Positions 1-64,000 of a stretch of 64,000 nt of DNA are shown piece after piece. A program made the translations under genes and the position numbers. Source of the DNA: Leifsonia sp. SCN 70-46 (GTDB taxonomy: Bacteria > Actinomycetota > Actinomycetes > Actinomycetales > Microbacteriaceae); the NCBI GenBank assembly GCA_001725325.1, contig MEFY01000002.1, positions 1,491,559 to 1,555,558 on the forward strand, in the 5' to 3' direction. Below the pieces are notes generated by a model. It saw only the letters and a program-made list of their open reading frames with translations, was not told the DNA's origin and searched no databases. The number at the start of each line of letters is the position of its first letter. Within the stretch, counting starts at the first letter, position 1.

Positions 1-768
1 CGTCGCGACCACCGCGATGCACGACCCGGCCCCGCCGGGCACGCGGCCGCCGCCGCCCCGGCCGGCCCTGTCGGCGAAGAACCACGCGGGGTCGCCCATG
101 GGGTCTGGCACGTCGAGGTCGCCCATCGGGATGCCCGCGATGCTCAGCTCGGCGCGGTCGCCGAAGTTTGCCTGCAACAGCACCCCGACGGTGTACTCGC
201 GACCGCCGAAGGGGACGATGCGCGAGGATGTGCCGTTGCCCCCCTTGAACGCGTAGCAGTTCATCCCCGTGCCGCCGCCGTGCGAGCCCTCGTGCAGGCC
301 GTCCGCCGAGGCCGTGTCGATGGCCTCGGCGACGTGCGCGTGCGTCACGGCGTCGACGTTGATCGAGTTGAGGTAGCCGTCCCACGTCTCCGCGACGACG
401 GGCAGCAGCCACTCGGCGGCGAGCTCCGGGCGGTGCGCGGCCGTCCACTCCACGACACCGCGGTGCACGGATCCCACCGCGTGCGTGTTCGTGATCATGA
501 CCGGGCCCGAGAGGGCGCCGGTCTCGCGGATCCAGTGGCTGCCCGTGAGCTCGCCGTTGCCGTTGAGCGAGTAGAGCCCCGCTGCGACGGCGCTCCCGAT
601 GCCGTCGCGCCCGAGGGGCAGCACGGCGGTGACGCCCGTGCGCAGCACGTGCGGGTCGTCGGCGACGACGTCGACCATGCCCACGTGCACGCCGGGCACG
701 TCCGTGAGGGAGTTGCCGGGCCCCGGCACTCCCGGCACGGGGATACCGAGGTCGCGCGCGCGGGTCAC
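1..768 (-). CDS. DmpA/BapA-type (S58, P1 family) aminopeptidase, 3' end beyond the window
   Basis: N-terminal nucleophile peptidase that removes N-terminal (often D- or beta-) amino acids from short peptides. The visible 256 codons contain the self-cleavage region of the family: a GGGTGM stretch followed by KGGNGTSSR, where the Gly-Thr/Ser junction is the expected processing site. The early DVPGVHVG stretch also fits the family. The start is GTG at 768, overlapping the stop of the TetR gene by four bases, so the two are translationally coupled. The peptidase would feed amino acids to the cell, and the permease at 1504 could be its partner. The C terminus lies off the left edge. Confidence 0.85.
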   Translation of the reverse strand, partial: MTRARDLGIPVPGVPGPGNSLTDVPGVHVGMVDVVADDPHVLRTGVTAVLPLGRDGIGSAVAAGLYSLNGNGELTGSHWIRETGALSGPVMITNTHAVGSVHRGVVEWTAAHRPELAAEWLLPVVAETWDGYLNSINVDAVTHAHVAEAIDTASADGLHEGSHGGGTGMNCYAFKGGNGTSSRIVPFGGREYTVGVLLQANFGDRAELSIAGIPMGDLDVPDPMGDPAWFFADRAGRGGGGRVPGGAGSCIAVVAT

Positions 769-1373
769 GGCGCGACCTCGATGTCGCACCCGGTCGCCTC
801 GGCGAGGAACACGCCGAGCAGGCGCTGCGCGGAGGGCACGGTGATCGACCCGCTCTCCGACGTGATGTGGAGGCCGAAGGCATCCTCGAGGGCCACGGCC
901 AGCGCCGCGAGGTCGCGCGCCGGCCGTGTGAGCGTGAAGTGCCCCTGCGCCACGCCGATCTCGAAGACCGCCGCGTAGAGGTCGACCTGCTGGTCGAAGA
1001 GTAGCTTCACGAGGCGCTTGTGGGTCGGGTACTTGCGGTGCAGCGAGTGCAGCTCGTAGAGCGCTGACACGAGGGCGTCGTGCTCGTCGACGGGCAGGCC
1101 CGTCGCGGCGAGGAGGCGCAGCTTCTCGCGGGCATCCGGCTCCGTCGCGACCAGGTCGACGCGCGCCCGCGCGAAGCGGTCGGTCGCGAGGTCGTGCACC
1201 GAGAGCAGCAGCTCGCCCAGGTCGCTGAAGTGGTAGTGGATGGTGGCGGTGCTCGCGCCCGACGCATCCGCGATGTCCTTGATGCGCAGGTCGGCGAGGC
1301 CGCGCTCCTTGAGGGCGAGCATCGCACCCTCGAGGATCTCGAGCCTGCGGACGGCGATGGGAAGTCGTGCCAT
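765..1373 (-). CDS. TetR-family transcriptional regulator
   Basis: TetR repressor of about 202 residues. The N-terminal helix-turn-helix is clear (RLEILEGAMLALKERG, then IADASGASTATIHYHF). The C-terminal ligand domain is variable and gives no ligand. I chose the ATG at 1373 (MARLPIAVRR) because an upstream in-frame start at 1409 would add residues encoded by the operator-like repeats. The gene is coupled to the downstream DmpA-type peptidase by a GTGA overlap and faces the APC permease at 1504, so it most likely controls both from the shared intergenic region. The inducer may be an amino acid or a small peptide; this is inference. Confidence 0.8.
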   Translation of the reverse strand: MARLPIAVRRLEILEGAMLALKERGLADLRIKDIADASGASTATIHYHFSDLGELLLSVHDLATDRFARARVDLVATEPDAREKLRLLAATGLPVDEHDALVSALYELHSLHRKYPTHKRLVKLLFDQQVDLYAAVFEIGVAQGHFTLTRPARDLAALAVALEDAFGLHITSESGSITVPSAQRLLGVFLAEATGCDIEVAP

Positions 1374-1383
1374 GCGCCCAGTA

Positions 1384-1464
1384 TTGACTGTCAGGTCAAC
1401 AAAGGTCAATCAACCTTTTAAAACATTGACTTAACCCCGTGCCCGGTATTGACTCTGGCATCAA
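1384..1464. promoter_or_regulatory. TetR-type operator region with repeated TTGAC-N6-(G/A)TCAA sites
   Basis: Between the divergent TetR and permease genes there are two similar sites: TTGAC-N6-GTCAA at 1384-1399 and TTGAC-N6-ATCAA at 1449-1464, both preceded by GTA. A perfect AAAGGT-N6-ACCTTT palindrome lies between them at 1401-1418. The repetition and the position make binding by the adjacent TetR protein likely; it is not proven. Confidence 0.55.
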
Positions 1465-1503
1465 CATCACCCGCTTCCACCCTGATTCGATGGAGAGTCA
1501 CCC

Positions 1504-2919
1504 ATGACCGACAGCAGTCCGCGTTACGCGCAGGACCTCGAGCGCTCGCTGGGCATCCGCGAGAACATCCTCATCACGATCTCGGCGGTGACCCCCGCGT
1601 CGAGCGTGTTCATCATCGTGCCGGCTCTCATCGCGAGCCTCGCGGGCGGGAGCGTGCTCGCCATGCTCCTCGGTGCCGTCATCGCGGTGTTCGTGGGTCT
1701 CTGCTACGCCGAGCTCGCGTCGCGCTACCCGATCTCGGGCGCCGAGTACCCGTGGGCGGCGCGCCTGCTCGGCAAGCCCGTCGGGTTCGCGACGTTCGTG
1801 CTCGCCCTCGTGATGGGCGTGCTCATCATCGCCGTCATCACGTCGGGCGTCGGCCAGTACCTCGCCGCCGTGTGGGCGCCCCTCAACAGCCCGTGGACGG
1901 GAGTCGCCGTCGTCATCATCTCGACGACCATCGCGTCGCTCGCGATCAAGACGAACGCGTGGGTCACGGGCATCTGCCTCGCCCTCGAGGTCATCGCCAT
2001 CATCGTGCTCGTCGTGCTCGGGCTCACCCACGTGAGCCGCGGCGCCGACGTGTTCTTCATGCCCCAGGCGCTCAGCGGGGCCGGGATGCTCGAGCAGGTG
2101 TCGATCGGTGCGCTCTTCTCGCTCATCCCCGTCGCCCTGTTCGCGTACAACGGCTACGGCGCCTCGGTGTTCTACTCGGAGGAGACCAAGAACGCGTCGA
2201 AGACGATCGGCAAGGCCATCATGTTCTCGCTGCTCGTGACGGTCGTGCTCGAGGTCGTGCCGCTCATGGCCGTCATCATCGGCAGCTCGTCGCTCGAGGC
2301 CCTCACGGGGTCGCCCGCGCCCATCAACGAGTTCCTCATCGAGCGCGGCGGCGACGTCGTCAACGTGCTCGTGAGCGTCGCCATCGCGGTCGCGATCTTC
2401 AACGCGGTCATCGCCATCCAGATCCAGATCGGCCGGCTCATCTTCGCCTCGGCGCGCGACAAGTCGTGGCCGTCGGCGGTCGACCGGGTTCTGGGACGGG
2501 TCAACCCGCGCACCAAGACGCCCGTCGCGGCGACGCTCGTCGTCGGCGTGCTCGTGATCGTCGCGTCGCTCGCCATACCGTTCCCAACGCTCATCCTCGC
2601 GACCGGCTCTGCCGTCGTGGTGCTCTACACGATCGTGGCGCTCAGCGCCCTGCGCGTGCGCGCGGTCAAGGGCGGCCACGAGGGCGGCTACCGCATGTGG
2701 CTGTGGCCCGTGCCGCCCATCGTCGTGCTGCTCGTCATGGCCTACGTCGTGTACCAGACGGTCGTCGCGGATGTCACGCCGCTGCTCATCGCCCTCGGCA
2801 CGATCGTGGTGGGACTCATCTGGTACGCGGTGTTCATCCGCGGCCGCAAGGACCGCTGGACGCTGCCGGAGCCGCAGCTCGAGGAGATCGCCCCCGTCAC
2901 GGAGCCCGTGAAGGACTAG
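1504..2919 (+). CDS. APC-superfamily amino acid permease
   Basis: Integral membrane transporter of 471 residues with about 12 hydrophobic segments. It carries the typical APC N-terminal pattern (SLGIRENILITISAVTPAS) and a GAEYPWAARLLGK loop. It would import an amino acid or small amine by proton symport. An ATG with GGAGAG a few bases upstream sets the start. It is divergent from the TetR/peptidase pair, which suggests uptake of the products or substrates of that peptidase. The substrate cannot be named from sequence. Confidence 0.85.
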   Translation: MTDSSPRYAQDLERSLGIRENILITISAVTPASSVFIIVPALIASLAGGSVLAMLLGAVIAVFVGLCYAELASRYPISGAEYPWAARLLGKPVGFATFVLALVMGVLIIAVITSGVGQYLAAVWAPLNSPWTGVAVVIISTTIASLAIKTNAWVTGICLALEVIAIIVLVVLGLTHVSRGADVFFMPQALSGAGMLEQVSIGALFSLIPVALFAYNGYGASVFYSEETKNASKTIGKAIMFSLLVTVVLEVVPLMAVIIGSSSLEALTGSPAPINEFLIERGGDVVNVLVSVAIAVAIFNAVIAIQIQIGRLIFASARDKSWPSAVDRVLGRVNPRTKTPVAATLVVGVLVIVASLAIPFPTLILATGSAVVVLYTIVALSALRVRAVKGGHEGGYRMWLWPVPPIVVLLVMAYVVYQTVVADVTPLLIALGTIVVGLIWYAVFIRGRKDRWTLPEPQLEEIAPVTEPVKD

Positions 2920-3389
2920 GCGTCGATCTTCAACTTCTTGCGCAGGGATGCGACGTGGCCGGTCGCCTTGACCCCGTAGAGGGGCAGGGTGACCGTGCCG
3001 TCCTCGTCGATCACGAAGGTCGAGCGGATCACGCCCACGACCTGCTTGCCGTAGAGGTTCTTCTCGCCCCACGTGCCGTACGCCTCGTGCACGGAACGGT
3101 CGGGGTCGCTCAGCAGCTCGAAGTTGAGCGAATCCTTGTCGCGGAAGCGCGCGAGCTTCTCCGGCTCGTCGCGTGAGACGCCGAGCACGGTGTAGCCCGC
3201 GGACTTCAGGGAGTTGAGGCTGTCGCGGAAGTCGCACGCCTGCTTCTCGCACGCGACGGTCATCGCCTCGGGGTAGAAGTACAGGACGACCTTCTGCCCG
3301 CGGTAGTCCTTGAGGGAGACGGACGCGCCGTCCTGGTCGGTCAGGGTGAAGTCGGGCGCGACGGCCCCCGCCTCGAGTCGCTCGGTCAT
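2916..3389 (-). CDS. bcp: peroxiredoxin, BCP/PrxQ type
   Basis: Thiol peroxidase that reduces hydrogen peroxide and organic hydroperoxides in the cytoplasm. It has the usual length of about 157 residues, the APDFTL entry strand, and a peroxidatic/resolving cysteine pair five residues apart (C-x4-C). The active-site loop reads YFYPEAMTVAC, where most BCPs have a Thr-Pro-Gly-Cys-like loop. The Thr and Cys are kept but the Pro-Gly is replaced by Val-Ala. ATG 3389 gives the usual N-terminal length; ATG 3398 is an alternative. The gene converges on the permease with a 4-bp overlap of ends. Confidence 0.88.
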   Translation of the reverse strand: MTERLEAGAVAPDFTLTDQDGASVSLKDYRGQKVVLYFYPEAMTVACEKQACDFRDSLNSLKSAGYTVLGVSRDEPEKLARFRDKDSLNFELLSDPDRSVHEAYGTWGEKNLYGKQVVGVIRSTFVIDEDGTVTLPLYGVKATGHVASLRKKLKIDA

Positions 3390-3438
3390 GGTTCTCATGC
3401 TAATGTTGTTCGTCGGCCCGCCGTTCGCGGAGGGCCAT

Positions 3439-3515
<77 letters not shown>

Positions 3516-3528
3516 GTAGGCAGTAAAC

Positions 3529-3562
3529 AAAAGGGTTCCGCTCAATCGAGCGGAACCCTTTT
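3529..3562 (+). terminator. intrinsic terminator after tRNA-Lys
   Basis: A perfect 15-bp stem (AAAAGGGTTCCGCTC pairing with its complement across the 4-nt loop AATC) ends in a T run. A diverged copy stands after attR at 33983. Confidence 0.9.
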
Positions 3563-3569
3563 TGTTTGC

Positions 3570-3590
3570 AGTCATGATTTAGTCATGATT
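3570..3590. repeat. candidate integrase arm-type site near attL
   Basis: AGTCATGA occurs twice with an 11-bp period. The 19-bp block AGTCATGATTTAGTCATGA recurs in the same orientation at 33783-33801, just inside attR. The position at both element ends and the one-helical-turn spacing fit integrase or excisionase arm binding. Confidence 0.5.
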
Positions 3591-3609
3591 GGCGCGGGGG
3601 ATTCGCCTA

Positions 3610-4260
3610 TCAGTCGACCATCGTCAGCAGCGCGAGCACGCGTTCGCGGATCTCGTCGCGAACGGCACGCACGTCGTCGATGTCGAGGTGGGCGGGGTCT
3701 GCGAGTTCCCAGTCAAGGTAGCGCTTGCCGGGGTAGATCGCGCACGCGTCCCCGCAGCCCATCGTGACTACGACGTCTGCCGCCTGCACGACGTCGTCGG
3801 TCAACGGCTTGGGGAACTCCTCGCGCAGGTCGAGGCCGAGCTCTGCCATGACCTCAATGACCGCCGGGTTGATGACATCGGTCGGCGACGAGCCCGCGGA
3901 GCGCACGTGCACGCGGCCCTTGCCGAGGTGGTTCGTGAGAACCGCCGCCATTTGGGAGCGGCCGGCGTTCTGCTCGCACACGAACAGGATCTCGGGCACC
4001 GGCGACTCGATGGCGCCCTTGGCTTGGGCGAGGGCGGTGAGGCGGTCGGTGGCGAAGCGGGTGGTCTGGGAGGCGAGGTGGGCTTTGACCTTCGAGGTGC
4101 GCAGGAGTCCCGTGTATGACTCGAGGACGTAGCGTTCGACGGTCTCGGCGCCGAAGATCCCGGCGAACTTCTCGGTCAGCTCACCGGCGAGTCGCTTCAA
4201 GTACTCCTCGGGGTAGGCGAGGCCGGGCATCCCGCGGCGGTCGGTGAGGTCCATGCTCAT
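3610..4260 (-). CDS. arsC: arsenate reductase (low-MW phosphatase fold) with N-terminal helical domain
   Basis: Reduces arsenate to arsenite in the cytoplasm. Residues 1-85 form a helical extension, and residues 88-216 are the ArsC/low-MW protein tyrosine phosphatase fold. The P-loop is C95-x5-R101 (FVCEQNAGRSQ), followed by MGCGDAC and PGKRYLDWEL. The N-terminal extension matches the middle domain of the arsRC fusion product next door, so the two proteins share a domain architecture minus the HTH. Its ATG overlaps the stop of the upstream arsC (ATGA), so it is the last gene of that operon. It is absent from the second ars cluster. Confidence 0.85.
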   Translation of the reverse strand: MSMDLTDRRGMPGLAYPEEYLKRLAGELTEKFAGIFGAETVERYVLESYTGLLRTSKVKAHLASQTTRFATDRLTALAQAKGAIESPVPEILFVCEQNAGRSQMAAVLTNHLGKGRVHVRSAGSSPTDVINPAVIEVMAELGLDLREEFPKPLTDDVVQAADVVVTMGCGDACAIYPGKRYLDWELADPAHLDIDDVRAVRDEIRERVLALLTMVD

Positions 4261-4673
4261 GCCGGGAGTAGTTCGGCGAGGAGGTTCTCGATGCGGGCCC
4301 TGATATCGTCGCGGATCGGGCGGACCTCGTCGATGCTCTTGCCCTTCGGGTCGACGAGCTCCCAGTCCTCGTAGCGCTTACCGGGGAAGATCGGGCACAC
4401 GTCGCCGCAGCCCATGGTGATGACGACGTCGGAGTCGCGCACCTGCTCGGTGGTCATCAGCTGCGGCACGCCCTGGGAGATGTCGATGCCCTCCTCGGCC
4501 ATCGCCTGGATGGCGATCGGGTTGATCTCGTTGCCGGGCTCGGAGCCTCCGGAGCGGACCTCGACGGCACCGCCGGAGAGGGCCTTCATGTATCCGGCGG
4601 CCATCTGGGAGCGGCCGGCGTTGTGGATGCAGACGAACAGGACTACGGGCTTCTCGGTCATACCGAAAAGCAT
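4257..4673 (-). CDS. arsC: arsenate reductase ArsC (mycothiol/thioredoxin-linked LMW-PTP type)
   Basis: A compact 138-residue reductase with the nucleophilic C15 in FVCIHNAGRSQ and a distal MGCGDVC pair. It is closely related to actinobacterial arsenate-mycothiol transferases, so mycothiol is the likely cofactor; this is inferred from the family and not visible. It differs from the copy at 34048 at only two residues. The ATG at 4673 lies inside the operator palindrome and has no ribosome-binding site, so translation may be leaderless. The ATG at 4661 (MTEKPVV) is the alternative. Confidence 0.9.
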   Translation of the reverse strand: MLFGMTEKPVVLFVCIHNAGRSQMAAGYMKALSGGAVEVRSGGSEPGNEINPIAIQAMAEEGIDISQGVPQLMTTEQVRDSDVVITMGCGDVCPIFPGKRYEDWELVDPKGKSIDEVRPIRDDIRARIENLLAELLPA

Positions 4674-4688
4674 AGACGATCATCTATG
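4671..4688. promoter_or_regulatory. ArsR-type operator upstream of arsC
   Basis: A perfect CATAGA-N6-TCTATG palindrome that overlaps the arsC start codon. The same pattern precedes arsRC at 5641 and both genes of the second cluster. Confidence 0.7.
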
Positions 4689-4713
4689 GGTTAAGTGAGC
4701 TCGATCGGAAAGT

Positions 4714-5643
4714 TCACGCAGCGTTCACGACGCCCATCTCCGCGAGCAGTCCGCGGACGCGGGTGTCGATGTCGTCGCGGACCTTGCGGACGCCGGCCAT
4801 GTCGAGGCCGGCGGGATCGGGGAGGTCCCAGTCGAGGTAGCGGCGGCCGGGGTAGATGGGGCAGGCGTCGCCGCACCCCATGGTGATGACGTAGTCCGCA
4901 GCGCGCACGACCTCGTCGGTGAGGGGCTTGGGGTACTCGCCTCCGACGGGGATACCGATCTCATCCAGAGCGGTGACGATCTTCGGGTTGATCGCCCCGG
5001 CAGGTTCCGAACCCGCGGTCAGCACCCGGACGCGGTCGCCGGCGAGTGAGCGCAGGATGCCTGCGGCGAGTTGGGAGCGGCCGGCGTTCTGCACGCACAC
5101 GAACAGCACGTCCGGGACGGTGTCAGTGATGAGCCCGTCGGCCTGAGCGAGGGCGCGGAGCCGGTCGGCGGCGAACCGCGCGGTCAGGGACGGGAGGTAG
5201 CGGGTGATGCGGGCGCGGTCGGCGAGGAGTTCGTAGCTGCCTCGGACGTACTCGGTGATGGTCTCGGGGGAGAAGGTCCCGGTGAACCGGGTGGCGAGGT
5301 CCGTGGCGATGCGGTCGAGGATCGCGGGCGCGACGGTCGCGGCGACGGGGTCGGCGTGGACGGAGTCGAAGACCTCGCCGACGCGGGAGGGAACGACGGA
5401 GTACCAGACCTGACGACCCACCTGCACCCGCTCGAGCAGGCCCTCGTCGGTCATGAGCCTCAGGTGGTGGGAGACGGTCGGCTGGGTCAGGCCGAGTTGG
5501 TCGGCGAGTTCGGTGACGGGGCGGCGGCCGTCGGGGGCGTCGACGATGAGGCCGAGGATCTGAACCCGGGTGGGGTCGGCCATCGCTTTGAGGTTGCGGG
5601 CGATCTGCTCCGCCTCAGCGCGACCTATCGGCAGACTATCCAT
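4714..5643 (-). CDS. ArsR-ArsC fusion: metalloregulator joined to arsenate reductase
   Basis: A 309-residue fusion. Residues 8-90 are an ArsR winged helix (LTQPTVSHHLRLM). Residues about 105-172 are a helical linker shared with the long ArsC at 3610. Residues 178-309 are an ArsC domain with C183-x5-R and C257/C261. The HTH part has no CVC arsenite motif, so sensing may rely on cysteines of the reductase domain or differ from classic ArsR. Fusions of this kind (arsRC2) are known from Microbacterium, where the protein represses its operon. It is read with its own operator just upstream and followed by the arsC genes. Confidence 0.88.
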   Translation of the reverse strand: MDSLPIGRAEAEQIARNLKAMADPTRVQILGLIVDAPDGRRPVTELADQLGLTQPTVSHHLRLMTDEGLLERVQVGRQVWYSVVPSRVGEVFDSVHADPVAATVAPAILDRIATDLATRFTGTFSPETITEYVRGSYELLADRARITRYLPSLTARFAADRLRALAQADGLITDTVPDVLFVCVQNAGRSQLAAGILRSLAGDRVRVLTAGSEPAGAINPKIVTALDEIGIPVGGEYPKPLTDEVVRAADYVITMGCGDACPIYPGRRYLDWDLPDPAGLDMAGVRKVRDDIDTRVRGLLAEMGVVNAA

Positions 5644-5658
5644 AGACCGAAGTCTATG
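5641..5658. promoter_or_regulatory. ArsR-type operator upstream of arsRC
   Basis: CATAGA-N6-TCTATG overlapping the arsRC start codon. TAGACT in the left arm could serve as a -10 box 7 nt before the ATG, giving a leaderless, operator-occluded promoter. Confidence 0.7.
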
Positions 5659-5665
5659 AGACGGT

Positions 5666-6979
5666 TCAGCTGCAGCAGGAGGATGCGCTCGTATCGGTGG
5701 AGCAGACGCCGGTCGCGGGCAGCACTAGCTCAACGTTGGTCGCGGCGGCGAGGTCGCCAGCTAGGTAGGCGGTGATGGAGCGCACCTGCTCGTAGCCGGT
5801 GGCGAGCAGGAACGTGGGTGCGCGTCCGTAGGACTTCATGCCGGCGATGAAGAAGTTCGGCTCGGGCTGCTGCAGCTCGGTGAACCCGTGGGGTTCGACG
5901 GTGCCGCAGCTGTGCAGGTTCGGGTCGATCAGCGGTGCGAGCTTGACGGGGGCTTCGACGATGTCGTCGAGGCTGAGACGGATCTCGCGCAGGATCGACA
6001 GGTCTGGGCGGAACCCGGTCGCGTTGACGATCAGGTCCGTGGTGATGGTCTCGACGTTCCCGGCCCGCAGCCCGGTCACCTCGACCTGGGTATTGGTCTT
6101 GGTGAGGCCGATGATCTCGAACTGGTCGATCACGGTGATGACGCCGAAGTCGATCAGCTTCTGCACCTTCGCCCCGAGCGACGAACGCCCCGACAGTTCG
6201 TCGTCGTCGGCGGTGAAGACGCGCACGGCGTTCTTGTTTCGGATCACCCACGACACCGTCGTCGACGGCGAGGTCTGGATGAGCGTCGACAGGTTGATGA
6301 GCGTGTTCGCGGCCGAATGCCCGGCGCCGACGACCGTGATGTTCTTGCCTGCGAACCGCGCCCGGTCGAAGCCGAGGACGTCGGGGAGGGCTGGGGTCAC
6401 GTGGTCGGAGACCGTCTCGAGGCCGAGCGGGTCGAGCCCGTTCGAGCCAAGCGAGTTCGTCGTCCGATAGGTGCCCGATGCGTCGATCACCGCACGCGCG
6501 GTCACCTCAGCGGTCGTGCCGTTCTCGATGATGCGCAGCGCGAACGGGGTCTCGGCGCGGCCGGTGGAGCGGGTACGGTCCATGCCCTGCCGGGTCACTG
6601 CGTCGACGGTCGAGGCGGTTCGGATGTGAGGGGCGATCTGCGGCAGCGCCGCGAGCGGGACCAGGAGCTGCTCGACGAGCTCTGCACCGGAGGGTGCCTT
6701 GTCCTGGTAGCGGGGCTCGGTCCAGCCCGCTGCTTCGAGGAGGCGGCGGGCGGCGGGGTCGATGAGGTGCTTCCACGGCGAGAACAACCGGATGTGACCC
6801 CACGACCGCATGCTGTCGGCGATCGAGTCGCCCGACTCGTAGACCACGAACGGGATGCCCCGCTCGACCAGGTTCGCGGCCGCTGCCAGCCCGATGGGGC
6901 CGGCGCCGATGATCGCGACCGGCAGGCCGTCGAGACGGTTGTCACGCACGGTGGGTGCGGTGAGATCGATCAGCGTCAT
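5666..6979 (-). CDS. arsO: ArsO-type FAD-dependent monooxygenase
   Basis: A flavoprotein of 437 residues with an N-terminal FAD-binding Rossmann motif (AIIGAGPIGLAAAANL), a second nucleotide-binding motif (VVGAGHSAANTL) and a late NATGFRPD element of the FMO type. ArsO proteins occur in actinobacterial ars clusters, but their substrate is not settled; oxidation or reduction of arsenicals is assumed. The C terminus ends with a cysteine pair (SASSCCS) that could bind arsenite. It is divergent from arsR across a two-operator intergenic region. A close homologue is at 36752. Confidence 0.85.
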   Translation of the reverse strand: MTLIDLTAPTVRDNRLDGLPVAIIGAGPIGLAAAANLVERGIPFVVYESGDSIADSMRSWGHIRLFSPWKHLIDPAARRLLEAAGWTEPRYQDKAPSGAELVEQLLVPLAALPQIAPHIRTASTVDAVTRQGMDRTRSTGRAETPFALRIIENGTTAEVTARAVIDASGTYRTTNSLGSNGLDPLGLETVSDHVTPALPDVLGFDRARFAGKNITVVGAGHSAANTLINLSTLIQTSPSTTVSWVIRNKNAVRVFTADDDELSGRSSLGAKVQKLIDFGVITVIDQFEIIGLTKTNTQVEVTGLRAGNVETITTDLIVNATGFRPDLSILREIRLSLDDIVEAPVKLAPLIDPNLHSCGTVEPHGFTELQQPEPNFFIAGMKSYGRAPTFLLATGYEQVRSITAYLAGDLAAATNVELVLPATGVCSTDTSASSCCS

Positions 6980-6993
6980 GACAGCACTCCTAA

Positions 6994-7011
6994 CATCGAC
7001 GAACTTCGATG
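6994..7011. promoter_or_regulatory. ArsR-type operator on the arsO side
   Basis: A perfect CATCGA-N6-TCGATG palindrome 15 bp upstream of arsO. It has the same 6-6-6 geometry as the CATAGA sites but a different arm. It is repeated exactly at 38080. Confidence 0.65.
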
Positions 7012-7030
7012 AAACGAGTATGTACGCGCA

Positions 7031-7059
7031 TATTGATGAATGTCAATATTCGCTATGGT
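7031..7059 (+). promoter_or_regulatory. arsR promoter with operator
   Basis: TATTGA-N6-TCAATA (7031-7048) is followed by TATGGT (7054-7059), a -10 box that ends 6 nt before the arsR ATG. The transcript is probably leaderless, and the operator overlaps the RNA polymerase site. Confidence 0.65.
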
Positions 7060-7065
7060 TGATGC

Positions 7066-7416
7066 ATGAGCACCATGACGCTGCTGCCCGTCATTGACGC
7101 GGCCGCCTGCTGCGCCCCGCTGACCCGCGACCCGATGACCCAGTCGCAGGCCGACGACCTCTCCAAGTCGCTGAAGGCGTTGGCGGATCCGGCACGGTTG
7201 CGTCTCATCTCGATCATCGCCGCCTCAGAAGGGCAGGAGGCGTGCGTGTGCGACCTCACCGAACCCCTCGACATCGCACAGCCCACGGTCTCGCATCACC
7301 TGAAGGTCCTCACCGAGGCCGGATTCGTGACCCGCTCCAAGCGCGGCACATGGGCGTACTACAAGCTCGTCCCCGGAGCGCTCGACTCCCTCTCGCGCCT
7401 GCTCGCGACCGCGTGA
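7066..7416 (+). CDS. arsR: ArsR arsenite-responsive repressor
   Basis: A winged-helix repressor of 116 residues. It has cysteines at 15 and 16 and a CVC at 60-62. Cys15-Cys16 plus a third cysteine near residue 55 form the As(III) site of Corynebacterium glutamicum ArsR, and this protein matches that layout closely. The recognition helix is IAQPTVSHHLKVL. No ribosome-binding site is visible and a -10 box lies 6 nt upstream, so it is probably leaderless. The stop overlaps the aqpS GTG start, so the two are co-translated. It differs from the copy at 38152 at three residues. Confidence 0.92.
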   Translation: MSTMTLLPVIDAAACCAPLTRDPMTQSQADDLSKSLKALADPARLRLISIIAASEGQEACVCDLTEPLDIAQPTVSHHLKVLTEAGFVTRSKRGTWAYYKLVPGALDSLSRLLATA

Positions 7417-8087
7417 ACCTCACCCGCCGCCTCACCGCGGAACTCATCGGCAGCGCACTCCTCGCTGCTTTGGTGATCGGTTCCGGTATCGCCGCGCAAC
7501 GACTCTCCCCGACCGACACCGGCCTGCAGCTGCTCGAGAACGCCTTCGCCACCGCGCTGGGCCTGCCGGTGCTTATCCTGATCTTCGGACCGGTCAGCGG
7601 CGCCCACTTCAACCCCGTCGTCTCTCTCGTCGACTCCCTCACCGGGATGCGTGCCTGGCGCGACACCGCCCTCTACATCCCTACCCAGATCGTGGGATGC
7701 ATTGTCGGCGCTGTGCTCGCCAACATCATGTTCGCCAGCCCCGCAGTGACCATCAGCACAACCGACCGGCTCACCCCGGCGACGTTCCTTTCCGAGATCG
7801 TCGCCACCGCAGGGCTCATCCTGGTGATCTTCGTCCTCGCCCGCACCGACCGCGCCCACCTCACCCCGGCCGCGGTTGGCGCCTACATCGGCGCCGCCTA
7901 CTTCTTCACCAGCTCCGCAAGCTTCGCCAACCCCGCGATCACCATCGGCCGGATCTTCTCCGACACCTTCGCGGGCATTGCCCCGACCTCGGCCCCCGGC
8001 TTCATCGCCGCCCAGCTCATAGGAGCCGGCATCGGGTTGGTGCTGATCCGATTCCTCTATCCGGTGAAGCGCATCACCGTCAGTTGA
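7413..8087 (+). CDS. aqpS: aquaglyceroporin of ars operon (AqpS-like MIP channel)
   Basis: A MIP-family channel of 224 residues with six hydrophobic segments and two half-helix motifs, HFNPVVSL (NPV in place of NPA) and FANPAIT. In Sinorhizobium an AqpS encoded in the ars operon lets arsenite made by arsenate reduction flow out, and the arsR-aqpS pairing here suggests the same. GTG 7413 overlaps the arsR stop. Neither ACR3 nor ArsB occurs in this window, so this channel may be the main arsenite exit. The 3' end overlaps the convergent GNAT gene by 8 bp. Confidence 0.88.
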   Translation: MNLTRRLTAELIGSALLAALVIGSGIAAQRLSPTDTGLQLLENAFATALGLPVLILIFGPVSGAHFNPVVSLVDSLTGMRAWRDTALYIPTQIVGCIVGAVLANIMFASPAVTISTTDRLTPATFLSEIVATAGLILVIFVLARTDRAHLTPAAVGAYIGAAYFFTSSASFANPAITIGRIFSDTFAGIAPTSAPGFIAAQLIGAGIGLVLIRFLYPVKRITVS

Positions 8088-8589
8088 GAGCGCTGCGCCG
8101 CTCCAGGAGGAGCGTGTCGCGCCACTGACCGGCCCACGGCCCGTAGGTCATCAGAGCGATCCGTTCACGACGACCGATCATGCGGAACCCGAACTCCGCG
8201 TGCAGACCCACCGTGGCCGCGTTCTCCGGAAATACGCTCGACTGGATCGTCCACACTCCGTGCTCCTCAGCACTGATGATGAACGCAGCGAGCAAGGCGC
8301 GTCCCGCGCCACGGCCACGAGCGGCCTCGGCCACGTATACCGAGTGCTCGACCACGCCCGCATAGACCGCTCGTGCTGACACCGGGGACGCGGCAATCCA
8401 CCCCAGCACCGTCCCGCCCTCGTCGAGGGCGACTAAACGACTGTGCGGCACCTTGCCGGCGTCGAACCCCTCCCAGGTTGGCGGCTCCGGCTCGAAAGTC
8501 GCATTGCCGGTCGCAATGCCCTCGGCGAAGATCCGGCGGACGTCCTCCCAATCGGCGGCTACCAAGGGGCGGACAGAGATCTCGCTCAT
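8080..8589 (-). CDS. GNAT acetyltransferase, phosphinothricin/ArsN-like
   Basis: A 169-residue GNAT N-acetyltransferase with the acetyl-CoA-binding element RGRGAGRALL and the preceding VEHSVYVAE strand typical of phosphinothricin-type acetyltransferases. Relatives called ArsN1 acetylate arsinothricin, an organoarsenical antibiotic. Location at the end of an ars cluster supports that role, but the specificity cannot be told from the sequence. General amino acid acetylation is the alternative. It has no counterpart in the second ars cluster. Confidence 0.75.
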   Translation of the reverse strand: MSEISVRPLVAADWEDVRRIFAEGIATGNATFEPEPPTWEGFDAGKVPHSRLVALDEGGTVLGWIAASPVSARAVYAGVVEHSVYVAEAARGRGAGRALLAAFIISAEEHGVWTIQSSVFPENAATVGLHAEFGFRMIGRRERIALMTYGPWAGQWRDTLLLERRSALN

Positions 8590-8619
8590 GCAGCCATCTA
8601 ACCGCTAGAAGTGATGTGC

Positions 8620-8649
8620 TTGACATGCGACTTTTGTCGGGCATATCCT
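8620..8649 (+). promoter_or_regulatory. promoter of a very short transcript
   Basis: A TTGACA -35 (8620-8625), an 18-bp spacer and a TATCCT -10 (8644-8649). The spacer contains CGAC-TTTT-GTCG, a possible operator. Transcription would start near 8656 and meet the terminator at 8672, giving a 40-nt RNA, or would read through towards the small membrane protein at 8819. Confidence 0.5.
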
Positions 8650-8671
8650 GAACGCGCATTCGTTATGCCCG

Positions 8672-8695
8672 CCCGGACTTGTTCCGGGTTTTTTT
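8672..8695 (+). terminator. intrinsic terminator / possible attenuator
   Basis: CCCGGA-N5-TCCGGG stem followed by seven T. It stands only about 20 bp after the predicted transcription start and upstream of the 8819 gene, so it may act as an attenuator. Confidence 0.65.
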
Positions 8696-8818
8696 GTGTC
8701 CGCATTCTGCGCAGCTCGGACTGCGTGCCGGCACCCGCCCTCGGGCGGCTCTCGACTCCCCTCGCGACGCGGGGGGGCAGACGGCATTCCGCCGTCGACG
8801 CTCAGTGGAGGTAGCGCC

Positions 8819-8983
8819 ATGCTTACCAAGCTGCTTGAGAACCTGATGAGCAACGCCACGTGGGTGCTCGCGATCCTGGCGCTGATGCCACTGCTTTATG
8901 CAGTGGTGTTCGCGCGCAGCTCTCGCGGGTACCGTCGCGTGCGCGGACTGCTCAGGGCTCTGAGGAACCCGCGCCGCAAGTAG
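8819..8983 (+). CDS. small single-span membrane protein (54 aa)
   Basis: I do not recognise the family. The product has one hydrophobic helix (about residues 13-32, WVLAILALMPLLYAVVF) and a basic C-terminal tail rich in Arg. GGAGG stands 7 nt before the ATG, which supports translation. The leader between 8696 and 8818 is rich in GC hairpins, for example CCGCCC/GGGCGG and GACGG/CCGTC. It lies between the ars cluster and the CmtR regulator, so a metal-related role is possible but unproven. Confidence 0.6.
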   Translation: MLTKLLENLMSNATWVLAILALMPLLYAVVFARSSRGYRRVRGLLRALRNPRRK

Positions 8984-9046
8984 GCCGCGTTTCAAAAAAG
9001 CACACCCTCCGCTGAGGGGAGAGCTCTGTCTTCCAATAGGTCAGCT

Positions 9047-9062
9047 CTGACTGTATAGTCAG
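9047..9062 (+). promoter_or_regulatory. cmtR1 promoter/operator
   Basis: CTGACT-GTAT-AGTCAG is a perfect palindrome. Its centre contains TATAGT (9054-9059), a -10 box that ends 6 nt before the cmtR1 ATG. The arrangement implies leaderless mRNA and autorepression. Confidence 0.65.
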
Positions 9063-9065
9063 TGC

Positions 9066-9407
9066 ATGCTGACCATAGCGGATCGCCTCGACGTAATGAA
9101 CCGCCTCGGCCGGGCCATGGCCGACGGCACCAGGTCACGGATCCTGCTCAGCCTCCTCGAGAGGCCTGGATACCCGGCAGAGCTCGCCGAAGAACTCAAC
9201 CTGACGCGAACCAACGTCTCGAACCACCTCTCCTGCCTGCGGGGGTGCGGCCTCGTCGTCGCCGAGCCCGAAGGCCGTCGGACGCGATATGAGATTGCCG
9301 ACCCCCACCTCACCCAAGCGTTGGCCGGCCTCGTCAATGTGGTTCTGGCCGTCGATGAGGGCGCGCCATGCGCCGATGGAAACTGCGAGATACCGGGCTG
9401 CTGCTAG
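9066..9407 (+). CDS. cmtR: CmtR-type Cd/Pb-sensing ArsR-family repressor
   Basis: A winged-helix repressor of 113 residues. C57 and C61 (SCLRGC) and C102 fall at exactly the positions of the Cd/Pb site of Mycobacterium tuberculosis CmtR. The C-terminal tail adds C107, C112 and C113, giving a longer thiol-rich end than the mycobacterial protein. The recognition helix is TRTNVSNHL. The gene is followed 45 bp later by a cysteine-rich 21-residue peptide and then a terminator, so the two probably form one transcript. A paralogue with the same cysteines is at 13303. Confidence 0.9.
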   Translation: MLTIADRLDVMNRLGRAMADGTRSRILLSLLERPGYPAELAEELNLTRTNVSNHLSCLRGCGLVVAEPEGRRTRYEIADPHLTQALAGLVNVVLAVDEGAPCADGNCEIPGCC

Positions 9408-9452
9408 CCCACATAGACCTCCCGCAAATCGCGGGATGGAGAGGAGGCGATC

Positions 9453-9518
9453 ATGGCCGAGTGTTGCGACACCAGCTGCTGCACCGCCGACTGCGCCGAA
9501 GGGTGCGTCTGCTGCTAA
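9453..9518 (+). CDS. cysteine-rich 21-residue peptide, metallothionein-like
   Basis: A 22-codon ORF with cysteines at positions 4, 5, 9, 10, 14, 18, 20 and 21: eight in 21 residues, arranged as CC, CC, C, C, CC. It has four acidic residues and no basic ones. A strong ribosome-binding site (GAGGAGG, 5 nt before the ATG) and a 15-bp terminator hairpin just after it argue that it is a real gene. Position after the CmtR Cd/Pb sensor suggests a metal-buffering microprotein. I know no named family for it; it could also be a regulatory leader peptide that senses cysteine supply. Confidence 0.7.
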   Translation: MAECCDTSCCTADCAEGCVCC

Positions 9519-9529
9519 GCGGCCTCAAG

Positions 9530-9564
9530 GAGGAGCCCTCGCCGTGAAACGGCGGGGGCTCCTC
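9530..9564 (+). terminator. hairpin terminator after the cysteine-rich peptide
   Basis: A 15-bp stem with a single G-U pair and loop TGAAA, without a long T run, as is common in actinobacteria. Confidence 0.65.
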
Positions 9565-9605
9565 TGCGTCAAGCGCGAGTGATCGCTAGACGACCTTGCC
9601 GGCAC

Positions 9606-10820
9606 TCATCGGGCCGTGCCGAGGGCGCGCTCGCGATGAGCGGAGACGGCTTCTGCGACCTCGTCGAGGCGATCGGGCCAGAGGTCGGCGTAGGTGTTCA
9701 GGGTCATCGACGCGTCGGCGTGCCCGAGCATCCGCTGGACGACTTTCACATCGGCCCCGGCAGCGATGGCCATGCTCGCCGCCGTGTGACGGAGGGCCTT
9801 GGGGCTCAGCTGGCGTCCCTGAAGGCCGGCGCCCTGGACGGCCTTGCTCCACACGCGGTTGCGCCAGTTGTGGAGGTTCACGTAGTTGCCGCGGGCGGTA
9901 TCGATGAGTGGTGCATCCTGCGAGCGACCCGTCGTGATGGTGCGCAGATGCTCCACCACGTGCGGTGCGATTGGCACGTCACGCCGCTCCCCATGCTTGG
10001 GCTCACCGAAGATGGGGGAGCCGTTGATGTCGACGGTGGCGGTGCGGCGGATCTTGATGCGCCGGGCGTCGAGGTCGACGTTGCCAACCTCGAGCGCGAC
10101 GACCTCACCGATGCGGAGACCGGCGTAGGCCATGAGTTCCACGGCAACGGCGTCCGCGGGTCGACCGGTGACCTCCTGGGCGGACTCGACCAGCTTCTCG
10201 ACCTCCTCGTAGTTGAGGAAGATCTTCTCGGCGGGACGGGTCTTCGGTAGCTCAACCGATCGCGCGGGGTTGGTCGAAAGCCAGCCCAGCTCGACTGCGT
10301 GAGCGAGGGACGCCTTGAATGGCACCCAGACCGCTGTAAGCCCGGACGGGGCCATGCCGTTGCTGCGCACCTTGCGGCCCTCCGCGTGCGGGGCCGTGCC
10401 GTCGAGCATCGCGGTTACCCACTCGTCGATCTCGGTCCGGTGGATCGTTGAGAGCGTGCGTCGGCCCCATGCGGGTAGGACCCAGATGTCCAGAGCATCG
10501 CGGTAGCGCAGCAGAGATGAACCGGTCGGCTTCTTCTTGCTCGAGAACCACGCGGCCGCGGCATCGGCGAACGTCTTCTTCGTGATCTCCTTCGGGCGGT
10601 AGCTTCCCTCGCGCAACTCGTGCGCGGTGCGGGTGCGGAACTCCTCAGCGTCCGCGAGCCGTTCGAAGTTCTTCGAGACGAGCTTCTTGGTCCCGTTGGG
10701 CTGCTCGGCATAGTGGGTCACCTGCCACCGCACGCCCGTGCCGTGGGCTGCCTTCTTGACGGTTTTCTTCCCCGTGGCGGGATCTACTCCGAGCCACCGG
10801 TCGACTATCCAAACTCTCAT
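9606..10820 (-). CDS. int: tyrosine recombinase / integrase of the element
   Basis: Phage-type integrase of 404 residues. The N-terminal arm- and core-binding part is followed by a catalytic domain with AYAGLRIGEV (Arg), LSPKALRHTAAS (Arg-His; the first His of the usual HxxR box is Lys), LGHADASMTL and the nucleophile in LNTYADL. It would recombine the tRNA-Lys attB with attP. ATG 10820 overlaps the stop of the upstream HTH gene (ATGA); longer upstream starts would run through that gene. It points towards attL but is separated from it by the ars cluster. Confidence 0.92.
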   Translation of the reverse strand: MRVWIVDRWLGVDPATGKKTVKKAAHGTGVRWQVTHYAEQPNGTKKLVSKNFERLADAEEFRTRTAHELREGSYRPKEITKKTFADAAAAWFSSKKKPTGSSLLRYRDALDIWVLPAWGRRTLSTIHRTEIDEWVTAMLDGTAPHAEGRKVRSNGMAPSGLTAVWVPFKASLAHAVELGWLSTNPARSVELPKTRPAEKIFLNYEEVEKLVESAQEVTGRPADAVAVELMAYAGLRIGEVVALEVGNVDLDARRIKIRRTATVDINGSPIFGEPKHGERRDVPIAPHVVEHLRTITTGRSQDAPLIDTARGNYVNLHNWRNRVWSKAVQGAGLQGRQLSPKALRHTAASMAIAAGADVKVVQRMLGHADASMTLNTYADLWPDRLDEVAEAVSAHRERALGTAR

Positions 10821-11410
10821 GCGGACTTCCCCTCCCGCTCCTCGCTGATGGGCAATGTCCATCCGCCAGCGTTCAGCATGGCCGCGAGCCGGTCGGCCTC
10901 TCGTCGCGCTTCCTCGATCCGTTGAGAAGCGGCCCTGGTGTACTCGCCCGCCCCTTCCGCTCGCTCGAGTTCTTCCATGACGGTCAAACGTCGAATCTCC
11001 GCCGTTGCCACAGACCACTCGCGGAGCGCCGCGAGTTCGAAGCGCATGGTGCGTCCGTCGAGCGTCGTTGGGCTGTGGGCGCCGTCCTCGAGACTGGCGA
11101 GCCAGGAGTCGAACTCGATCGCCGTCATCCCATCGAATGCCGGGCTGAGCCCCGGAAGGTCGAGAGGAGCATCCGGGCGGTTCATCGGAGCGAGGACGTA
11201 GCTCGGCGGGACCTGGAGGGCCATTGCGATGCTCAGCAGTTGGGCGACGTCGAGATTGGACTTTCGGCCGAGCTCGATGTTCTCGATGATCGAGACAGTC
11301 ATGGTGCCGCCGATCGCGTCGGCAAGCTCCTTCGAGGTGCGCATTCCGCGCGCGCGGCGCAGCGCCTGGATCCTGCCGCCGATAGTGGTGGCCGTTCCGA
11401 AGTCCGTCAT
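10817..11410 (-). CDS. XRE-family HTH regulator coupled to the integrase
   Basis: A protein of 197 residues. Residues 10-70 form a Cro/C1-type HTH (IQALRRARGMRTSKELADAIG, then TVSIIENIELGRKSN). The C-terminal part is helical with an acidic, coiled-coil-like stretch around EELERAEGAGEYTRAASQRI. It overlaps the integrase start by four bases, so the two are translated together. It is probably the element's maintenance or excision regulator. It is divergent from the excisionase-like gene at 11515. Confidence 0.8.
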   Translation of the reverse strand: MTDFGTATTIGGRIQALRRARGMRTSKELADAIGGTMTVSIIENIELGRKSNLDVAQLLSIAMALQVPPSYVLAPMNRPDAPLDLPGLSPAFDGMTAIEFDSWLASLEDGAHSPTTLDGRTMRFELAALREWSVATAEIRRLTVMEELERAEGAGEYTRAASQRIEEARREADRLAAMLNAGGWTLPISEEREGKSA

Positions 11411-11514
11411 TTCAGCACCCTAGCGCGTTTCGGGTTGTCAAACCAGCGATTGACTCTTACCGTCACTATAACAACCAATGTGGCCCGATGGTCGCAATAA
11501 CGACAGGAGATGTC

Positions 11515-11712
11515 ATGGACGAGGATTTCATTCACGCTGGCGCCGTTGGGGAGATCACTGGCCTATCGGTCGGCGCTCTGGCGCAACTGCGGTACCGGGG
11601 GATCGGCCCGAAGTTCTACAAGCCCACCCCGCGCAAGGTGCTCTACAAGCGCTCGGAGGTCATCGCCTGGGTTGAAGCCTCCGCACGCGAACGCTCCACC
11701 TCGTTCGCGTGA
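11515..11712 (+). CDS. excisionase-like MerR/AlpA-type HTH protein
   Basis: A DNA-binding protein of 65 residues with the pattern of element-encoded excisionases: a short HTH (GLSVGALAQLRYRGIGPKFYK) followed by a wing (VLYKRSEVIAWVE). It would bind att arms and steer the integrase towards excision. ATG 11515 follows CAGGAGA at a good distance. The stop overlaps the GTG start of the next gene. Divergence from int/HTH suggests a lysogeny-type switch. Confidence 0.75.
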   Translation: MDEDFIHAGAVGEITGLSVGALAQLRYRGIGPKFYKPTPRKVLYKRSEVIAWVEASARERSTSFA

Positions 11713-12131
11713 GCCGACCGATGGGGTTGTTCGCCGCCAAGAACGCCGTGCTCGTCGCAGCCCAACTCGGGCTCGGCGGGCCGGCCGCCCGACTGCTGCT
11801 GCACATGGCGCTCGAGTGCTTCGACGAGGACCGCGACAACCAGCTCCAGCGCCGCTACTTCGCCGGACGGGAATCGTCCGCGATCGCCCTCGGCTACCTC
11901 GCTCCCGACAACGGAAGCGACGCCGCGATGTCCGCTGTCAAGCGTGCGATGCGCGAGCTCATCTCGACTGGCGCAGTGTCCCGGATCCGCTCGGGCGGAC
12001 GCGGGCAGACCTCCGAGTACGAGCTGAACGTCGACTCCTCGAGGCCTCCGGTGATGCGTCCCTACGCCCGAGAACCGATCCCTTTCCCGGTTGGAGGAGG
12101 CAACTGGGTGAACCCCTCAGAGGGTCGCTGA
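11709..12131 (+). CDS. conserved element protein with a winged-helix-like fold
   Basis: A protein of 140 residues starting at GTG 11709, coupled to the excisionase-like gene by a GTGA overlap. It contains LGGPAARLLLHMALECFD, then YFAGRESSAIALGYL, AVKRAMRELISTGAVSRIRSGGRGQTSEYEL, which reads like a winged helix as found in replication-initiator-like proteins. I associate such sequences with integrative elements of actinobacteria but cannot name a function. A role in element replication or regulation is inference. Confidence 0.6.
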   Translation: MSRPMGLFAAKNAVLVAAQLGLGGPAARLLLHMALECFDEDRDNQLQRRYFAGRESSAIALGYLAPDNGSDAAMSAVKRAMRELISTGAVSRIRSGGRGQTSEYELNVDSSRPPVMRPYAREPIPFPVGGGNWVNPSEGR

Positions 12132-12491
12132 CCGACCACCTTAGGGGGTCGAAACGATGCACCTTTCGGGTCGCCCACCGGCCCCCTTAACAGGAAGAAC
12201 AGAAATGACCAGAACTAGACCAGGACGCGCGACGCGCGCGCGAGGCATGTGCGGAGGTTGCAGAGTTTCGTTCTCACAGAGTTCGGAAGTCACGAAGATC
12301 GGAACCGTCGAGCGAGGCCGAAGCGGAGAAGGTCGGAACCTCCAGAGTTCGAGAGTTTATGTGTCTCCCGGCAGGACGTATGAAGGCCCGAAGTTCCAGA
12401 TTCGTGTGCGACGAACTTGGGACGAGCGCGTCGCGGCTACTTCCCGTGAGTGTTCCCTGATCGGGAAGAGGCGCGGGAAACTTTTCGGCCC
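12132..12491. other. non-coding stretch with short repeats before the cloverleaf
   Basis: No convincing gene. The in-frame ORF here has atypical composition and no ribosome-binding site. The motif CAGAGTTCG, or CAGAGTTTCG, occurs three times between about 12260 and 12352, next to several GATCGGAAC/GGTCGGAAC segments. These may be protein-binding iterons belonging to the origin-like structure that follows. Confidence 0.4.
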
Positions 12492-12608
12492 GTTTTCCCC
12501 TGTCCCGCCGCCACTTCCCGGCTGCGCCGGCTCCCCAACCTCCCACCCTCCACAAGTTACGTGCGGGAGGTTGGGAAGTGAAGAAGTGGCGGCGGGACAG
12601 GGGAAAAC
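12492..12608. repeat. cloverleaf-like nested inverted repeat, candidate origin or oriT of the element
   Basis: A perfect 26-bp inverted repeat (12492-12517 with 12583-12608) encloses a small CCGG/CCGG hairpin (about 12518-12530) and an inner perfect 11-bp stem (CCCAACCTCCC at 12534-12544 with 12565-12575). CACTTCCC/GGGAAGTG (12512-12519 with 12573-12580) can pair alternatively. It stands 33 bp upstream of the Replic_Relax-like gene. Such structures serve as nicking sites or single-strand origins in rolling-circle and mobilizable elements. Confidence 0.65.
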
Positions 12609-12641
12609 AAAGAAACAAGAACAAGAGACAGGGGACCGTTG

Positions 12642-13295
12642 ATGATGCAGCTGACGAGACGAGACGAGCAGATGCTCGACTGGTTGAACGTCGTCAGGAT
12701 GGCCGACATGGACGGCGTCAGATGGGCACTGGCAGCGCTGAAACACGGTCACGCCGACAACCCGGTCACGACCCGTCGGGCCAATCAGTGGGTGGCCAGG
12801 ATGGCCGAGGCAGGACTCGTCGAACGTGTGCGGCCGATGTACCGCAATCGCCAGATCGTATGGCCCACCTATGCCGGTGCGGGAAGGACTCCACCGGCGC
12901 TATTCCGACAGACGATGCGTCATGAGCTGGCAGTAGCCGCCGTGTCCGCCCGGTATCTGGCGAAGGGCTACGAGTGGTCGCGGGATAGGCGTCCTGAGTC
13001 GCCTCGAGATCATCAGGGCGATGGGCTCGCCGCGCGCGGGGGCGTCGTGGAATTGGTCGAGGTTGAACTGACCACGAAGAAGCTCGCTAGGTATCGAGTG
13101 ATCCACGGAATCCTCGGCCAGCGTCTGAACGGCGAGCTCGCGGCCGTCACCTACTGGTGTACGCCGGAGGTTGCGAGGGTGGTCGATCGTGAAGCAGATC
13201 GGTTCGTTTTCCGTGACCAGCGAAACCGACTGGTGACGCGCGGAGTTTTCGACAATCAGGGACGTTGGATCGAGGGGTCAGCGTTCGCTGTATAG
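12642..13295 (+). CDS. Replic_Relax-like protein (replication/mobilization of the element)
   Basis: A protein of 217 residues. It starts with a winged-helix-like segment (TRRDEQMLDWLNVVRMADMDGVRWAL) and continues with MRHELAVAAVSARYL and the conserved WSRDRRPES/GVVELVEVELTTK block that I associate with the replication-relaxation family of actinobacterial plasmids and integrative elements. A catalytic Tyr cannot be assigned with confidence. I chose ATG 12642 over TTG 12639, with AGGGGAC upstream. The cloverleaf repeat immediately upstream is a plausible target. Confidence 0.55.
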   Translation: MMQLTRRDEQMLDWLNVVRMADMDGVRWALAALKHGHADNPVTTRRANQWVARMAEAGLVERVRPMYRNRQIVWPTYAGAGRTPPALFRQTMRHELAVAAVSARYLAKGYEWSRDRRPESPRDHQGDGLAARGGVVELVEVELTTKKLARYRVIHGILGQRLNGELAAVTYWCTPEVARVVDREADRFVFRDQRNRLVTRGVFDNQGRWIEGSAFAV

Positions 13296-13296
13296 T
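13291..13296 (+). promoter_or_regulatory. -10 box of cmtR2
   Basis: TATAGT ends 6 nt before the cmtR2 ATG, matching the leaderless layout of cmtR1. It lies in the last codons of the preceding gene. Only the right half (AGTCA) of the cmtR1 palindrome is kept. Confidence 0.55.
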
Positions 13297-13302
13297 CATC
13301 GC

Positions 13303-13656
13303 ATGCTGACCATTGCCTCGCGCGTCGATGTCATGAACCGGTTGGGCCGCGCCATGGCCGATCCCACCCGTTCCCGGATCCTGCTGAGCCTGCTCGAGCA
13401 GCCCGGGTACCCCGCGGAACTGTCGCGCGATCTGAGACTCACCCGGTCGAACGTGTCGAACCACCTCGCCTGCCTGCGCGGCTGCGGGATCGTCGTCGCA
13501 ACACCCGAAGGACGCCAGACACGCTACGAGATCGCCGACGCGCACCTCACCCGCGCGCTGGGCGCGCTCGTCGACACGGTGCTCGCCGTCGACGACGGGT
13601 TCGAGTGCGCGGACGTCAACTGCGACGTGCCGCTGTGCTGCGGGGTCGACGCGTGA
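13303..13656 (+). CDS. cmtR: CmtR-type Cd/Pb-sensing repressor, second copy
   Basis: A 117-residue paralogue of the regulator at 9066 with the same sensor cysteines C57, C61 and C102 and the same extra tail cysteines C107, C112 and C113. Its TGA overlaps the GTG of the metal-ATPase gene, so regulator and pump are one operon. In M. tuberculosis CmtR controls the P-type ATPase gene ctpG in the same way. The paralogues may bind each other's sites. Confidence 0.9.
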   Translation: MLTIASRVDVMNRLGRAMADPTRSRILLSLLEQPGYPAELSRDLRLTRSNVSNHLACLRGCGIVVATPEGRQTRYEIADAHLTRALGALVDTVLAVDDGFECADVNCDVPLCCGVDA

Positions 13657-15689
13657 GCCGCGAGTGCTGCGGGCCCGAGGAGGAGTCGACCCGCCAGCCG
13701 CTTCTGCTGACGCCCCGCGAGCCGACGCCCCAGCCCGTTGAGGACGGCGCTCATCACGACGACCACCATGATGATGCTGACGACGATCACGACCACGGCG
13801 GGGCCGACGAGTTCGTGCCCTGGTGGCGCGACCGCCACCTGCTGATCCCCATCGCCGCGGGCCTGCTGCTCGCGGTCGGCTACATCCTCGAATGGACCGG
13901 AGTCGGGTTACCGGCGACGATCGTGCTCGCCCTGGCGCTTATCTCCGGCGCGCTCACGTTCGTGCCCGGTGCGATCAAGCGACTGCTGCGCGGACGTCTG
14001 GGTGTGGGTCTGCTTATGACGATCGCCGCGGTCGGCGCCGTCGCCCTCGGGCACGTGGGAGAGGCCGCCGCACTGGCGTTCCTGTTCTCGATCGCCGAGG
14101 CCCTTGAGGACCGCGCCATGGACAAGGCCAAGACCGGCTTGCGCGCACTGCTGTCGCTCATCCCCGACACGGCCACCATCTCCCGCCTCGGCGGCAACGT
14201 CGAGATCCCGGCGAGCGAGCTGCGCGTGCTTGACATCCTCGTCGTGCGCCCGGGCGACCGGGTCGCCACCGACGGAATCGTCGTCAGCGGACGCAGCAGC
14301 ATCGACACCTCCGCCATAACCGGAGAGTCCATCCCCGTCGAGCTCGGACCCGGTGACCGCGTGCCGGCAGGTTCCATCAACGGCAGCGGGGCACTGCAGC
14401 TCGAGGCCACCGCCGACGGCCGCGACAACTCCCTGACCAAGATCGTCGAACTCGTCGAACAAGCCAACGCCCGCAAGGGGGAGCGTGCGCGACTCGCCGA
14501 CCGTATCGCCAAACCCCTCGTACCCGCCGTGCTGATCCTCGCCGCCCTCGTCGTGATCTTCGGCTTCATCATCGGCGAGCCGCTGCTGTGGACCGAGCGC
14601 GCACTCGTCGTTCTCGTCGCCGCGTCCCCTTGCGCGCTGGCGATCGCCGTGCCGGTCACCGTCATCTCCGCGATCGGCTCCGCCAGCAAGTTCGGTGTCA
14701 TCATCAAGTCCGGTGAGGCGTTCGAGCAGCTCGGCACGATCACGCAGGTCGCCTTCGACAAGACCGGCACCCTCACCCAGGGCAAGCCTGTCGTCGTAGT
14801 CACCCGCGCCGCCGACGGCACCGACGAGACGACGGTGCGCGACATCGCCGCGGGCCTCGAAGCACACAGCACCCACCCGCTCGGCGCCGCGATCATCGCG
14901 GCCAGCCACAACCCCGCCACCGTCGCCGACGTCCAGGAGCAACCGGGCCACGGCATCACCGGCGTCGTCAACGGGCAGCCTGCCCGCGTCGGAAGCCCAC
15001 GCTGGATCCTCGCCGGCCGCCTCGCAGCCGATGCCGAAGCGCTCGAGGAGCAGGGGATGACCGTCGTCGTCGTCGAGGTCGCCGGATCCGACATCGGCAT
15101 CCTTGGCATCCGCGACGAGCTCAAACCCGAAGCGGTAGAGACCGTCCGGCAACTGACCGCGACGGGCATAGCGACCATCATGCTCACCGGCGACAACGAC
15201 CGCACCGCGCGCGCCATCGCCGCCCAGGTCGGCATCAGCGACGTGCGGGCCCAGCTGCTGCCTGCCGACAAGGCGGCCGCGATCGAGGAGTTCGCCCGCA
15301 CCCGCCCTACGGCCATGGTCGGCGACGGCATCAACGACGCACCCGCCCTCGCCGCGGCGAACGTCGGCATCGCGATGGGCGTCACAGGATCGGACGCCGC
15401 CATCGAGTCCGCCTCCGTCGCCTTCACTGGCAACGACCTACGCCTACTGCCCGCAGCCCTCCTCCACGCCCGACGAGGCCGGCTGATCATGACCGGCAAC
15501 ATCGCGCTCTCGCTGGGCATCATCGTCGTGCTGTTCCCGCTCGCCCTGCTCGGCGTGCTGGGCCTGGCTGGTGTCGTGCTCGTCCACGAGATCGCCGAAG
15601 TCATCGTCATCCTCAACGGAGTCAGAGCTTCACGCAGACCGGCAATGAGATCGAGGGTGCATCAGGGGTCGCCCAACTTGGCCGGGTAG
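13653..15689 (+). CDS. heavy-metal P1B-type ATPase with SPC motif
   Basis: A metal efflux pump of the cytoplasmic membrane, 678 residues from GTG 13653. The N terminus has a CC pair and a His/Asp-rich metal-binding segment (HHDDHHDDADDDHDH) and no CxxC domain. The membrane metal site is S325-P326-C327, the phosphorylation site is D369 in DKTGT, and the hinge is GDGINDAPA. SPC rather than CPC is typical of the P1B-4 subgroup (cobalt/zinc/iron-type and some cadmium pumps), and the last helices carry HEIAEVIVILNG. Control by CmtR suggests Cd or Pb export. Exact ion choice is uncertain. Confidence 0.9.
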   Translation: MSRECCGPEEESTRQPLLLTPREPTPQPVEDGAHHDDHHDDADDDHDHGGADEFVPWWRDRHLLIPIAAGLLLAVGYILEWTGVGLPATIVLALALISGALTFVPGAIKRLLRGRLGVGLLMTIAAVGAVALGHVGEAAALAFLFSIAEALEDRAMDKAKTGLRALLSLIPDTATISRLGGNVEIPASELRVLDILVVRPGDRVATDGIVVSGRSSIDTSAITGESIPVELGPGDRVPAGSINGSGALQLEATADGRDNSLTKIVELVEQANARKGERARLADRIAKPLVPAVLILAALVVIFGFIIGEPLLWTERALVVLVAASPCALAIAVPVTVISAIGSASKFGVIIKSGEAFEQLGTITQVAFDKTGTLTQGKPVVVVTRAADGTDETTVRDIAAGLEAHSTHPLGAAIIAASHNPATVADVQEQPGHGITGVVNGQPARVGSPRWILAGRLAADAEALEEQGMTVVVVEVAGSDIGILGIRDELKPEAVETVRQLTATGIATIMLTGDNDRTARAIAAQVGISDVRAQLLPADKAAAIEEFARTRPTAMVGDGINDAPALAAANVGIAMGVTGSDAAIESASVAFTGNDLRLLPAALLHARRGRLIMTGNIALSLGIIVVLFPLALLGVLGLAGVVLVHEIAEVIVILNGVRASRRPAMRSRVHQGSPNLAG

Positions 15690-15698
15690 CGTCGCGGT

Positions 15699-16142
15699 AT
15701 GGATCCCGTCGCACGTCCCAGCCCGCTCGCCCGCCCGGCCCGCGCCATTGGAGGCGCCCTCATCGCGGCAGCGCTGACTGCGTCGCTCGTCGGGTGCTCC
15801 GCTCTCGGGGACGTCGTGGGACAGCAGGTGGGCAGTGCTGCGTGCACCGTGGGCTCCGGTGTGATCAAGCAGACCGCATCCGATGTCGCCACAGCCGCGG
15901 CCGACGTCAAGGTGAATCCTGCGGCAGCGCTGGCCTCACTTCAAGCTACTGAAGCGGCGCTCGCGGTAGCGGCCGTGAGCTTCACGGAAGAGCCGGCCGC
16001 CTCTGCCATCGTTTCGGCGCAGGCCGCCCTCGTCGAACTGACCACGATCGCCACCGATGCCTCAAACGGAGTCGCAATCGATGAGCAGGCGTTGGCTGCA
16101 GCGGCCGAGAACGTCGCCAAGCAGCTGTCCGGAGTCTGCTGA
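15699..16142 (+). CDS. predicted lipoprotein, unknown function
   Basis: A protein of 147 residues with a signal peptide and lipobox LVGC, so it is anchored outside the membrane. The mature part is Ala-rich and helical with two further cysteines (SAACTV near the start and the terminal GVC). No family recognised. It lies 10 bp after the metal ATPase and may be co-transcribed with it, which would fit a surface metal-binding role; this is inference. Confidence 0.7.
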   Translation: MDPVARPSPLARPARAIGGALIAAALTASLVGCSALGDVVGQQVGSAACTVGSGVIKQTASDVATAAADVKVNPAAALASLQATEAALAVAAVSFTEEPAASAIVSAQAALVELTTIATDASNGVAIDEQALAAAAENVAKQLSGVC

Positions 16143-16143
16143 C

Positions 16144-16764
16144 CTAAGGCAGCCACGCCTGCGGATCGACCCGACTGCCATCCACATAGACCTCGAAGTG
16201 CAGGTGGTAGAAGGTCACATAGCCAGTGTCGCCAGTCGACCCGATGACCTCGCCCGCGCTGACAGTCTGGCCTTCCACCACGGTCGGGGAGCCGGAGATC
16301 ATGTGCGCGTAGAGCGTGGAGACCCCATCTCCATGGTCGATCTTCACGTACTGACCCCACCCGCTGTCGTCCTGGACCACCGCGGTGACGACGCCCGCTG
16401 AGGCGGCTACGATGGGGGAGCCGTAAGCGCCCATGATGTCGATCCCGTTGTGGAACTCTCCTCCGTCGCGCCACCCATAACGGTCGTTCACCGGGGCATC
16501 CGACGGCCACACCTCGAGGCGGCCGCCGCCGGCTATCGTCGCGCTCTGCGTGGGCGGGATGATCTCCACACCGAACGAATCGCGTGCGACGGGTGCAGGC
16601 GGGTTGGCCGAGACGAACATGCTCTGGGGCTCTGGAGGCAAGGGCTCGAACTCGGCGGGGGTGGTCGCTCCAGCCTGCTGGCTGGGTTCAGCAATGGCGA
16701 CAGCGGGGACGCTGAGGCCGAGCATGAGCGCGCCGAGGGCGCAGAAAGTTACAGGCCGAATCAA
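16144..16764 (-). CDS. secreted M23 (LytM) peptidase
   Basis: A zinc metallopeptidase for cell-wall peptides, 206 residues from TTG 16764, with an N-terminal signal peptide. The catalytic domain (about 110-206) shows the metal ligands HNGID (HxxxD) and HLHFEV (HxH) plus GDTGYVTFYH. The proline-rich middle may span the wall. It converges on the lipoprotein gene with one base between them. A second, longer M23 protein is encoded at 26307. Confidence 0.85.
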   Translation of the reverse strand: MIRPVTFCALGALMLGLSVPAVAIAEPSQQAGATTPAEFEPLPPEPQSMFVSANPPAPVARDSFGVEIIPPTQSATIAGGGRLEVWPSDAPVNDRYGWRDGGEFHNGIDIMGAYGSPIVAASAGVVTAVVQDDSGWGQYVKIDHGDGVSTLYAHMISGSPTVVEGQTVSAGEVIGSTGDTGYVTFYHLHFEVYVDGSRVDPQAWLP

Positions 16765-17024
16765 GGAATCTCTTTCGTGACAGGGTCAGCTGAGGGCACA
16801 GCCTCGCCACTCAGATGCGCTTCATTCGTCGCTTCGAGCGTGGCGCTGACCACTCGCCCTCCGTTGGTCGCGTGGGTTCGGGTTCGATCGCGCCCCAAGC
16901 TAAGCAGCGTTCCTGAACAGAAACCGAGAGTGGTCGGCTGCCCGAAACTCTCAATGGCCTCTCAGGCATCGCGTGAGTGCGGCTGCTACTGTCGGGCTGT
17001 CCCGAGGTAAACAGGAGGTGTGCG

Positions 17025-17414
17025 GTGCCCGCGTGGAAGCGCATCCTCCTTGCCGCAATCGGGATCCCGGCCCTGGTTTTCGGCCTCTTCGCAATGCATG
17101 CACTGACCTCCGACTCGACGACACAGACCGACTCACACGTCGTTGCGCAGGTGCTGGCCGACCCCTCCACGGGCGCCGCGACCGACTCGTCCACAGCAGC
17201 GATCGCCTGTGACGAGGTGTGCGCGACCGCCCACGACCTCCTCACTGCGAGCTGCGTGCTCGGGTTGTTCCTCGCTTTGATGCTTCTGCTGCCCGCCGCG
17301 ATTCCGAGCTGGGGCGAAGCTGCGCGTCGGCTTGCGCAAACCGGCACGCGTGCCCGCGGCCTAATTCCTACCCCAACCGCCTCCCTCGAACTTCTCTCGA
17401 TTAGCCGAATCTGA
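17025..17414 (+). CDS. small two-span membrane protein (DUF6153-like), paralogue of 22422
   Basis: A protein of 129 residues from GTG 17025, set by AGGAGG 6 nt upstream. Two hydrophobic helices (residues about 7-26 and 70-92) flank an extracytoplasmic loop with His, Asp and two Cys (ACDEVCATAHD). It ends SLELLSISRI, almost the same as the end of the protein at 22422 (SLTTLSISRT), which shows that the two are paralogues. The function is unknown; the loop composition and setting suggest metal handling. Confidence 0.65.
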   Translation: MPAWKRILLAAIGIPALVFGLFAMHALTSDSTTQTDSHVVAQVLADPSTGAATDSSTAAIACDEVCATAHDLLTASCVLGLFLALMLLLPAAIPSWGEAARRLAQTGTRARGLIPTPTASLELLSISRI

Positions 17415-17495
17415 TCTGACGTCGCGCCGGTCCGCTCACGCGGACCTTCAGCACGTCCGGATTCCATTGACCGAGCGAACAGGCAGGTACCCTCC

Positions 17496-19103
17496 TTGCG
17501 TAGTCCTACGCAGATCGCACATGCGCGCCCCGATGACCACTTCGACAACGAGCCCCGCGACGTCCAGAACCCCGCGCTGACGCCCATCGAGTGGATGCGC
17601 TGGGCGTGGCGCCTGCTCACCAGCATGCGGACAGCGCTGTTGCTTCTACTGCTGATGGCCATCGCGGCCGTGCCAGGTTCCCTCGTGCCTCAGCGCACCT
17701 CCGACCCCAACGGCGTGGCGTTGCTGTACCGCGATGACGCCGCGCGGGCACAAATGCTGGAGTTCTTCCAGCTCTTCAACGTCTACACGTCAGTGTGGTT
17801 CTCGGCGATCTACCTGCTTCTCTTCGTCTCGCTCATCGGCTGTGTGATCCCTCGAGCTCGGCACCACTGGACGGCGCTGCGACAGATCCCGCCGCGCACG
17901 CCCGCCCGCCTCAGTCGACTTCCCGCCCACGTGACCACCACCCTCTCCGACGAGAACGGCAACGAGCTAGCGCGACGTGCCGGCATGCTTCTGCGCTCGA
18001 AGGGGTACCGGATCGCCTTTTACGGCACAGACACCGAGAGCCCCTCAGTCGCTGCCGAGCGGGGGTACGCACGTGAGAGCGGCAACCTGCTCTTCCACGT
18101 GTCGCTCGTCGGCATCCTGGTCGCGGTCGCCGTCGCTGGCGGATTCCGCTACACCGGCCAGCGCGTCATCGTCGAAGGCGAAACCTTCACCAACGCCCGT
18201 GGCGCATTCGACTCCTTCACTCCGGGGCCCTTCTTCCTCGATTCGAACCTCCCCCCGTTCTCCGTCAGTCTCGACGCTTTCGAAGTGACCTACGTCGAGG
18301 ACGATCCCGGCGCTCTCGGCTTCATCACCGACTACACCGCGCGAGTCACGACCAAGAGCCTCGGTTCCGATCCAGCATCCAGCACCGTGAAGGTCAACGA
18401 GCCGCTCACGATCGACGGCATCGACATCTATCTGTTAGGGAACGGATACGCGCCCTCGATCATCATCCGCGACCTCGCCGGACGGGTCGTGCTCGACGAG
18501 ACCATCGCCTTCCTCCCTCAGGACGGCAACCTGACCAGTCTCGGCGTCGTGAAGGTACCGGACGGCCTCGCCGAGCAGGTCGGGATCATCGGATTCTTCT
18601 ACCCCACCCAATCAACCCTTGACTCAGGCGCGTACGCATCGGTCTACCCCGACCTGGTCAACCCCGTCATGACCCTCAACGTCTTCACCGGCGACCTCGG
18701 CATCGACGACGGAACCCCGAGGTCCGTCTACTCGCTCGACACCTCTAGCATGCGCCAGCTCACGGGCGGAACGAGCGGCGCCGACTCGCTTGAGCTTCGC
18801 CCGGGAGATGAGGTCGACCTCCCGAACGGGCTCGGCACGATCGAGTTCGCGTCGGTGAGCCGTTTCGCCTCCTTCGACATGGCGTTCGACCCGACGAAAT
18901 TCCCCGTGCTGGTCTTCACGCTGCTCGGGCTGATCGGCCTGGGCCTGGGGCTGTTCGTGCCTCGACGACGCGTGTGGTTCCAGTTCACCCGTTCCGAGGG
19001 CGGCACGAGCATGGAGGGTGGCGCGCTCGCTCGAGGCGATGATCCCCGCCTGGACGACGCGCTGCGCGATCTCAGTCGAGCGATTGCGGGGAGCCCGCGA
19101 TGA
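17496..19103 (+). CDS. resB: cytochrome c biogenesis protein ResB
   Basis: A membrane protein of 535 residues that, with ResC/CcsA, carries haem outward and joins it to apocytochrome c. It starts (TTG 17496) with a cytoplasmic tail, then hydrophobic helices around 40-60, 100-120 and 200-215, a large external domain and a last helix (VLVFTLLGLIGLGLGLFV). The SMRTALLLLLLMAIAAVPGS motif is typical. No CcsA partner lies in the element, so it may work with the chromosomal one. It overlaps the next small gene by ATGA. Confidence 0.9.
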   Translation: MRSPTQIAHARPDDHFDNEPRDVQNPALTPIEWMRWAWRLLTSMRTALLLLLLMAIAAVPGSLVPQRTSDPNGVALLYRDDAARAQMLEFFQLFNVYTSVWFSAIYLLLFVSLIGCVIPRARHHWTALRQIPPRTPARLSRLPAHVTTTLSDENGNELARRAGMLLRSKGYRIAFYGTDTESPSVAAERGYARESGNLLFHVSLVGILVAVAVAGGFRYTGQRVIVEGETFTNARGAFDSFTPGPFFLDSNLPPFSVSLDAFEVTYVEDDPGALGFITDYTARVTTKSLGSDPASSTVKVNEPLTIDGIDIYLLGNGYAPSIIIRDLAGRVVLDETIAFLPQDGNLTSLGVVKVPDGLAEQVGIIGFFYPTQSTLDSGAYASVYPDLVNPVMTLNVFTGDLGIDDGTPRSVYSLDTSSMRQLTGGTSGADSLELRPGDEVDLPNGLGTIEFASVSRFASFDMAFDPTKFPVLVFTLLGLIGLGLGLFVPRRRVWFQFTRSEGGTSMEGGALARGDDPRLDDALRDLSRAIAGSPR

Positions 19104-19282
19104 ATCAGGACAACTGGTGGCTTAACGCCTTCTGGTCGCTAGCGCCGACGGTGTCGGTAGGACTGATCTTCTGGTTCGTCGTGCGCGCGATCATCAACGC
19201 GGATCGCAACGAGCGGAAGATGCATGCCAAAGTCGACGCAGAGGAGCGGGCGAAGCTGGCGCGACAGGAGTCGGAGTCATGA
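19100..19282 (+). CDS. small membrane protein (60 aa) between resB and the CHAP gene
   Basis: One transmembrane helix (about residues 8-28, FWSLAPTVSVGLIFWFVVRA) and a charged cytoplasmic tail. It is coupled to genes on both sides by 4-bp overlaps, which supports expression. The function is unknown. The size and position resemble small accessory proteins of cytochrome maturation, but no homology is claimed. Confidence 0.7.
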   Translation: MNQDNWWLNAFWSLAPTVSVGLIFWFVVRAIINADRNERKMHAKVDAEERAKLARQESES

Positions 19283-20073
19283 CCCACGCCTCCCTACCCA
19301 AACGGCGAGACGCTCGACTCTCCGAGCAAGCGCTGCGACGTAGTCTCCGAGCGCGGCGATCGAAAGCTGACGCAGCAGCGGCCGCACCCGAGCCCGCGAA
19401 GCCTGCTGCCAAACAGCGGATCCGGGTGTTCGGCGCCATGAGTGTCGCGGCCGCACTCTTCGCTATTGCGGGGCTACCGGCTTACGGCGCCGGAACCTCC
19501 CCAAACCCAGCAGTATCGCCAGTGGGCGAAGTCCAGACCCTCAAGGTCAACGCCGACATCACCGTCGCCGCGCCCACCCGCGATCCCTTCCGCGCCACGA
19601 GCCCCGAGCAGCTCGCCGAACTCGCGCTCCAGCAGACCTACCTGGCCTCGGGCGCGCAATCCCTCGGCGACGATTACCCCTGGCCGTACGAGGCGACCGA
19701 CGATGAAGGCGGCCCGCTCTCGCCCCTCAACTACTACTACCGCGAATGCGTCGACTTCGTCGCATGGCGACTGAACCGCGACGCCGGATTCCCCGTCGCG
19801 CCTTTCAAATGGAAATGGGCGGACCTGACGCCGAACGGCGGCGACGGAAGTCAGTGGCTGTTCGCCTGGCGCTCGAACGGCTGGCCTGTCAGCGACACCC
19901 CGATACCCGGATCGGTCGCCTACACCGGAGGCAACCACGTCGCCTACGTGAAGCAAGTCCTCGACGGCGGCTTCGTCGTACTCGAGGAATACAACTGGGT
20001 GCCGCACGTCTACAGCCAACGCACGGTGCCCATCTCGACCGTCGTTGCCTTCCTCTACCCACCACCCGCCTAG
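19279..20073 (+). CDS. CHAP-domain cell-wall amidase/peptidase
   Basis: A protein of 264 residues with an N-terminal basic region, a hydrophobic export segment (about 54-70) and a C-terminal CHAP domain. The domain has the Cys of YYRECVDFVAWRLN and the His of GGNHVAYVKQV, followed by VLEEYNW. It probably cuts peptidoglycan amide bonds outside the membrane. It is coupled to the small membrane protein upstream. Confidence 0.82.
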   Translation: MTHASLPKRRDARLSEQALRRSLRARRSKADAAAAAPEPAKPAAKQRIRVFGAMSVAAALFAIAGLPAYGAGTSPNPAVSPVGEVQTLKVNADITVAAPTRDPFRATSPEQLAELALQQTYLASGAQSLGDDYPWPYEATDDEGGPLSPLNYYYRECVDFVAWRLNRDAGFPVAPFKWKWADLTPNGGDGSQWLFAWRSNGWPVSDTPIPGSVAYTGGNHVAYVKQVLDGGFVVLEEYNWVPHVYSQRTVPISTVVAFLYPPPA

Positions 20074-20094
20074 ACCCAACAAAAAGGAGAGACC

Positions 20095-20373
20095 ATGAAA
20101 TGCCCCATCGACGACAGCCAGCTCGTCATGACAGAACGTTCCGGTATCGAGATCGACTACTGCCCTCAATGCCGAGGAGTCTGGCTCGACCGCGGCGAGC
20201 TCGACAAAATCCTCGAGCGTTCAGCGGGTAGCACCGTCCCGCAATCCCAGCAGCAGCAGGGTCCGCTCGGCGGCCTGCTCAACCGCGGCGGTCACCATGG
20301 CGGCGGCCACGGCACCGACCAGTACGGGCGTCGACGCAAGAAGGAGAGCTGGCTCAGTGAGCTCTTCGATTAA
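20095..20373 (+). CDS. zinc-ribbon (TFIIB-like) protein
   Basis: A protein of 92 residues. The N-terminal zinc ribbon has C3PID at the start and CPQCRGVWLDRGEL later, the usual signature of the zf-TFIIB small protein family. The C-terminal part is rich in Gly, His and Gln (NRGGHHGGGHG), a possible metal-binding tail. AAAGGAGA precedes the ATG. Position just upstream of the zinc-type CDF exporter hints at a zinc link. Confidence 0.75.
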   Translation: MKCPIDDSQLVMTERSGIEIDYCPQCRGVWLDRGELDKILERSAGSTVPQSQQQQGPLGGLLNRGGHHGGGHGTDQYGRRRKKESWLSELFD

Positions 20374-20386
20374 ATCTATGTACACT

Positions 20387-20400
20387 TGTTCATATGAACA
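20387..20400. promoter_or_regulatory. palindromic operator upstream of the CDF exporter
   Basis: TGTTCATATGAACA is a perfect 14-bp palindrome, with weaker symmetry further out (TACAC left, ACATA right). TATAGC at 20403 could be the -10 box. The likely ligand is the SmtB/CzrA-type protein encoded at 21340. Confidence 0.6.
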
Positions 20401-20425
20401 CATATAGCGTCGCGGCGAGGTCATA

Positions 20426-21328
20426 ATGGGCGAAGGACATTCGCACCCCACCGCGGCAAGTGCGGGGGGTCGGCACCGCCGACCCCTCGTGATCGCCTTC
20501 GCTCTGACGGCGACATACATGGTGGTCGAGTTCGTGGTCGGATTCTCGATTAACTCCCTCGCCCTCATCTCCGATGCCGCCCACATGGGCACGGACGTGC
20601 TCGGGCTGGGAATGGCATTGGCAGCGATCACGCTCGCCAACCGGCCCAAGACGAGCCAACGCACCTACGGCCTCTACCGGCTCGAGGTTCTCGCCGCCCT
20701 CGCCAACGGCATCCTGCTCTTCGGCGTCGCCGGCTACGTCATCTACGAAGCGATCCAGCGATTCAACGAGCCGCCCGAGATCCCCGGCCTGCCACTACTC
20801 CTGACGGCGAGCATCGGTCTGGTGATCAACCTGATCAGCTTCCGACTGCTCATGGCCGGGTCGAAGGAGAGCCTCAACGTCAAGGGCGCCTACCTCGAAG
20901 TCCTGGGCGACCTGCTCGGCTCCGTCGGCGTGATTGTCGCCGCCATCATCTTGTTCACCACAGGGTGGTCGTATGCCGATCCGATCATCGGAGTGGGCAT
21001 CGGACTGTTCATCTTGCCGAGGACGTTCAAGTTGACTCGGCAGGCGGTGCGCATCCTCCTCGAGGTGGCGCCTCCCGAGATCGACATGGATGCCGTGCGC
21101 GCCGACGTGCTCTCCGTCGCGGGAGTCGAGCAGATCCACGACCTGCACGTATGGACGATCACCTCCGGCATGGAGAGCGCGAGCGGCCACATCGTCCTGA
21201 AGGACCGTGCCGACTACGGGACCGTCCTCGACCAGGTGCTCGCGGTGCTCCGCGACAAGCACCACATCGAACACGCCACGATCCAATGCGAGCCCCGTGC
21301 CTTCAACGAAACACCTCACGCCATCTAG
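20426..21328 (+). CDS. czcD: CDF-family cation exporter (CzcD type)
   Basis: Proton antiporter that removes Zn(II), Cd(II) or Co(II) across the membrane, 300 residues. It has six hydrophobic segments, the metal-site helices with ISDAAHMGTD (HxxxD) and EVLGDLLGSVGV, a His-rich N terminus (GHSHP) and a soluble C-terminal domain with DLHVWTITSG. The C-terminal ending HIEHATIQCE fits the CzcD group. A SmtB/CzrA regulator follows 11 bp later in the same operon. Confidence 0.9.
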   Translation: MGEGHSHPTAASAGGRHRRPLVIAFALTATYMVVEFVVGFSINSLALISDAAHMGTDVLGLGMALAAITLANRPKTSQRTYGLYRLEVLAALANGILLFGVAGYVIYEAIQRFNEPPEIPGLPLLLTASIGLVINLISFRLLMAGSKESLNVKGAYLEVLGDLLGSVGVIVAAIILFTTGWSYADPIIGVGIGLFILPRTFKLTRQAVRILLEVAPPEIDMDAVRADVLSVAGVEQIHDLHVWTITSGMESASGHIVLKDRADYGTVLDQVLAVLRDKHHIEHATIQCEPRAFNETPHAI

Positions 21329-21339
21329 GCGGTTACCTT

Positions 21340-21810
21340 ATGACCATGAGCGAACGCAGGACTTCCGAAGACAACCACGTCCACCGGATGGTCAACGCGG
21401 CCCAAGTGGAGAAGGCGAAGGCTGCCATGCCTGCTGACCACGAGATCCATGACCTGGCCGATGTCTTCCACCTGCTCGGCGACCCGAACAGGGTCAAGAT
21501 CCTGATCGCCCTGTCGGGCGGTCGGATGGCCGTCAGGGATATCGCCGCCGTCGTCGAGCTCAGTGAGTCGGCCGTCTCCCACGCTCTGCGCCTGCTGCGC
21601 GCCCACCGAGTAGTGACCGTCGAGCGAGAGGGACGGGTTGCCTACTACGGCCTCGCCGACCTTCACGTGCAGGAACTACTGCGACTCGCGTTGGAGCACA
21701 TCGGCCACTCGATACTCATCCACCCGGCAGACCAGCTCCAGACAGCGGCTGAGCCCGCTGACGACTGCGAGCGACCCCACGATTCGACTTCCCGAGAGGA
21801 ACAACCTTGA
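21340..21810 (+). CDS. SmtB/CzrA-type zinc-responsive repressor
   Basis: An ArsR-family repressor of 156 residues. The HTH is LSESAVSHALRLL. The C-terminal helix carries D107-x-H109-x10-H120-x2-H123, exactly the alpha5 Zn(II)/Co(II) site of SmtB and CzrA, and there are no thiols in the alpha3 position. So it senses zinc-like ions, unlike the two CmtR proteins. It is encoded between the exporter and copC, whose start it overlaps, and probably binds the palindrome at 20387. Confidence 0.9.
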   Translation: MTMSERRTSEDNHVHRMVNAAQVEKAKAAMPADHEIHDLADVFHLLGDPNRVKILIALSGGRMAVRDIAAVVELSESAVSHALRLLRAHRVVTVEREGRVAYYGLADLHVQELLRLALEHIGHSILIHPADQLQTAAEPADDCERPHDSTSREEQP

Positions 21811-22418
21811 CCTCCACCCGCCGTCGCGCTCTTGCGCGCACTGCCGTTCTGACCTTCGCACTTGCCGGTATCCTCACCGTCACCACGGCCACGGCGGCCA
21901 ACGCCCACGACGGGCTCGTCGAGAGCAGCCCTGCTGCCGACTCCACCGTGAGCACGGAAGTGACCAGCATCGACCTCGAGTTCAGCGAGGACTTCCTCGA
22001 CCTGGGCACCGCGACGAGCGCCTTCGCGATCCAGGTCGAAGGCCCCGACGGTAAGTTCTACAACTCCGGGTGCGTGAGCCTCGACGGTGCACGCATCACC
22101 ACAGCTGCCGCCCTCGGCGAATCCGGCGAGTACACCGTCGTGTGGCAAGTCGTCTCGTCCGATGGTCATCCCACCTCGGACTCCTTCGCCTTCACCTATG
22201 ACAAGCCGCAAGACGTCACTGCCGCGACGGGCGTTGCCAACGGGGTCACCTGCGAGAGCGCAACACCGGCCGTCACTCCGGATGCCGAGACCAAGGGCGA
22301 TGAGACAGCCGTCACGCTCATCGTCAGCGGCATCATCGCGGTCCTGATCGTCGTCGGAATCGTCGTGTTCCTCCTGGTGCGTCGCAGCAAACGAACCGCA
22401 ACCACGACCGAGAATTAG
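21807..22418 (+). CDS. copC: CopC-domain extracytoplasmic copper-binding protein
   Basis: A protein of 203 residues. Signal peptide 1-33 ends before HDGLVESSPA, so the mature protein starts near the His that forms the Cu(II) site of CopC; DGHPTSD holds further ligands. A single C-terminal helix (VTLIVSGIIAVLIVVGIVVFLLV) anchors it. A pair of cysteines (SGC, VTC) may form a disulfide. The frame overlaps the regulator stop. The CopD-type partner is at 27488. Confidence 0.85.
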   Translation: MTSTRRRALARTAVLTFALAGILTVTTATAANAHDGLVESSPAADSTVSTEVTSIDLEFSEDFLDLGTATSAFAIQVEGPDGKFYNSGCVSLDGARITTAAALGESGEYTVVWQVVSSDGHPTSDSFAFTYDKPQDVTAATGVANGVTCESATPAVTPDAETKGDETAVTLIVSGIIAVLIVVGIVVFLLVRRSKRTATTTEN

Positions 22419-22421
22419 ACC

Positions 22422-22844
22422 ATGAACGCGCCCGTCGAGAACGGCGGCGGCCCACGAGCCGCCGCCCTCGTCGGTGCGCGTCAAATTCTTGCGCTGCTAG
22501 TGGTGGCGATTATCGCGGTCCTCGCATTCATGGCCGTCCACCACACCGACGACATCGCGGACGCCTCGGGCACACCGGTCACCATCGAGATCGCCCACGT
22601 CACCACGCCGACCGGGATCGAGTCCCTCGACTCGAGCACCCAGCCCGACTTCATCCTGCTGACCGGATGCGCCATCCTCGTCCTCTGCGGAGCCCTCGCC
22701 CTGGTCGTCCTCCTGGCTGCCCGATCAGCGCTCAGGACTCAACCGGGACTCCACGAATTCATCGCTTGGCTCAGGCCGTCCTTCTTCCTGTCGGTTGCGG
22801 CACCGCGACCCAGCCTGACCACTCTCTCCATCAGCCGGACCTAG
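22422..22844 (+). CDS. small two-span membrane protein (DUF6153-like), paralogue of 17025
   Basis: A protein of 140 residues with helices at about 21-42 and 78-98 and an outside loop with VHHTDD. The last ten residues (SLTTLSISRT) match those of the 17025 product. It follows copC after 3 bp, which makes a copper or other metal link likely. I cannot give a function. Confidence 0.65.
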   Translation: MNAPVENGGGPRAAALVGARQILALLVVAIIAVLAFMAVHHTDDIADASGTPVTIEIAHVTTPTGIESLDSSTQPDFILLTGCAILVLCGALALVVLLAARSALRTQPGLHEFIAWLRPSFFLSVAAPRPSLTTLSISRT

Positions 22845-22938
22845 AGCTCCTCTGCGTGGCCGCGCGCCACGACGAGCCCTGACCCGTCCGACCCTGGCGG
22901 CGTGCTTCTTGCGCGCCGCAACGCTGGAGAGAGCATTC

Positions 22939-23601
22939 ATGAACACCAACACCAAGATCGCCATCGCGTTCGCGAGCATCCTCGCGACCGGAGTCATTGC
23001 CTTCGCCGCAATCGCTGCCGTGCAAAACGCGAACCGCCCCACACCTACCATCGACGACGCGACCGGAGTCGCCGCAACCGTCGAGGAGAACAGCCACCGG
23101 CTCGACGACGTTCCCGACGCGCCAGTGACGGTTGTCGAGTTCCTCGACTTCGAGTGCGAGGCCTGCGGGGCCTTCTACCCGTTCGTCGAGGAACTCCGCG
23201 TGAAGTACGACGGCCAGATCAACTACGTCATCCGCTACTTCCCGATCCCGTCCCACAACAACTCGACTACTGCTGCGCTGGCGGTAGAGGCCGCTGCCCA
23301 GCAGGGGAAGCTCGAGCAGATGTACAACCGAATGTTTGAGACTCAGGCGCAATGGGGCGAGAGCGGCGAGTCGAAGGCCGACCTATTCCGCACCTACGCC
23401 CAGGAAATCGGGCTCGACATGTCTCAGTACGACAACGCCATCGCCGATCCGAAGACCGCCGAGCGGGTCGCTTTTGACTTCGAGGCGGGACGATCGCTCG
23501 GGGTGAACGGAACGCCCACATTCTTCGTGAACGACAAGAAGCTCGAACTGCAGTCTCTTGAGGACCTCGAGGCTGCCATCGTCAGCGAACTGCCAAAGTG
23601 A
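22939..23601 (+). CDS. DsbA-family thiol-disulfide oxidoreductase
   Basis: A membrane-anchored protein of 220 residues, with the anchor at residues 7-28. The thioredoxin-like domain has CEAC in FLDFECEACGAFYP and the cis-Pro loop GVNGTPTFFV. It would oxidise or isomerise cysteines of exported proteins. I chose ATG 22939, which has GGAGAG upstream; 22909 is the longer option. The stop overlaps the GTG of the TlpA-like gene. Confidence 0.88.
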   Translation: MNTNTKIAIAFASILATGVIAFAAIAAVQNANRPTPTIDDATGVAATVEENSHRLDDVPDAPVTVVEFLDFECEACGAFYPFVEELRVKYDGQINYVIRYFPIPSHNNSTTAALAVEAAAQQGKLEQMYNRMFETQAQWGESGESKADLFRTYAQEIGLDMSQYDNAIADPKTAERVAFDFEAGRSLGVNGTPTFFVNDKKLELQSLEDLEAAIVSELPK

Positions 23602-24167
23602 AGATCCTCCGCACAGGTGTCGCCGGGCTCGCTGGCTTCCTCACCGCATCCCTCATCGCCGCCTGCACCTCAGTCGGCCAAGGGAACAACAACTACGTCT
23701 CCGGCGACGGCACGGTCACCGAGTACGGAATCGAGGGCAGGGGAGACCCCTTGGAATTCACGGGCGTCACCGATCGCGGCACCACCGTGTCGTCCGCCGA
23801 CTATCGCGGCGAAGTCCTCGTCGTGAACTTCTGGTACGCGGCCTGCCCGCCCTGCCGGCTGGAGGCCCCCGACCTCCAAGCACTGAGCGAGGAGTTCGCG
23901 GGCGACGGCGTCACGTTCCTCGGAGTGAACATCCGAGACGGTGCCGAGACATCCCTGTCGTTCGCGGAGACGTTCGGCGTCACCTACCCGTCGATCATCG
24001 ACCGCGACGGACAGGTGACGCTGGCCTTCTCTGGCCTCGCATCCCCGACCGCCGTACCCACGACCGTCGTCATCGACCGTGACGGAAGGGCATCCGCACG
24101 CATCGTCGGGCTGCTGGAACCCAGCACACTGCGAGCGCTCATCCACACCGCTCTGGACGAGGACTGA
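23598..24167 (+). CDS. TlpA/ResA-like thioredoxin lipoprotein
   Basis: A protein of 189 residues with a lipoprotein signal (LIAAC) and a thioredoxin fold. The active site is CPPC in NFWYAACPPCRLEAP and the cis-Pro is in AVPTTVVID. It would keep the haem-binding cysteines of apocytochrome c, or other exported thiols, reduced, taking electrons from the CcdA product encoded next. GTG 23598 overlaps the DsbA-like stop. Confidence 0.88.
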   Translation: MKILRTGVAGLAGFLTASLIAACTSVGQGNNNYVSGDGTVTEYGIEGRGDPLEFTGVTDRGTTVSSADYRGEVLVVNFWYAACPPCRLEAPDLQALSEEFAGDGVTFLGVNIRDGAETSLSFAETFGVTYPSIIDRDGQVTLAFSGLASPTAVPTTVVIDRDGRASARIVGLLEPSTLRALIHTALDED

Positions 24168-24168
24168 G

Positions 24169-24924
24169 ATGAATCCTCTGGGAGAATTCTTCGCGACCTC
24201 AGCCCTATCAGGGGCGCTGATCATCGCCATACCCCTCGCCGTAGTTGCCGGAGCGGTCTCGTTCCTCTCACCCTGCATCCTGCCCCTCGCCCCCGGATTG
24301 ATCGGCTACACCACTGGCCTGACGAGTGCCGGGCCGGCCCCCCGCGCACGACGCAGAATCGCGTTGGGGGTCTCCCTCTTCATCCTCGGCTTCTCGGCAG
24401 TATTCGTCGCCTACGGCGCACTGTTCGGTGCGTTGGGTGCCTGGCTGGTGCAATGGCAGGAGCCGCTCACCCGTGTGCTCGGAGGCGTCGTGGTCGTACT
24501 CGGCCTCGTCATGATCGGCGCGATCCCCATCCTGCAGCGCACAATCAAGCCAGCATGGAAGCCGCGCATCGGGATCGCCGGCGCACCTCTCCTCGGCATC
24601 GTCTTCGGACTCGGGTGGACCCCCTGCATCGGTCCCACCCTCAGTGCGGTCGTCGCGCTGAGCATGTCGGAGGCGTCCGCCGTTCGGGGCGCCCTGCTCG
24701 GCCTCGCCTATTGCGTGGGACTCGGCGTGCCACTGCTCGGCCTAGCGATCGGCCTGCAATCGGCCACGGGCGCGATCGCCAGACTCCGCAAGCACATCAG
24801 GCTCATCAACGTGTTGGGAGCACTGATGCTCATCGTCGTCGGCGTGCTCATGATCAGCGGCATCTGGGGACAAGCCATCCGCAGTCTTCAAGGCCTCATC
24901 GGATCATTCCAGGTGATCGTATGA
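24169..24924 (+). CDS. ccdA: CcdA/DsbD-like electron carrier
   Basis: A membrane protein of 251 residues with six hydrophobic helices that passes electrons from cytoplasmic thioredoxin to outer thiol proteins. The two redox cysteines are in FLSPCILPLAPG and LGWTPCIGPTL. It lies between the TlpA-like gene and a small membrane protein, a normal TlpA-CcdA pair for cytochrome c maturation, with ResB earlier in the element. Confidence 0.92.
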   Translation: MNPLGEFFATSALSGALIIAIPLAVVAGAVSFLSPCILPLAPGLIGYTTGLTSAGPAPRARRRIALGVSLFILGFSAVFVAYGALFGALGAWLVQWQEPLTRVLGGVVVVLGLVMIGAIPILQRTIKPAWKPRIGIAGAPLLGIVFGLGWTPCIGPTLSAVVALSMSEASAVRGALLGLAYCVGLGVPLLGLAIGLQSATGAIARLRKHIRLINVLGALMLIVVGVLMISGIWGQAIRSLQGLIGSFQVIV

Positions 24925-25223
24925 CCCAGCCCTCCGCTGAAACCGGCCGGCGAATCGCCATCGTCGGCCTCCTGCTCGCGCTGGTCGTGCCTCCGGCCGG
25001 TGCGGTCCTCTCGTCCGCCGTGCTGATCCGCGCACGGCGGACGGGAAGGAACGACCCCGCAGCCCTAGCCGGGATCATCATCGGGACCATCGGCACCCTC
25101 GTGTTCGTCGCGGCGACCTGGTACGTGCTGCAGGTCCTCGGCGGTCAGGTCGGCGCCTGCGCGGAACTGGGCCCGGGAACCCACCAACAGGGCCTTTTCA
25201 CCTACCAGTGCGGAGGAACCTGA
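24921..25223 (+). CDS. small DUF4190-like membrane protein
   Basis: A protein of 100 residues with two hydrophobic helices (about 12-33 and 47-70) and a short outside tail with two cysteines (GACAEL, YQCGGT). It overlaps ccdA (ATGA) and is followed by ctaG, so it is part of this operon. The two-helix pattern with the PAALAGIIIGTIGTL stretch resembles DUF4190 proteins. The function is unknown. Confidence 0.65.
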   Translation: MTQPSAETGRRIAIVGLLLALVVPPAGAVLSSAVLIRARRTGRNDPAALAGIIIGTIGTLVFVAATWYVLQVLGGQVGACAELGPGTHQQGLFTYQCGGT

Positions 25224-26212
25224 TGCGCGCCGACGACCTGATCTGGACTCCGGAGGCACCGCCCTCTTTCGTCGAGTTCATCTCCCTCAACCTGCAACCG
25301 GTGCCGTTGCTGCCGGCGGTCGGCATCCTTATGGGTGCCCTCTACCTCGTCGGAGCGATCCGGCTCTGGCAAGCCGGACGTCGTTGGCCCGTGTGGCGCA
25401 CCGTGCTCTTCCTGCTGGGCTGTCTGACGATCATCGCGATCACCGGCCTCGGAGTCGAGGGCTACGGGTTCGAGATGTTCTCCGTCTTCATGTTCCAACA
25501 GCTGACCCTCATGATGACTGTCCCGCCCCTTCTCGTGCTCGGCTCGCCGGGCACCCTGTTCCTGCGGACGGTGCCCCACCGCAGCTGGGGAGGATGGCTT
25601 CACAGAACGTCGATCCGATTCCTCAGATCGCGAGTCGCCCGATTCCTCATCCACCCCGGTTTCACACTTCCCCTGTTCCTCATCAGCTTCTACGGCCTCT
25701 ACTTCGGAGGGCTCGCTGACGCACTCCTGCCCACGTTGGCAGGGCACCTCTTCCTCGAGATCGCCTTCCTCGCCGCGGGCATCCTCTTCACCATCCCGAT
25801 CCTGAGCGCCGATCCGCTACCCCGACGCCAGACCCACGCCGGCCGACTCATGGACCTCTTCGGCGAGATGGCCCTGCACGCCTTCTTCGGCGTCATCATC
25901 ATGATGGCGCCACGACCGATCGTGACCGAGTTCACGACACCGCCCACCTCGTGGGGCCTCGACCTCATCGTCGACCAGCAGATCGCCGGCGCCCTCTCCT
26001 GGTCGTACGGCGAGCTGCCCACCGTCATCATCCTGCTGTTCATGCTGCCCCGATGGTTCCGCGACGACACCCGCAAGGCCCGAGCCGCCGACCGGCACGC
26101 CGACCTCTACGGCAACCCCGAGCTGGACGCCTACAACGAGTACCTCGCGCGCCTTCGCCGCCGCGACGAGCATCTCGGTCTCACTACCCCTAAAGAAGAG
26201 GAGAAGCCCTGA
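25223..26212 (+). CDS. ctaG: CtaG-type cytochrome c oxidase assembly protein
   Basis: A membrane protein of 329 residues from ATG 25223, set by GGAGG 6 nt upstream. It has seven or more helices. The family motifs include FMFQQLTLMMTVPPLLVLGSP, GHLFLEIAFLAAG and MALHAFFGVIIMM with a His, followed by DQQIAGALSWSYGELPT. CtaG of the caa3 type helps copper reach cytochrome oxidase. Its C-terminal half is similar to the second half of the fusion protein at 27488. Confidence 0.88.
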   Translation: MRADDLIWTPEAPPSFVEFISLNLQPVPLLPAVGILMGALYLVGAIRLWQAGRRWPVWRTVLFLLGCLTIIAITGLGVEGYGFEMFSVFMFQQLTLMMTVPPLLVLGSPGTLFLRTVPHRSWGGWLHRTSIRFLRSRVARFLIHPGFTLPLFLISFYGLYFGGLADALLPTLAGHLFLEIAFLAAGILFTIPILSADPLPRRQTHAGRLMDLFGEMALHAFFGVIIMMAPRPIVTEFTTPPTSWGLDLIVDQQIAGALSWSYGELPTVIILLFMLPRWFRDDTRKARAADRHADLYGNPELDAYNEYLARLRRRDEHLGLTTPKEEEKP

Positions 26213-26307
26213 TGTGGCTCTATCCCATCGTCATGATCGCGGTGCTCGTCGGCATCGGCATCTGGGCGTACATCATCTTCCGCAGTCACGACCGGAGGTT
26301 CGACTGA
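26212..26307 (+). CDS. 31-residue single-span membrane peptide
   Basis: A short ORF coupled at both ends by ATGA overlaps to ctaG and to the M23 gene. It is almost entirely one transmembrane helix (LYPIVMIAVLVGIGIWAYIIF) with a charged SHDRRFD tail. Translation coupling argues for reality; the function is unknown, perhaps an assembly subunit for the CtaG protein. Confidence 0.65.
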   Translation: MWLYPIVMIAVLVGIGIWAYIIFRSHDRRFD

Positions 26308-27491
26308 TGGTACGGCGCCTGCTCGCGACTCTCGGCGTTGCTCTCCTTCTCGGCAGCACGCTGCTGGGCAGCCCGGTCGCCGCCAACGCCGACGACTACC
26401 CGACCTGGGACGACGTTGCCGCCGTCCGCGGCGACGAAGCTGCCACGCAGCAGAAGATCGCCCAGCTGGAGAGCCTGATCGGCGGACTGCAGGCCAACGC
26501 AACGAAGACCCAAGCAGAGTCGGACGCTAAAGCGGCCATCTGGGTCGAAGCGGACACCAAGTACCAAGAGGCGTACAGCCGGACCCAGACGCTCCTCGCC
26601 CAGGCGCAAGAAGCAGACGCGATCGCCGAGGAATCCGCGCGTCGCGCCGGGCAGATCGCCGCCCAGATGAGCCGCACCGGCGGGGGCAACGTCGCCGCGA
26701 TGCTCTTCGCCGACTCCGCCAACGCCGACTCGCTGCTCTACGGGTTGGGGATGTGGGAGCGCATCGGCGCCCAGTCCAGCCTGATCTCCGAGAGGGCGAT
26801 CCTCGATCGCAACACCGCGCAGGCCCTTACCGATCAGGCAACGCGGGCACAAGAGGAACTCGAAACACTCAAGCTCGCAGCGGAGAAGGCCTTCCTCGAA
26901 GCGCAAGCCGCCGCCGCGGCCGCGCAGACCGCGCTCGACGAGCAACTCACCAAACAAGCTGTGCTGCAGCAGCAGCTGGCCGTGCTCAAGGAACGTCGGG
27001 CAGCGACCGAGGCCGATTACCTGGCCGGGGTCGAAGCACGCATCGGCGCCGGCGTCAGTCTCGACGCCGGGGAGATCAGCCTCGCGGGCTGGGCGAGACC
27101 GGCCTCCGGATACATCACCTCGGTCTACGGATGGAGCGCGCAGTACGGCACGAGCTTCCACAAGGGAACCGACATCGGGGCAGGATGCGGCCAGAACATC
27201 TACGCCGGCTCCGGCGGGACCGTCGTCTACGCGGCAGGCGGATGGAACGGCGGCTACGGCAACTACATCATCATCGAGCACTCGAGCGGACTGAGAACCG
27301 CGTACGCGCACATCCAGGACGGCGGCATCCTCGTCACCGCCGGACAGCAGGTCGTCGTGGGCCAGAACATCGCCCGCGCTGGCACGACCGGAAACTCGAC
27401 CGGATGCCACCTGCACTACGAGGTGCGCGTCGACGGGGTGGCGATCGACTCAGTCCCGTTCATGGCCGACCGCGGAATCCGGATCGGATGA
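26307..27491 (+). CDS. secreted M23 peptidase with coiled-coil domain
   Basis: A protein of 394 residues: signal peptide 1-29, then a long coiled coil (about 45-255, Ala/Glu/Gln-rich) and a C-terminal LytM domain with HKGTDIG and CHLHYEV zinc ligands. This layout is that of EnvC/RipA-like wall hydrolases or their activators. The domain is complete, so it may be active. It is coupled to the small membrane gene upstream and to the CopD-CtaG fusion downstream. Confidence 0.87.
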   Translation: MVRRLLATLGVALLLGSTLLGSPVAANADDYPTWDDVAAVRGDEAATQQKIAQLESLIGGLQANATKTQAESDAKAAIWVEADTKYQEAYSRTQTLLAQAQEADAIAEESARRAGQIAAQMSRTGGGNVAAMLFADSANADSLLYGLGMWERIGAQSSLISERAILDRNTAQALTDQATRAQEELETLKLAAEKAFLEAQAAAAAAQTALDEQLTKQAVLQQQLAVLKERRAATEADYLAGVEARIGAGVSLDAGEISLAGWARPASGYITSVYGWSAQYGTSFHKGTDIGAGCGQNIYAGSGGTVVYAAGGWNGGYGNYIIIEHSSGLRTAYAHIQDGGILVTAGQQVVVGQNIARAGTTGNSTGCHLHYEVRVDGVAIDSVPFMADRGIRIG

Positions 27492-29482
27492 ACCGCCGCG
27501 TACTCGTCAGCATCGCCGCGCTGCCGGCGCTCGCGTTCCTGTCCCTCCTCATCGCCCTCGCGTTCGGCGGGGGAGCAGAGCCGCAGCTGATCCTCGATCC
27601 CGGTCCCGCGGCGCGCTACGGGCTCCCTGCCGCCAAGATGCTCGTCAACATCGCCAGCGCCGTGACCATCGGCTCGCTCATCCTCGCTCTCCTCGTGCTG
27701 CCCGCTCGATCGCCGGCCTACGGGCGAGCGGTCGACGTGGCCGCGGTCGGGTCGACGATATGGGCTCTGGCCGCGGGCGCCACTGGATTCTTCTCCTTCA
27801 TGGTCGCCTTCAACCAGACCTTCACACTCGACGCGAGCTTCGGCTCGGCGCTGAGCATGTACCTCACCGGCACAGAGCTGGGGCAAGCATGGCTCGCCGC
27901 CACCCTGATCGCAGCGGGTCTCTCGGTGCTCTGCTTCGCCATCCGCAACCAGACGGCACTTGTCCTTGTGCTCATCCTCGCGGTCGCCGGACTCATACCC
28001 ATGTCCACTCAGGGCCACCAGGGCGGCACGGCGGACCACGACCCCGCCTCGATGGCGATCTTCATCCACGTCCTCGCGGCGTGCATCTGGCTCGGCGGGC
28101 TCGTCGCCATCTTCGCCATCAAACCCACCCTCACCAGCACCGAGATCGTCACCGTGCTGCGGCGATACTCAACGATCGCGCTGCTGTGCTTCGTCGCGGT
28201 GGCGACCTCCGGATACCTCAGCGCCCAGATCCGCGTGGAGGACCTCGCGAACATCGGGTCTGCCTACGGCGTCCTGGTCGTCGTCAAAGTCGCCGCGTTG
28301 ATCGGGCTCGGGATCATCGGAGCGTACTGGCGACGAGCTGCGATCGCCAGGGCAGGAGAAAACGGACCTTGGTTCTGGGCGATCGCCGCGGGAGAGCTGG
28401 CGTTCATGGGCCTGGCCTCGGGCGTCGCCGCAGCCCTCGCCCGAACCTCCACGCCCGTGGTGCCGGAGATCCCCGCTCGGCCCACGCCCTCCGAGCTATT
28501 GACCGGCAACCTGCTACCCCCGATACCCAGCTTCACGAATTACATCGCCCTCTGGAACTTCGACCTGCTGTGGATCCTGATCTGCGGTTTCGCCCTGTTC
28601 TTCTACCTCGCGGGAGTGAACCGGCTCAAACGCCGTGGAGATGCTTGGCCCGTTCATCGCACCGTCCTGTGGATCGCAGGCATCGCCGCCCTCTTCTACG
28701 TCACCAACGGGGGAGTGAACCTCTACGGTAAGTTCCTCTTCTCCTCCCACATGCTCGGACACATGGCCCTCGGGATGCTCGTGCCGTTGCTGCTCGTTCC
28801 AGCGGCACCAATCACCCTCGCGCTGCGCACGATCGAACGACGCACCGACAGCAGTCGAGGACCGCGCGAATGGATCATGCTCGTCGTGCACTCACGCGTG
28901 TTCGGGTTTTTCACGAGGCCAGTGGTCGCAGCTGTTCTATTCGCCGGATCGCTCTGGGTGTTCTACTACACACCCCTATTCCAGTGGGCGGTCTCGAACC
29001 ACGTCGGCCACCAGTGGATGGTCGCCCACTTCCTGCTCACCGGATACCTCTTCGTCCAATCGGTCATCGGGATCGACCCCTCTCCCGTCCGCGCCCCCTA
29101 CCCGGTACGACTGCTCATCCTCCTGGCGACCATGGCATTCCACGCCTTCTTCGGGCTGGCGCTGCTCAGCCGCACGACGCTGCTGCTGCCGGACTGGTAC
29201 GGCGCCATGGGGTGGGAGTCAGTCGACCCGCTCGCCGACCAGCAGGTCGCCGGAGGTATCGCGTGGAGCATCGGCGAGATACCCACCGTCATCCTCGCCA
29301 TCGCCGTCGTCTACCTGTGGTCACGCAGCGACACCCGCGAATCGAAACGGTACGACCGTCAAGCCGACCGAGATCAGGACGCCGAGCTCGAGGAGTACAA
29401 CCGAATGCTGTCCGCTCGCGCGGCCGCCCAAGTCATCGGAAGAAATGGCGCGATCAGTGCGCCAGAGAAGGAGAAGTCGTGA
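27488..29482 (+). CDS. CopD-CtaG fusion membrane protein
   Basis: A protein of 664 residues with about 14 helices. The N-terminal half (to about 330) is a CopD copper-resistance domain with the conserved IFIHVLAACIWLGGLVAIF. The C-terminal half is a CtaG domain with HMLGHMALGMLVPLLLV, HQWMVAHFLLTGYLF and MAFHAFFGLALL. It joins copper import to oxidase copper delivery in one chain. The C-terminal tail is charged. It overlaps lspA. Confidence 0.88.
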   Translation: MNRRVLVSIAALPALAFLSLLIALAFGGGAEPQLILDPGPAARYGLPAAKMLVNIASAVTIGSLILALLVLPARSPAYGRAVDVAAVGSTIWALAAGATGFFSFMVAFNQTFTLDASFGSALSMYLTGTELGQAWLAATLIAAGLSVLCFAIRNQTALVLVLILAVAGLIPMSTQGHQGGTADHDPASMAIFIHVLAACIWLGGLVAIFAIKPTLTSTEIVTVLRRYSTIALLCFVAVATSGYLSAQIRVEDLANIGSAYGVLVVVKVAALIGLGIIGAYWRRAAIARAGENGPWFWAIAAGELAFMGLASGVAAALARTSTPVVPEIPARPTPSELLTGNLLPPIPSFTNYIALWNFDLLWILICGFALFFYLAGVNRLKRRGDAWPVHRTVLWIAGIAALFYVTNGGVNLYGKFLFSSHMLGHMALGMLVPLLLVPAAPITLALRTIERRTDSSRGPREWIMLVVHSRVFGFFTRPVVAAVLFAGSLWVFYYTPLFQWAVSNHVGHQWMVAHFLLTGYLFVQSVIGIDPSPVRAPYPVRLLILLATMAFHAFFGLALLSRTTLLLPDWYGAMGWESVDPLADQQVAGGIAWSIGEIPTVILAIAVVYLWSRSDTRESKRYDRQADRDQDAELEEYNRMLSARAAAQVIGRNGAISAPEKEKS

Positions 29483-29991
29483 CCCTGAACACCCGCCGCG
29501 TGGCGTCGCGAGTAGTCGCCGTAGCTGTAGTTGCGCTCATCGCCGACCAGTTCACCAAGCAATGGGCGCTCGCCAACCTCGCCCACGGAGAAGTTATCCC
29601 GCTGTTGTCGACGTTTCAGCTACGGCTGGCATTCAACCCCGGCGCAGCCTTCGGCATGGGAGCTGAAGCAGGGCCGATCATGGCCTGGGCGATCCTTCTC
29701 ATCCTCACCGGCCTGACTGCCTGGATCGCCGTGCGTGTGAGCCGCGGCCTCGACCCACGCGAAACGTACCTCCTCGCACTCGTCGCAGGCGGCGGCTGGG
29801 GCAACATGGTCGACCGCATCCTCCGGTCCACCGACCTGCCGCTGTCGGGCAGCGTTGTCGACTTCCTCGCCTGGGACAACTTCGCCATCTTCAACATCGG
29901 CGACGTCTTCGCCGTCGGTGGAATCATCGCCTGGGCGCTCTACCGTTTGACGCGGCTGCCGCGGTTGCAGCCAGCGAAGAGCCAAGGGTGA
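29479..29991 (+). CDS. lspA: signal peptidase II (LspA)
   Basis: Removes signal peptides from prolipoproteins, 170 residues from GTG 29479. It has four hydrophobic helices, the motif AFNPGAAFGM and the catalytic Asp pair D112 (GNMVDRI) and D142 (FNIGDVF). It would process the element's lipoproteins (15699 and 23598). Extra LspA proteins are known in metal islands; PbrC of the Cupriavidus lead operon is one. The stop overlaps the next start (GTGA). Confidence 0.9.
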   Translation: MTLNTRRVASRVVAVAVVALIADQFTKQWALANLAHGEVIPLLSTFQLRLAFNPGAAFGMGAEAGPIMAWAILLILTGLTAWIAVRVSRGLDPRETYLLALVAGGGWGNMVDRILRSTDLPLSGSVVDFLAWDNFAIFNIGDVFAVGGIIAWALYRLTRLPRLQPAKSQG

Positions 29992-30911
29992 AGGTGAAGA
30001 CGCCCTCTTTGCAGACGATCGCCGGAGTGCAACGATGGCTGCTTACGGAGCCGACGTTGCGGGAGATGAAGGCCCACTTCCCCGATGAATGGCACCAATG
30101 TCGCATCCAGATGCTCCGCGCGAGCGAACGCGGTGAGATTCGAGCGCTCATCGCCGAGCTCGGCACCCGCCGCTCGTCGCTGCGCGACCATCAAGCCTCA
30201 GAGCAACAACGGATCAGCGATCTGGTGCGCACCCAGCTCATTCTGAGGACGCTCCGATCCGTCGGCCTCAGCGCCGAGGCCGGCGTGGCCGAAGGCACCA
30301 TACGACTGCCGAAGATGAGCGGATGGCTGATGCAGAAGCTCTTCTTCTCTGCCGGGCTCGTCCGGAAGCCCGTCTCGATGAGGAAGTACCGGATGATCTG
30401 GCCGCTGCTCCGTGGACGCGAGCGTCTCATGCCGCTCGTTCGAGCCGAAGGCATCTACTGCTTCTACTCGAAGGAGTTCATCGCCGAGGTGACGAAGCTC
30501 GCCGCAGGCCGACCCGTGCTCGAGATAGCGGCGGGGGACGGCACCCTCACACGATTCCTCCGCGACGCCGGAGTCGACTGTATCGCCACCGACGACCACA
30601 GCTGGTCCCGCGAGATCACCTACGGCTCGTCGGTCGAGAAGCTCGATGCCCGGCAGGCGCTGAGGAAGTACAAGCCCGAAGTGGTGATCTGCTCGTGGCC
30701 GCCGCCGGGTAACTCGTTCGAACGGGACGTCTTTTCGACTGGATCGGTTCGGGTTTACATCGCTGTGGTCAGCTCCGCCCGAGCTGAAGCCGGCAACTGG
30801 GATACATATGCCCGGCAGACAGGACAACGAGTCCAGGTGTCATCGAGGCTAGGCCGGCAAGTCCTCCCCGATCGCAGCAATCAGGTTCTTGTCTTCGACC
30901 GATTGGATTAG
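29988..30911 (+). CDS. methyltransferase-like protein of unknown target
   Basis: A protein of 307 residues. The N-terminal 150 residues are helical and Arg-rich. The C-terminal part has a SAM-binding motif I (PVLEIAAGDGTLTRFLRDAG), an acidic motif II (CIATDDHSW) and a motif IV-like ICSWPPPGNSFE. This reads as a class I methyltransferase with a PPPG in place of the NPPY of amino-group enzymes. It is translationally coupled to lspA. Target unknown. Confidence 0.6.
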   Translation: MKVKTPSLQTIAGVQRWLLTEPTLREMKAHFPDEWHQCRIQMLRASERGEIRALIAELGTRRSSLRDHQASEQQRISDLVRTQLILRTLRSVGLSAEAGVAEGTIRLPKMSGWLMQKLFFSAGLVRKPVSMRKYRMIWPLLRGRERLMPLVRAEGIYCFYSKEFIAEVTKLAAGRPVLEIAAGDGTLTRFLRDAGVDCIATDDHSWSREITYGSSVEKLDARQALRKYKPEVVICSWPPPGNSFERDVFSTGSVRVYIAVVSSARAEAGNWDTYARQTGQRVQVSSRLGRQVLPDRSNQVLVFDRLD

Positions 30912-30997
30912 CTGAACCCGGCGAGCGCAAGCTCGGGCGTCAGTGAGATGATTTCACTAGCGGCACCCTAGGCCGTAGATCAGGAGTCAACCCGCGC

Positions 30998-31276
30998 ATG
31001 TATGAGATCACCGGCATCAAGGTTTCGAGAAAGCCCCCGGCACTTGAGACCATCAGCGAGTACTACTTCCAGGGCCGCAATGGGGAGAACAGCCTTTGGG
31101 TTGCCAAGCCAGAAGCGGTCGCCTTCGTCCAGAAGAACCCCAACAGCACCTACGTGAGCGGAGGCGGTTCCACGGCCTATGTCGAGGTGGTCGCCAATGG
31201 AGCGAACCCTTACCTTCGCACCAAGCCTGACGGGACCACTAGCGACAACCTGCTTTCGCTACCCGTGTACAACTAG
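30998..31276 (+). CDS. DUF3892-like small protein
   Basis: A protein of 92 residues made mainly of beta strands (MYEITGIKVS, AYVEVVANG, PYLRTKPDG). It agrees with the short DUF3892 family in size and in its ending, where strand repeats carry Asn/Gly turns. The function of the family is not known. It stands alone between the methyltransferase gene and the convergent OLD nuclease. Confidence 0.55.
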   Translation: MYEITGIKVSRKPPALETISEYYFQGRNGENSLWVAKPEAVAFVQKNPNSTYVSGGGSTAYVEVVANGANPYLRTKPDGTTSDNLLSLPVYN

Positions 31277-31334
31277 CTGGCACGACCAGCGGTTTGATCG
31301 GGCCGGGTGCGCTCAGACCACGGGCAAACGACGC

Positions 31335-33710
31335 TTAGTCTGTTCTAGCTCTAACGGTGGAGTGCGCGTTTTCTTGTCCGTGCGTCCGTTGTGACACCTC
31401 GAGTTCTCGAAGTGCTGCGGTGAACTCGGCGAAGTTCGGCAGAGATCCGGTCAGGTTGCCATCGAGATCGAAAGTCCTTCTCATCGCTACCAAATCGACT
31501 CGAACATGATCGGAGTTGTCGCTGTCATCGAGTGCCAGTTCGAGTTCCCGGAGCAAGGCGCGGGCCCGCTTCTTGAGAACCCCGTCCGGGTGATCGCGTT
31601 CGAATCCCGCGATCACCCTTGCGAGGCGATTCTGGTTGCGATGAGTGTTCTCTGCACGCTCGGCGTTCTCTAGAGCCTCGCCGAGGAAGGCAAGCAGCGT
31701 CGTGAAGTTGCCCTCGATCTCGAGTCGTTCTTGGTCTGTCTTCGGGCGGCGAGATAGCGCGTCTAGGACTTCGCGCGCGAATCCGACTTTGTCGATGTGC
31801 GCGCCTTTGTATGCTTTTGAATACGACGTGGCGAGCGCATCCCACATTGAGCCCTTTGCTCGTGCAAGCGCCGCTCGAATTGCGTCTGCGGTCAGCTTCG
31901 ATAGTGCGAGATCGTCGAGTCCTTCGAAGGCACGCGCGTACTCTCGTGCCGCGTCGACGACGAGGCCGAGTGGGATCAGATCCTCGATTTCCTTGGGCGC
32001 AACCTCGCTTTCCACCTTGATCGGAGCGGCGGACGCCCATTCATCGAACTCGATAATGAAGTCGTCATCCAATAGCCGCCGTTTCTTGCTGAGCTTCTGC
32101 CGAAGTTCCGACGCTGCTCGCTTGCCCTCCGCATCGCCGTCGAGGACCGCCACGCATGGGGGCAGGGTTCCTCCCCGGCCCCTAGCCAGAAACACCATGT
32201 AGGGCAGCGAACTCGCGGATCCGGACGCCACGATTGTCACGTCATTCAAATCGAGTCCCAAAGCCTTGTCGCTCTCGCGCGACAGGTGGTTTGAAACCCC
32301 CGCAATCAGAACCTGATCCGCCAGTCCCTCGACGAACAGGTTCTTCCCGCCAATGAAGGCGGTTTCTGCGATTGTTGTTCCGAGCGAAGTGCGAAGCGGT
32401 TCATAGTGGTTCTGAGTCGCGTCCCTAATTATTCTGGTGCCTTCGTCTTCGGCTCCCTTGTCGAGAACGCGAATGCGTTGTCCGGCATTGCGGTCTATAA
32501 GGAATGGCGAATGGGTGACGTATATGACCTGATTCAACGCAGCCCCGGTCTCGGGGGTCGCGTAGTCCTGGATAACACGAAGCAGATCCTGCTGCCCGAG
32601 GCTTGAAAGGAAAGCATCGGGCTCATCGAGGAGCATGATTTCGCTGCGATCCACAGAGGCCCTGTGAGCCGTCAGCTGAACGAAATAGCTCAGGAAGTAG
32701 CGAAGGCCCTGACTTCTTTCATCGAACGAGTATGACGCTTTCGTCCTGTCTCGGATGACGAGTGCGAGCTCTCGTTCCCTCGCTTTGACCTGAATGTCGA
32801 AATTGGAATCCTGCCTCCACCAGCGATGAAAGTTGAGGTTCTCAGCGATCGCGACGTTCATCGCTCCCACTAGTCCCTCAATTTCGCCCTCTCGTTCGCC
32901 GTCGATTGCCGCCTCTAGCCGCGCGAAGCTTGAGGGATCGATTCGGGCCACGTCGACCAGCAACTTTCTTCCCAGCTCGAATTGCTCACGTCGCCTTTCT
33001 TCGGCCTCGGTGAGGTTCTCCGCAACGGCGGCTCTCCAAGCAGGAAAGAGGTTGGTGCCAAACTCTTCTGCCGTCGACCAGACAGAGCTCGCAACTGAGT
33101 TGAAAAGACCCGCCCGCTTGCGACGGGAGTGCAACGCGTTCGGGGCACGGCCGGCGAGTTCCGCGATGGACATGGTGTCCGGCATCGCCAAATGCGTGTC
33201 CAGTTTGAAGATGCGCGGGAAAGAGTCCAGCAGGGCGGTGAGCTGCTCAGCCTCAAGGGGCACGGGACCCGGGTTGGCAGATGTCACCAAGAAAGCCGCT
33301 GCAGCGCCGGGGTGGAAAAGCGTGAATTGAGCTCCCGTCTCGAACGACGGAACGATGCTCTGCAGTAGATCCAGTTCCTCGTCGGTCTCGGTCGTGAACG
33401 TCGCGCCGAATTCCGGGGATCGAATCTCATCGGTTTGAACCGAAAAGAACACGCTATAGCGGCAGAAATCCGAAGGATCTAAGTTTGTCCCGGTTACGGC
33501 GGACTCGATCGCATTGAGCAACTGGGTCTTACCGGCTTCGTTCGCCCCGATCACTGCTGTGACCTCGGGATCGATGTTCACCCGAACGAAGGGGTACCAG
33601 CCTTGAGTGACGTCCTCCCAGCTTTCCTCTTTGCTGGATTTGTGCCATTTTCGCTCGTAGTCGAAATTGAAGCTGCGGTAAAAGCGCACATGAACACGCT
33701 CGAGTTTCAC
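31335..33710 (-). CDS. OLD-family ATP-dependent nuclease
   Basis: A protein of 791 residues. The ATPase half shows Walker A at 55-62 (GANEAGKT), an ABC-type signature region, Walker B IMLLDEPDAFLSS and the H-loop VTHSPF. A C-terminal TOPRIM domain follows, with the Glu of NLFVEGLADQVLI and the acidic pair in AVLDGDAEGK. OLD proteins are DNA nucleases, many active in phage defence; GajA of Gabija has this fold. No GajB-type helicase, reverse transcriptase or other partner is adjacent. It is the last cargo gene before attR. Confidence 0.85.
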   Translation of the reverse strand: MKLERVHVRFYRSFNFDYERKWHKSSKEESWEDVTQGWYPFVRVNIDPEVTAVIGANEAGKTQLLNAIESAVTGTNLDPSDFCRYSVFFSVQTDEIRSPEFGATFTTETDEELDLLQSIVPSFETGAQFTLFHPGAAAAFLVTSANPGPVPLEAEQLTALLDSFPRIFKLDTHLAMPDTMSIAELAGRAPNALHSRRKRAGLFNSVASSVWSTAEEFGTNLFPAWRAAVAENLTEAEERRREQFELGRKLLVDVARIDPSSFARLEAAIDGEREGEIEGLVGAMNVAIAENLNFHRWWRQDSNFDIQVKARERELALVIRDRTKASYSFDERSQGLRYFLSYFVQLTAHRASVDRSEIMLLDEPDAFLSSLGQQDLLRVIQDYATPETGAALNQVIYVTHSPFLIDRNAGQRIRVLDKGAEDEGTRIIRDATQNHYEPLRTSLGTTIAETAFIGGKNLFVEGLADQVLIAGVSNHLSRESDKALGLDLNDVTIVASGSASSLPYMVFLARGRGGTLPPCVAVLDGDAEGKRAASELRQKLSKKRRLLDDDFIIEFDEWASAAPIKVESEVAPKEIEDLIPLGLVVDAAREYARAFEGLDDLALSKLTADAIRAALARAKGSMWDALATSYSKAYKGAHIDKVGFAREVLDALSRRPKTDQERLEIEGNFTTLLAFLGEALENAERAENTHRNQNRLARVIAGFERDHPDGVLKKRARALLRELELALDDSDNSDHVRVDLVAMRRTFDLDGNLTGSLPNFAEFTAALRELEVSQRTHGQENAHSTVRARTD

Positions 33711-33782
33711 GTGGGACCTCTATTCGGGAACTAGATGTTTGTTCACTATCCCACGTTCGGCCGACAGTGACTCCAGTCGGAG

Positions 33783-33803
33783 AGTCATGATTTAGTCATG
33801 ACT
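33783..33803. repeat. candidate integrase arm-type site near attR
   Basis: AGTCATGA twice with an 11-bp period. It shares 19 bp with 3570-3588. A further pair of TCATCAC with a 10-bp period follows at about 33820-33837. Together they suggest several protein-binding sites next to attR. Confidence 0.5.
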
Positions 33804-33928
33804 GCGAGTACTGGGGAACTCATCACAAGTCATCACCCTGACGCCCGCCAACTGAAACTCCCCAGGAAACAGGCGGAAGTGAGCCAACACGAGATCACAT
33901 GGCACGCTGGGAAAAGTCTTGAGGCACT

Positions 33929-33967
33929 TCAGTGGGTTCCGGGTTCAAGTCCCGGGGGGTGTACCAA
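33929..33967. repeat. attR: copy of the tRNA-Lys 3' end
   Basis: A perfect 39-bp match to 3477-3515. The rest of the tRNA is missing (upstream bases differ), so this is not a second tRNA gene. Confidence 0.9.
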
Positions 33968-33982
33968 CTAGGCAGTGAAGAC

Positions 33983-34013
33983 AAGGGTTCCGCTCGATAG
34001 AGCGGGGCCCTTT
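33983..34013 (+). terminator. second, diverged copy of the tRNA terminator
   Basis: A hairpin with the stem AAGGGTTCCGCTC against GAGCGGGGCCCTT (G-U pairs) and then TTCT. It matches the terminator at 3529 in position and most bases, so similarity between the two junctions continues beyond the att core. Confidence 0.75.
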
Positions 34014-34047
34014 CTCTGTGGAGTCGCGAGAGCGGCGAGGCCGATGC

Positions 34048-34464
34048 TCAGGCCGGCAGCAGTTCGGCGAGCAGGTTCTCGATGCGGGCCCTGATGTCGT
34101 CGCGGATCGGACGGACCTCGTCGATGCTCTTGCCCTTCGGGTCGGCCAGCTCCCAGTCCTCGTAGCGCTTGCCGGGGAAGATCGGGCAGACGTCGCCGCA
34201 GCCCATCGTGATGACGACGTCGGAGTCGCGCACCTGCTCGGTGGTCATGAGCTGCGGAACGCCCTGGGAGATGTCGATGCCCTCCTCGGCCATCGCCTGG
34301 ATCGCGATCGGGTTGATCTCGTCGCCGGGCTCGGAGCCTCCGGAGCGGACCTCGACGGCACCGCCGGAGAGGGCCTTCATGTATCCGGCCGCCATCTGGG
34401 AGCGGCCGGCGTTGTGGATGCAGACGAACAGGACTACGGGCTTCTCGGTCATACCGAAAAGCAT
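34048..34464 (-). CDS. arsC: arsenate reductase ArsC, second cluster
   Basis: A 138-residue reductase identical to the 4257 product except at two residues. C15 and R21 form the P-loop and MGCGDVC follows. As in copy 1, its ATG (34464) lies inside a CATAGA-N6-TCTATG operator. Here the longer ArsC that follows in cluster 1 is missing, and the att-proximal terminator comes straight after the gene. Confidence 0.9.
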   Translation of the reverse strand: MLFGMTEKPVVLFVCIHNAGRSQMAAGYMKALSGGAVEVRSGGSEPGDEINPIAIQAMAEEGIDISQGVPQLMTTEQVRDSDVVITMGCGDVCPIFPGKRYEDWELADPKGKSIDEVRPIRDDIRARIENLLAELLPA

Positions 34465-34479
34465 AGACAATCATCTATG
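34462..34479. promoter_or_regulatory. ArsR-type operator upstream of arsC (second cluster)
   Basis: CATAGA-N6-TCTATG with conserved arms and a changed spacer compared with 4671-4688. Conservation of the arms alone supports function. Confidence 0.7.
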
Positions 34480-34505
34480 GGTTAAGCCAGCCCAGCCGGA
34501 GGAGT

Positions 34506-35447
34506 TCACGCAGCGTTCAGAACGCCCAACTCCGCCAGGAGCCCGCGGACTCGGGCGTCGATGTCGTCGCGGACCTTCCGGACTCCCGCCATGTCGAGGC
34601 CGGCCGGATCGGGGAGTTCCCAGTCGAGGTACCGGCGGCCGGGGTAGATCGGGCAGGCGTCGCCGCATCCCATCGTGATGACGTAGTCCGCGGCGCGCAC
34701 GACCTCGTCGGTGAGGGGCTTGGGGTATTCGCCGCCGACGGGGATGCCGATCTCGTCCAGGGCGGTGACGATCTTCGGGTTGATCGCCCCGGCGGGTTCC
34801 GAACCCGCGGTGAGGACGCGGACGCGGTCGCCTGCGAGGGAGCGGAGTATTCCGGCGGCGAGCTGGGAGCGGCCGGCGTTCTGCACGCACACGAACAGCA
34901 CGTCCGGAACGGTGTCGGTGAGGAGCCCGTCGGCCCGGGCGAGCGCGCGCAGGCGATCGGCGGCGAAGCGCGCTGTGAGCGAGGGGAGGTAGCGGGTGAT
35001 GCGGGCGCGGTCGGCGAGGAGCTCGTAGCTGCCGCGCACATACTCGGTGATCGTCTCGGGGGAGAAGGTGCCGGCGAATCGGGTGGCAAGGTCGGTGGCG
35101 ATGCGGGCGAGCACCGCGGGAGCGACGGTCGCGGCGACGGGGTCGGCGTGCACGGAGTCGAAGACCTCTCCGACGCGGGACGGGACGACGGAGTACCAGA
35201 CCTGCCGGCCCTCCTGGGCTCGCTCGAGCAGACCCTCGGCGGTCATGAGCCGCAGGTGGTGTGAGACGGTGGGCTGGGTCAGTCCCAATTGGTCGGCGAG
35301 CTCCGTGACGGGGCGGCGCCCTGCGGGTGCGTCCACGATGAGGCCGAGGATCTGCACCCGGGTGGGGTCGGCCATGGCCTTGAGGTTGCGGGCGATCTGC
35401 TCGGCCTCGGCGCGGCCGATGGGGAGCGACGCATCCGCAGGACTCAT
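34506..35447 (-). CDS. ArsR-ArsC fusion, second cluster
   Basis: A 313-residue homologue of the fusion at 4714 with a slightly longer N terminus (MSPADASLPIGR). The domains are the same: ArsR HTH, helical linker, and ArsC with FVCVQNAGRSQ and MGCGDAC. I chose ATG 35447 because it falls in the operator just as in copy 1; the upstream ATG at 35528 would run into the permease gene. It is the third gene of arsO-permease-arsRC. Confidence 0.88.
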   Translation of the reverse strand: MSPADASLPIGRAEAEQIARNLKAMADPTRVQILGLIVDAPAGRRPVTELADQLGLTQPTVSHHLRLMTAEGLLERAQEGRQVWYSVVPSRVGEVFDSVHADPVAATVAPAVLARIATDLATRFAGTFSPETITEYVRGSYELLADRARITRYLPSLTARFAADRLRALARADGLLTDTVPDVLFVCVQNAGRSQLAAGILRSLAGDRVRVLTAGSEPAGAINPKIVTALDEIGIPVGGEYPKPLTDEVVRAADYVITMGCGDACPIYPGRRYLDWELPDPAGLDMAGVRKVRDDIDARVRGLLAELGVLNAA

Positions 35448-35462
35448 AGATCGAAGTCTATG
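35445..35462. promoter_or_regulatory. ArsR-type operator upstream of arsRC (second cluster)
   Basis: CATAGA-N6-TCTATG. It overlaps both the arsRC start codon and the TAG stop of the upstream permease gene, so the permease was inserted exactly against the operator. Confidence 0.7.
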
Positions 35463-36711
35463 CGACGGGCTTCCTGAAGCGGAGGCGCAGGGCCCGGTAG
35501 CCGACCCCGACGGCCACCACGGCCACACCCCCGGCGATCGACGTCCAGGGGAGAGTCGCGACCAGCACCACGCACATCCCCGCCCCGATGACGAACAGCG
35601 CGCGCGGGTACAGAGCCCTGCCCTGGCTGAATGCGGACAGGTTGGCGATCAGGTAGTAGAGGAGGACTCCGAACGATGAGAAGCCGATCGCTCCCCGGAG
35701 GTCTGCGATGAGGATGACGAGCGAGACGACCACGGCCAGAACCACTTCCGCGCGGTGTGGCACGGCGAAGCGGGGGTGGACGGCTGACAGCCATCGCGGC
35801 AGGTCGTCCTCCCGTGCCATGGCGAGGGTGGTGCGTCCGATGCCGGCGATGAGGGCGAGAAGGGCACCGAGCGACGCGAGAGCTGCGCCGACCGACAGCA
35901 CGGGAACCATCCACGCCCAGCCGTCCGGGACCGCCGCCCGCAGAGGAGTGCCGGACGAGGCAATACCTTCCGGCCCGAGAGCTACGAGCAAGGCAATGGC
36001 GATAGCCAGGTAGACGGCGACGGTGATGATGAGGGCGATGATGATCGCCCTGGGGATCGTGCGGGCAGGGTCGCGGACCTCCTCGCCCATGGTGGCGACG
36101 CGGGCGTATCCGGCGAACGCGAAGAACAGCAGGCCCGCCGACTGCAGGATCCCGTACGGCCCCTCGGCGAGCAGGTGCGACTGGAGGAACCCGACGTCGA
36201 CGCTCGGGCTGGATGACCCGATCGCGACGAGGGCGGCGGCGATCACGGCCAGCACGAGAACGACGATGACCCGTGTGAGCCGAGCGGTGCGGGTGACGCC
36301 GCGGTAGTTGACCGCGGCGAGGGTCGCTACCGCCGCAATCGCGACGGGTCTCTCCCAGCCTGCTGGGGCCACGTAGCTGGCGAAGGTCAGGGCCATCGCG
36401 GCGCAGCTGGCGGTCTTGCCGATGACGAAGCTCCATCCGGCCAAGAACCCCCACCACGGACCGAGTTGGGCCCGCCCGTAGGCGTAGGTTCCGCCGGACG
36501 TGGGGTAGGTCGCCGCGAGCTGGGCTGACGCGAGCGCGTTGCATGCGGCGACCGCGGCGGCCACGAGGAGGCCGATGAGCAGTCCGCTGCCTGCGGCCTG
36601 CGCTGCGGGGGTGAAGGCGGCGAACACGCCGGCGCCGATCATGGAGCCCAGGCCGATGAAGACGGCGTCAGCTGTTCCGAGCTTGCGAGCGAGCGGTGCG
36701 CTGACTGTCAT
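35458..36711 (-). CDS. APC-superfamily amino acid permease inside ars cluster 2
   Basis: A transporter of 417 residues with about 12 helices, starting from ATG 36711 (MTVSAPLARKLG). The family motifs GLGSMIGAGVFAAFTPAAQAAG and YPTSGGTYAYGRAQLGPWWGFLAGW identify an APC permease. It stands between arsO and arsRC and is absent at this place in cluster 1. Possible roles are uptake of an amino acid needed for thiol synthesis or transport of an amino-acid-like arsenical such as arsinothricin; both are inference. Confidence 0.85.
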   Translation of the reverse strand: MTVSAPLARKLGTADAVFIGLGSMIGAGVFAAFTPAAQAAGSGLLIGLLVAAAVAACNALASAQLAATYPTSGGTYAYGRAQLGPWWGFLAGWSFVIGKTASCAAMALTFASYVAPAGWERPVAIAAVATLAAVNYRGVTRTARLTRVIVVLVLAVIAAALVAIGSSSPSVDVGFLQSHLLAEGPYGILQSAGLLFFAFAGYARVATMGEEVRDPARTIPRAIIIALIITVAVYLAIAIALLVALGPEGIASSGTPLRAAVPDGWAWMVPVLSVGAALASLGALLALIAGIGRTTLAMAREDDLPRWLSAVHPRFAVPHRAEVVLAVVVSLVILIADLRGAIGFSSFGVLLYYLIANLSAFSQGRALYPRALFVIGAGMCVVLVATLPWTSIAGGVAVVAVGVGYRALRLRFRKPVA

Positions 36712-36751
36712 GTGCGCAGGATAGAGGTGCCCGGTGTCGCGCAGGTGCTGG

Positions 36752-38065
36752 TCAAGAGCAGCAGGATGATGCGCTGCTGTCCGTGGAGCAGACGCCGGTC
36801 GCGGGCAGCACGAGCTCCACATTCGTGGCGGCGGCCATGTCTCCGGCGAGGTAGGCCGTGATGGAGCGGACCTGCTCGTAGCCCGTGGCGAGCAGGAACG
36901 TCGGGGCGCGCCCGTAGGACTTCATGCCGGCGATGAAGAAGTTCGGCTCGGGCTGCTGCAGCTCGGTGAAGCTGTGGGGTTCGACGGTGCCGCAGCTGTG
37001 CAGGTTCGGGTCGATCAGCGGCGCGAGCTTGACGGGGGCTTCGACGATGTCGTCGAGGCTGAGGCGGATCTCGCGGAGGATCGACAGGTCTGGCCTGAAC
37101 CCGGTCGCGTTCACGATCAGGTCCGTGGTCAGGGTCTCGACGTTGCCCGCCCGCAGCCCGGTGACCTCGACCTGGTTGCCGTTCTTGGTGAGGCCGATGA
37201 TCTCGAGCTGGTCAATGACGGTGATGACGCCGAAGTCGATGAGCTTCTGCACCTTCGCCCCTAGCGATGAGCGCCCCGACAGCTCGTCGTCGTCCGCGGT
37301 GAAGACGCGCACGGCCTTCTTGTTGCGGATCACCCACGACACCGTCGTCGACGGGGAGGTCTGGATGAGCGTCGACAGGTTGATGAGGGTGTTCGCGGCC
37401 GAGTGGCCGGCGCCGACGACGGTGATGTGCCTTCCCGCGAACCGCGCCCGGTCGGCGCCGAGGATGTCGGGCAGGGCGGGGGTGACGTGGTCGGCGACCG
37501 TCTCGAGGCCGAGGGGGTCGAGGCCGTTCGAGCCGAGCGAGTTCGTCGTCCGATAGGTGCCGGATGCGTCGATCACCGCACGAGCCGTCACCTCGGTGGT
37601 CCTGCCGCTCTCGGTGATGCGCAGTGCGAACGGAGTCTCGGCGCGGCCGGTGGATCGGGTGCGGTCCATGCCCTGGCGCGTCACCGCGGCCACGGCAGCG
37701 CCGGTGCGGACGTGCGGGGCGATCTGCGGCAGCGCGGCGAGCGGGGCCAGGTACTGCTCGACGAGCTTGGCACCGGAGGGTGCTGTGTCCCGGTAGCGGG
37801 GCTCGGTCCAGCCGGCGGCCTCGAGCAGACGACGGGCCGCGGGGTCGATGAGGTGCTTCCACGGCGAGAACAGCCGGATGTGGCCCCACGAGCGCATGCT
37901 GTCCGCGATCGTGTCGCCAGCTTCGTAGACGACGAAGTCCACGCCCCGCTCGGCCAGGTTCGCGGCCGCCGCCAACCCGATGGGTCCGGCGCCGATGATC
38001 GCGACGGGCAGGCCGTCGAGACGGCTGTCACGCACGACCGGTGCGGTGAGGTCGATCAACGTCAT
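36752..38065 (-). CDS. arsO: ArsO-type FAD-dependent monooxygenase, second cluster
   Basis: A 437-residue homologue of the 5666 product, the same length and with scattered substitutions. It keeps the two nucleotide-binding motifs (AIIGAGPIGLAAAANL and VVGAGHSAANTL), NATGFRPD and the C-terminal SASSCCS. It is divergent from arsR across the same two-operator region. The substrate is unknown, as for copy 1. Confidence 0.85.
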   Translation of the reverse strand: MTLIDLTAPVVRDSRLDGLPVAIIGAGPIGLAAAANLAERGVDFVVYEAGDTIADSMRSWGHIRLFSPWKHLIDPAARRLLEAAGWTEPRYRDTAPSGAKLVEQYLAPLAALPQIAPHVRTGAAVAAVTRQGMDRTRSTGRAETPFALRITESGRTTEVTARAVIDASGTYRTTNSLGSNGLDPLGLETVADHVTPALPDILGADRARFAGRHITVVGAGHSAANTLINLSTLIQTSPSTTVSWVIRNKKAVRVFTADDDELSGRSSLGAKVQKLIDFGVITVIDQLEIIGLTKNGNQVEVTGLRAGNVETLTTDLIVNATGFRPDLSILREIRLSLDDIVEAPVKLAPLIDPNLHSCGTVEPHSFTELQQPEPNFFIAGMKSYGRAPTFLLATGYEQVRSITAYLAGDMAAATNVELVLPATGVCSTDSSASSCCS

Positions 38066-38079
38066 AGTGTCATCCCTTA

Positions 38080-38097
38080 CATCGACGAACTTCGATG
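38080..38097. promoter_or_regulatory. ArsR-type operator on the arsO side (second cluster)
   Basis: CATCGA-N6-TCGATG, identical to 6994-7011. Confidence 0.65.
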
Positions 38098-38116
38098 AAC
38101 CGAGTATGGGCGAATA

Positions 38117-38145
38117 TATTGATGAATGTCAATATTCGCTATGGT
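38117..38145 (+). promoter_or_regulatory. arsR promoter with operator (second cluster)
   Basis: TATTGA-N6-TCAATA (38117-38134), then TATGGT (38140-38145) ending 6 nt before the arsR ATG. The layout is the same as at 7031-7059. Confidence 0.65.
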
Positions 38146-38151
38146 GGATGT

Positions 38152-38502
38152 ATGAGCACCATGACCCTGCTGCCCGTCCTCGACGCGGCGGCCTGCTGCG
38201 CCCCGCTGACCCGCGACCCGATGACCCAGTCGCAGGCTGACGACCTCTCCAAGTCGCTGAAAGCCCTGGCGGATCCGGCACGGTTGCGCCTCATCTCGAT
38301 CATCGCCGCCTCCGAAGGCCAGGAGGCCTGCGTGTGCGACCTCACCGAGCCTCTCGACATCGCCCAACCCACGGTCTCTCACCACCTGAAGGTTCTCACC
38401 GAGGCCGGATTCGTGACCCGCTCCAAGCGCGGGACGTGGGCGTACTACACGCTTGTCCCCGGGGCGCTCGACTCTCTCTCGCGCGTGCTCGCGACCGCAT
38501 GA
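38152..38502 (+). CDS. arsR: ArsR arsenite-responsive repressor, second cluster
   Basis: A 116-residue repressor that differs from the 7066 product at three positions. Cysteines 15, 16, 60 and 62 are kept, so it has the actinobacterial C15/C16/third-Cys arsenite site. ATG 38152 fits the leaderless promoter; an upstream start at 38095 would cross the operator. The two ArsR copies must recognise the same sites and can cross-regulate both clusters. Confidence 0.92.
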   Translation: MSTMTLLPVLDAAACCAPLTRDPMTQSQADDLSKSLKALADPARLRLISIIAASEGQEACVCDLTEPLDIAQPTVSHHLKVLTEAGFVTRSKRGTWAYYTLVPGALDSLSRVLATA

Positions 38503-39173
38503 ACCTCGTCCGCCGCCTCGGTGCGGAACTGATCGGCAGCGCGCTGCTCGCGGCCCTCGTCATCGGCTCCGGCATCGCCGCCCAACGACTCTCGCCGACC
38601 GACACCGGCCTGCAGCTGCTCGAGAACGCGTTCGCCACCGCGTTGGGCCTGCCGGTGCTGATCCTGATCTTCGGACCGGTCAGCGGCGCCCACTTCAACC
38701 CCGTGGTCTCGCTCGTCGACTCCCTCAGCGGGCGGCGGGCATGGCGGGACACCGCCCTCTACATCCCCACCCAGGTGCTCGGCTGCATCGCAGGCGCCAT
38801 CCTCGCCAACATCATGTTCGCCAGCACCGCCGTGACCATCAGCACCACCGACCGGCTGACGCCGGCGACGTTCCTCTCCGAGATCGTCGCCACCGCAGGT
38901 CTCATCCTGGTGATCTTCGTGCTCGCCCGTACCGACCGCGCCCGGCTCACCCCGGCTGCGGTGGGCGCGTACATCGGCGCGGCCTACTTCTTCACCAGCT
39001 CCGCGAGCTTCGCCAACCCGGCCATCACCATCGGTCGCATCTTCTCCGACACGTTCGCCGGCATCGCACCCGCCTCCGCACCCGGCTTCATCGCCGCTCA
39101 GCTCGTCGGCGCCGGCGTCGGGTTCGCGGTGATCCGGTTCCTGTACCCGGCTGAGCGCCTCACCACGTCGTGA
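38499..39173 (+). CDS. aqpS: aquaglyceroporin of ars operon, second cluster
   Basis: A 224-residue MIP channel similar to the 7413 product, with HFNPVVSL and FANPAIT at the two pore halves. Here the start is ATG instead of GTG, still overlapping the arsR stop. It is followed by an MFS gene with a GTGA overlap, whereas cluster 1 has the convergent GNAT gene. Likely arsenite exit. Confidence 0.88.
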   Translation: MNLVRRLGAELIGSALLAALVIGSGIAAQRLSPTDTGLQLLENAFATALGLPVLILIFGPVSGAHFNPVVSLVDSLSGRRAWRDTALYIPTQVLGCIAGAILANIMFASTAVTISTTDRLTPATFLSEIVATAGLILVIFVLARTDRARLTPAAVGAYIGAAYFFTSSASFANPAITIGRIFSDTFAGIAPASAPGFIAAQLVGAGVGFAVIRFLYPAERLTTS

Positions 39174-40327
39174 CCCGACCGCACCTGAGGCTCGCCGCGC
39201 TGTCGATCGGGCAGGTCGTCAGCTGGGGAGTCCTCTACTACGCCGTCATCGTCGCAGCCCCGGTCATCGCGGAGGAGACCGGCTGGGACCTGGTCGTCAT
39301 CACCGCCCTGTTCTCTGCCGGGCTTATCGTGTCCGCGATCGGCGGCATCGCCGTCGGCCGCCTTCTCGACTCGCGCGGCCCGAGGGTCATCATGACCGCA
39401 GGCTCGGCCGTCGCAGTCGCGGGCTTCGCCGTCGTGGCGATCGCCCCCAACCCCATCGTCTTCGGCCTCGGCTGGATCGTCGTCGGCCTCGCCCAATCAG
39501 CAGTCCTCTATCAGGCCGCGTTCACCGTCATCACCCGCCGCTACGGCGACAAGCGCCACACCCCGATGACGATCCTCACCCTCGCCGGCGGCCTCGCGTC
39601 CACGATCTTCGCCCCCATCGTCGCGGGGCTGCTGACCGTCACCGACTGGCGCACGGCCTTCCTGATCCTCGCCGCTGTCGTCGCGGTGACCACGATCCCC
39701 ATCCACTGGCTCTCGCTCGAGCGCACGTGGACCCCGCACCCACCTACCGCGGTGGAGGAACGGCACCACACCCTCGACGAGGTGCTCAGGACTCGTCAGT
39801 TCTGGTTCCTCGAGGCCACCATGATCGCCGTCGTCACCGCGCTCTACGCCGTCACCCTCACCGCCATACCCCTGCTGACCGAGAAGGGCATCAGCTACCA
39901 GCTGGCTGCACTGGCCCTCGGGCTCATCGGCGCCGGACAGGTCATCGGGCGCCTGCTCTTCATCGCCCTCCCCAAGGCCACCGCGCCGTGGGCCCCCACC
40001 GCGATCACCGCGGGCCTCTCGGCGATGCTGCTGGCCGCCCTCGCGCTCGCGCCGGGACCCGTCTGGCTGCTCATCCTGCTGGGCATCCTCATCGGTGCGG
40101 TCCGCGGAGCGCAGACCCTCATCCAAGCCTCCGCCGTCGCCGACCGATGGGGCACCCGCAACTACGGCTCCATCAACGGAGCCTTCGCCGCACCCATCAC
40201 CATCACCGCGGCCCTCACGCCCGCGATCGGCGCCGCAGCCGCCGTCGGGCTCGGGTCGTACTCGGTCATGGCATTCGTCATGGGTTGCCTCGCCCTCGCC
40301 GCCGTGGGCCTGGCTCGGGCCACCTGA
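39170..40327 (+). CDS. MFS transporter coupled to arsR-aqpS
   Basis: A major facilitator transporter of 385 residues from GTG 39170 with 12 helices. The loop between helices 2 and 3 reads GRLLDSRGPRVIM, and the second half repeats the pattern. Its fused position behind aqpS suggests export of an arsenic compound. ArsJ, an MFS exporter of an arseno-phosphoglycerate, needs a GAPDH gene beside it, and none is here, so the substrate is open. Confidence 0.78.
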   Translation: MTRPHLRLAALSIGQVVSWGVLYYAVIVAAPVIAEETGWDLVVITALFSAGLIVSAIGGIAVGRLLDSRGPRVIMTAGSAVAVAGFAVVAIAPNPIVFGLGWIVVGLAQSAVLYQAAFTVITRRYGDKRHTPMTILTLAGGLASTIFAPIVAGLLTVTDWRTAFLILAAVVAVTTIPIHWLSLERTWTPHPPTAVEERHHTLDEVLRTRQFWFLEATMIAVVTALYAVTLTAIPLLTEKGISYQLAALALGLIGAGQVIGRLLFIALPKATAPWAPTAITAGLSAMLLAALALAPGPVWLLILLGILIGAVRGAQTLIQASAVADRWGTRNYGSINGAFAAPITITAALTPAIGAAAAVGLGSYSVMAFVMGCLALAAVGLARAT

Positions 40328-40565
40328 ATCCCGAGAGGGGCGGGCGGCCCGGACGCAGAGACTGTTCCTCTACCACCCACTCCGCCGCCGCGCTCCCGGC
40401 GTTCTCGGAGGTTTCCGTCCGATCCCCGGAATGACGCCGCCAGATCGGGCAAAGTCGTCGTGTCAAGACCCTCCTGCCTCTCGTGACCCCCAAACCGGGG
40501 GCACACGGGCTCCGGACCCCCAGTGCGACCGGAACCCGTTCGGAAGCCGATAAGGAGAACGAATC

Positions 40566-41003
40566 ATGATCACGAAGACCGCCATCGGTGCCACCGCCGC
40601 CGCTGCAACCCTCGCCCTCGTGGGCGTCGCCGGACCCGCCATGGCGAGCGACGGCGACTACACGTCGATCTCGAAGTGGTCGTCGCGCAGCGACACGAGC
40701 CACTCGACCACCAACACGGTCATCGCGCCGCAGATCTCGGTCGGCAACGGCGACCTCCTGAACGGCAACTCGGTGGGCTCGGGCAACGACGTGACCGCAC
40801 CGCTGCTCTCGGGCAACGACACCGCGCTCGGCAACGGCAACGACACCGCCATCGGCACCGTGTCGGGCAACAGCGTGGGCACCGAGGTCTCCGACCTCGT
40901 GGACAACGCGACGCACACGTCGGTGAGCGACATCGTCGACATCGACGACGTCATCGGAGACATCTCCGGCTGGGTCGACCTCAAGGGCATCTTCGAGGAC
41001 TGA
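40566..41003 (+). CDS. secreted Asn/Gly-rich repeat protein
   Basis: A protein of 145 residues with a cleavable signal peptide (cut after AGPAMA). The mature part has degenerate repeats around NGN/GNDT (GNGDLLNGNSVGSGND and so on) and an acidic C terminus (DIVDIDDVIGD). There are no cysteines. Such small Asn/Gly-repeat secreted proteins occur in actinobacteria, in a chaplin-like style, but this one is not a chaplin by motif. The function is unknown. AAGGAG precedes the ATG. Confidence 0.65.
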   Translation: MITKTAIGATAAAATLALVGVAGPAMASDGDYTSISKWSSRSDTSHSTTNTVIAPQISVGNGDLLNGNSVGSGNDVTAPLLSGNDTALGNGNDTAIGTVSGNSVGTEVSDLVDNATHTSVSDIVDIDDVIGDISGWVDLKGIFED

Positions 41004-41015
41004 TCCTCCCTCGAC

Positions 41016-41053
41016 GAAGGCCCCCGCCCACTCCCAGAAGGGCGGGGGCCTTC
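41016..41053. terminator. bidirectional terminator
   Basis: A perfect 14-bp stem (GAAGGCCCCCGCCC and its complement) between the convergent genes at 40566 and 41055. Confidence 0.8.
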
Positions 41054-41054
41054 T

Positions 41055-41537
41055 TCATGCCCTCGCGGCGACGAGTGCGATCGTCGATGCGCCGCGCGAC
41101 GTCACGGGCACGCCGAGGGCGCGCTCGAGCGTCGGAGTCGCCTGGCTCGTGCGCGGCAGGTCGTTGGCCGTGATCGCGTAGCCGGGGCCGGCGGCGACGA
41201 CGGTGCATCCCCTGCCCGCGAGTGGCACAGCCGGGGGCGGACCGTCGAACACCGAGAGCTCGTCGCCGTGCACGACGAGCTCGTCGGCCCGGTCGGCCAC
41301 CCAGGCGAGGTCGCGCACGAACGCGACATCCTGCCAGTCGCATCGGGCATGCAGGTGGGCGAGGATGCCCGCGAGGCAGCCCTCGGGGTCGTCCGCGTCG
41401 AAGACCACGGTGCCGTTGCCGCGCACGCCCCGAGCGCCGCGCGCGCCGGACACCGCGAACGCCTCGAGCAGCAGCTGCGTCGAGGGGTGCCCGCGCTGGC
41501 CCTGGTTGAGGTTCCTGAAGAACGCGACGCTGCTCAC
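41055..41537 (-). CDS. DUF1697-family protein
   Basis: A protein of 160 residues. The opening VAFFRNLNQGQRGHPST corresponds to the FxRxxNxG opening of DUF1697 proteins. The rest alternates helices and strands as in that family. No enzymatic role is established. It is chromosomal and unrelated to the neighbours. Confidence 0.6.
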   Translation of the reverse strand: MSSVAFFRNLNQGQRGHPSTQLLLEAFAVSGARGARGVRGNGTVVFDADDPEGCLAGILAHLHARCDWQDVAFVRDLAWVADRADELVVHGDELSVFDGPPPAVPLAGRGCTVVAAGPGYAITANDLPRTSQATPTLERALGVPVTSRGASTIALVAARA

Positions 41538-41555
41538 AGGACGATTCTGGCGCGG

Positions 41556-41969
41556 CTAGGGCGCCGTGCGCGCCATCCACATCTCGGGGTCGGCGACCGG
41601 GCCGAACCCGAACTTGGCGTAGAGGCCGTGCGCGTCGCGCGTGGCGAGCATGATGCGGCGCAGGCCCATCGGGTCGAGGTGCCCGCACACGCCCTCGATG
41701 AGCGCGACGCCGACGCCCGCGCCGCGGACGGACTCGTCGACGAACACGTCGCACAGCCACGCGAACGTCGCACCGTCGGAGACGACGCGCGCGTAGGCGA
41801 CCTGCTCGCCCGACGCGTCGTCGAACATGCCGTAGTTGAACGAGCCGTCCATCGCGCGCTCCTGCGTCTCGCGCGCCCGGCCCTGGGCCCAGTACGACTG
41901 CTCGGCGATCCACGAGAAGACGCGGTCGCGGTCCATGCGGGCGGGATCGGCGGAGAAGCTGTAGGTCAT
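41556..41969 (-). CDS. GNAT-family acetyltransferase
   Basis: A protein of 137 residues from ATG 41969. Acetyl-CoA loop VRGAGVGVALIEGV, preceded by the strand FAWLCDVFVDESVRG, with the GLYAKFGFGPV ending of many GNATs. It lies behind the DUF1697 gene on the same strand. The substrate is unknown. Confidence 0.8.
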   Translation of the reverse strand: MTYSFSADPARMDRDRVFSWIAEQSYWAQGRARETQERAMDGSFNYGMFDDASGEQVAYARVVSDGATFAWLCDVFVDESVRGAGVGVALIEGVCGHLDPMGLRRIMLATRDAHGLYAKFGFGPVADPEMWMARTAP

Positions 41970-42021
41970 GGTCCAAGTCTGCCGCTTCGGCAACACCGCT
42001 CGGCTGCGTCGGTAGAGTCGG

Positions 42022-42035
42022 GTCAAGCGCTTTAC
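42022..42035. promoter_or_regulatory. LacI-type operator candidate
   Basis: GTCAAGCGCTTTAC has the AAGCGCTT core and near-symmetric flanks of LacI-family operators. It stands just upstream of the dioxygenase start at 42049. No LacI gene lies in the window. Confidence 0.45.
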
Positions 42036-42048
42036 GGAGAGGATGCCC

Positions 42049-43014
42049 ATGGCCACCCAGCTCGAAGTCCCGACGATCTCGCTCGATCGCGACCCGGCGG
42101 CCGTGGGCCGCGAGATCGACGAGGTGCTGCGGACCGTCGGCTTCTTCCAGGTCGTCGACCACGGCGTCTCCGACGCGGTCGCCGACCGCTGCTGGCAGCT
42201 CACGCGCGCATTCTTCGACCTGCCCCTCGACGACAAGATGCCCATCGCGCGCGCCGAGGGCGGGCAGTTCGGCTACTTCCCGATGCTCGCGGAGTCGCTC
42301 GCCAACTCCCTCGACGCCATGGACAAGGGCGACCTCAAGGAGTCCCTCAACGTGAGCGGCGGGCTCGCGGTGGGCCACACGCCCGTCGACGCGACCGAGG
42401 CGAGCCTCTTCGCCGTGCCCCGCTGGCCCGAGGCACTGCCCGGGCTGCAGCCGGCGTGGCAGGCGTACATCGGCGAGATGCGCACCCTCGCCGACCGCCT
42501 CCTCTCGATCTTCGCGCTCGGCCTGGGCCTGCCCGCCGAGTACTTCGCCGACAAGGTCGACAGGGCGCCGGTGTCGCAGCGCGCCATCAACTACCCCGAG
42601 CAGGACACGGCGCCCGACGAGGGCGTGCTGCGCGCGGGCGCCCACACCGACTATGGCACGCTCACGATCCTGCGCCAGGAGCTCGGCCGCGGTGGACTGC
42701 AGGTGCACGACCCCAAGACCGACGCGTGGATCGACATCCCCTCGACCCCCGGCGCGCTCGTCATCAACATCGGCGACCTCATGGCGCGCTGGACCAACGA
42801 CCGCTGGACCTCGACCCTGCACCGCGTCATCAATCCGGATGTCGGCGAGCAGAAGTCGAACCGCCGCCAGAGCATGCCGTTCTTCCACAACGCGAACTAC
42901 TCCCAGGTCGTCGAGTGCCTGCCCAACTGCGAGGGCCCGAACGGCGAGCGCAGGTACGCGCCCGTGCTCGCGGGCCCGCACCTCATCGAGAAGGCGACCA
43001 AGGCGGTCGCCTAG
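42049..43014 (+). CDS. isopenicillin N synthase-like 2-oxoglutarate/Fe(II) dioxygenase
   Basis: An oxygenase of 321 residues. The N-terminal DIOX_N-like part (ISLDRDPAAVGREIDEVLRTVGFFQVVDHGV) is followed by the core with HTDYGTLTIL (Fe ligands His and Asp), STLHRV (second His) and NRRQS (oxoglutarate binding). It would hydroxylate or desaturate a small molecule. ATG 42049 is preferred because GGAGAG then has a proper distance. It may act on the aglycone or glycoside of the adjoining locus, but it has a LacI-like site instead of the shared TTATG palindrome. Confidence 0.85.
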   Translation: MATQLEVPTISLDRDPAAVGREIDEVLRTVGFFQVVDHGVSDAVADRCWQLTRAFFDLPLDDKMPIARAEGGQFGYFPMLAESLANSLDAMDKGDLKESLNVSGGLAVGHTPVDATEASLFAVPRWPEALPGLQPAWQAYIGEMRTLADRLLSIFALGLGLPAEYFADKVDRAPVSQRAINYPEQDTAPDEGVLRAGAHTDYGTLTILRQELGRGGLQVHDPKTDAWIDIPSTPGALVINIGDLMARWTNDRWTSTLHRVINPDVGEQKSNRRQSMPFFHNANYSQVVECLPNCEGPNGERRYAPVLAGPHLIEKATKAVA

Positions 43015-43037
43015 GGATATGTCTCCATCAGAGACAC

Positions 43038-43058
43038 TTATGCCTGAATCAGGCATAA
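43038..43058. promoter_or_regulatory. TTATG palindrome, site 1 (deglycosidase regulon)
   Basis: Perfect inverted repeat TTATGCCTGA, one A, TCAGGCATAA, 19 bp before the 43077 start. It is the best member of a group of five. Confidence 0.75.
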
Positions 43059-43076
43059 TTCTGGTACCGTCGGGAC

Positions 43077-44366
43077 ATGCTCCTTGAGAAAGACCTCATC
43101 CAGGCGACCGGGTTCCGCAACGTGCGCACGGGGGGTGAGGTCACGGGGTTCCAGCTGCGCGTGCGCATGCCGTCGTACCGCGGCATGGCGGCATCCCTGA
43201 TCGACGGCATCGCCGTGCGGGTCGGCACCCTCGTCGACGTCCCCGCCGAGGTGCCCCTGTGGACCTTCAACGGAACCACCTACACGCTGCAGCAGCTGTG
43301 GGCGTCCGACGGCGTCCGCTGGCAGCTCGAGGATGCGGCGGTCGTGACGGTCCCGTTCCCCGGAGGCCTGCCCGAGGGGGTGCACGAGGTCTCCATCGAG
43401 CTGCGGCTGCGGATGTCGTACATCCCGATCGAGCACCAGCCCACCATCGCGCGCTCGACGCGCCACATCACCCTGAGCTCCGACACCGACGGCGGACCGT
43501 TCCAGTACGGCGTCTCGCTCTACAGCTTCATGGGCGACTACGGCACCGTGCTCGACCTCGAGACGTCGCTCGCCGCCGTGGCCGACGTGAACGCGACGGG
43601 CATCGAGATCCTCGGCGAGGGCCACGTCGCGAACTACCCGAACCCGTCGACCGCGTGGATCGACGAGTGGTTCCGCCTGCTCGAGAAGTACTCGCTCACC
43701 CCCACCAACTACGGCTCGTGGATCGACACGCGCCTGCACCCCGGGCGCGGCCTGACCGCGGCCGAGGGCGCGGACATCCTGCAGCGCGACCTCAGGCTCG
43801 CCAAGCAGCTCGGCTTCTCGTTCGTGCGGCCGAAGATCGGCGTGGTCTCGAGCGACCTCGTGCCCGATCCGATCTGGGGCGAGGCGGTCGAGCGCAGCCT
43901 CGACCTCGCGCACGAGCTCGACGTCATCATCTGCCCGGAGATCCACTCGCCCACGCCCATCAAGCACCCGGTCGTCGACGACTACATCGAGCTCATCGAG
44001 CGCACCGGCACGAAGCACTTCGGCCTGCTCCTCGACACGGGCATCTTCCAAGACCGGCCCATCCCGCTCGCGCCCGGCCAGACCCGTGAGACGCGCCCCG
44101 CGTTCATGGACGGCATCGGCGTCGACCCGGCCGACATCGCCGACATCGCGAAGTACGTCGTGTTCATCCAGGCGAAGTTCCACGACATCGACGAGAACCT
44201 CGAAGACCAGCAGATACCGTGGGTGCCGGTGCTGCGCGCCCTGCGCGACAGCGGCTACACCGGCTACCTCTCGAGCGAGTACGAGGGCGACCGCATCCCG
44301 TGGCGCTCGATCGAACAGATCCGCCGCCAACACTCCCTCCTGCGCACGACCGTCGCCGAGCTCTAA
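43077..44366 (+). CDS. fused C-glycoside deglycosidase: beta-domain plus TIM-barrel alpha-domain, Gln variant
   Basis: A protein of 429 residues. Residues 1-135 form a beta-sandwich of the deglycosidase beta-subunit type (DUF6379-like, ending RLRMSYIPIEH). Residues 142-429 form a xylose-isomerase-like TIM barrel, the alpha-subunit type. In characterised systems (for example CarB/CarC of Microbacterium) these are separate proteins. Metal ligands by position are E288, D320 and E401, while the usual His of HVHAKF is Gln (Q365 in FIQAKF). This may change metal choice or activity. First gene of a three-gene operon under site 1. Confidence 0.78.
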   Translation: MLLEKDLIQATGFRNVRTGGEVTGFQLRVRMPSYRGMAASLIDGIAVRVGTLVDVPAEVPLWTFNGTTYTLQQLWASDGVRWQLEDAAVVTVPFPGGLPEGVHEVSIELRLRMSYIPIEHQPTIARSTRHITLSSDTDGGPFQYGVSLYSFMGDYGTVLDLETSLAAVADVNATGIEILGEGHVANYPNPSTAWIDEWFRLLEKYSLTPTNYGSWIDTRLHPGRGLTAAEGADILQRDLRLAKQLGFSFVRPKIGVVSSDLVPDPIWGEAVERSLDLAHELDVIICPEIHSPTPIKHPVVDDYIELIERTGTKHFGLLLDTGIFQDRPIPLAPGQTRETRPAFMDGIGVDPADIADIAKYVVFIQAKFHDIDENLEDQQIPWVPVLRALRDSGYTGYLSSEYEGDRIPWRSIEQIRRQHSLLRTTVAEL

Positions 44367-44374
44367 GGAACACC

Positions 44375-45847
44375 ATGCCCAACGGCCTCATCCACGAAGA
44401 CAGCCTCCGACTGCACCCGGACGGCTTCGCCGTGCAGCTCACGATCCCCTGGTACCGCAGCCTCTGGCTCTCGTCGGTGGTGAAGCTCGAGCTCGCCGTG
44501 CACGGCGAGCCCGTGGATCCTGCGGACATCGTGTTCGAGCTCGCGGGCACGCGCTACGCGCTCGACGAGCTCGCCGCGCAGACGGAGGTGCTCTGGTACC
44601 TGCAGCAGCACCCGCTGCTCATCGTGCGCCGCGAACCGGCCTTCGCGCTCGGCGAGACGCACGAGGTCCGCATCGTGGGCGAGCTGCGCCTGCCGTACAT
44701 GCAGATCGCGCCGGGCCAGGACGGCGGCCCCGGCCTCTACGTGCCCAACCACGTGCGCGAGAGCTACTCGCTCACCGTGACCGACAGGGATGCCCCGGCT
44801 CCCGCCCTCGCCCCGGCCGGCCCGCCGGCGCCCGCCGCGGAGGGCGACCCGTTCAAGCTCGGCCTCACCCTGTACTCCGCGAGCGCGGAGTTCCGCGCGG
44901 GTTGGTACGACTTCGACGCGCTGCTCGACCGCGTGGCCGAGCTGGGCATCGGGCCCGGCATCGAGATCAACGGCGCGCAGATGATCCCGAGCTACCCGCA
45001 CGTGAGCGACGAGTTCGTCGCGCAGTGGCGCTCGGCGTTCGACAAGCACGGCTTCGACGCGAGCTCGTTCGGCGCCAACCTCGACATGGGCCGCAACCGC
45101 CAGCGCGACATGACCCCCGACGAGGAGTTCGAGTTCAGCGAGCTCATGTTCCGCGGGGCGAAGAAGCTGGGCTTCCCGCTCGTGCGGATCCAGAGCGCGA
45201 AATCCGACCTGCTGCGCCGGCTCCTGCCGATCGCCGAGGAGCTCGAGCTAGACCTCGCCTACGAGATCCACGCGCCGATGGGCCCGAACCACCCGGAGAT
45301 CATGAAGGTGCGCGACACCTTCGCCGAGCTCGGCTCGCCCCTGCTCGGCTTCACCGCCGACTTCTCGTCGACCATGCACTCGATGTCGCCCACCCTGCTG
45401 CGCGCGCTGCGCCGCGCGGGGCTCGACGATGCGGCCCTCGAGACGCTGCAGGCGATCTGGGCGACCGACGCACCCATGCGCGAGCGCCAGGAGGAGTTCA
45501 TCGCCTACCTCACGGGCCGCGACTTCGATCCGGGCCGCCTCGGCTCGTTCGCGCACCTCTCGTTCAACATGCACGGCCATGTCGACCCCCACGAGTGGAC
45601 CGACATCATGCCCCAGATCAAGCACGTGCACGCCAAGTTCTACGACATCGACGAGCGCGGCCAGGAGCCCGCCATCGACTACCCGACCCTCGTGAAGGTC
45701 TTCGTCGACGGCGGCTACCGCGGCTACTGGTCGAGCGAGTGGGAGGGCCACGCCTTCGCCGAGCTCGGCGAGGTCGACCCGCTCGTGCTCGTGCGCAAGC
45801 AGCACGACCTCATCCGCGCGAGCATGCGCGCGGCGCAGGGACGGTGA
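44375..45847 (+). CDS. fused C-glycoside deglycosidase: beta-domain, linker, alpha TIM barrel
   Basis: A protein of 490 residues. The beta domain occupies residues 1-137 (IPWYRSLWLSSV; RLPYMQIAPG), an Ala/Pro-rich linker 138-157 follows, and the TIM barrel covers 160-490. All four expected metal ligands are present: E297 (YEIHAP), D329 (GFTADF), H419 (HVHAKF) and E455 (SSEWEGH). The two halves resemble the separate products of 56571 and 54778, so this is a natural single-chain version of that pair. It would cleave the C-C or C-O bond of a 3-keto-glycoside. Confidence 0.82.
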   Translation: MPNGLIHEDSLRLHPDGFAVQLTIPWYRSLWLSSVVKLELAVHGEPVDPADIVFELAGTRYALDELAAQTEVLWYLQQHPLLIVRREPAFALGETHEVRIVGELRLPYMQIAPGQDGGPGLYVPNHVRESYSLTVTDRDAPAPALAPAGPPAPAAEGDPFKLGLTLYSASAEFRAGWYDFDALLDRVAELGIGPGIEINGAQMIPSYPHVSDEFVAQWRSAFDKHGFDASSFGANLDMGRNRQRDMTPDEEFEFSELMFRGAKKLGFPLVRIQSAKSDLLRRLLPIAEELELDLAYEIHAPMGPNHPEIMKVRDTFAELGSPLLGFTADFSSTMHSMSPTLLRALRRAGLDDAALETLQAIWATDAPMRERQEEFIAYLTGRDFDPGRLGSFAHLSFNMHGHVDPHEWTDIMPQIKHVHAKFYDIDERGQEPAIDYPTLVKVFVDGGYRGYWSSEWEGHAFAELGEVDPLVLVRKQHDLIRASMRAAQGR

Positions 45848-46695
45848 CGGACGACTACCGCAGGATGCCCGTGCCCGACGCCATCCGCTGGCTGATCGAG
45901 CACGGGCATCCCGCCGATCCGCGCGACGACATCGACACGGCGTCGCTCGTGCGCAGGTTCCCCCGCCTCGGGAGTGTCGAGATCGCCGACGTCGACTTCG
46001 CCGTGCCGCTGCGCACCTACCGCGACCCGTCCGTGCCCTACGCGGGCCGGGGACTCGTGTGGGTGCACGGCGGGGCCTTCCTCGGCGGGAGCTTGGACAT
46101 GCCGGAGTCGCACTGGGTCGCGCTCGAGCTCGCGGCGCGGGGCATCCCCGTGCTCGCCGTCGACTACACGAAGTGCCTCGGCGTGCACTACCCGGTGCCC
46201 TCGGACGAGGTGCTCGCCGCGTGGGACGCCGCGCCGGCGCTCCTCGGCCTCGACCCCGCCGAGCTCGCGCTCGGCGGTGCGAGCGCGGGCAGCACCCTCG
46301 TCTCGGGAGCCGTCGTCCGCGGGGCGGCCCCCGCGGAGCTCGTGCTCGTGTACCCCTTCCTGCACCCGGACGGCCCCGGGGCGTCGGCGGACGTGGACCT
46401 CGGAAGCCCGCACGGGCAGCTCGCGCTCAACTACGCGGGGAGCTCCGAGGCCCTGCTCGACCCCGCGGTGTTCGCGGGACTCGCCGACCCCTCGCTCTTC
46501 CCGCCCACCCTCGTCGTCGTGTGCGAGGACGACGCGCTGCGTCCGTCGGGCGAGGCGTTCGCCGCGGCCGTGGGGGCGGACCTCCACCTGGAGCCGGGCG
46601 CGCGGCACGGCCACATCGACAACCCGGGCGACGACGGAGCCCTGCGCACGATCGCCGCGATCGCGGACTGGCTGGGCGGCCGGCCCTCGCGCTAG
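45844..46695 (+). CDS. alpha/beta hydrolase (HSL-type esterase)
   Basis: An esterase of 283 residues from GTG 45844, overlapping the fused deglycosidase stop. It has the oxyanion HGGAF motif (VWVHGGAFLGG), the nucleophile in GGASAGS, the Asp in CEDDALRPS and the His in RHGHIDNPG. It could remove acyl groups from acylated glycosides before cleavage. The 3' end overlaps the convergent SGNH hydrolase by 4 bp. Confidence 0.87.
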   Translation: MTDDYRRMPVPDAIRWLIEHGHPADPRDDIDTASLVRRFPRLGSVEIADVDFAVPLRTYRDPSVPYAGRGLVWVHGGAFLGGSLDMPESHWVALELAARGIPVLAVDYTKCLGVHYPVPSDEVLAAWDAAPALLGLDPAELALGGASAGSTLVSGAVVRGAAPAELVLVYPFLHPDGPGASADVDLGSPHGQLALNYAGSSEALLDPAVFAGLADPSLFPPTLVVVCEDDALRPSGEAFAAAVGADLHLEPGARHGHIDNPGDDGALRTIAAIADWLGGRPSR

Positions 46696-47825
46696 AGCGT
46701 CGCCCGCCAGTACGCCGCCATGCGCTCGCCCATGAGCCGGTACCCCGCGGGGTCCGGGTGCAGGGCGTCCGGCAGGTGCTCGAGGTCGTCCGGCCCGAAC
46801 AGCTCGCGGCCGTCGAGGTAGCGCAGCGCCGCATCCTCGCGCGAGCGCTCGGCGACCACCGTCTCGATGATGGCGCGGATGTCGCGCAGCGTGAGCTGGC
46901 CGTCGAGGGGCCGTCGGGCCACCGAGGTTCCGAGCGCCTGCCCCGTGGGGCTCCACTCCGTGGGCCCCGGGGCGTCCTCGTGGGGCGGGCAGACGATCGG
47001 CGAGATGAGCACGATGGGCGTGCGCGGGTGCCCCTCGCGGATCGTGTCGAGGAAGGCGTGCAGGGCGGGGATGAACGTGCGCACGCGGAACCCGCCCGTG
47101 TTGACCACGTTGATGCCCACCTTGAGCGAGATGAGGTCGGCGGGCGTGTCGCGGATCGTGCGTGCGACGAACCCGTCGAGCAGGGCGGAGCCCGCGAGCC
47201 CCAGGTTGACGAGGTCGAGGTCGAGGGACCGGGCCGTCACGACGGGCCAGACGCCGAGCGGCGAGTCCGCCTCGAGGCAGTGGCTGATCGAGCTGCCGTA
47301 GTGCACCCAGCGCGTCCGCGTGCGCGGGGCGGGGGCCAGCGTGTCGTCGGCCTCGAGGCCCAGGATCTCGACCCCGCTCGTGTGCGGGAGCCACACGGTC
47401 ACGCGGCGAGGCGCGGGCGCGGGCCCGAGGTCGATGTGGAGGGTGCTCTCGGAACCCGGCACGAGGGTCGTGCCGAGGTTCTCGTCGATGTGCTCCACGT
47501 CGCCCTCGTCGAAGCTGAAGTGCTGCTCCCGCCCGTCCGCCGTGACGGACACGACCGCGGGCCGCGGCGGGAACGGCACGAAGAAGAACGAGGTGCGCGT
47601 GAACCGGAGGCGCAACGACATCGACGACGCGGCGGTGTCGAACTCGAGCCGTACGCCGGAGTTCGCCGCCACCGTCGACCGGAACATCGGGTCCGCGCCG
47701 TCCTGCGCGCGCGTCCAGGAGGGGAGCCGCACGGGGGTGACGCCGCCCTCGCGGCCGGGCTCGGCGATGGCGCCGAAGAGCGCGGAACCGATCAGTGTCG
47801 CGAGCTCTGCGTTCGGAGAGGGCAT
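46692..47825 (-). CDS. SGNH/GDSL-type esterase with N-terminal beta domain
   Basis: A protein of 377 residues from ATG 47825. The N-terminal 170 residues are beta-rich; the SGNH fold follows with HYGSSISHC (the block I nucleophile Ser in GSS, instead of GDS), NLGLAGSALL, the Asn of KVGINVVN and DALHPDPAG (Asp and His). The family deacetylates carbohydrates. Its own TTATG palindrome (47846) ties it to the deglycosidase regulon. Upstream in-frame starts would run into that operator. Confidence 0.82.
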   Translation of the reverse strand: MPSPNAELATLIGSALFGAIAEPGREGGVTPVRLPSWTRAQDGADPMFRSTVAANSGVRLEFDTAASSMSLRLRFTRTSFFFVPFPPRPAVVSVTADGREQHFSFDEGDVEHIDENLGTTLVPGSESTLHIDLGPAPAPRRVTVWLPHTSGVEILGLEADDTLAPAPRTRTRWVHYGSSISHCLEADSPLGVWPVVTARSLDLDLVNLGLAGSALLDGFVARTIRDTPADLISLKVGINVVNTGGFRVRTFIPALHAFLDTIREGHPRTPIVLISPIVCPPHEDAPGPTEWSPTGQALGTSVARRPLDGQLTLRDIRAIIETVVAERSREDAALRYLDGRELFGPDDLEHLPDALHPDPAGYRLMGERMAAYWRATL

Positions 47826-47845
47826 GGCCAAGGATGCTAGCAGTC

Positions 47846-47866
47846 TTATGTCCGAATCGGTCATAA
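47846..47866. promoter_or_regulatory. TTATG palindrome, site 2
   Basis: TTATGTCCGA, one A, TCGGTCATAA with a single mismatch between arms, extended by C and G at the ends. It lies between the LysR gene end and the SGNH hydrolase start. Confidence 0.72.
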
Positions 47867-47870
47867 GAGG

Positions 47871-48821
47871 TCAGTCCTGGCCGTAGCGCTCCGCCTCGAC
47901 GAGGCGGCCCGCCTCGCGGAACAGCTCGCGCATCCACGCGTGCTCGGGGTCGCGACCGTGCATGGGATGCCACCACAGCGCGTTCACGAGCGGCGTCGCC
48001 TCGAACGGCAGGCGCACGACGCGCGTGCCGCCCGCGCGCATCATGGCCGGCGCGAGCGCGCCCTGGATGAGCCCGGCGCGATCGGTGCCCGTGATGAAGT
48101 GCGAGAGCGCGAGGAAGCTCTCGACGACGACCTCGACGCGCGGCTCGACGCCGAGCTGCTGGATCTGCCGGGCCGCCGACGTGAACGCCGAGCGCGACTG
48201 GAACGTCATGACCCACGGCATCGCGGCGATCTCGTCCATCGTGAGGGTGTCGCCCACGGGGCTCTCGTCGGCGACGATCGCGACCCAGTCGTCGTGCCAC
48301 AGGTCGACGAAGGGGAGGTCGGACACGTGGCCGTGGGGGATGACCATGCCGTCGGCGGAGCGCAGACGGTTCGCGACATCCTCGACGATCGTGGGGTTGT
48401 GCAGGGCGAAGCGGAAGCGCACGCCGGGGGCGCGCTCGGCGGCGAGCTCCGCGACCTTGCGGCCGATGGTGACGAACCCGTAGTCCGAGCCGTAGATCGA
48501 GAACTCGCGCGTGGACTCCGCGGGCTCCCACGTGGCCTGCGTCTCGAACACGCGGCGCGCCGCCTCGAGCGCGGTCGTGGTGTGCTCCGTGAGCCGCATG
48601 GCGAAGGGCGTGAGCTCGTAGGTGTTGCCCCGGCGGGCGAGGATGGGGTCGCCGAAGTGGGTGCGCAGGCGGGCGAGCGAGGCGCTCAGGGCCGGCTGGC
48701 TCAGGTGCAGGCGCTCGGCGGCGCGTGTGACGCTCTGCTCGGTGAGGAGCGCGTCGAGCGAGACCAGGAGGTTGAGGTCGAGGCGCGAGAGGAGGGAGTG
48801 GTCGGACACTGCTCCGGGCAC
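47871..48821 (-). CDS. LysR-family transcriptional regulator
   Basis: A regulator of 316 residues. The N-terminal HTH is clear (SVTRAAERLHLSQPALSASLARLR), with the effector domain like that of NodD/LinR-type aromatic-responsive regulators (IYGSDYGFVTIGRKVAELAAERAP). It may sense an aromatic aglycone such as a flavonoid. GTG at MPGAV-S is an alternative start. It is divergent from the isomerase/GMC operon across site 3 and is a candidate to bind the shared palindromes, whose TATG/CATA arms fit a T-N11-A box. Confidence 0.82.
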   Translation of the reverse strand: MPGAVSDHSLLSRLDLNLLVSLDALLTEQSVTRAAERLHLSQPALSASLARLRTHFGDPILARRGNTYELTPFAMRLTEHTTTALEAARRVFETQATWEPAESTREFSIYGSDYGFVTIGRKVAELAAERAPGVRFRFALHNPTIVEDVANRLRSADGMVIPHGHVSDLPFVDLWHDDWVAIVADESPVGDTLTMDEIAAMPWVMTFQSRSAFTSAARQIQQLGVEPRVEVVVESFLALSHFITGTDRAGLIQGALAPAMMRAGGTRVVRLPFEATPLVNALWWHPMHGRDPEHAWMRELFREAGRLVEAERYGQD

Positions 48822-48920
48822 CTCCTCGTGGTCGGGACTTCATTGTATAGCCGGGGCAAATGCCACGCCCGGGCGTATCCGGGCCAATGATGGTCTCTCT
48901 TATGCGCGGTTCGGAAATAG

Positions 48921-48940
48921 TTATGTCAGATTCATACTAA
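48921..48940. promoter_or_regulatory. TTATG palindrome, site 3 (degenerate right arm)
   Basis: TTATGTCAGATTCATACTAA keeps the left half and the centre; the right half is weak. It lies between divergent LysR and the 48988 operon. Confidence 0.55.
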
Positions 48941-48987
48941 TCTGTGCGAGGATGAGACAAACCTCACCGTCGAGCGCAGGAGCACCC

Positions 48988-49782
48988 ATGTACCAGCTGG
49001 CCCCCAACATCGAACTGCTGTTCACCGAGGTCGCGGAGTACCACGACCGGGTGCGCGCCGCCGCCGCCGCGGGCTTCACCGCCGTCGAGATGTGGGGGCC
49101 GACGGGTGTCGACGCCCCGGCCCGCCCCAAGGACATCCCCGCGCTCAAGGCAGCGCTCGAGGAGACGGGCGTCGTGCTCACGGCCCAGCTCAGCGAGCCG
49201 CGCACGCAATTCATGATCCCCCCGTTCGACGACTCGCCCTTCTTCAACAAGCTCGACGAGGGCGTCGAGATCGCCCACCAGCTCGGCTGCACGCGCATCG
49301 TGGTCGGCAGCGGCACGGGCTTCGGCGGCTCCAAGCGCCAGGTGCAGCTCGACAAGCTCGTCGACATCTACACGCGCGCGACGAAGCAGATCGAGGGATC
49401 GGGCATCACGCTCGTGCTCGAGCCCGTCAACGTGCGCGTCGACCACCCGGGCTCCCTGCTCGACCGCACGGCCGAGGCCGTCTACGTCGCGCGCGGCATC
49501 GACTCGCCGTTCTTCGGCGTGCTCTACGACCTCTACCACTCCACGGTCGAGGGCGAGGACGTCGCCGCGGAGCTCGCCAACGCGGGCGACATCATCAAGT
49601 ACGTGCAGGTGGCGGACGCCCCCGGGCGCGGCGAGCCGGGCTCCGGCGCCATCGACTGGACCGCGCGCCTGGGCGACCTGCGCGCCGCCGGCTACGACGG
49701 CCCGCTCGGACTCGAGTACTACCCGACGAAGGAGACCCTCGCGTCTGTCGAGTACATCCGCGAGGTGGCGGCCCGCGCATGA
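48988..49782 (+). CDS. hydroxypyruvate isomerase-like TIM barrel
   Basis: An isomerase/epimerase of 264 residues. The barrel residues include LVLEPVN (Glu), GVLYDLYHS (Asp), YVQVADAPGR (Gln, as in Hyi enzymes, in place of His) and GLEYYP (Glu). This set is the signature of hydroxypyruvate isomerase-type proteins. It would convert a keto-sugar or keto-acid released by the pathway. Its stop overlaps the GMC oxidase start (ATGA). Confidence 0.8.
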   Translation: MYQLAPNIELLFTEVAEYHDRVRAAAAAGFTAVEMWGPTGVDAPARPKDIPALKAALEETGVVLTAQLSEPRTQFMIPPFDDSPFFNKLDEGVEIAHQLGCTRIVVGSGTGFGGSKRQVQLDKLVDIYTRATKQIEGSGITLVLEPVNVRVDHPGSLLDRTAEAVYVARGIDSPFFGVLYDLYHSTVEGEDVAAELANAGDIIKYVQVADAPGRGEPGSGAIDWTARLGDLRAAGYDGPLGLEYYPTKETLASVEYIREVAARA

Positions 49783-51299
49783 CCCGCACGTACCCGCGCG
49801 AGGTCGACGTCGTCATCGTGGGCAGCGGCCCCACGGGCGCCGCGTACGCCCGCATCCTGAGCGAGCGCGCGCCGCACGCGACCATCGCGATGTTCGAGGT
49901 CGGCCCTACGGTGTCCGACCCGCCCGGATCGCACGTCAAGAACATCGTCGACGCGGATGCCCGCGCGAGCGCGCAGTCCGCCTCGCAGGGCCCCGACGCA
50001 GGCACCGCGACCGTGAGCTCGCCCGGTGCCGTGCGGGCGGGGGACCGCCGCGGCCGCCCCGGCACGTTCCTGCTCCCCGCCGGCTACCGCGTGGACGGGG
50101 AGGACGGCCTGCCCGTCGCCGCCTTCTCGAGCAACGTCGGCGGCATGGGCGCGCACTGGACGGCGGCCTGCCCACGCCCGGGCGGCCTCGAGCGCGTCGA
50201 CTTCCTCGACGACCTCGACGAGCTGCTCGCCGAGGGCGACCGCCTGCTCGGCGTCACGACGACGGCGTTCGACGGCTCGTCGTTCGGCGAGCTCGTGCGC
50301 AGCCGGCTCTCGGCCGTCGTCGACGAGGACAGGACTCCCGAGCAGCGCGTGCAGCGCATGCCCCTCGCCGTGCACCGCCGCGACGACGGCGCGCTCGTGT
50401 GGTCCGGCTCCGATGTCGTGTTCGGCGACGTGACGCGCGCCAACGAGAACTTCTCCCTGTTCGACGAGACCCTCGTCACGGGCATCCTCGTCGAGGACGG
50501 CCGGGCCGTCGGCGTCTCGGTGCAGGACCGCCGCGACGGCTCCCGATCCGAGGTGCGCTCGGCGTTCGTCGTGGTCGCGGGCGACGCGCTGCGCACGCCT
50601 CAGCTGCTGTGGGCGTCGGGCATCCGCCCCGCCGCCCTCGGCCGCACGCTCAACGACCAGCACCAGGTGGTCTACGCCGCGCGCCTGCGCGACGTCGCGC
50701 CCTCGGCGCCGGCCGCGGGCGGGGGAGCGCTGAGCGAGCAGGCCGGCGTGAGCTGGGTGCCGTACACCGACGACCTGCCGTTCCACGGCCAGGTCATGCA
50801 GCTCGACGCCTCGCCCATCCCCGTCGCGGACGACGACCCCGTCGTGCCTGGGTCGATAGTCGGCATCGGCCTGTTCTGCGCCAAGGACGTGCAGTGGGAC
50901 GACCGCATCGAGTTCGACGAGTCGGAGCGCGACTGGTACGGCATGCCCGCCATGACGCTGCACTACTCGCTCACCGACGTGGACCGCGACCGGCTCGAGG
51001 CCGCGCGCGGGTTCATCCAGGAGCTCGCCGTCGCCGTGGGCGAGCCCCTCGGCGACCGCCCGTTCTCGCTGCCCTACGGCTCGTCGTTGCACTACCAGGG
51101 CACGACGCGCATGGGCGCCGAGGATGACGGCCGGAGCGTGTGCTCGCGCGACAGCGAGGTGTGGGCGGTGCCCGGCCTCTTCGTCGCGGGCAACGGCGTC
51201 ATCCCGACGCCCACGGCGTGCAACCCGACGGTCACGTCGGTCGCCTTCGCCGTGCGCGGGGCCCGCGCGATCGCGGAGCGCCTGACCGCGTCAGCTTGA
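49779..51299 (+). CDS. GMC oxidoreductase, CarA/pyranose-oxidase-like
   Basis: A flavoprotein of 506 residues. The FAD-binding motif is VVIVGSGPTGAAYARIL, and AFSSNVGGMGAHWTAACPRP is of the pyranose-oxidase type. The catalytic His438 is in SLHYQGTTRMG and Asn482 in TACNPTVTS. In the Microbacterium CarA system such an enzyme oxidises the 3-OH of a C-glycoside sugar, the step that makes elimination possible. Location among alpha/beta deglycosidase genes strongly supports the same reaction here. Confidence 0.86.
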   Translation: MTRTYPREVDVVIVGSGPTGAAYARILSERAPHATIAMFEVGPTVSDPPGSHVKNIVDADARASAQSASQGPDAGTATVSSPGAVRAGDRRGRPGTFLLPAGYRVDGEDGLPVAAFSSNVGGMGAHWTAACPRPGGLERVDFLDDLDELLAEGDRLLGVTTTAFDGSSFGELVRSRLSAVVDEDRTPEQRVQRMPLAVHRRDDGALVWSGSDVVFGDVTRANENFSLFDETLVTGILVEDGRAVGVSVQDRRDGSRSEVRSAFVVVAGDALRTPQLLWASGIRPAALGRTLNDQHQVVYAARLRDVAPSAPAAGGGALSEQAGVSWVPYTDDLPFHGQVMQLDASPIPVADDDPVVPGSIVGIGLFCAKDVQWDDRIEFDESERDWYGMPAMTLHYSLTDVDRDRLEAARGFIQELAVAVGEPLGDRPFSLPYGSSLHYQGTTRMGAEDDGRSVCSRDSEVWAVPGLFVAGNGVIPTPTACNPTVTSVAFAVRGARAIAERLTASA

Positions 51300-51300
51300 C

Positions 51301-51321
51301 TTATGTCTGATTAAGACATAA
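51301..51321. promoter_or_regulatory. TTATG palindrome, site 4
   Basis: TTATGTCTGA, one T, TAAGACATAA with one mismatch between arms. It starts 1 bp after the GMC stop and leads the nine-gene operon that begins at 51364. Confidence 0.72.
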
Positions 51322-51363
51322 TTTAGACCAAGACCTAACAAAGTTGTTCGGAACGGGAAGACC

Positions 51364-52308
51364 ATGACGGAACGTCGCATCAAGTGGAGCTACATGGACC
51401 ACTGGCGCAGCAACGGCCCCTCGGGTCCCATCGACCAGTGGCACTCGCGCCTGGCCATGTCCCGCTTCCTCAAGCAGGTCGCCGCCGTGGGCTTCGACGC
51501 CATCGACACGTTCGACTTCCGCATCTGGCAGATCTTCGAGGAGTACGGCTCCGTCGCGAACTACCAGGAGTTCGTGCAGGAGCACGGCCTCGAGCGCATC
51601 GTCAACACGTTCCACGGCGTCTACTACGACGACGCGGTGTACGCGCCCGAGGTGCGCGAGACGCGCCCCGCGATCCTCGAGGACTTCAAGGTCACGATGG
51701 ACAGGTGGTCGGGCATCCAGCTCGACAACATCATCGTCATGCCCGGCTCGCGCGACTACAGCGACGACGGCGTCTCGGACGACCGCATCAAGGTCGCCGC
51801 CGAGACGTGGGGCGAGGTCGGCCGCATCACGCGCGAGTACGGCGTCAACCTCACGTGCCACCACGAGTTCTACGGTGGCATCCGCACGCCGCGGCAGATC
51901 GAGCTGTTCTACCAGTACGCCGACCCCGAGTACGTGAAGTTCTTCCTCGACACCGCGCAGCACTGCATCGCCGACGTCGACCCCGTCGCGCTCTACGACC
52001 AGCACCACGAGCGCGTGAGCGGGTTCCACTTCAAGGACACGCGCTTCGTCGACACCAACGAGGACTACAAGCTGCGCCCGGATGCCGAGCTGCTCGCGAA
52101 GACCACCGAGAAGTGGTTCTACGAGATGGGCACGGCCGAGGGGCTCGTCGACTTCGAGGCCATGATGCGCGCGGTCAAGGACCACGGCTACACGGGCTGG
52201 ATCAGCGTCGAGCACGACAAGGCCAACAAGATCGGCGGCGACTACTCCGAGAGCACCGCGATCTCGCGCTGGTACGCCAAGAACGTCCTCGAAGAGATCT
52301 ACCGGTAG
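51364..52308 (+). CDS. sugar isomerase/epimerase-like TIM barrel
   Basis: A protein of 314 residues of the xylose-isomerase-like barrel family (as in IolE or tagatose epimerase). The metal-site positions read HHEFYGG (Glu), FFLDTAQH (Asp), SGFHFKDTR (His) and WISVEHDK (Glu). It differs clearly from the deglycosidase alpha proteins. It is the first gene of a long operon, so probably the main keto-sugar isomerase or a dehydratase. The substrate is unknown. Confidence 0.78.
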   Translation: MTERRIKWSYMDHWRSNGPSGPIDQWHSRLAMSRFLKQVAAVGFDAIDTFDFRIWQIFEEYGSVANYQEFVQEHGLERIVNTFHGVYYDDAVYAPEVRETRPAILEDFKVTMDRWSGIQLDNIIVMPGSRDYSDDGVSDDRIKVAAETWGEVGRITREYGVNLTCHHEFYGGIRTPRQIELFYQYADPEYVKFFLDTAQHCIADVDPVALYDQHHERVSGFHFKDTRFVDTNEDYKLRPDAELLAKTTEKWFYEMGTAEGLVDFEAMMRAVKDHGYTGWISVEHDKANKIGGDYSESTAISRWYAKNVLEEIYR

Positions 52309-52314
52309 GCGGCC

Positions 52315-53292
52315 ATGACCATCAGATGGGGCTACGCCCTCAACCAGTGGGACACGAACATCGATGACTTCGTGCGTCCGCGCGACCACGAGCGCGCCTT
52401 CAAGACGATCTCCATCAGCGGGTTCACGGGCGTCGAGCTCACCGCCGTGAGCTTCGGCGCGTGGGAGCCGTTCGGCTCGCCCCTGGCGCTCGCGAACGCG
52501 TACGGCTCGATCCCCGAGTTCCGCGACCTGCTGCGCGAGTGGCGCATCGACGCCATCAGCAGCTGGTTCTACGACCCTGCCGTGGGATTCGAGCAGGAGA
52601 TGGGCCGCGGCCCCGACCTCTTCCAGCCCGGTGCCGCCGAGAAGGTGGCCGAGACGGCCGCGTGGTTCGCGGAGGCGCTCGCGGGTCTTGGCGGATCCGT
52701 GCTCGTCGTGCGGCCCGTCGGGTCGGCGTGGCAGGTCGGAGCGCTCGACGACGACCGGATCGGCACGCTCGCCCGCCTGTGGGAGCACGTCGCCCGCGCC
52801 ATCGCCCCGCACGGCATCCGGCTCGCGCTGCACGTCGACTTCCTCTCGGCCCTGCGCCTCGAGGACGGCCTCGAGCGCCTCCTCGCCGCGAGCGACCCCG
52901 ACCTCGTGACGCTCGCGATCGACACGGGCGAGCTCGCGATCGCGGGCATCGACCCCGTCGACCTCTACCGCCGGCACGCCGCGCGCGTGAGCCACGTGCA
53001 CCTGAGCGACGCGCGCGAGCGCGTGGACCTCGAGGAGGCCCTCGTGCCGCACGCCGACCACGTCGTGCGCATCGCGGGCGGCGACCGCGAGGTCGGCCGC
53101 TGGATCTTCGAGCCCGGCGACCACCGCGGCCTCGTCGACAGCGTCGCGTTCACACAGGCCCTCGTCGACGGTGGATTCGACGGCTGGGTCGTCGTCGAGA
53201 CCGACAAGAGTCCGCACCACGCGGAGAGCACCATGATCAGCGGCTGGCAGGTTCAGAAGGTCCTGCAGCCCCTCACCGGAGAGAAGGCGTAG
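52315..53292 (+). CDS. sugar isomerase/epimerase-like TIM barrel
   Basis: A protein of 325 residues with the same fold and a Trp-rich start (WGYALNQWDTN). The expected first metal ligand is altered: LALHVDFLS carries His and Asp where others have Glu. The later ligands look intact (TLAIDTGE, SHVHLSD, VVVETDKS). Its role may differ from that of its neighbours. It lies 6 bp after the previous gene and 5 bp before the free beta subunit. Confidence 0.75.
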   Translation: MTIRWGYALNQWDTNIDDFVRPRDHERAFKTISISGFTGVELTAVSFGAWEPFGSPLALANAYGSIPEFRDLLREWRIDAISSWFYDPAVGFEQEMGRGPDLFQPGAAEKVAETAAWFAEALAGLGGSVLVVRPVGSAWQVGALDDDRIGTLARLWEHVARAIAPHGIRLALHVDFLSALRLEDGLERLLAASDPDLVTLAIDTGELAIAGIDPVDLYRRHAARVSHVHLSDARERVDLEEALVPHADHVVRIAGGDREVGRWIFEPGDHRGLVDSVAFTQALVDGGFDGWVVVETDKSPHHAESTMISGWQVQKVLQPLTGEKA

Positions 53293-53297
53293 CCCCC

Positions 53298-53693
53298 ATG
53301 ATCCCCGACCGCATCATCGAGCAGGGAACGCTCACGACGACGGGCGCCCGCGCCTCCGTCGAAGTGCGCATCCCCTGGTACCGGGCACTGCCCGGCTCCT
53401 GCATCTCGGGCGCGAGCCTCACGATCGACGGCGTCGCAGCACCGGCCGAGAGCCTGCGCTGGGGCATGAACGGGCGCGAGTTCACGTTCGAGGAGCTCTC
53501 CACGAGCGTCGACGAGTGGTGGTTCCCGCTCGACTCGGCGATCCTCTCGGGCGACATCGCCGTGAGCACGGATGCCGAGCACACCGTCGAGGTCGGCCTC
53601 ACGCTCTACATCCCGTACATCATCATCTCCGACACCGAGACGCTCCACATCGACGAGCACGACCGCAAGACCATGACGGCGGTGGCAGCATGA
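53298..53693 (+). CDS. C-glycoside deglycosidase beta subunit
   Basis: A beta-rich protein of 131 residues of the DUF6379 type. Family marks are VEVRIPWYRALPG near the start, the FTFEEL/DEWWFPLDSA middle and a final strand HTVEVGLTLYIPYIII. In known systems this chain completes the active site of the alpha barrel at its mouth. Its stop overlaps the start of the alpha subunit gene at 53690, so the two form a pair. Confidence 0.82.
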   Translation: MIPDRIIEQGTLTTTGARASVEVRIPWYRALPGSCISGASLTIDGVAAPAESLRWGMNGREFTFEELSTSVDEWWFPLDSAILSGDIAVSTDAEHTVEVGLTLYIPYIIISDTETLHIDEHDRKTMTAVAA

Positions 53694-54781
53694 GCCTCGG
53701 AACGCCCATCCAGGGAGTGACCCTCTACAGCTTCACGCGCGCCTTCCACGGCCGCGAGTACGACCTCGAGGGCCTCATCCGCAAGGTCGCCGCCGACGGC
53801 TTCGGCCCCGGCCTCGAGGTCATCGGCTTCTCGAGCTTCCGCGGCTTCCCCGCCGTCGACGACTCGTTCGCGGGCTGGTTCAAAGACCTCGTCGCGGAGG
53901 TCGGCCTCGTGACGACGTCGCTCGCGGTCAACGCCGACATCGGCATCCACCGCGACCGCCTGCTCGACCAGGACGAGCTCATCGAGTACATGACGCGCCA
54001 GATCGAGGCCGCCGCCAAGCTCGGCTTCCCGATCGCGCGCGTGCAGATCTCGATCACGCCCGACTCGATGGAGGCGCTCGCCCCCATCGCGGAGAAGCAC
54101 GGCGTCACGCTCGCCCTCGAGGTGCACGCCGACCAGTACGCGAGCCACCCCCGCATCCTCGCCCTGCGCGACCGCTACGAGAAGGTCGGATCCCCGTTCC
54201 TCGGCTTCACCGCCGACTGGGGCGCCACGACCGTCGCGTTCGCCCCCTCCGCCCTCGAGGCCTACCGCCGCCGCGGCGCGTCCGAGGAGCTGCTGAGCGC
54301 CGTCGTCGACCTGTGGAACGGCTACTACCAGGAGGGCCCGCCCGCCAACCAGCAGGTGCACGGCCAGCGCTTCGGGTCGTTCATCGGCCTCGCCGCGCAG
54401 CACGGCCGCCCCGAGCTCGGCATCGACTTCGGCATCAACGGCACGGGCCTGTTCGGCCCCGCGCGCGTCGACGACTGGCTCGAGATCATGCCGTGGATCC
54501 GCCACGTGCACGGCAAGTTCTTCGGCATCGACGAGAACGGCGAGGAGCCGTCGGTCCCGGTGCGCGACCTCGTGGCGCTGCTCGTCGAGAACGGCTACTC
54601 GGGCGCCATCTCGTCGGAGTACGAGGGCTGGCACTGGAACTACTGGCAGAGCCCGTTCGACATCATCCGTGGCGAGCAGGCCGTGCAGCGCTCCGCCGCT
54701 GCCGACGCCGGCTCGCGCATGATCACCGACGCGGCCGAGGCACGCGCCGCACTCGCCCACCACCTTGGAGCACACGTATGA
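53690..54781 (+). CDS. C-glycoside deglycosidase alpha subunit (TIM barrel)
   Basis: A protein of 363 residues. The four metal ligands are E144 (LALEVHAD), D176 (GFTADW), H274 (HVHGKF) and E310 (SSEYEGWH). A His next to the first Glu (EVHAD) is in the place of the proposed catalytic base. Partner of the beta subunit encoded at 53298. It would perform elimination on the 3-keto-glycoside and release the aglycone. It is coupled to the next alpha gene by an ATGA overlap. Confidence 0.83.
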   Translation: MSLGTPIQGVTLYSFTRAFHGREYDLEGLIRKVAADGFGPGLEVIGFSSFRGFPAVDDSFAGWFKDLVAEVGLVTTSLAVNADIGIHRDRLLDQDELIEYMTRQIEAAAKLGFPIARVQISITPDSMEALAPIAEKHGVTLALEVHADQYASHPRILALRDRYEKVGSPFLGFTADWGATTVAFAPSALEAYRRRGASEELLSAVVDLWNGYYQEGPPANQQVHGQRFGSFIGLAAQHGRPELGIDFGINGTGLFGPARVDDWLEIMPWIRHVHGKFFGIDENGEEPSVPVRDLVALLVENGYSGAISSEYEGWHWNYWQSPFDIIRGEQAVQRSAAADAGSRMITDAAEARAALAHHLGAHV

Positions 54782-55809
54782 CTGACGACAACGGCATCGC
54801 CGGAACGGGCATCAAGCTCGGCATCACCCTCTACTCCCTGACCTCGGAGTTCGCCGCGGGCCTCTACACGCCCGAGACGCTCATCAAGGCCGTGCACGAC
54901 GAGGGCCTCGGCACGGGGGTCGAGTTCAACATCGCCCAGATGCTGCGCACCTACCCCGATGTCGACGACGAGTTCGTCACGCTGTGGCGCGACAGCATGG
55001 ACAAGTACGGCCTCGAGCCGAGCGCCGTCGGCACCAACCTCGACATGGGGCGCCGCAAGGACCGCGACATGACCCCCGACGAGGAGCACGACTTCCTCGC
55101 CCGGCAGCTCAAGACCGCGCACACGCTCGGCTTCAAGAAGGTCGTCATCCGCTCGGCCGGCAAGGAGCTGCTGCGCAGCCTGCTGCCCCTCGCCGAGAAG
55201 TACGACCAGAAGCTCGGCTACGAGATCCACGCACCGTCGGGGCCCAACGACCCCGCCGTCGTGCAGATCCGCGAGCTGTACGACGAGCTCGGCTCCGACC
55301 GCCTCGGCTTCACCGCCGACTTCAGCTCGACCATGCACAGCCTCTCGCCGACGCTCCTGCGCACGCTCGGGCAGATGGGGATGGACGAGAAGCACTTCCC
55401 GGTCATGGACGAGATCTGGCACGAGCCGACCCCCATGTACGTGCGCAACCAGAAGTTCGAGGACTACCTCTCGGGCGAGGGCGTCGACTTCCTGCGCTTC
55501 GGGCCGTTCACGCGGCTCGCGTTCAACATGCACGGGCTCGTGCCGCCGGAGGAGTGGCTCGACATCATGCCGCAGATCTTCCACGTGCACGCCAAGTTCT
55601 ACGACATCAACGAGGCGGGGGATGAGCCGGCCATGGACATCCCGCGCATCGTGCGCCAGTTCGTGAAGGGCGGCTACCAGGGGTACCTCTCGAGCGAGTG
55701 GGAGGGCCACGCCTTCTCCGACCTCGGGGAGTCCGACCCCATCGACCTCGTCAAGAAGCAGCACGCGCTCATGCGCCGTGCCATAGAAGAAAGTGTCGCC
55801 CATGTCTGA
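54778..55809 (+). CDS. C-glycoside deglycosidase alpha subunit (TIM barrel), second
   Basis: A protein of 343 residues similar to the barrel of the fused enzyme at 44375. It shares NLDMGRRKDRDMTPDEE, YEIHAPSGPN, GFTADFSSTMHSLSPTLL and HVHAKFYDIN. Metal ligands are E149, D181, H271 and E307. Its likely beta partner is the 56571 product, after the SnoaL-like gene. Presence of two split pairs suggests two glycoside types. Confidence 0.83.
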   Translation: MTDDNGIAGTGIKLGITLYSLTSEFAAGLYTPETLIKAVHDEGLGTGVEFNIAQMLRTYPDVDDEFVTLWRDSMDKYGLEPSAVGTNLDMGRRKDRDMTPDEEHDFLARQLKTAHTLGFKKVVIRSAGKELLRSLLPLAEKYDQKLGYEIHAPSGPNDPAVVQIRELYDELGSDRLGFTADFSSTMHSLSPTLLRTLGQMGMDEKHFPVMDEIWHEPTPMYVRNQKFEDYLSGEGVDFLRFGPFTRLAFNMHGLVPPEEWLDIMPQIFHVHAKFYDINEAGDEPAMDIPRIVRQFVKGGYQGYLSSEWEGHAFSDLGESDPIDLVKKQHALMRRAIEESVAHV

Positions 55810-56557
55810 GTTCGCTGAAGAGATCGCCGCCCTGCGTGCGGAGGTCGCCGAACTGCGCGGCGTCGCGCAGTCCGCCCACGACCGCGGCGCGGTCGAGAAC
55901 CTGTTCAACCGCTACATGTACCTGCACAACGCCTTCGAGGACGAGCAGATCATCCCCCTGTGGGTGAAGCGCGGCACGGAGGGCATCCGCGCCCGGTACA
56001 CGAACGCGGGCGAGTACACCGACTACGACAGTGTCATCCGCTACCACCAGGGCCGTCCGCACCCGGAGGGCAAGCTCATCCTGCACGCGACGACGACCCC
56101 GGTCATCGAGGTCGCGGGCGACGGCGAGACGGCCAAGGGCGTCTGGATCATGGCGGGCACCGAGTCGGGGCTCACCGACCCCAAGGTCGCCGAGGCGTTC
56201 CCGGACATGTACGGCCCGACCGAGGTGCTCGGCAAGAAGGTCTGGGCGCACTGGGTGTGGTGCAAGTACGCCATCGACTTCAAGCGCCAGGACGGCGAGT
56301 GGAAGTTCTGGAAGTTCCGCTGCTACGAGCTCGCCCGCGCGCCGTTCCACGAGGACTGGGTTGCCTTCGGCCTCAAGAACCAGGGCGCGTTCGACCTCGA
56401 CCTCATGTACTTCGGCGACGACGGCAAGCCCGTGTTCATGCCGCCGGCCGACGGGCCCGTGCCCGCCAAGGCGCATCCGTACAGCCCGACCACGACGCAG
56501 GTGCTCGACCCGGTTCCGCCCGTGCCGCACGCCACGTTCACCGACACCTTCCACTGA
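55802..56557 (+). CDS. SnoaL/NTF2-like protein
   Basis: A protein of 251 residues with a short N-terminal coiled coil (AEEIAALRAEVAELRGVAQ) and an NTF2-like cone fold (NLFNRYMYLHNAFED, KLILHATTTPVIEVAGDG, KVWAHWVWCKYAIDFKRQDGEWKFWKFR). Such folds act as small isomerases, hydrolases or ligand binders. Its place between alpha and beta subunit genes makes it a likely part of glycoside or aglycone processing. The ATG at 55802 overlaps the alpha gene end. Confidence 0.75.
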   Translation: MSEFAEEIAALRAEVAELRGVAQSAHDRGAVENLFNRYMYLHNAFEDEQIIPLWVKRGTEGIRARYTNAGEYTDYDSVIRYHQGRPHPEGKLILHATTTPVIEVAGDGETAKGVWIMAGTESGLTDPKVAEAFPDMYGPTEVLGKKVWAHWVWCKYAIDFKRQDGEWKFWKFRCYELARAPFHEDWVAFGLKNQGAFDLDLMYFGDDGKPVFMPPADGPVPAKAHPYSPTTTQVLDPVPPVPHATFTDTFH

Positions 56558-56570
56558 GCCGAGGACCATC

Positions 56571-56969
56571 ATGGCAACCCACAACTCGCTGTTCGCCGAG
56601 AGCGACGTGCATCGTCACCCCGAGGGCATCGCCGTCTCGATCCAGCTGCCCTGGTACCGCAGCCTGTGGCTGTCGTGCGTCGACACGGTCGGCGCGCGCG
56701 TCGACGGCGTCGACATCCCCACGGACACGCTGCGCTTCGAGCTCGCCGGCAAGAGCTACTCGATAGCCGAGCTGCCCGACCAGTGGGACACCCTGTGGTT
56801 CGTCGCCGACAAGCCCCAGGTGATCATCCCGCTCGAGCACGTGCCCGCGGCGGGCGACACGGTCGACGTCGACGTCACGCTGACCCTCACGCTGCGCTAC
56901 ATGCAGATAGCTCCCATGCGCTACGTGCCCAACCGCGTGCAGGTCGAGCGCGAGGTGGTGCTCGCGTGA
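56571..56969 (+). CDS. C-glycoside deglycosidase beta subunit, second
   Basis: A protein of 132 residues resembling the N-terminal domain of the fusion at 44375 (LPWYRSLWLSCVDTV; LRFELAGKSYSIAELPDQWDTLWF; LRYMQIAPMRYVPN). It would pair with the alpha subunit encoded at 54778. Its GTGA overlap with the Gfo/Idh/MocA gene couples cleavage and keto-sugar reduction. Confidence 0.82.
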   Translation: MATHNSLFAESDVHRHPEGIAVSIQLPWYRSLWLSCVDTVGARVDGVDIPTDTLRFELAGKSYSIAELPDQWDTLWFVADKPQVIIPLEHVPAAGDTVDVDVTLTLTLRYMQIAPMRYVPNRVQVEREVVLA

Positions 56970-58129
56970 CCAAGGCCCTCCGGGTCGCCATGATCGGCTA
57001 CGGCTTCATGGGCGCAGCGCACTCCCAGGGATGGCGGACGGCAGCGCGCGTGTTCGGGCTGCCCGCCGAGGTGGAGATGGCGGTCGTGGTGGGCCGCCAT
57101 GCGGAGGCGGTCGCGGACGCGGCAACCCGTTGGGGGTGGGCCGAGTCCGCGACCGACTGGCGCGAGGTCGTCGCGCGAGACGACATCGACATCGTCGACA
57201 TCGTGACGCCGGGCGACTCCCACGCGGAGATCGCCATCGCCGCCCTCAAGGCGGGCAAGCACGTGCTGTGCGAGAAGCCCCTCGCGAACTCGGTCGAGGA
57301 GGCGCGCGCGATGGCGGATGCCGCGGCGGAGGCCGCGGCCCGGGGCATCGTCGCCATGGTGGGCTTCACCTACCGCCGCGTGCCCGCGGTGACGTTCATG
57401 CGCGACCTCATCGCCGAGGGCGTCGTGGGTGAGGTGCAGCAGGTGCGCGCCGCGTACCGGCAGGACTGGCTCGTCGACCCGGAGATGCCGCTCGCGTGGC
57501 GCCTGCAGAAGGAGCACGCGGGATCCGGGGCGCTCGGCGACATCGGCGCCCACGCGATCGACACCACCCAGTTCGTCACCGGGCTCGCCGTGACCGCCGT
57601 CTCGGGCACCATCGACACGATCGTGACGAAGCGCCCGCTGCTGGGCGAGGGCTCCGGCCTCTCGGGCAGCGCCGCGGAGGGCTACGGCGACGTGACAGTC
57701 GACGATGTCGCGATCTTCACGGGACGCCTCGACAACGGCGCCCTGGTCTCGTTCGAGGCGACCCGGTTCGCGACGGGGCGCAAGAACGCGCTCACCGTCG
57801 AGGTGTCGGGCACGAAGGGCGCGCTCGCGTTCGACCTCGAGGAGCTCAACAGCCTCGCGTTCTACGACCGCACCGCGAAGTCCGACCGGCAGGGGTTCAC
57901 GAACATCCTCGTGACCGAGGCCGAGCACCCCTACGTGGGCGCGTGGTGGCCGGCCGGCCACATGCTCGGGTACGAGCACGGCTTCAGCCACCAGGTCAAG
58001 GACCTCGTGGAGGGAGTCGTCGCGGGCGCGGCCCCGCACGGCACGTTCGCGGAGGGGCTCGCCGTGCAGCGGGTGCTCGACGCGGTGGAGACCAGCTCCG
58101 CGCGGGATTCCGCCTGGGTGCAGATATAG
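56966..58129 (+). CDS. Gfo/Idh/MocA-family oxidoreductase
   Basis: An NAD(P)-dependent dehydrogenase of 387 residues from GTG 56966. The nucleotide-binding start is [18 protein letters not shown], the catalytic Lys is in VLCEKPLAN, and the late [14 protein letters not shown] matches the GxxxH motif of the family. In 3-keto-glycoside pathways enzymes of this family interconvert hydroxyl and keto groups of sugars, so it may reduce the released 3-keto-hexose. Third-last gene of the operon. Confidence 0.87.
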
Positions 58130-58139
58130 AGGAGTGGCA

Positions 58140-59147
58140 ATGGCGCGACCGGTAACACTGTTCACGGGCCAGTGGGCCGACCTCCCCTTCGAGGAGGTCG
58201 CGAGGCTGGCGGGCGAGTGGGGCTACGACGGCCTCGAGATCGCGTGCTGGGGCGACCACCTCGACGTGGCGCGCTGGGACGACGCGGAGTACGTCGCCGG
58301 CCGCCTCGCCATCCTCGAGAAGAACGGCCTCAGGGTCTTCACGATCTCGAACCACCTGGCGGGACAGGCGGTGTGCGACGATCCGATCGACGAGCGGCAC
58401 CGCGACATCCTGTCCGACCGCGTGTGGGGCGACGGCGACCCGGAGGGCGTGCGCCAGCGCGCCGCCGAGGAACTCACGCTGACGGCCCGCATGGCCGCCA
58501 AGCTCGGGGTGACGACCGTGACCGGGTTCACCGGCTCCTCGATCTGGAAGACCGTGGCGATGTTCCCGCCCGCGAGCGAGGCGATGATCGAGCGCGGCTA
58601 CCGGGACTTCGCCGACCGCTTCAACCCCATCCTCGACGTGTTCGAGGAGGTCGGCGTGCGCTTCGCGCACGAGGTGCACCCGTCGGAGATCGCCTACGAC
58701 TACTGGACGACCGTGCGCACGCTCGAGGCGATCGGCCACCGCGAGTCGTTCGGCCTCAACTGGGACCCGTCGCACATGGTGTGGCAGGACATCGACCCCG
58801 TCGGCTTCCTGTGGGACTTCAAGGACCGCATCTACCACGTGCACTGCAAGGACACGAAGAAGCGCCTCGACAACGGCCGCAACGGCCGCCTCTCGTCGCA
58901 CCTCGCGTGGGCCGACCCGCGCCGTGGCTGGGACTTCATCTCCACGGGCCACGGAGACGTGCCGTGGGAGAACGCGTTCCGCATGCTCAACGCGATCGGC
59001 TACTCCGGCCCGCTCTCGGTCGAGTGGGAGGACGCCGGCATGGACCGCCTCGTCGGCGCCCCCGAGGCGCTCGCCTTCGTGCGGCGCCTGTCGAGCTACG
59101 AGCCGTCGGACGCGGCCTTCGACGCCGCCTTCAGCACCAAGAAGTAG
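58140..59147 (+). CDS. sugar isomerase/epimerase-like TIM barrel
   Basis: A protein of 335 residues. Ligand positions: [10 protein letters not shown] (Glu), GLNWDPSHM (Asp), YHVHCKDTK (His) and LSVEWEDAG (Glu). This is like the enzymes often found beside Gfo/Idh/MocA genes in inositol and keto-sugar pathways. GAGGAG precedes the ATG. Last gene of the operon; a GC-rich hairpin (CCGCGG twice around 59163-59179) follows at the convergence with the next gene. Confidence 0.82.
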
Positions 59148-59169
59148 GCGCGGCGCGCGCCCCGCGGCG

Positions 59170-60150
59170 TCAGCCGCGGAGCGCGGCGCCCGCGAGGGCG
59201 AGGTGCCGTCGGGTCATGTCGGCGGCGGTCTCGTGCTCGAGCCATTCGTGGCCGCCCCACTCGCTCGTGAGGGTGCCGCTGAAGCCGCCGAGCTCGCGGG
59301 AGAGGTCGCGCAGCGGCTGGGAGACCCGGCCGTCGGTGTCGTCGAGGTCCCAGAACTTGAGGTGGAACGCGCCGACCCGGTCGAGGATGGGGCGGATGAC
59401 CGACACATCGCTGCGGCCGAAGCGCACGAGCAGGTTCATGTAGAGCGTGTGCACGTGCGGGGGCACGCCGCCCGAGCGCAGCAGGTCGACGACGGCCGCG
59501 TGGGTCTCGGGGGAGCGCCACTGCGTCTCCAGCCTCGCGACGAGGGCCTCGGGCACGCCGCCCGCGCGCAGCACCGCGAGGTAGCTCGGCGGGAGCGAGG
59601 GCATGAACATCGAGCAGTCGACGAGCACGCGCAGGCGGTCGTCGTCGAGCTCCTCGAAGATGTCGAGGGCCGCGCCCACGGCGGGGCTGTCGGGGGTCTG
59701 CTGGCCCTGGATCTCCTCGTAGAGCACGAGGTCGAGCTCGTGCAGCACCGGCAGCATGCGGCGCAGCAGGGATGCCCCCGCCTGCCCGAAGGGCAGCCGC
59801 AGCCCGCGCGCCCCCACGCGGTGGGCGGCGCGCAGCTGGGGCTCGAGGAACGCCGCGCGCGCGTCGTCGTCGAGCAGGGCGCCGTGGGGCGTCGCGTCGT
59901 CGAGGCTGCCGCCGACCATGCTGATCGATCCGCCGACGGCGTCGAGCTTCGCGCGCAGGGAGTCGAGCTCGCCGTCCGTCGAGCGCGGGAAGCCGCGGAA
60001 GGCCTGGCCGGGCTCGATCTCGACCGTGGAGGCGATGCCGTCGGCGACGATGCCGACGATGATGTCCTCGGTGGTGCGCTCGGCACGGATGATGTCGGGC
60101 GTCCAGTTGAAGGCGCTCGCGGCGAGGGTCCATGCGGTCGTGGATGACAA
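59170..60150 (-). CDS. divergent deglycosidase-alpha-like TIM barrel
   Basis: A protein of 326 residues. It keeps the alpha-type ligand positions (YEEIQGQQ for Glu, VLVDCSMF for Asp, FHLKFWDLDD for His, TSEWGGHEW for Glu) but differs strongly elsewhere. It is divergent from the beta-subunit gene at 60209 with a shared operator region, which suggests that the two make a third alpha/beta pair transcribed in opposite directions. Confidence 0.75.
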   Translation of the reverse strand: MSSTTAWTLAASAFNWTPDIIRAERTTEDIIVGIVADGIASTVEIEPGQAFRGFPRSTDGELDSLRAKLDAVGGSISMVGGSLDDATPHGALLDDDARAAFLEPQLRAAHRVGARGLRLPFGQAGASLLRRMLPVLHELDLVLYEEIQGQQTPDSPAVGAALDIFEELDDDRLRVLVDCSMFMPSLPPSYLAVLRAGGVPEALVARLETQWRSPETHAAVVDLLRSGGVPPHVHTLYMNLLVRFGRSDVSVIRPILDRVGAFHLKFWDLDDTDGRVSQPLRDLSRELGGFSGTLTSEWGGHEWLEHETAADMTRRHLALAGAALRG

Positions 60151-60191
60151 TTTAGTCCGATCATGACAAACTTATGTTTGATTCAGGATAA
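60151..60191. promoter_or_regulatory. TTATG palindrome, site 5, plus a second weaker copy
   Basis: TTATGTTTGATTCAGGATAA (60172-60191) is a version with one base lost in the right arm. TTTAGTCCGATCATGACAAA (60151-60170) directly precedes it and is a weaker relative. The pair lies between the divergent genes at 59170 and 60209. Confidence 0.55.
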
Positions 60192-60208
60192 AGCAGGAAG
60201 GACCGGAC

Positions 60209-60613
60209 ATGCAATCAGCACTCCGCGAGGATGCCCTCACCTCCGTCGACGGCGGCATCGCCGTGCGCGTGGGCCTGCCCTGGATCCGCTCGCTCCCGCT
60301 CGCGTGCCTGCGCGAGCCCGCGATCACCGTCGACGGCGTCGCCGCCCCCACGGTCCTCGTGGGGGATCGGCGGCTCACGCCCGAGCAGCTCGTCGACGAG
60401 GGCGGCTGGTGGTTCGCGCAGGACCGTGTCGTGCTCACGGCCCCGGTCGGGCTCCCGGCGGGGGAGCACGACGTCGTCGTGACGTTCCGCCTGCTCATCC
60501 CGTACCTCATGGCGGGCCCGGGCGGCGGACCGCTCGAGCTGCCCATGCGCGTGGCCGGGCGCCTGCTGCTCGACGCTCCGGCGGTGCCGAGCGTCTCCCG
60601 CGACGTCGCCTAG
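60209..60613 (+). CDS. C-glycoside deglycosidase beta subunit, third
   Basis: A protein of 134 residues with the beta-subunit frame: GIAVRVGLPWIRSLPLACL at the start, EQLVDEGGWWFAQDRVVL in the middle and VVVTFRLLIPYLMAGPGG at the end. AGGAAGGA before the ATG supports the start. It is divergent from the alpha-like gene and converges on the ROK gene with a 4-bp overlap. Confidence 0.78.
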   Translation: MQSALREDALTSVDGGIAVRVGLPWIRSLPLACLREPAITVDGVAAPTVLVGDRRLTPEQLVDEGGWWFAQDRVVLTAPVGLPAGEHDVVVTFRLLIPYLMAGPGGGPLELPMRVAGRLLLDAPAVPSVSRDVA

Positions 60614-61905
60614 GCGCTGAGCGCGGGCGCCACGGCGTGGGTCGCCGCGATCGACGGTCGGCCCTCCGCGAACCAGCGGGGGAACGTGAGGTCGAAGAGC
60701 TGCTCGCGCACGAGGTCGGCCCCGCCGCGCAGCGGCTCGCGCACGTCGTCGACCGACTGCACGATGCTCAGGTCGCGCGTCGCGAGCGGGAGCGAGAGCT
60801 CGTAGACGCGCTGGCGCACCTCGGCGAGGAACAGCTCGCCCGCGGCGGCGACGGCACCGCCGATGACGATCACGCCGGGGTTGAACATGTTGACGAGCGC
60901 CGCGATGGCCTCGCCCACGTCGCGCGCCGAGCGCTGGATGAGGCCGATGGCGAGCGCGTCGCCGTTCTCGGCCGCGCGCGCGATGGTCTCGGGACGCGGG
61001 CCCTGGCCGTCGTGCGATGCCTGCGCGAGCGACCCCGTCGCGCCCCCCGCGATCGCGGCCTCGGCGTCGCGCACGAGCGCCCAGCCGCCGGCCACGGCCT
61101 CGAGGCAGCCCACCTTGCCGCAGCGGCAGGGCGCGTCCGACTCGCGCACGCGCACGTGCCCGATGTCGCCGGCAGCGCCGTTGGCGCCGCGGTGGATGCG
61201 GCCGTGCGAGAGCAGCCCGGCGCCGATGCCCGATCCGACCTTGCAGTAGATGAGGTCGGGGTTCTCGTCGCGGCGCCGCGCGCGCTCGCCCAGGGCGAGG
61301 AGGTTCACGTCGTTGTCGACCCACACGGGCGCCTCGTAGTGCTGCTCGAAGCGGCGCCGCAGGTCGAAGCCGTTCCACCCGGGCATGATGGGCGGCGCGA
61401 CGGGCCGCCCGGTCTCGAAGTCGACGGGACCGGGGATGCCGACGGCCACACCCCACACGGGAGCCTTCGGTCCGCGCGACAGCAGCTCGTCGATCATGCC
61501 CATGGCGGCGTCGAGCGTCTCGGCCGGTCCGCGCGCGATGTCCCACTCGCGGTGGGTCTGGTCGAGGATGTCGCCGTCGAGGGCCGCGATGCCCACGTGG
61601 ATGTGCAGGGCGCCGAGCGCGCACACCGCGATGATGCCGCGCTCGCCGCGGAAGCGCAGCGTGCGCGGGGCGCGTCCGCCGGAGGACGGGCCGAACTCGC
61701 CGTCCTCGAGGTAGCCGAGCTCGATGGCGTGGTCGACGCGCTGCGTGACGACCCCGCGGCCGAGTCCCGTGACCCTGCCGATCTCCGGGCGGGTCATCGC
61801 CTCGCCGGTCCGCACCATGTTGACGATGCGCAGGAGGCTCGTCATCTCATCCGTTTGCGCTCCGAAGCGCAGGGTCGACTCAGTGGCCATGGCCAATGGT
61901 GACAC
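60610..61905 (-). CDS. ROK-family transcriptional regulator
   Basis: A protein of 431 residues. An N-terminal winged helix (LRIVNMVRTGEAMTRPEIGRVTGLGRGVVTQRV) is followed by a ROK sugar-kinase-like fold with the zinc motif CRCGKVGCLE and GDIGHVRV. ROK repressors sense sugars or sugar phosphates. The start is GTG 61905; ATG 61890 is an alternative. It probably tunes the locus to sugar supply and competes with the LysR as the protein that binds the TTATG palindromes. Confidence 0.85.
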   Translation of the reverse strand: MSPLAMATESTLRFGAQTDEMTSLLRIVNMVRTGEAMTRPEIGRVTGLGRGVVTQRVDHAIELGYLEDGEFGPSSGGRAPRTLRFRGERGIIAVCALGALHIHVGIAALDGDILDQTHREWDIARGPAETLDAAMGMIDELLSRGPKAPVWGVAVGIPGPVDFETGRPVAPPIMPGWNGFDLRRRFEQHYEAPVWVDNDVNLLALGERARRRDENPDLIYCKVGSGIGAGLLSHGRIHRGANGAAGDIGHVRVRESDAPCRCGKVGCLEAVAGGWALVRDAEAAIAGGATGSLAQASHDGQGPRPETIARAAENGDALAIGLIQRSARDVGEAIAALVNMFNPGVIVIGGAVAAAGELFLAEVRQRVYELSLPLATRDLSIVQSVDDVREPLRGGADLVREQLFDLTFPRWFAEGRPSIAATHAVAPALSA

Positions 61906-61956
61906 AACTTCGGTCGCCTGCAGAGCAAGCTGGCCGCACTATCGACGATACGAACA

Positions 61957-61973
61957 CAACTTAAGTATAGTTG
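61957..61973. promoter_or_regulatory. inverted repeat between ROK and Gfo/Idh/MocA genes
   Basis: CAACT-N7-AGTTG. CACAACTT occurs again near 61904, next to the ROK start. This differs from the TTATG sites and may be the ROK autoregulatory operator. Confidence 0.4.
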
Positions 61974-62017
61974 CGGCGTAACGATGGTAGATTTCCCCCA
62001 AAGTGAGGGTGGCGAAG

Positions 62018-63037
62018 ATGGTGCACGGAGTCGGGATCATCGGCGCGGGGCCCGGTGTGCGGTCGCTGCACCTGCCCACGCTCGCGCGGCTCGCCGACCG
62101 GTTCGCCGTCGTGCACGTCGCCGACTCGGGCTCGGGCGCCGCGGGCGAGCTCGCGGCGCAGGTCGGGGCGCGGGCATCCTCGGGTGTCGACGACCTGCTC
62201 GCCGACCCGGCCGTCGAGGTCGTCGCCGTCTGCAGCCCGCCCGCCCTGCACGCCGAGCATGTGCTCGCGGCGGTCGCCGCCGGGGCCAGGGCCGTGCTGT
62301 GCGAGAAGCCCATAGCGCTCACCGAGGATGACGCCGAGGCCGTCATCGCCGCGTGCCGCACGGCGGGCACGCGCCTGCTCGTCGGCACCAACCACCTCTT
62401 CGACCCCGCGTGGGGAAGGGCCAAGCACCACCTCACGGGACCGGTCGCCACCGTGTCGGTCACGATGGCGCTGCCGCCGAACGGGCGGTACCACGCGCTC
62501 GTGAGCGAGCCCGCCGCGACCCAGCCCGTGCACCGGGCCCCCGACTGGACGAACCCGCACGTCGCCGCGGCCGTGCTGCGGCAGCTCGTGCTCGGGCTCG
62601 CGGTGCACGACCTGCCCGGGCTGCGCGATCTCGTGCCCGAGGTCGACGAGGTGCTCTACGCGCGGCGGATCGAGCCCATCGGGTATGAGATCGGGATGCT
62701 CGGCGGCGACACGCTCGTGCAGCTCACGGCGGTCATGCTCCCCGAGGGGGCGGACGCGCTGTGGCGCATGAGCATCGCGACCTCTCTCGACCGGCTCGAC
62801 GTGGAGTTCCCTCCCGCCTTCGTGCACGTGGGCAGCGCCCGCGCGCGCGTGTGGGCGACCGACGGCAGCGTGACCGACTACCGGCAGGATCCCGACGACG
62901 GCTACGTCGCCGAATGGCGCGCGCTCGACGCGCTCCTCGCGGGCGGGGTCGCCGTGGAGTACGACCACCTGCTCGACGACGCGCTCTACGCGATCGGCCT
63001 CGCCGACGCCGTGCACGAGGCGGTGATCGCGGCATGA
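62018..63037 (+). CDS. Gfo/Idh/MocA-family oxidoreductase, second
   Basis: A protein of 339 residues from ATG 62018, with GAGGG 8 nt upstream; an earlier GTG at 62003 is possible. The nucleotide-binding motif is VGIIGAGPGVRSLHLPTLARL and the catalytic Lys is in VLCEKPIALTEDD. The GxxxH region is changed (LGLAVHDLPGLRDL). It is coupled with the unknown gene at 63034 (ATGA). Its substrate is probably a keto-sugar or glycoside of the locus. Confidence 0.82.
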   Translation: MVHGVGIIGAGPGVRSLHLPTLARLADRFAVVHVADSGSGAAGELAAQVGARASSGVDDLLADPAVEVVAVCSPPALHAEHVLAAVAAGARAVLCEKPIALTEDDAEAVIAACRTAGTRLLVGTNHLFDPAWGRAKHHLTGPVATVSVTMALPPNGRYHALVSEPAATQPVHRAPDWTNPHVAAAVLRQLVLGLAVHDLPGLRDLVPEVDEVLYARRIEPIGYEIGMLGGDTLVQLTAVMLPEGADALWRMSIATSLDRLDVEFPPAFVHVGSARARVWATDGSVTDYRQDPDDGYVAEWRALDALLAGGVAVEYDHLLDDALYAIGLADAVHEAVIAA

Positions 63038-63684
63038 GGGCCGTGCGCACCGACGAGCTCGCGTACCGCGTCGCCGTGGCCGAGCTGCCGCGGCGCGCGG
63101 TGCTCGGCGACGGGCCCGACGCCGTGCGCATCGCCGGGGGAGTGCTCGAGGCCGAGGGGGTGACCGTCGTGGCGCGGCCGTGGCTGCGCCCCGACGTCGT
63201 GGCCGACGCGGCCCAGGCGCCCGCGCGGTCCGTGCTCGTGGAGTGCGGCGCGGCGTCCGGCGAGGTGGAGGAGCTGCTGCGCGACGCCGTCGGGTGGGCG
63301 CGCGAGCTCGCGGGCGGCCCGCTCGACATCGTGGAGTGCCGGGCGACGGCGCGCGGCATCCTCGCCCGCCTCGAGGGCGCGCGCAGCGGCGCGACGGTGC
63401 TGCTCGCCCGGCGCGAGGGGGGCAGCTCGTGGCTGCGCGCCCTCGCGCTCGACACGACGCGCACCGAGGTCGTCATCGAGCACCCGGGCGCCCTCGCGAC
63501 GGTCGAGCGCACCGACGCTAACGGGGTGCACCGGTCGCCCGCGCGCTACGAGAGCGCCGAGCGGCTCGCCCTGCGGCGCCTGCTCGACGCCCTCGACGAC
63601 GACGTGCGGACCACCGACCTCGACGACCTCGAGCACGACAGCAGGCTCGCCGCGCACGTGCTGGGACTCGTGCGCGCGGGATAA
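63034..63684 (+). CDS. uncharacterised protein coupled to the Gfo/Idh/MocA gene
   Basis: A protein of 216 residues that I do not recognise. It has alternating short strands and helices, no transmembrane segment and no known catalytic motif, and ends with an acidic helical region (LDALDDDVRTTDLDDLEHDSRLA). The ATGA overlap with the upstream oxidoreductase and the usual codon pattern support a real gene. It could be a partner subunit or accessory domain for that oxidoreductase. No function is proposed. Confidence 0.65.
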   Translation: MRAVRTDELAYRVAVAELPRRAVLGDGPDAVRIAGGVLEAEGVTVVARPWLRPDVVADAAQAPARSVLVECGAASGEVEELLRDAVGWARELAGGPLDIVECRATARGILARLEGARSGATVLLARREGGSSWLRALALDTTRTEVVIEHPGALATVERTDANGVHRSPARYESAERLALRRLLDALDDDVRTTDLDDLEHDSRLAAHVLGLVRAG

Positions 63685-63789
63685 ACGACAGCGATACGCG
63701 GGATAGCCAACCGGCCATTCCCTGATGAGCGTGACGCTCCCACAGTAGGTACGGGGACAACCCCGGACACGTCTTTGAAAGGATCGACG

Positions 63790-64000
63790 ATGATCAAGCT
63801 CCTCTCCCACCTCTCGTTCGTCGCGGTGTCGTCACCCGACGTCGAGGCGTCTGTGGCCTTCTACGAGAAGCAGGTCGGCCTCACCGTCGTCGACCGCATC
63901 GACGGCTCCGTCTACCTGCGCTGCTGGGGCGACTACTACTCCTACAGCGTCGTCGTGGTGCCGGGCACCGAGCCCGGGCTCGTGACGATGGGCTGGCGCA
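63790..64000 (+). CDS. VOC-family (extradiol dioxygenase-like) protein, 5' part only
   Basis: The first 70 codons of a vicinal-oxygen-chelate protein, cut by the right edge. The start LLSHLSFVAVSSPDVEASVAFYEKQVGLTVVDR has the conserved His and the beta-alpha-beta layout of catechol 2,3-dioxygenase N-terminal modules. GAAAGGA precedes the ATG. A GAGCG-TGA-CGCTC hairpin lies at 63727-63739 in the leader. If it is a true extradiol dioxygenase, it would open the aromatic ring of the freed aglycone. Confidence 0.75.
   Translation, partial: MIKLLSHLSFVAVSSPDVEASVAFYEKQVGLTVVDRIDGSVYLRCWGDYYSYSVVVVPGTEPGLVTMGWR

Follow-up and report, generated by a model that had tools for sequence, protein, structure and literature searches.

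A probable conserved actinobacterial island for plant C-glycoside catabolism carries a divergent deglycosidase-like pair

Enzymes that break sugar–carbon bonds are few and have mostly been studied singly or in twos. In the soil-type bacterium Leifsonia sp. SCN 70-46, a 64,000-nucleotide stretch of contig MEFY01000002.1 (the window) holds five paralogous units resembling deglycosidases of the CGD type, which raises the question of what the locus as a whole is for and whether all five units do the same thing. A sequence-only reading had proposed a catabolic locus with three split and two fused deglycosidases in a 20-kb regulon of one organism. Its core, a CarA-type oxidase with several CGD units and sugar and aglycone genes in one locus, is supported here, and the locus is very probably an island, conserved among actinobacteria, for the catabolism of plant C-glycosides. 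The features are as follows.

42043..43014, +, 2OG-Fe(II) dioxygenase (DIOX_N and 2OG-FeII_Oxy; Pfam), probably outside the conserved island
43038..43058, no strand, 21-bp palindromic operator-like site TTATGCCTGAATCAGGCATAA before FUS1 (whole-genome scan)
43077..44366, +, FUS1, fused CGDB and TIM barrel of the Microbacterium testaceum CGD type (Pfam, PDB match)
44372..45847, +, FUS2, fused CGDB and AgCGD2-like TIM barrel (Pfam, PDB match)
45850..46695, +, alpha/beta hydrolase (Abhydrolase_3; Pfam)
46692..47864, −, GDSL-like esterase (Pfam)
47846..47866, no strand, operator-like palindrome with 3 mismatches, overlapping the GDSL gene start (genome scan)
47871..48821, −, LysR-type regulator (Pfam)
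48900..48941, no strand, two weak palindrome copies (6 and 5 mismatches) in the LysR/TIM_A gap (scan)
48985..49782, +, TIM_A, hydroxypyruvate-isomerase-like barrel (Pfam, NCBIfam, synteny)
49779..51299, +, GMC1, predicted C-glycoside 3-oxidase (CarA/PsG3Ox, clade IV-like; PDB matches, residues)
51301..51321, no strand, operator-like palindrome ahead of the 51364–59147 gene run (genome scan)
51364..52308, +, TIM_B, sugar isomerase/dehydratase-like barrel with weak IolE similarity (Pfam, NCBIfam)
52315..53292, +, TIM_C, sugar isomerase/dehydratase-like barrel (Pfam, NCBIfam)
53298..53693, +, B3, CGD beta subunit (Pfam CGDB, 52.9 bits)
53690..54781, +, A3, CGD alpha subunit of MiCGD/CarB pattern (7dnm_A match, spacing)
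54775..55809, +, A4, CGD alpha subunit, AgCGD2 orthologue (identity, synteny)
55793..56557, +, SnoaL-like protein (Pfam SnoaL_4, synteny)
56571..56969, +, B4, CGD beta subunit, partner of A4 (Pfam CGDB, 53.7 bits; synteny)
56966..58129, +, GFO1, Gfo/Idh/MocA, levoglucosan-dehydrogenase-like (Pfam, NCBIfam)
58134..59147, +, HKGH, candidate 2-hydroxy-3-keto-glucal hydratase (PDB matches)
59170..60150, −, A5, CGD-like alpha subunit (7dnm_A match, residues)
60172..60192, no strand, operator-like site with 4 mismatches in the A5/B5 gap (scan)
60209..60613, +, B5, divergent CGD beta subunit, partner of A5 (CGDB, 24.9 bits; fusions)
60610..61905, −, ROK-family protein with an extra N-terminal part, NagC-like (Pfam, NCBIfam)
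62003..63037, +, GFO2, second Gfo/Idh/MocA oxidoreductase (Pfam)
63034..63684, +, HYP, conserved protein of no known family (synteny)
63790..64000, +, VOC extradiol-dioxygenase-like gene, start only (Pfam Glyoxalase)

The island spans about 33 kb; its first two thirds lie within the window, and the approximately 12 kb past the window end carry ring-cleavage genes, a second, MPOx-like GMC oxidase (GMC2) and transporters. Rather than being peculiar to one organism, it recurs in relatives: CGDB is present in 27 of 398 genomes of the family, 21 of these 27 carry at least four copies, and the island also occurs in Arthrobacter globiformis and Microbacterium trichothecenolyticum, source species of published enzymes. 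Some of the loci compared are the same DNA taken twice (for example, L009 and L029). Because no match to either the 42043 dioxygenase or the GDSL esterase is listed for the searched loci of relatives, the conserved island seems to start at 43077, and the dioxygenase was set aside as a member.

The gene content listed in the sequence-only reading is confirmed. CGDB (PF19906) is found at 43077, 44372, 53298, 56571 and 60209, the only matches at E ≤ 0.001 in the whole genome; four of the five exceed the Pfam cut-off and the fifth, B5, scores 24.9 against 27.6. The nine xylose-isomerase-like barrels (the FUS1 and FUS2 alpha parts and the genes at 48985, 51364, 52315, 53690, 54775, 58134 and, on the minus strand, 59170) comprise eight Pfam matches and 59170, which has no Pfam barrel match and was assigned through its PDB match. 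The two Gfo/Idh/MocA genes (56966 and 62003), the two esterases (alpha/beta hydrolase and GDSL) and SnoaL_4 are likewise Pfam matches. Similarities of 433, 726 and 796 bits to solved enzymes exclude chance for the assignments.

Four units—FUS1, FUS2, A3/B3 and A4/B4—each combine a CGDB beta domain with a xylose-isomerase-like alpha domain and, judged by their residues, look like ordinary deglycosidases. In AgCGD2 numbering, the metal ligands are E147, D179, H269, K271 and E305, and the base H149 acts with the helper E307; FUS2, A3 and A4 retain all seven residues and FUS1 six, with Gln replacing His at 269. The same Gln occurs in 8qrz, a solved relative of FUS1, and in all nine FUS1-type rows aligned. 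FUS1 is short (His–Glu spacing of 113) and matches 8qrz_A, titled M. testaceum CGD, over its full length at 726 bits. Fused CGDs are therefore already known, 8qrz/8un2 being a natural single-chain M. testaceum CGD with the same beta–alpha layout and 74–75% identity, from which FUS1 shows no decisive difference; in two relatives (G054 and G128) the FUS1 counterpart is split into two genes. FUS2 matches 7dnm_A at 433 bits, and its alpha part is 58% identical to that of AgCGD2 (AgCarB2-C2, PDB 7dnm/7dnn) and shares its catalytic residues, the difference being the fused beta domain. A4 is 84% identical to the AgCGD2 alpha subunit; in A. globiformis, the gene at the syntenic position encodes a protein 100% identical to 7dnm_A, which makes A4/B4 the orthologue in the same island, and B4 and the SnoaL gene are syntenic with relatives' loci. 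A3 (191 bits to 7dnm_A) has the His–Glu spacing of 166 and lies near a CarA-like oxidase, both shared with MiCGD/CarBC of Microbacterium sp. 5-2b, an assignment made by spacing, residues and position. The catalytic pair of MiCGD is described as H147/E313 (PMC8563793).

The oxidation that would precede cleavage is represented by GMC1, which scores 796 bits against 7qf8 and 748 against 7dve, which we take to be the PsG3Ox and CarA C-glycoside 3-oxidases. GMC1 shares their catalytic His and Asn (His438 and Asn482, both present as had been claimed) and a like substrate loop, ASPIPV; by these features it is classed as a CarA-type C-glycoside 3-oxidase. To this the island adds GMC2, which is 40% identical and has an MPOx-like loop. 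TIM_A (150 bits to its NCBIfam model; cut-off, 353) adjoins the GMC oxidase in relatives too.

Downstream of cleavage, HKGH is a candidate 2-hydroxy-3-keto-glucal hydratase and GFO1 a candidate 3-keto-glucose reductase. HKGH matches 8ro4, named 2-hydroxy-3-keto-glucal hydratase, at 115 bits over residues 20–318, and 2zds, a 'putative DNA-binding protein' in the PDB, at 546 bits; GFO1 scores 339 bits against an NCBIfam model with a cut-off of 650. The similarity behind both calls is moderate: HKGH is far closer to 2zds and GFO1 falls below its cut-off. The AtOGE/AtHYD/Gfo operon of Agrobacterium tumefaciens shares the order of oxidation, elimination, hydration and reduction, and HKGH matches the 8ro4 hydratase; AtOGE and the CGDs are not related in sequence, however, and the available description of that operon contains no aglycone module. 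Here the VOC ring-cleavage gene starts at 63790, is cut by the window end and is read whole at L007:349-1365; it scores 233 bits against a catechol 2,3-dioxygenase model (cut-off, 320) and was matched in 50 of 80 loci at a loose threshold with flanks cut at 10 kb. The fde and ifc flavonoid genes are described as using a FAD monooxygenase and a glyoxalase-fold dioxygenase in A-ring cleavage (PMC11069340), a pairing of functions also predicted here. The cyclase and FAA hydrolase would have aglycone roles. HYP (63034) has no Pfam match above cut-off and is kept syntenically in relatives' loci.

The gene families, the metal-site and catalytic residues, the conservation of the island and the confinement of strong palindromes to it are all read in the sequence; the substrates, reaction directions, regulator and any A5/B5 activity are inferred. 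Glycosides would be imported and oxidized at the sugar C3 by one of the two GMC oxidases, and the 3-keto-glycoside would be cut through beta-elimination by one of the four metal-dependent CGD units, which vary in their length and in the residues of the pocket. The 2-hydroxy-3-keto-glucal product would be hydrated by 58134 and the hydrated sugar reduced to glucose by 56966, while the aglycone would pass to a FAD hydroxylase, extradiol dioxygenase, cyclase and FAA hydrolase. That the island instead serves mainly O-glycosides or other sugars, with C-glycosides incidental, is very unlikely: CarA-type oxidases are reported to take O-glycosides as well, at a much lower rate (PMC10646112), but four CGD units carry the His/Glu pair, and AgCGD2, orthologous to A4/B4, is reported to deglycosylate 3'-oxo-orientin (PMC12141560).

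A whole-genome scan placed the 21-bp palindrome at three genome places, all within the island, with only two near-perfect palindromes in this genome. The mismatch counts are 3 at 47846, 6 at 48900, 5 at 48921 and 4 at 60172; ten simulated sequences of equal length gave one 6-mismatch site and none better, so that the 48900 copy is near chance level. Copies also lie ahead of island genes in many relatives, including before B5, although 38 of 100 loci surveyed (overlaps included, and mismatch counts without a shuffled control of their own) lack a site at ≤5 mismatches. As the palindrome is confined to the island and recurs before relatives' island genes, it supports a shared regulon; this part of the 20-kb regulon proposal stands, and its extent does not, the island being about 33 kb. 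In this genome, no site with ≤6 mismatches precedes GFO2/ROK, the VOC run, GMC2 or the ABC importer, and their place in the regulon thus rests on relatives. The regulator that binds the palindrome and would tie the transcription units together is most likely the ROK protein (155 bits to NCBIfam NagC from residue 37; cut-off, 650), which was matched in 74 of 80 loci; it could be LysR instead.

The fifth unit departs from this scheme. The layout of three split pairs and two fused units is as had been read, but A5/B5 lacks the catalytic His and helper Glu (His149 and Glu307 of AgCGD2) and is better kept apart from the ordinary deglycosidases. The pair is divergently transcribed (alpha on the minus strand, beta on the plus strand), an arrangement unmentioned in the earlier reading. 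A5 scores 98 bits to 7dnm_A and keeps E147, D179, H269, K271 and E305 while carrying Gln for His149 and Gly for Glu307, in 11 of 11 rows of a set gathered by tblastn without patterns and in 79 of 79 rows of a larger set. The latter comprises the window A5 and 78 sequences from 80 loci (hits below 100 bits or 200 residues left out) picked by two peptide patterns, the first of which fixes Gly307 and the second His269 and Lys271, so that it is biased at these three positions and unbiased at Gln149; the distant A5-like genes of two genomes (G042 and G255) are not among the residue rows.

A5 and B5 are naturally fused in frame in 28 of the 77 loci in which both were matched and are neighbours in the rest; 29 had been flagged as fused, and L105 was dropped with its A5 in pieces. 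In a Foldseek search with a predicted model, both parts of a natural A5–B5 fusion match CGD chains in fold; YcjR, of the 3-keto-glycoside epimerase type, follows far below the CGDs at E of about 3e-7. The two subunits are predicted to act together. In a tree of 36 sequences with midpoint rooting, the A5 clade has a support of only 0.6, and in the relatives examined the genes that separate A5 from HKGH give no common hint except a ThuA-like gene. A5 is in pieces in G249, G383 and loci L103, L104 and L105 (the last being G383), but gene decay in general was rejected: the metal residues never vary, and in different genera A5 is either joined to B5 or next to it. The C-glycoside literature searched, incomplete in coverage, names no CGD with a lost catalytic His.

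With its palindrome copy in the promoter region, its CGD fold and its metal site, A5/B5 probably works on 3-keto-glycosides through a different route that dispenses with the standard His base, and may do something new, having kept the metal site and lost its relatives' catalytic residues. Tentatively, it could be a specialized 3-keto-glycoside eliminase for which the metal, Lys271 and the keto group suffice, with easy leaving groups as substrates, such as O-glycosides or dihydrochalcone glycosides arriving through GMC2, the MPOx-like oxidase. The His→Ala mutant of PuCGD is reported to keep 10.4% activity, so the catalytic His is not absolutely needed; in the same report, however, the His and Glu mutants of MiCGD fell to 1.8 and 1.9% (PMC8563793), and AtOGE H134A is described as inactive. 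The metal ligands and Lys271, kept in all 79 rows, fit elimination, as does the reported use of aspalathin and phlorizin by the clade II oxidase MPOx (PMC11673046), but spontaneous deglycosylation has been reported for some 3-keto-O-glycosides (PMC12724307), so an enzyme would bring little gain for them. A5 is present in 24 of 33 genomes (21 at ≥50% identity, two of them in pieces, and three at 32–34%), all 24 of which carry a GMC2-like oxidase at ≥55%; one genome has GMC2 but no A5 and eight have neither. This co-occurrence is not independent of descent or of the rest of the island. Pairing A5/B5 with GMC2 on its strength (24 of 25 GMC2-like genomes have A5) was set aside, as most of these genomes also have the larger island and it proves little.

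It is doubtful that A5/B5 is a 3-keto-glycoside epimerase in which the metal-bound glutamates 147 and 305 shift the proton beside the keto group, for example converting 3-keto-galactosides to 3-keto-glucosides for cleavage by the canonical units. Whole-fold likeness to epimerases is common to CGDs in general, inspection of A5 by eye did not show the extra His and Arg found in tagatose epimerases, and the retained beta subunit, whose role in CGDs is substrate binding, would be unneeded by an epimerase of free sugars. More broadly, there is a small chance that A5/B5 typifies a new and widespread enzyme class on the CGD scaffold, two-domain and metal-dependent, whose members are 3-keto-glycoside epimerases or do without the His in some other way; if so, it would reshape the oxidized C-glycoside sugar before the canonical units cut, and the island could use C-galactosides and other non-gluco C-glycosides. 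A role as a sensor or decoy, binding C-glycosides without catalysis and encoded beside the ROK gene, is also improbable: in its favour, the catalytic pair is gone, the B5 and ROK ends overlap by 4 bases and ROK is close to the unit in most loci of relatives, yet a pure binder would have no need of invariant metal ligands and Lys271, and the Pfam scan of A5 and B5 gave no DNA-binding domain. A probable action on 3-keto-glycosides without the His base is the reading we retain.

Most parts of the island are already known; A5/B5 may be the exception. Here the natural unit is an island, found also in species that yielded published enzymes, that combines five paralogous units with two oxidases, branches for the sugar and the aglycone, and a control site in common, and its operator offers a direct handle for finding inducers. 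The conserved A5/B5 pair departs from the accepted residue rule of the family and would show what its metal site is capable of without a His base.

Every element listed in the sequence-only reading was recovered in the window through Pfam and PDB matches; only the VOC ring-cleavage gene is incomplete: it starts at 63790, and the window ends inside it. The window is part of a contig of a 3.12-Mb genome, and the DNA continuing past it carries the remainder of the VOC gene, then a PF04199 cyclase, a FAD_binding_3 monooxygenase and an FAA hydrolase (Pfam), and further on an MFS transporter, a second GMC oxidase (GMC2), a SnoaL_2 protein, an ABC importer (the solute-binding protein, SBP, and first permease recognized by Pfam, the second permease by translation only) and a MoaF protein. 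The proposed single locus stands but its proposed size of 20 kb does not: it spans about 33 kb from FUS1 to MoaF, runs past the window and is present in other genomes too. Very probably, this is a C-glycoside catabolic island. Its principal features within the window are as follows.

43077 (FUS1) and 44372 (FUS2): fused units, C-glycoside deglycosidase (CGD) β-domain (CGDB, PF19906) with TIM barrel
47871..48821, minus strand: LysR gene
48985..49782: TIM_A, barrel
49779..51299: GMC1, GMC oxidase
53690/53298 and 54775/56571: α/β pairs A3/B3 and A4/B4
56966..58129 and 62003..63037: GFO1 and GFO2, Gfo/Idh/MocA genes
58134..59147: HKGH, candidate 2-hydroxy-3-keto-glucal hydratase
59170 (minus)/60209 (plus): A5/B5, divergent fifth pair
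60610..61905, minus strand: ROK gene

Just upstream (36752–40327) lies what looks like an arsenic-resistance block, with translations that we take to be an ArsR-like repressor, an aquaglyceroporin-like protein and a flavin-dependent oxidoreductase; an MFS gene is its sole database-matched member.

FUS1 matches PDB 8qrz_A over its length (726 bits), an entry released in 2025 under the title of a Microbacterium testaceum C-glucosyl deglycosidase; single-chain CGDs were therefore already known. The FUS1 counterpart is two separate genes in two genomes (G054 and G128). The second fusion, FUS2, has an α-part 58% identical to AgCGD2, and A4/B4 is, as judged from sequence, the AgCGD2 orthologue, because the gene that takes the place of A4 in the Arthrobacter globiformis island has 100% identity to PDB 7dnm_A across 330 residues. 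In A3/B3, the catalytic His–Glu spacing is 166, as in MiCGD and against 158 in AgCGD2 (58 of 59 rows). All seven residues named in the available text of PMC8563793 are present in FUS2, A3 and A4; in FUS1, His269 is replaced by Gln, as in 8qrz, with the other six kept. The same text calls MiCGD C6-specific and has AgCGD2 acting on C8-glycosides, preferences that may carry over to the window units. FUS2 (44853–45817) and A4 (54812–55776) share 70–76% identity at the DNA level along extended blocks that keep a fixed distance of 9959 bp, a pattern as after duplication within the locus; such an event would not be young, because both are kept in several genera.

The step order published in the accessible part of PMC10628242 is oxidation, β-elimination to 2-hydroxy-3-keto-glucal, hydration to 3-keto-glucose and reduction to glucose, and each step would have a candidate gene in the island. 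By eye, HKGH and 8ro4, the named hydratase, have the motifs E-x-H, D, H-x-K and E-W-E in common, a set also used by CGDs, which fits hydration as elimination in reverse. The nearest model to GFO1 is levoglucosan dehydrogenase, at 339 bits, below the cut-off of 650. Aglycones may be processed by the FAD monooxygenase and glyoxalase-fold dioxygenase in a manner resembling A-ring cleavage; by gene family rather than sequence comparison, these recall the A-ring route of the fde/ifc genes (excerpts of PMC11303751 and PMC11069340). GMC1 and GMC2 are 40% identical. Set against loops quoted in PMC11673046, GMC1 has ASPIPVADD where PsG3Ox has ASPVPLADD, and the VPPFQL of GMC2 corresponds to NPPFQL in MPOx, an enzyme of clade II; by the same paper, both clades are also represented in Microbacterium sp. 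3H14, by one oxidase each, at 40% identity.

Within the genus, 2 of 27 genomes have CGDB; in the family it is present in 27 of 398 genomes and 14 of 85 genera (at least four copies in 21 of the 27), and in a phylum sample that includes our own genome it is present in 5 of 396. Gene content was much alike across 12 mapped relatives' regions, apart from genes that are lost, split or rearranged. Five CGDB were counted in A. globiformis NBRC 12137 and six in M. trichothecenolyticum DSM 8608; the available text of the 2021 paper (PMC8563793) names two CGDs of the former and one of the latter, and so leaves most of these units undescribed. Four CGD subunit genes are shown near PsG3Ox in the part of PMC10646112 available. 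Two contigs bearing this actinobacterial island are labelled Planococcus sp. APC 4015 (L042) and Stenotrophomonas maltophilia P13 (L071), and are possibly misnamed or contaminated. One genome (G383; L028, L105) gives eleven CGDB matches, with several island genes in pieces and some matches seen twice, near both contig ends, which suggests sequencing errors or decay, and perhaps an overlapping circular end.

A 21-bp palindrome, TTATGyCTGAwTCAGrCATAA, precedes FUS1 and the 51364–59147 run, and a weaker copy stands at 47846; at up to 3 mismatches the genome has no site beyond these three, and the reversed pattern (genome) and 100 window shuffles gave 0. The stretch between LysR and TIM_A holds two weaker copies, with 6 and 5 mismatches, and another, with 4, is found between A5 and B5; in this genome no copy with up to 6 mismatches precedes GFO2/ROK, the importer or the VOC run. 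Copies at up to 5 mismatches occur in 62 of 100 relatives' loci. With no more than two genes counted per site, each within 400 bp downstream, the copies precede B3 (34), B5 (23), GFO2 (7), VOC (7, six inside the ROK match), FUS1 (6) and ROK (6), and less often A5 (5), LysR (4), TIM_A (4), SBP (4) and MFS (2). ROK is probably the likelier candidate regulator, because it was matched in 74 of 80 loci as against 20 of 80 for LysR, although the 10-kb flanks may miss LysR.

The A5/B5 pair keeps the metal ligands, with Gln for the catalytic His149 and Gly for the helper Glu307 (AgCGD2 numbering). Our leading, if tentative, reading is a His-independent eliminase; an epimerase is somewhat less probable, and a non-catalytic role is unlikely. 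In two relatives, a gene whose product presumably resembles ThuA lies between A5 and HKGH (L022:12088–13308; L060:10972–11844). A Rhodoluna genome bin (L108:3767–12423) has a distant A5-like gene next to a divergent gene of B5 type that reaches just 11.6 bits for CGDB; an α-L-rhamnosidase (GH106, 741 bits) lies on one side, a GH43 enzyme on the other and a GMC2-like oxidase nearby; this neighbourhood hints at rhamnosylated glycosides as substrates.

That the island belongs to a known kind is well supported, and it is larger and occurs more widely than was visible from the window; its unusual elements are the A5/B5 unit, which is conserved, and an operator specific to the island.
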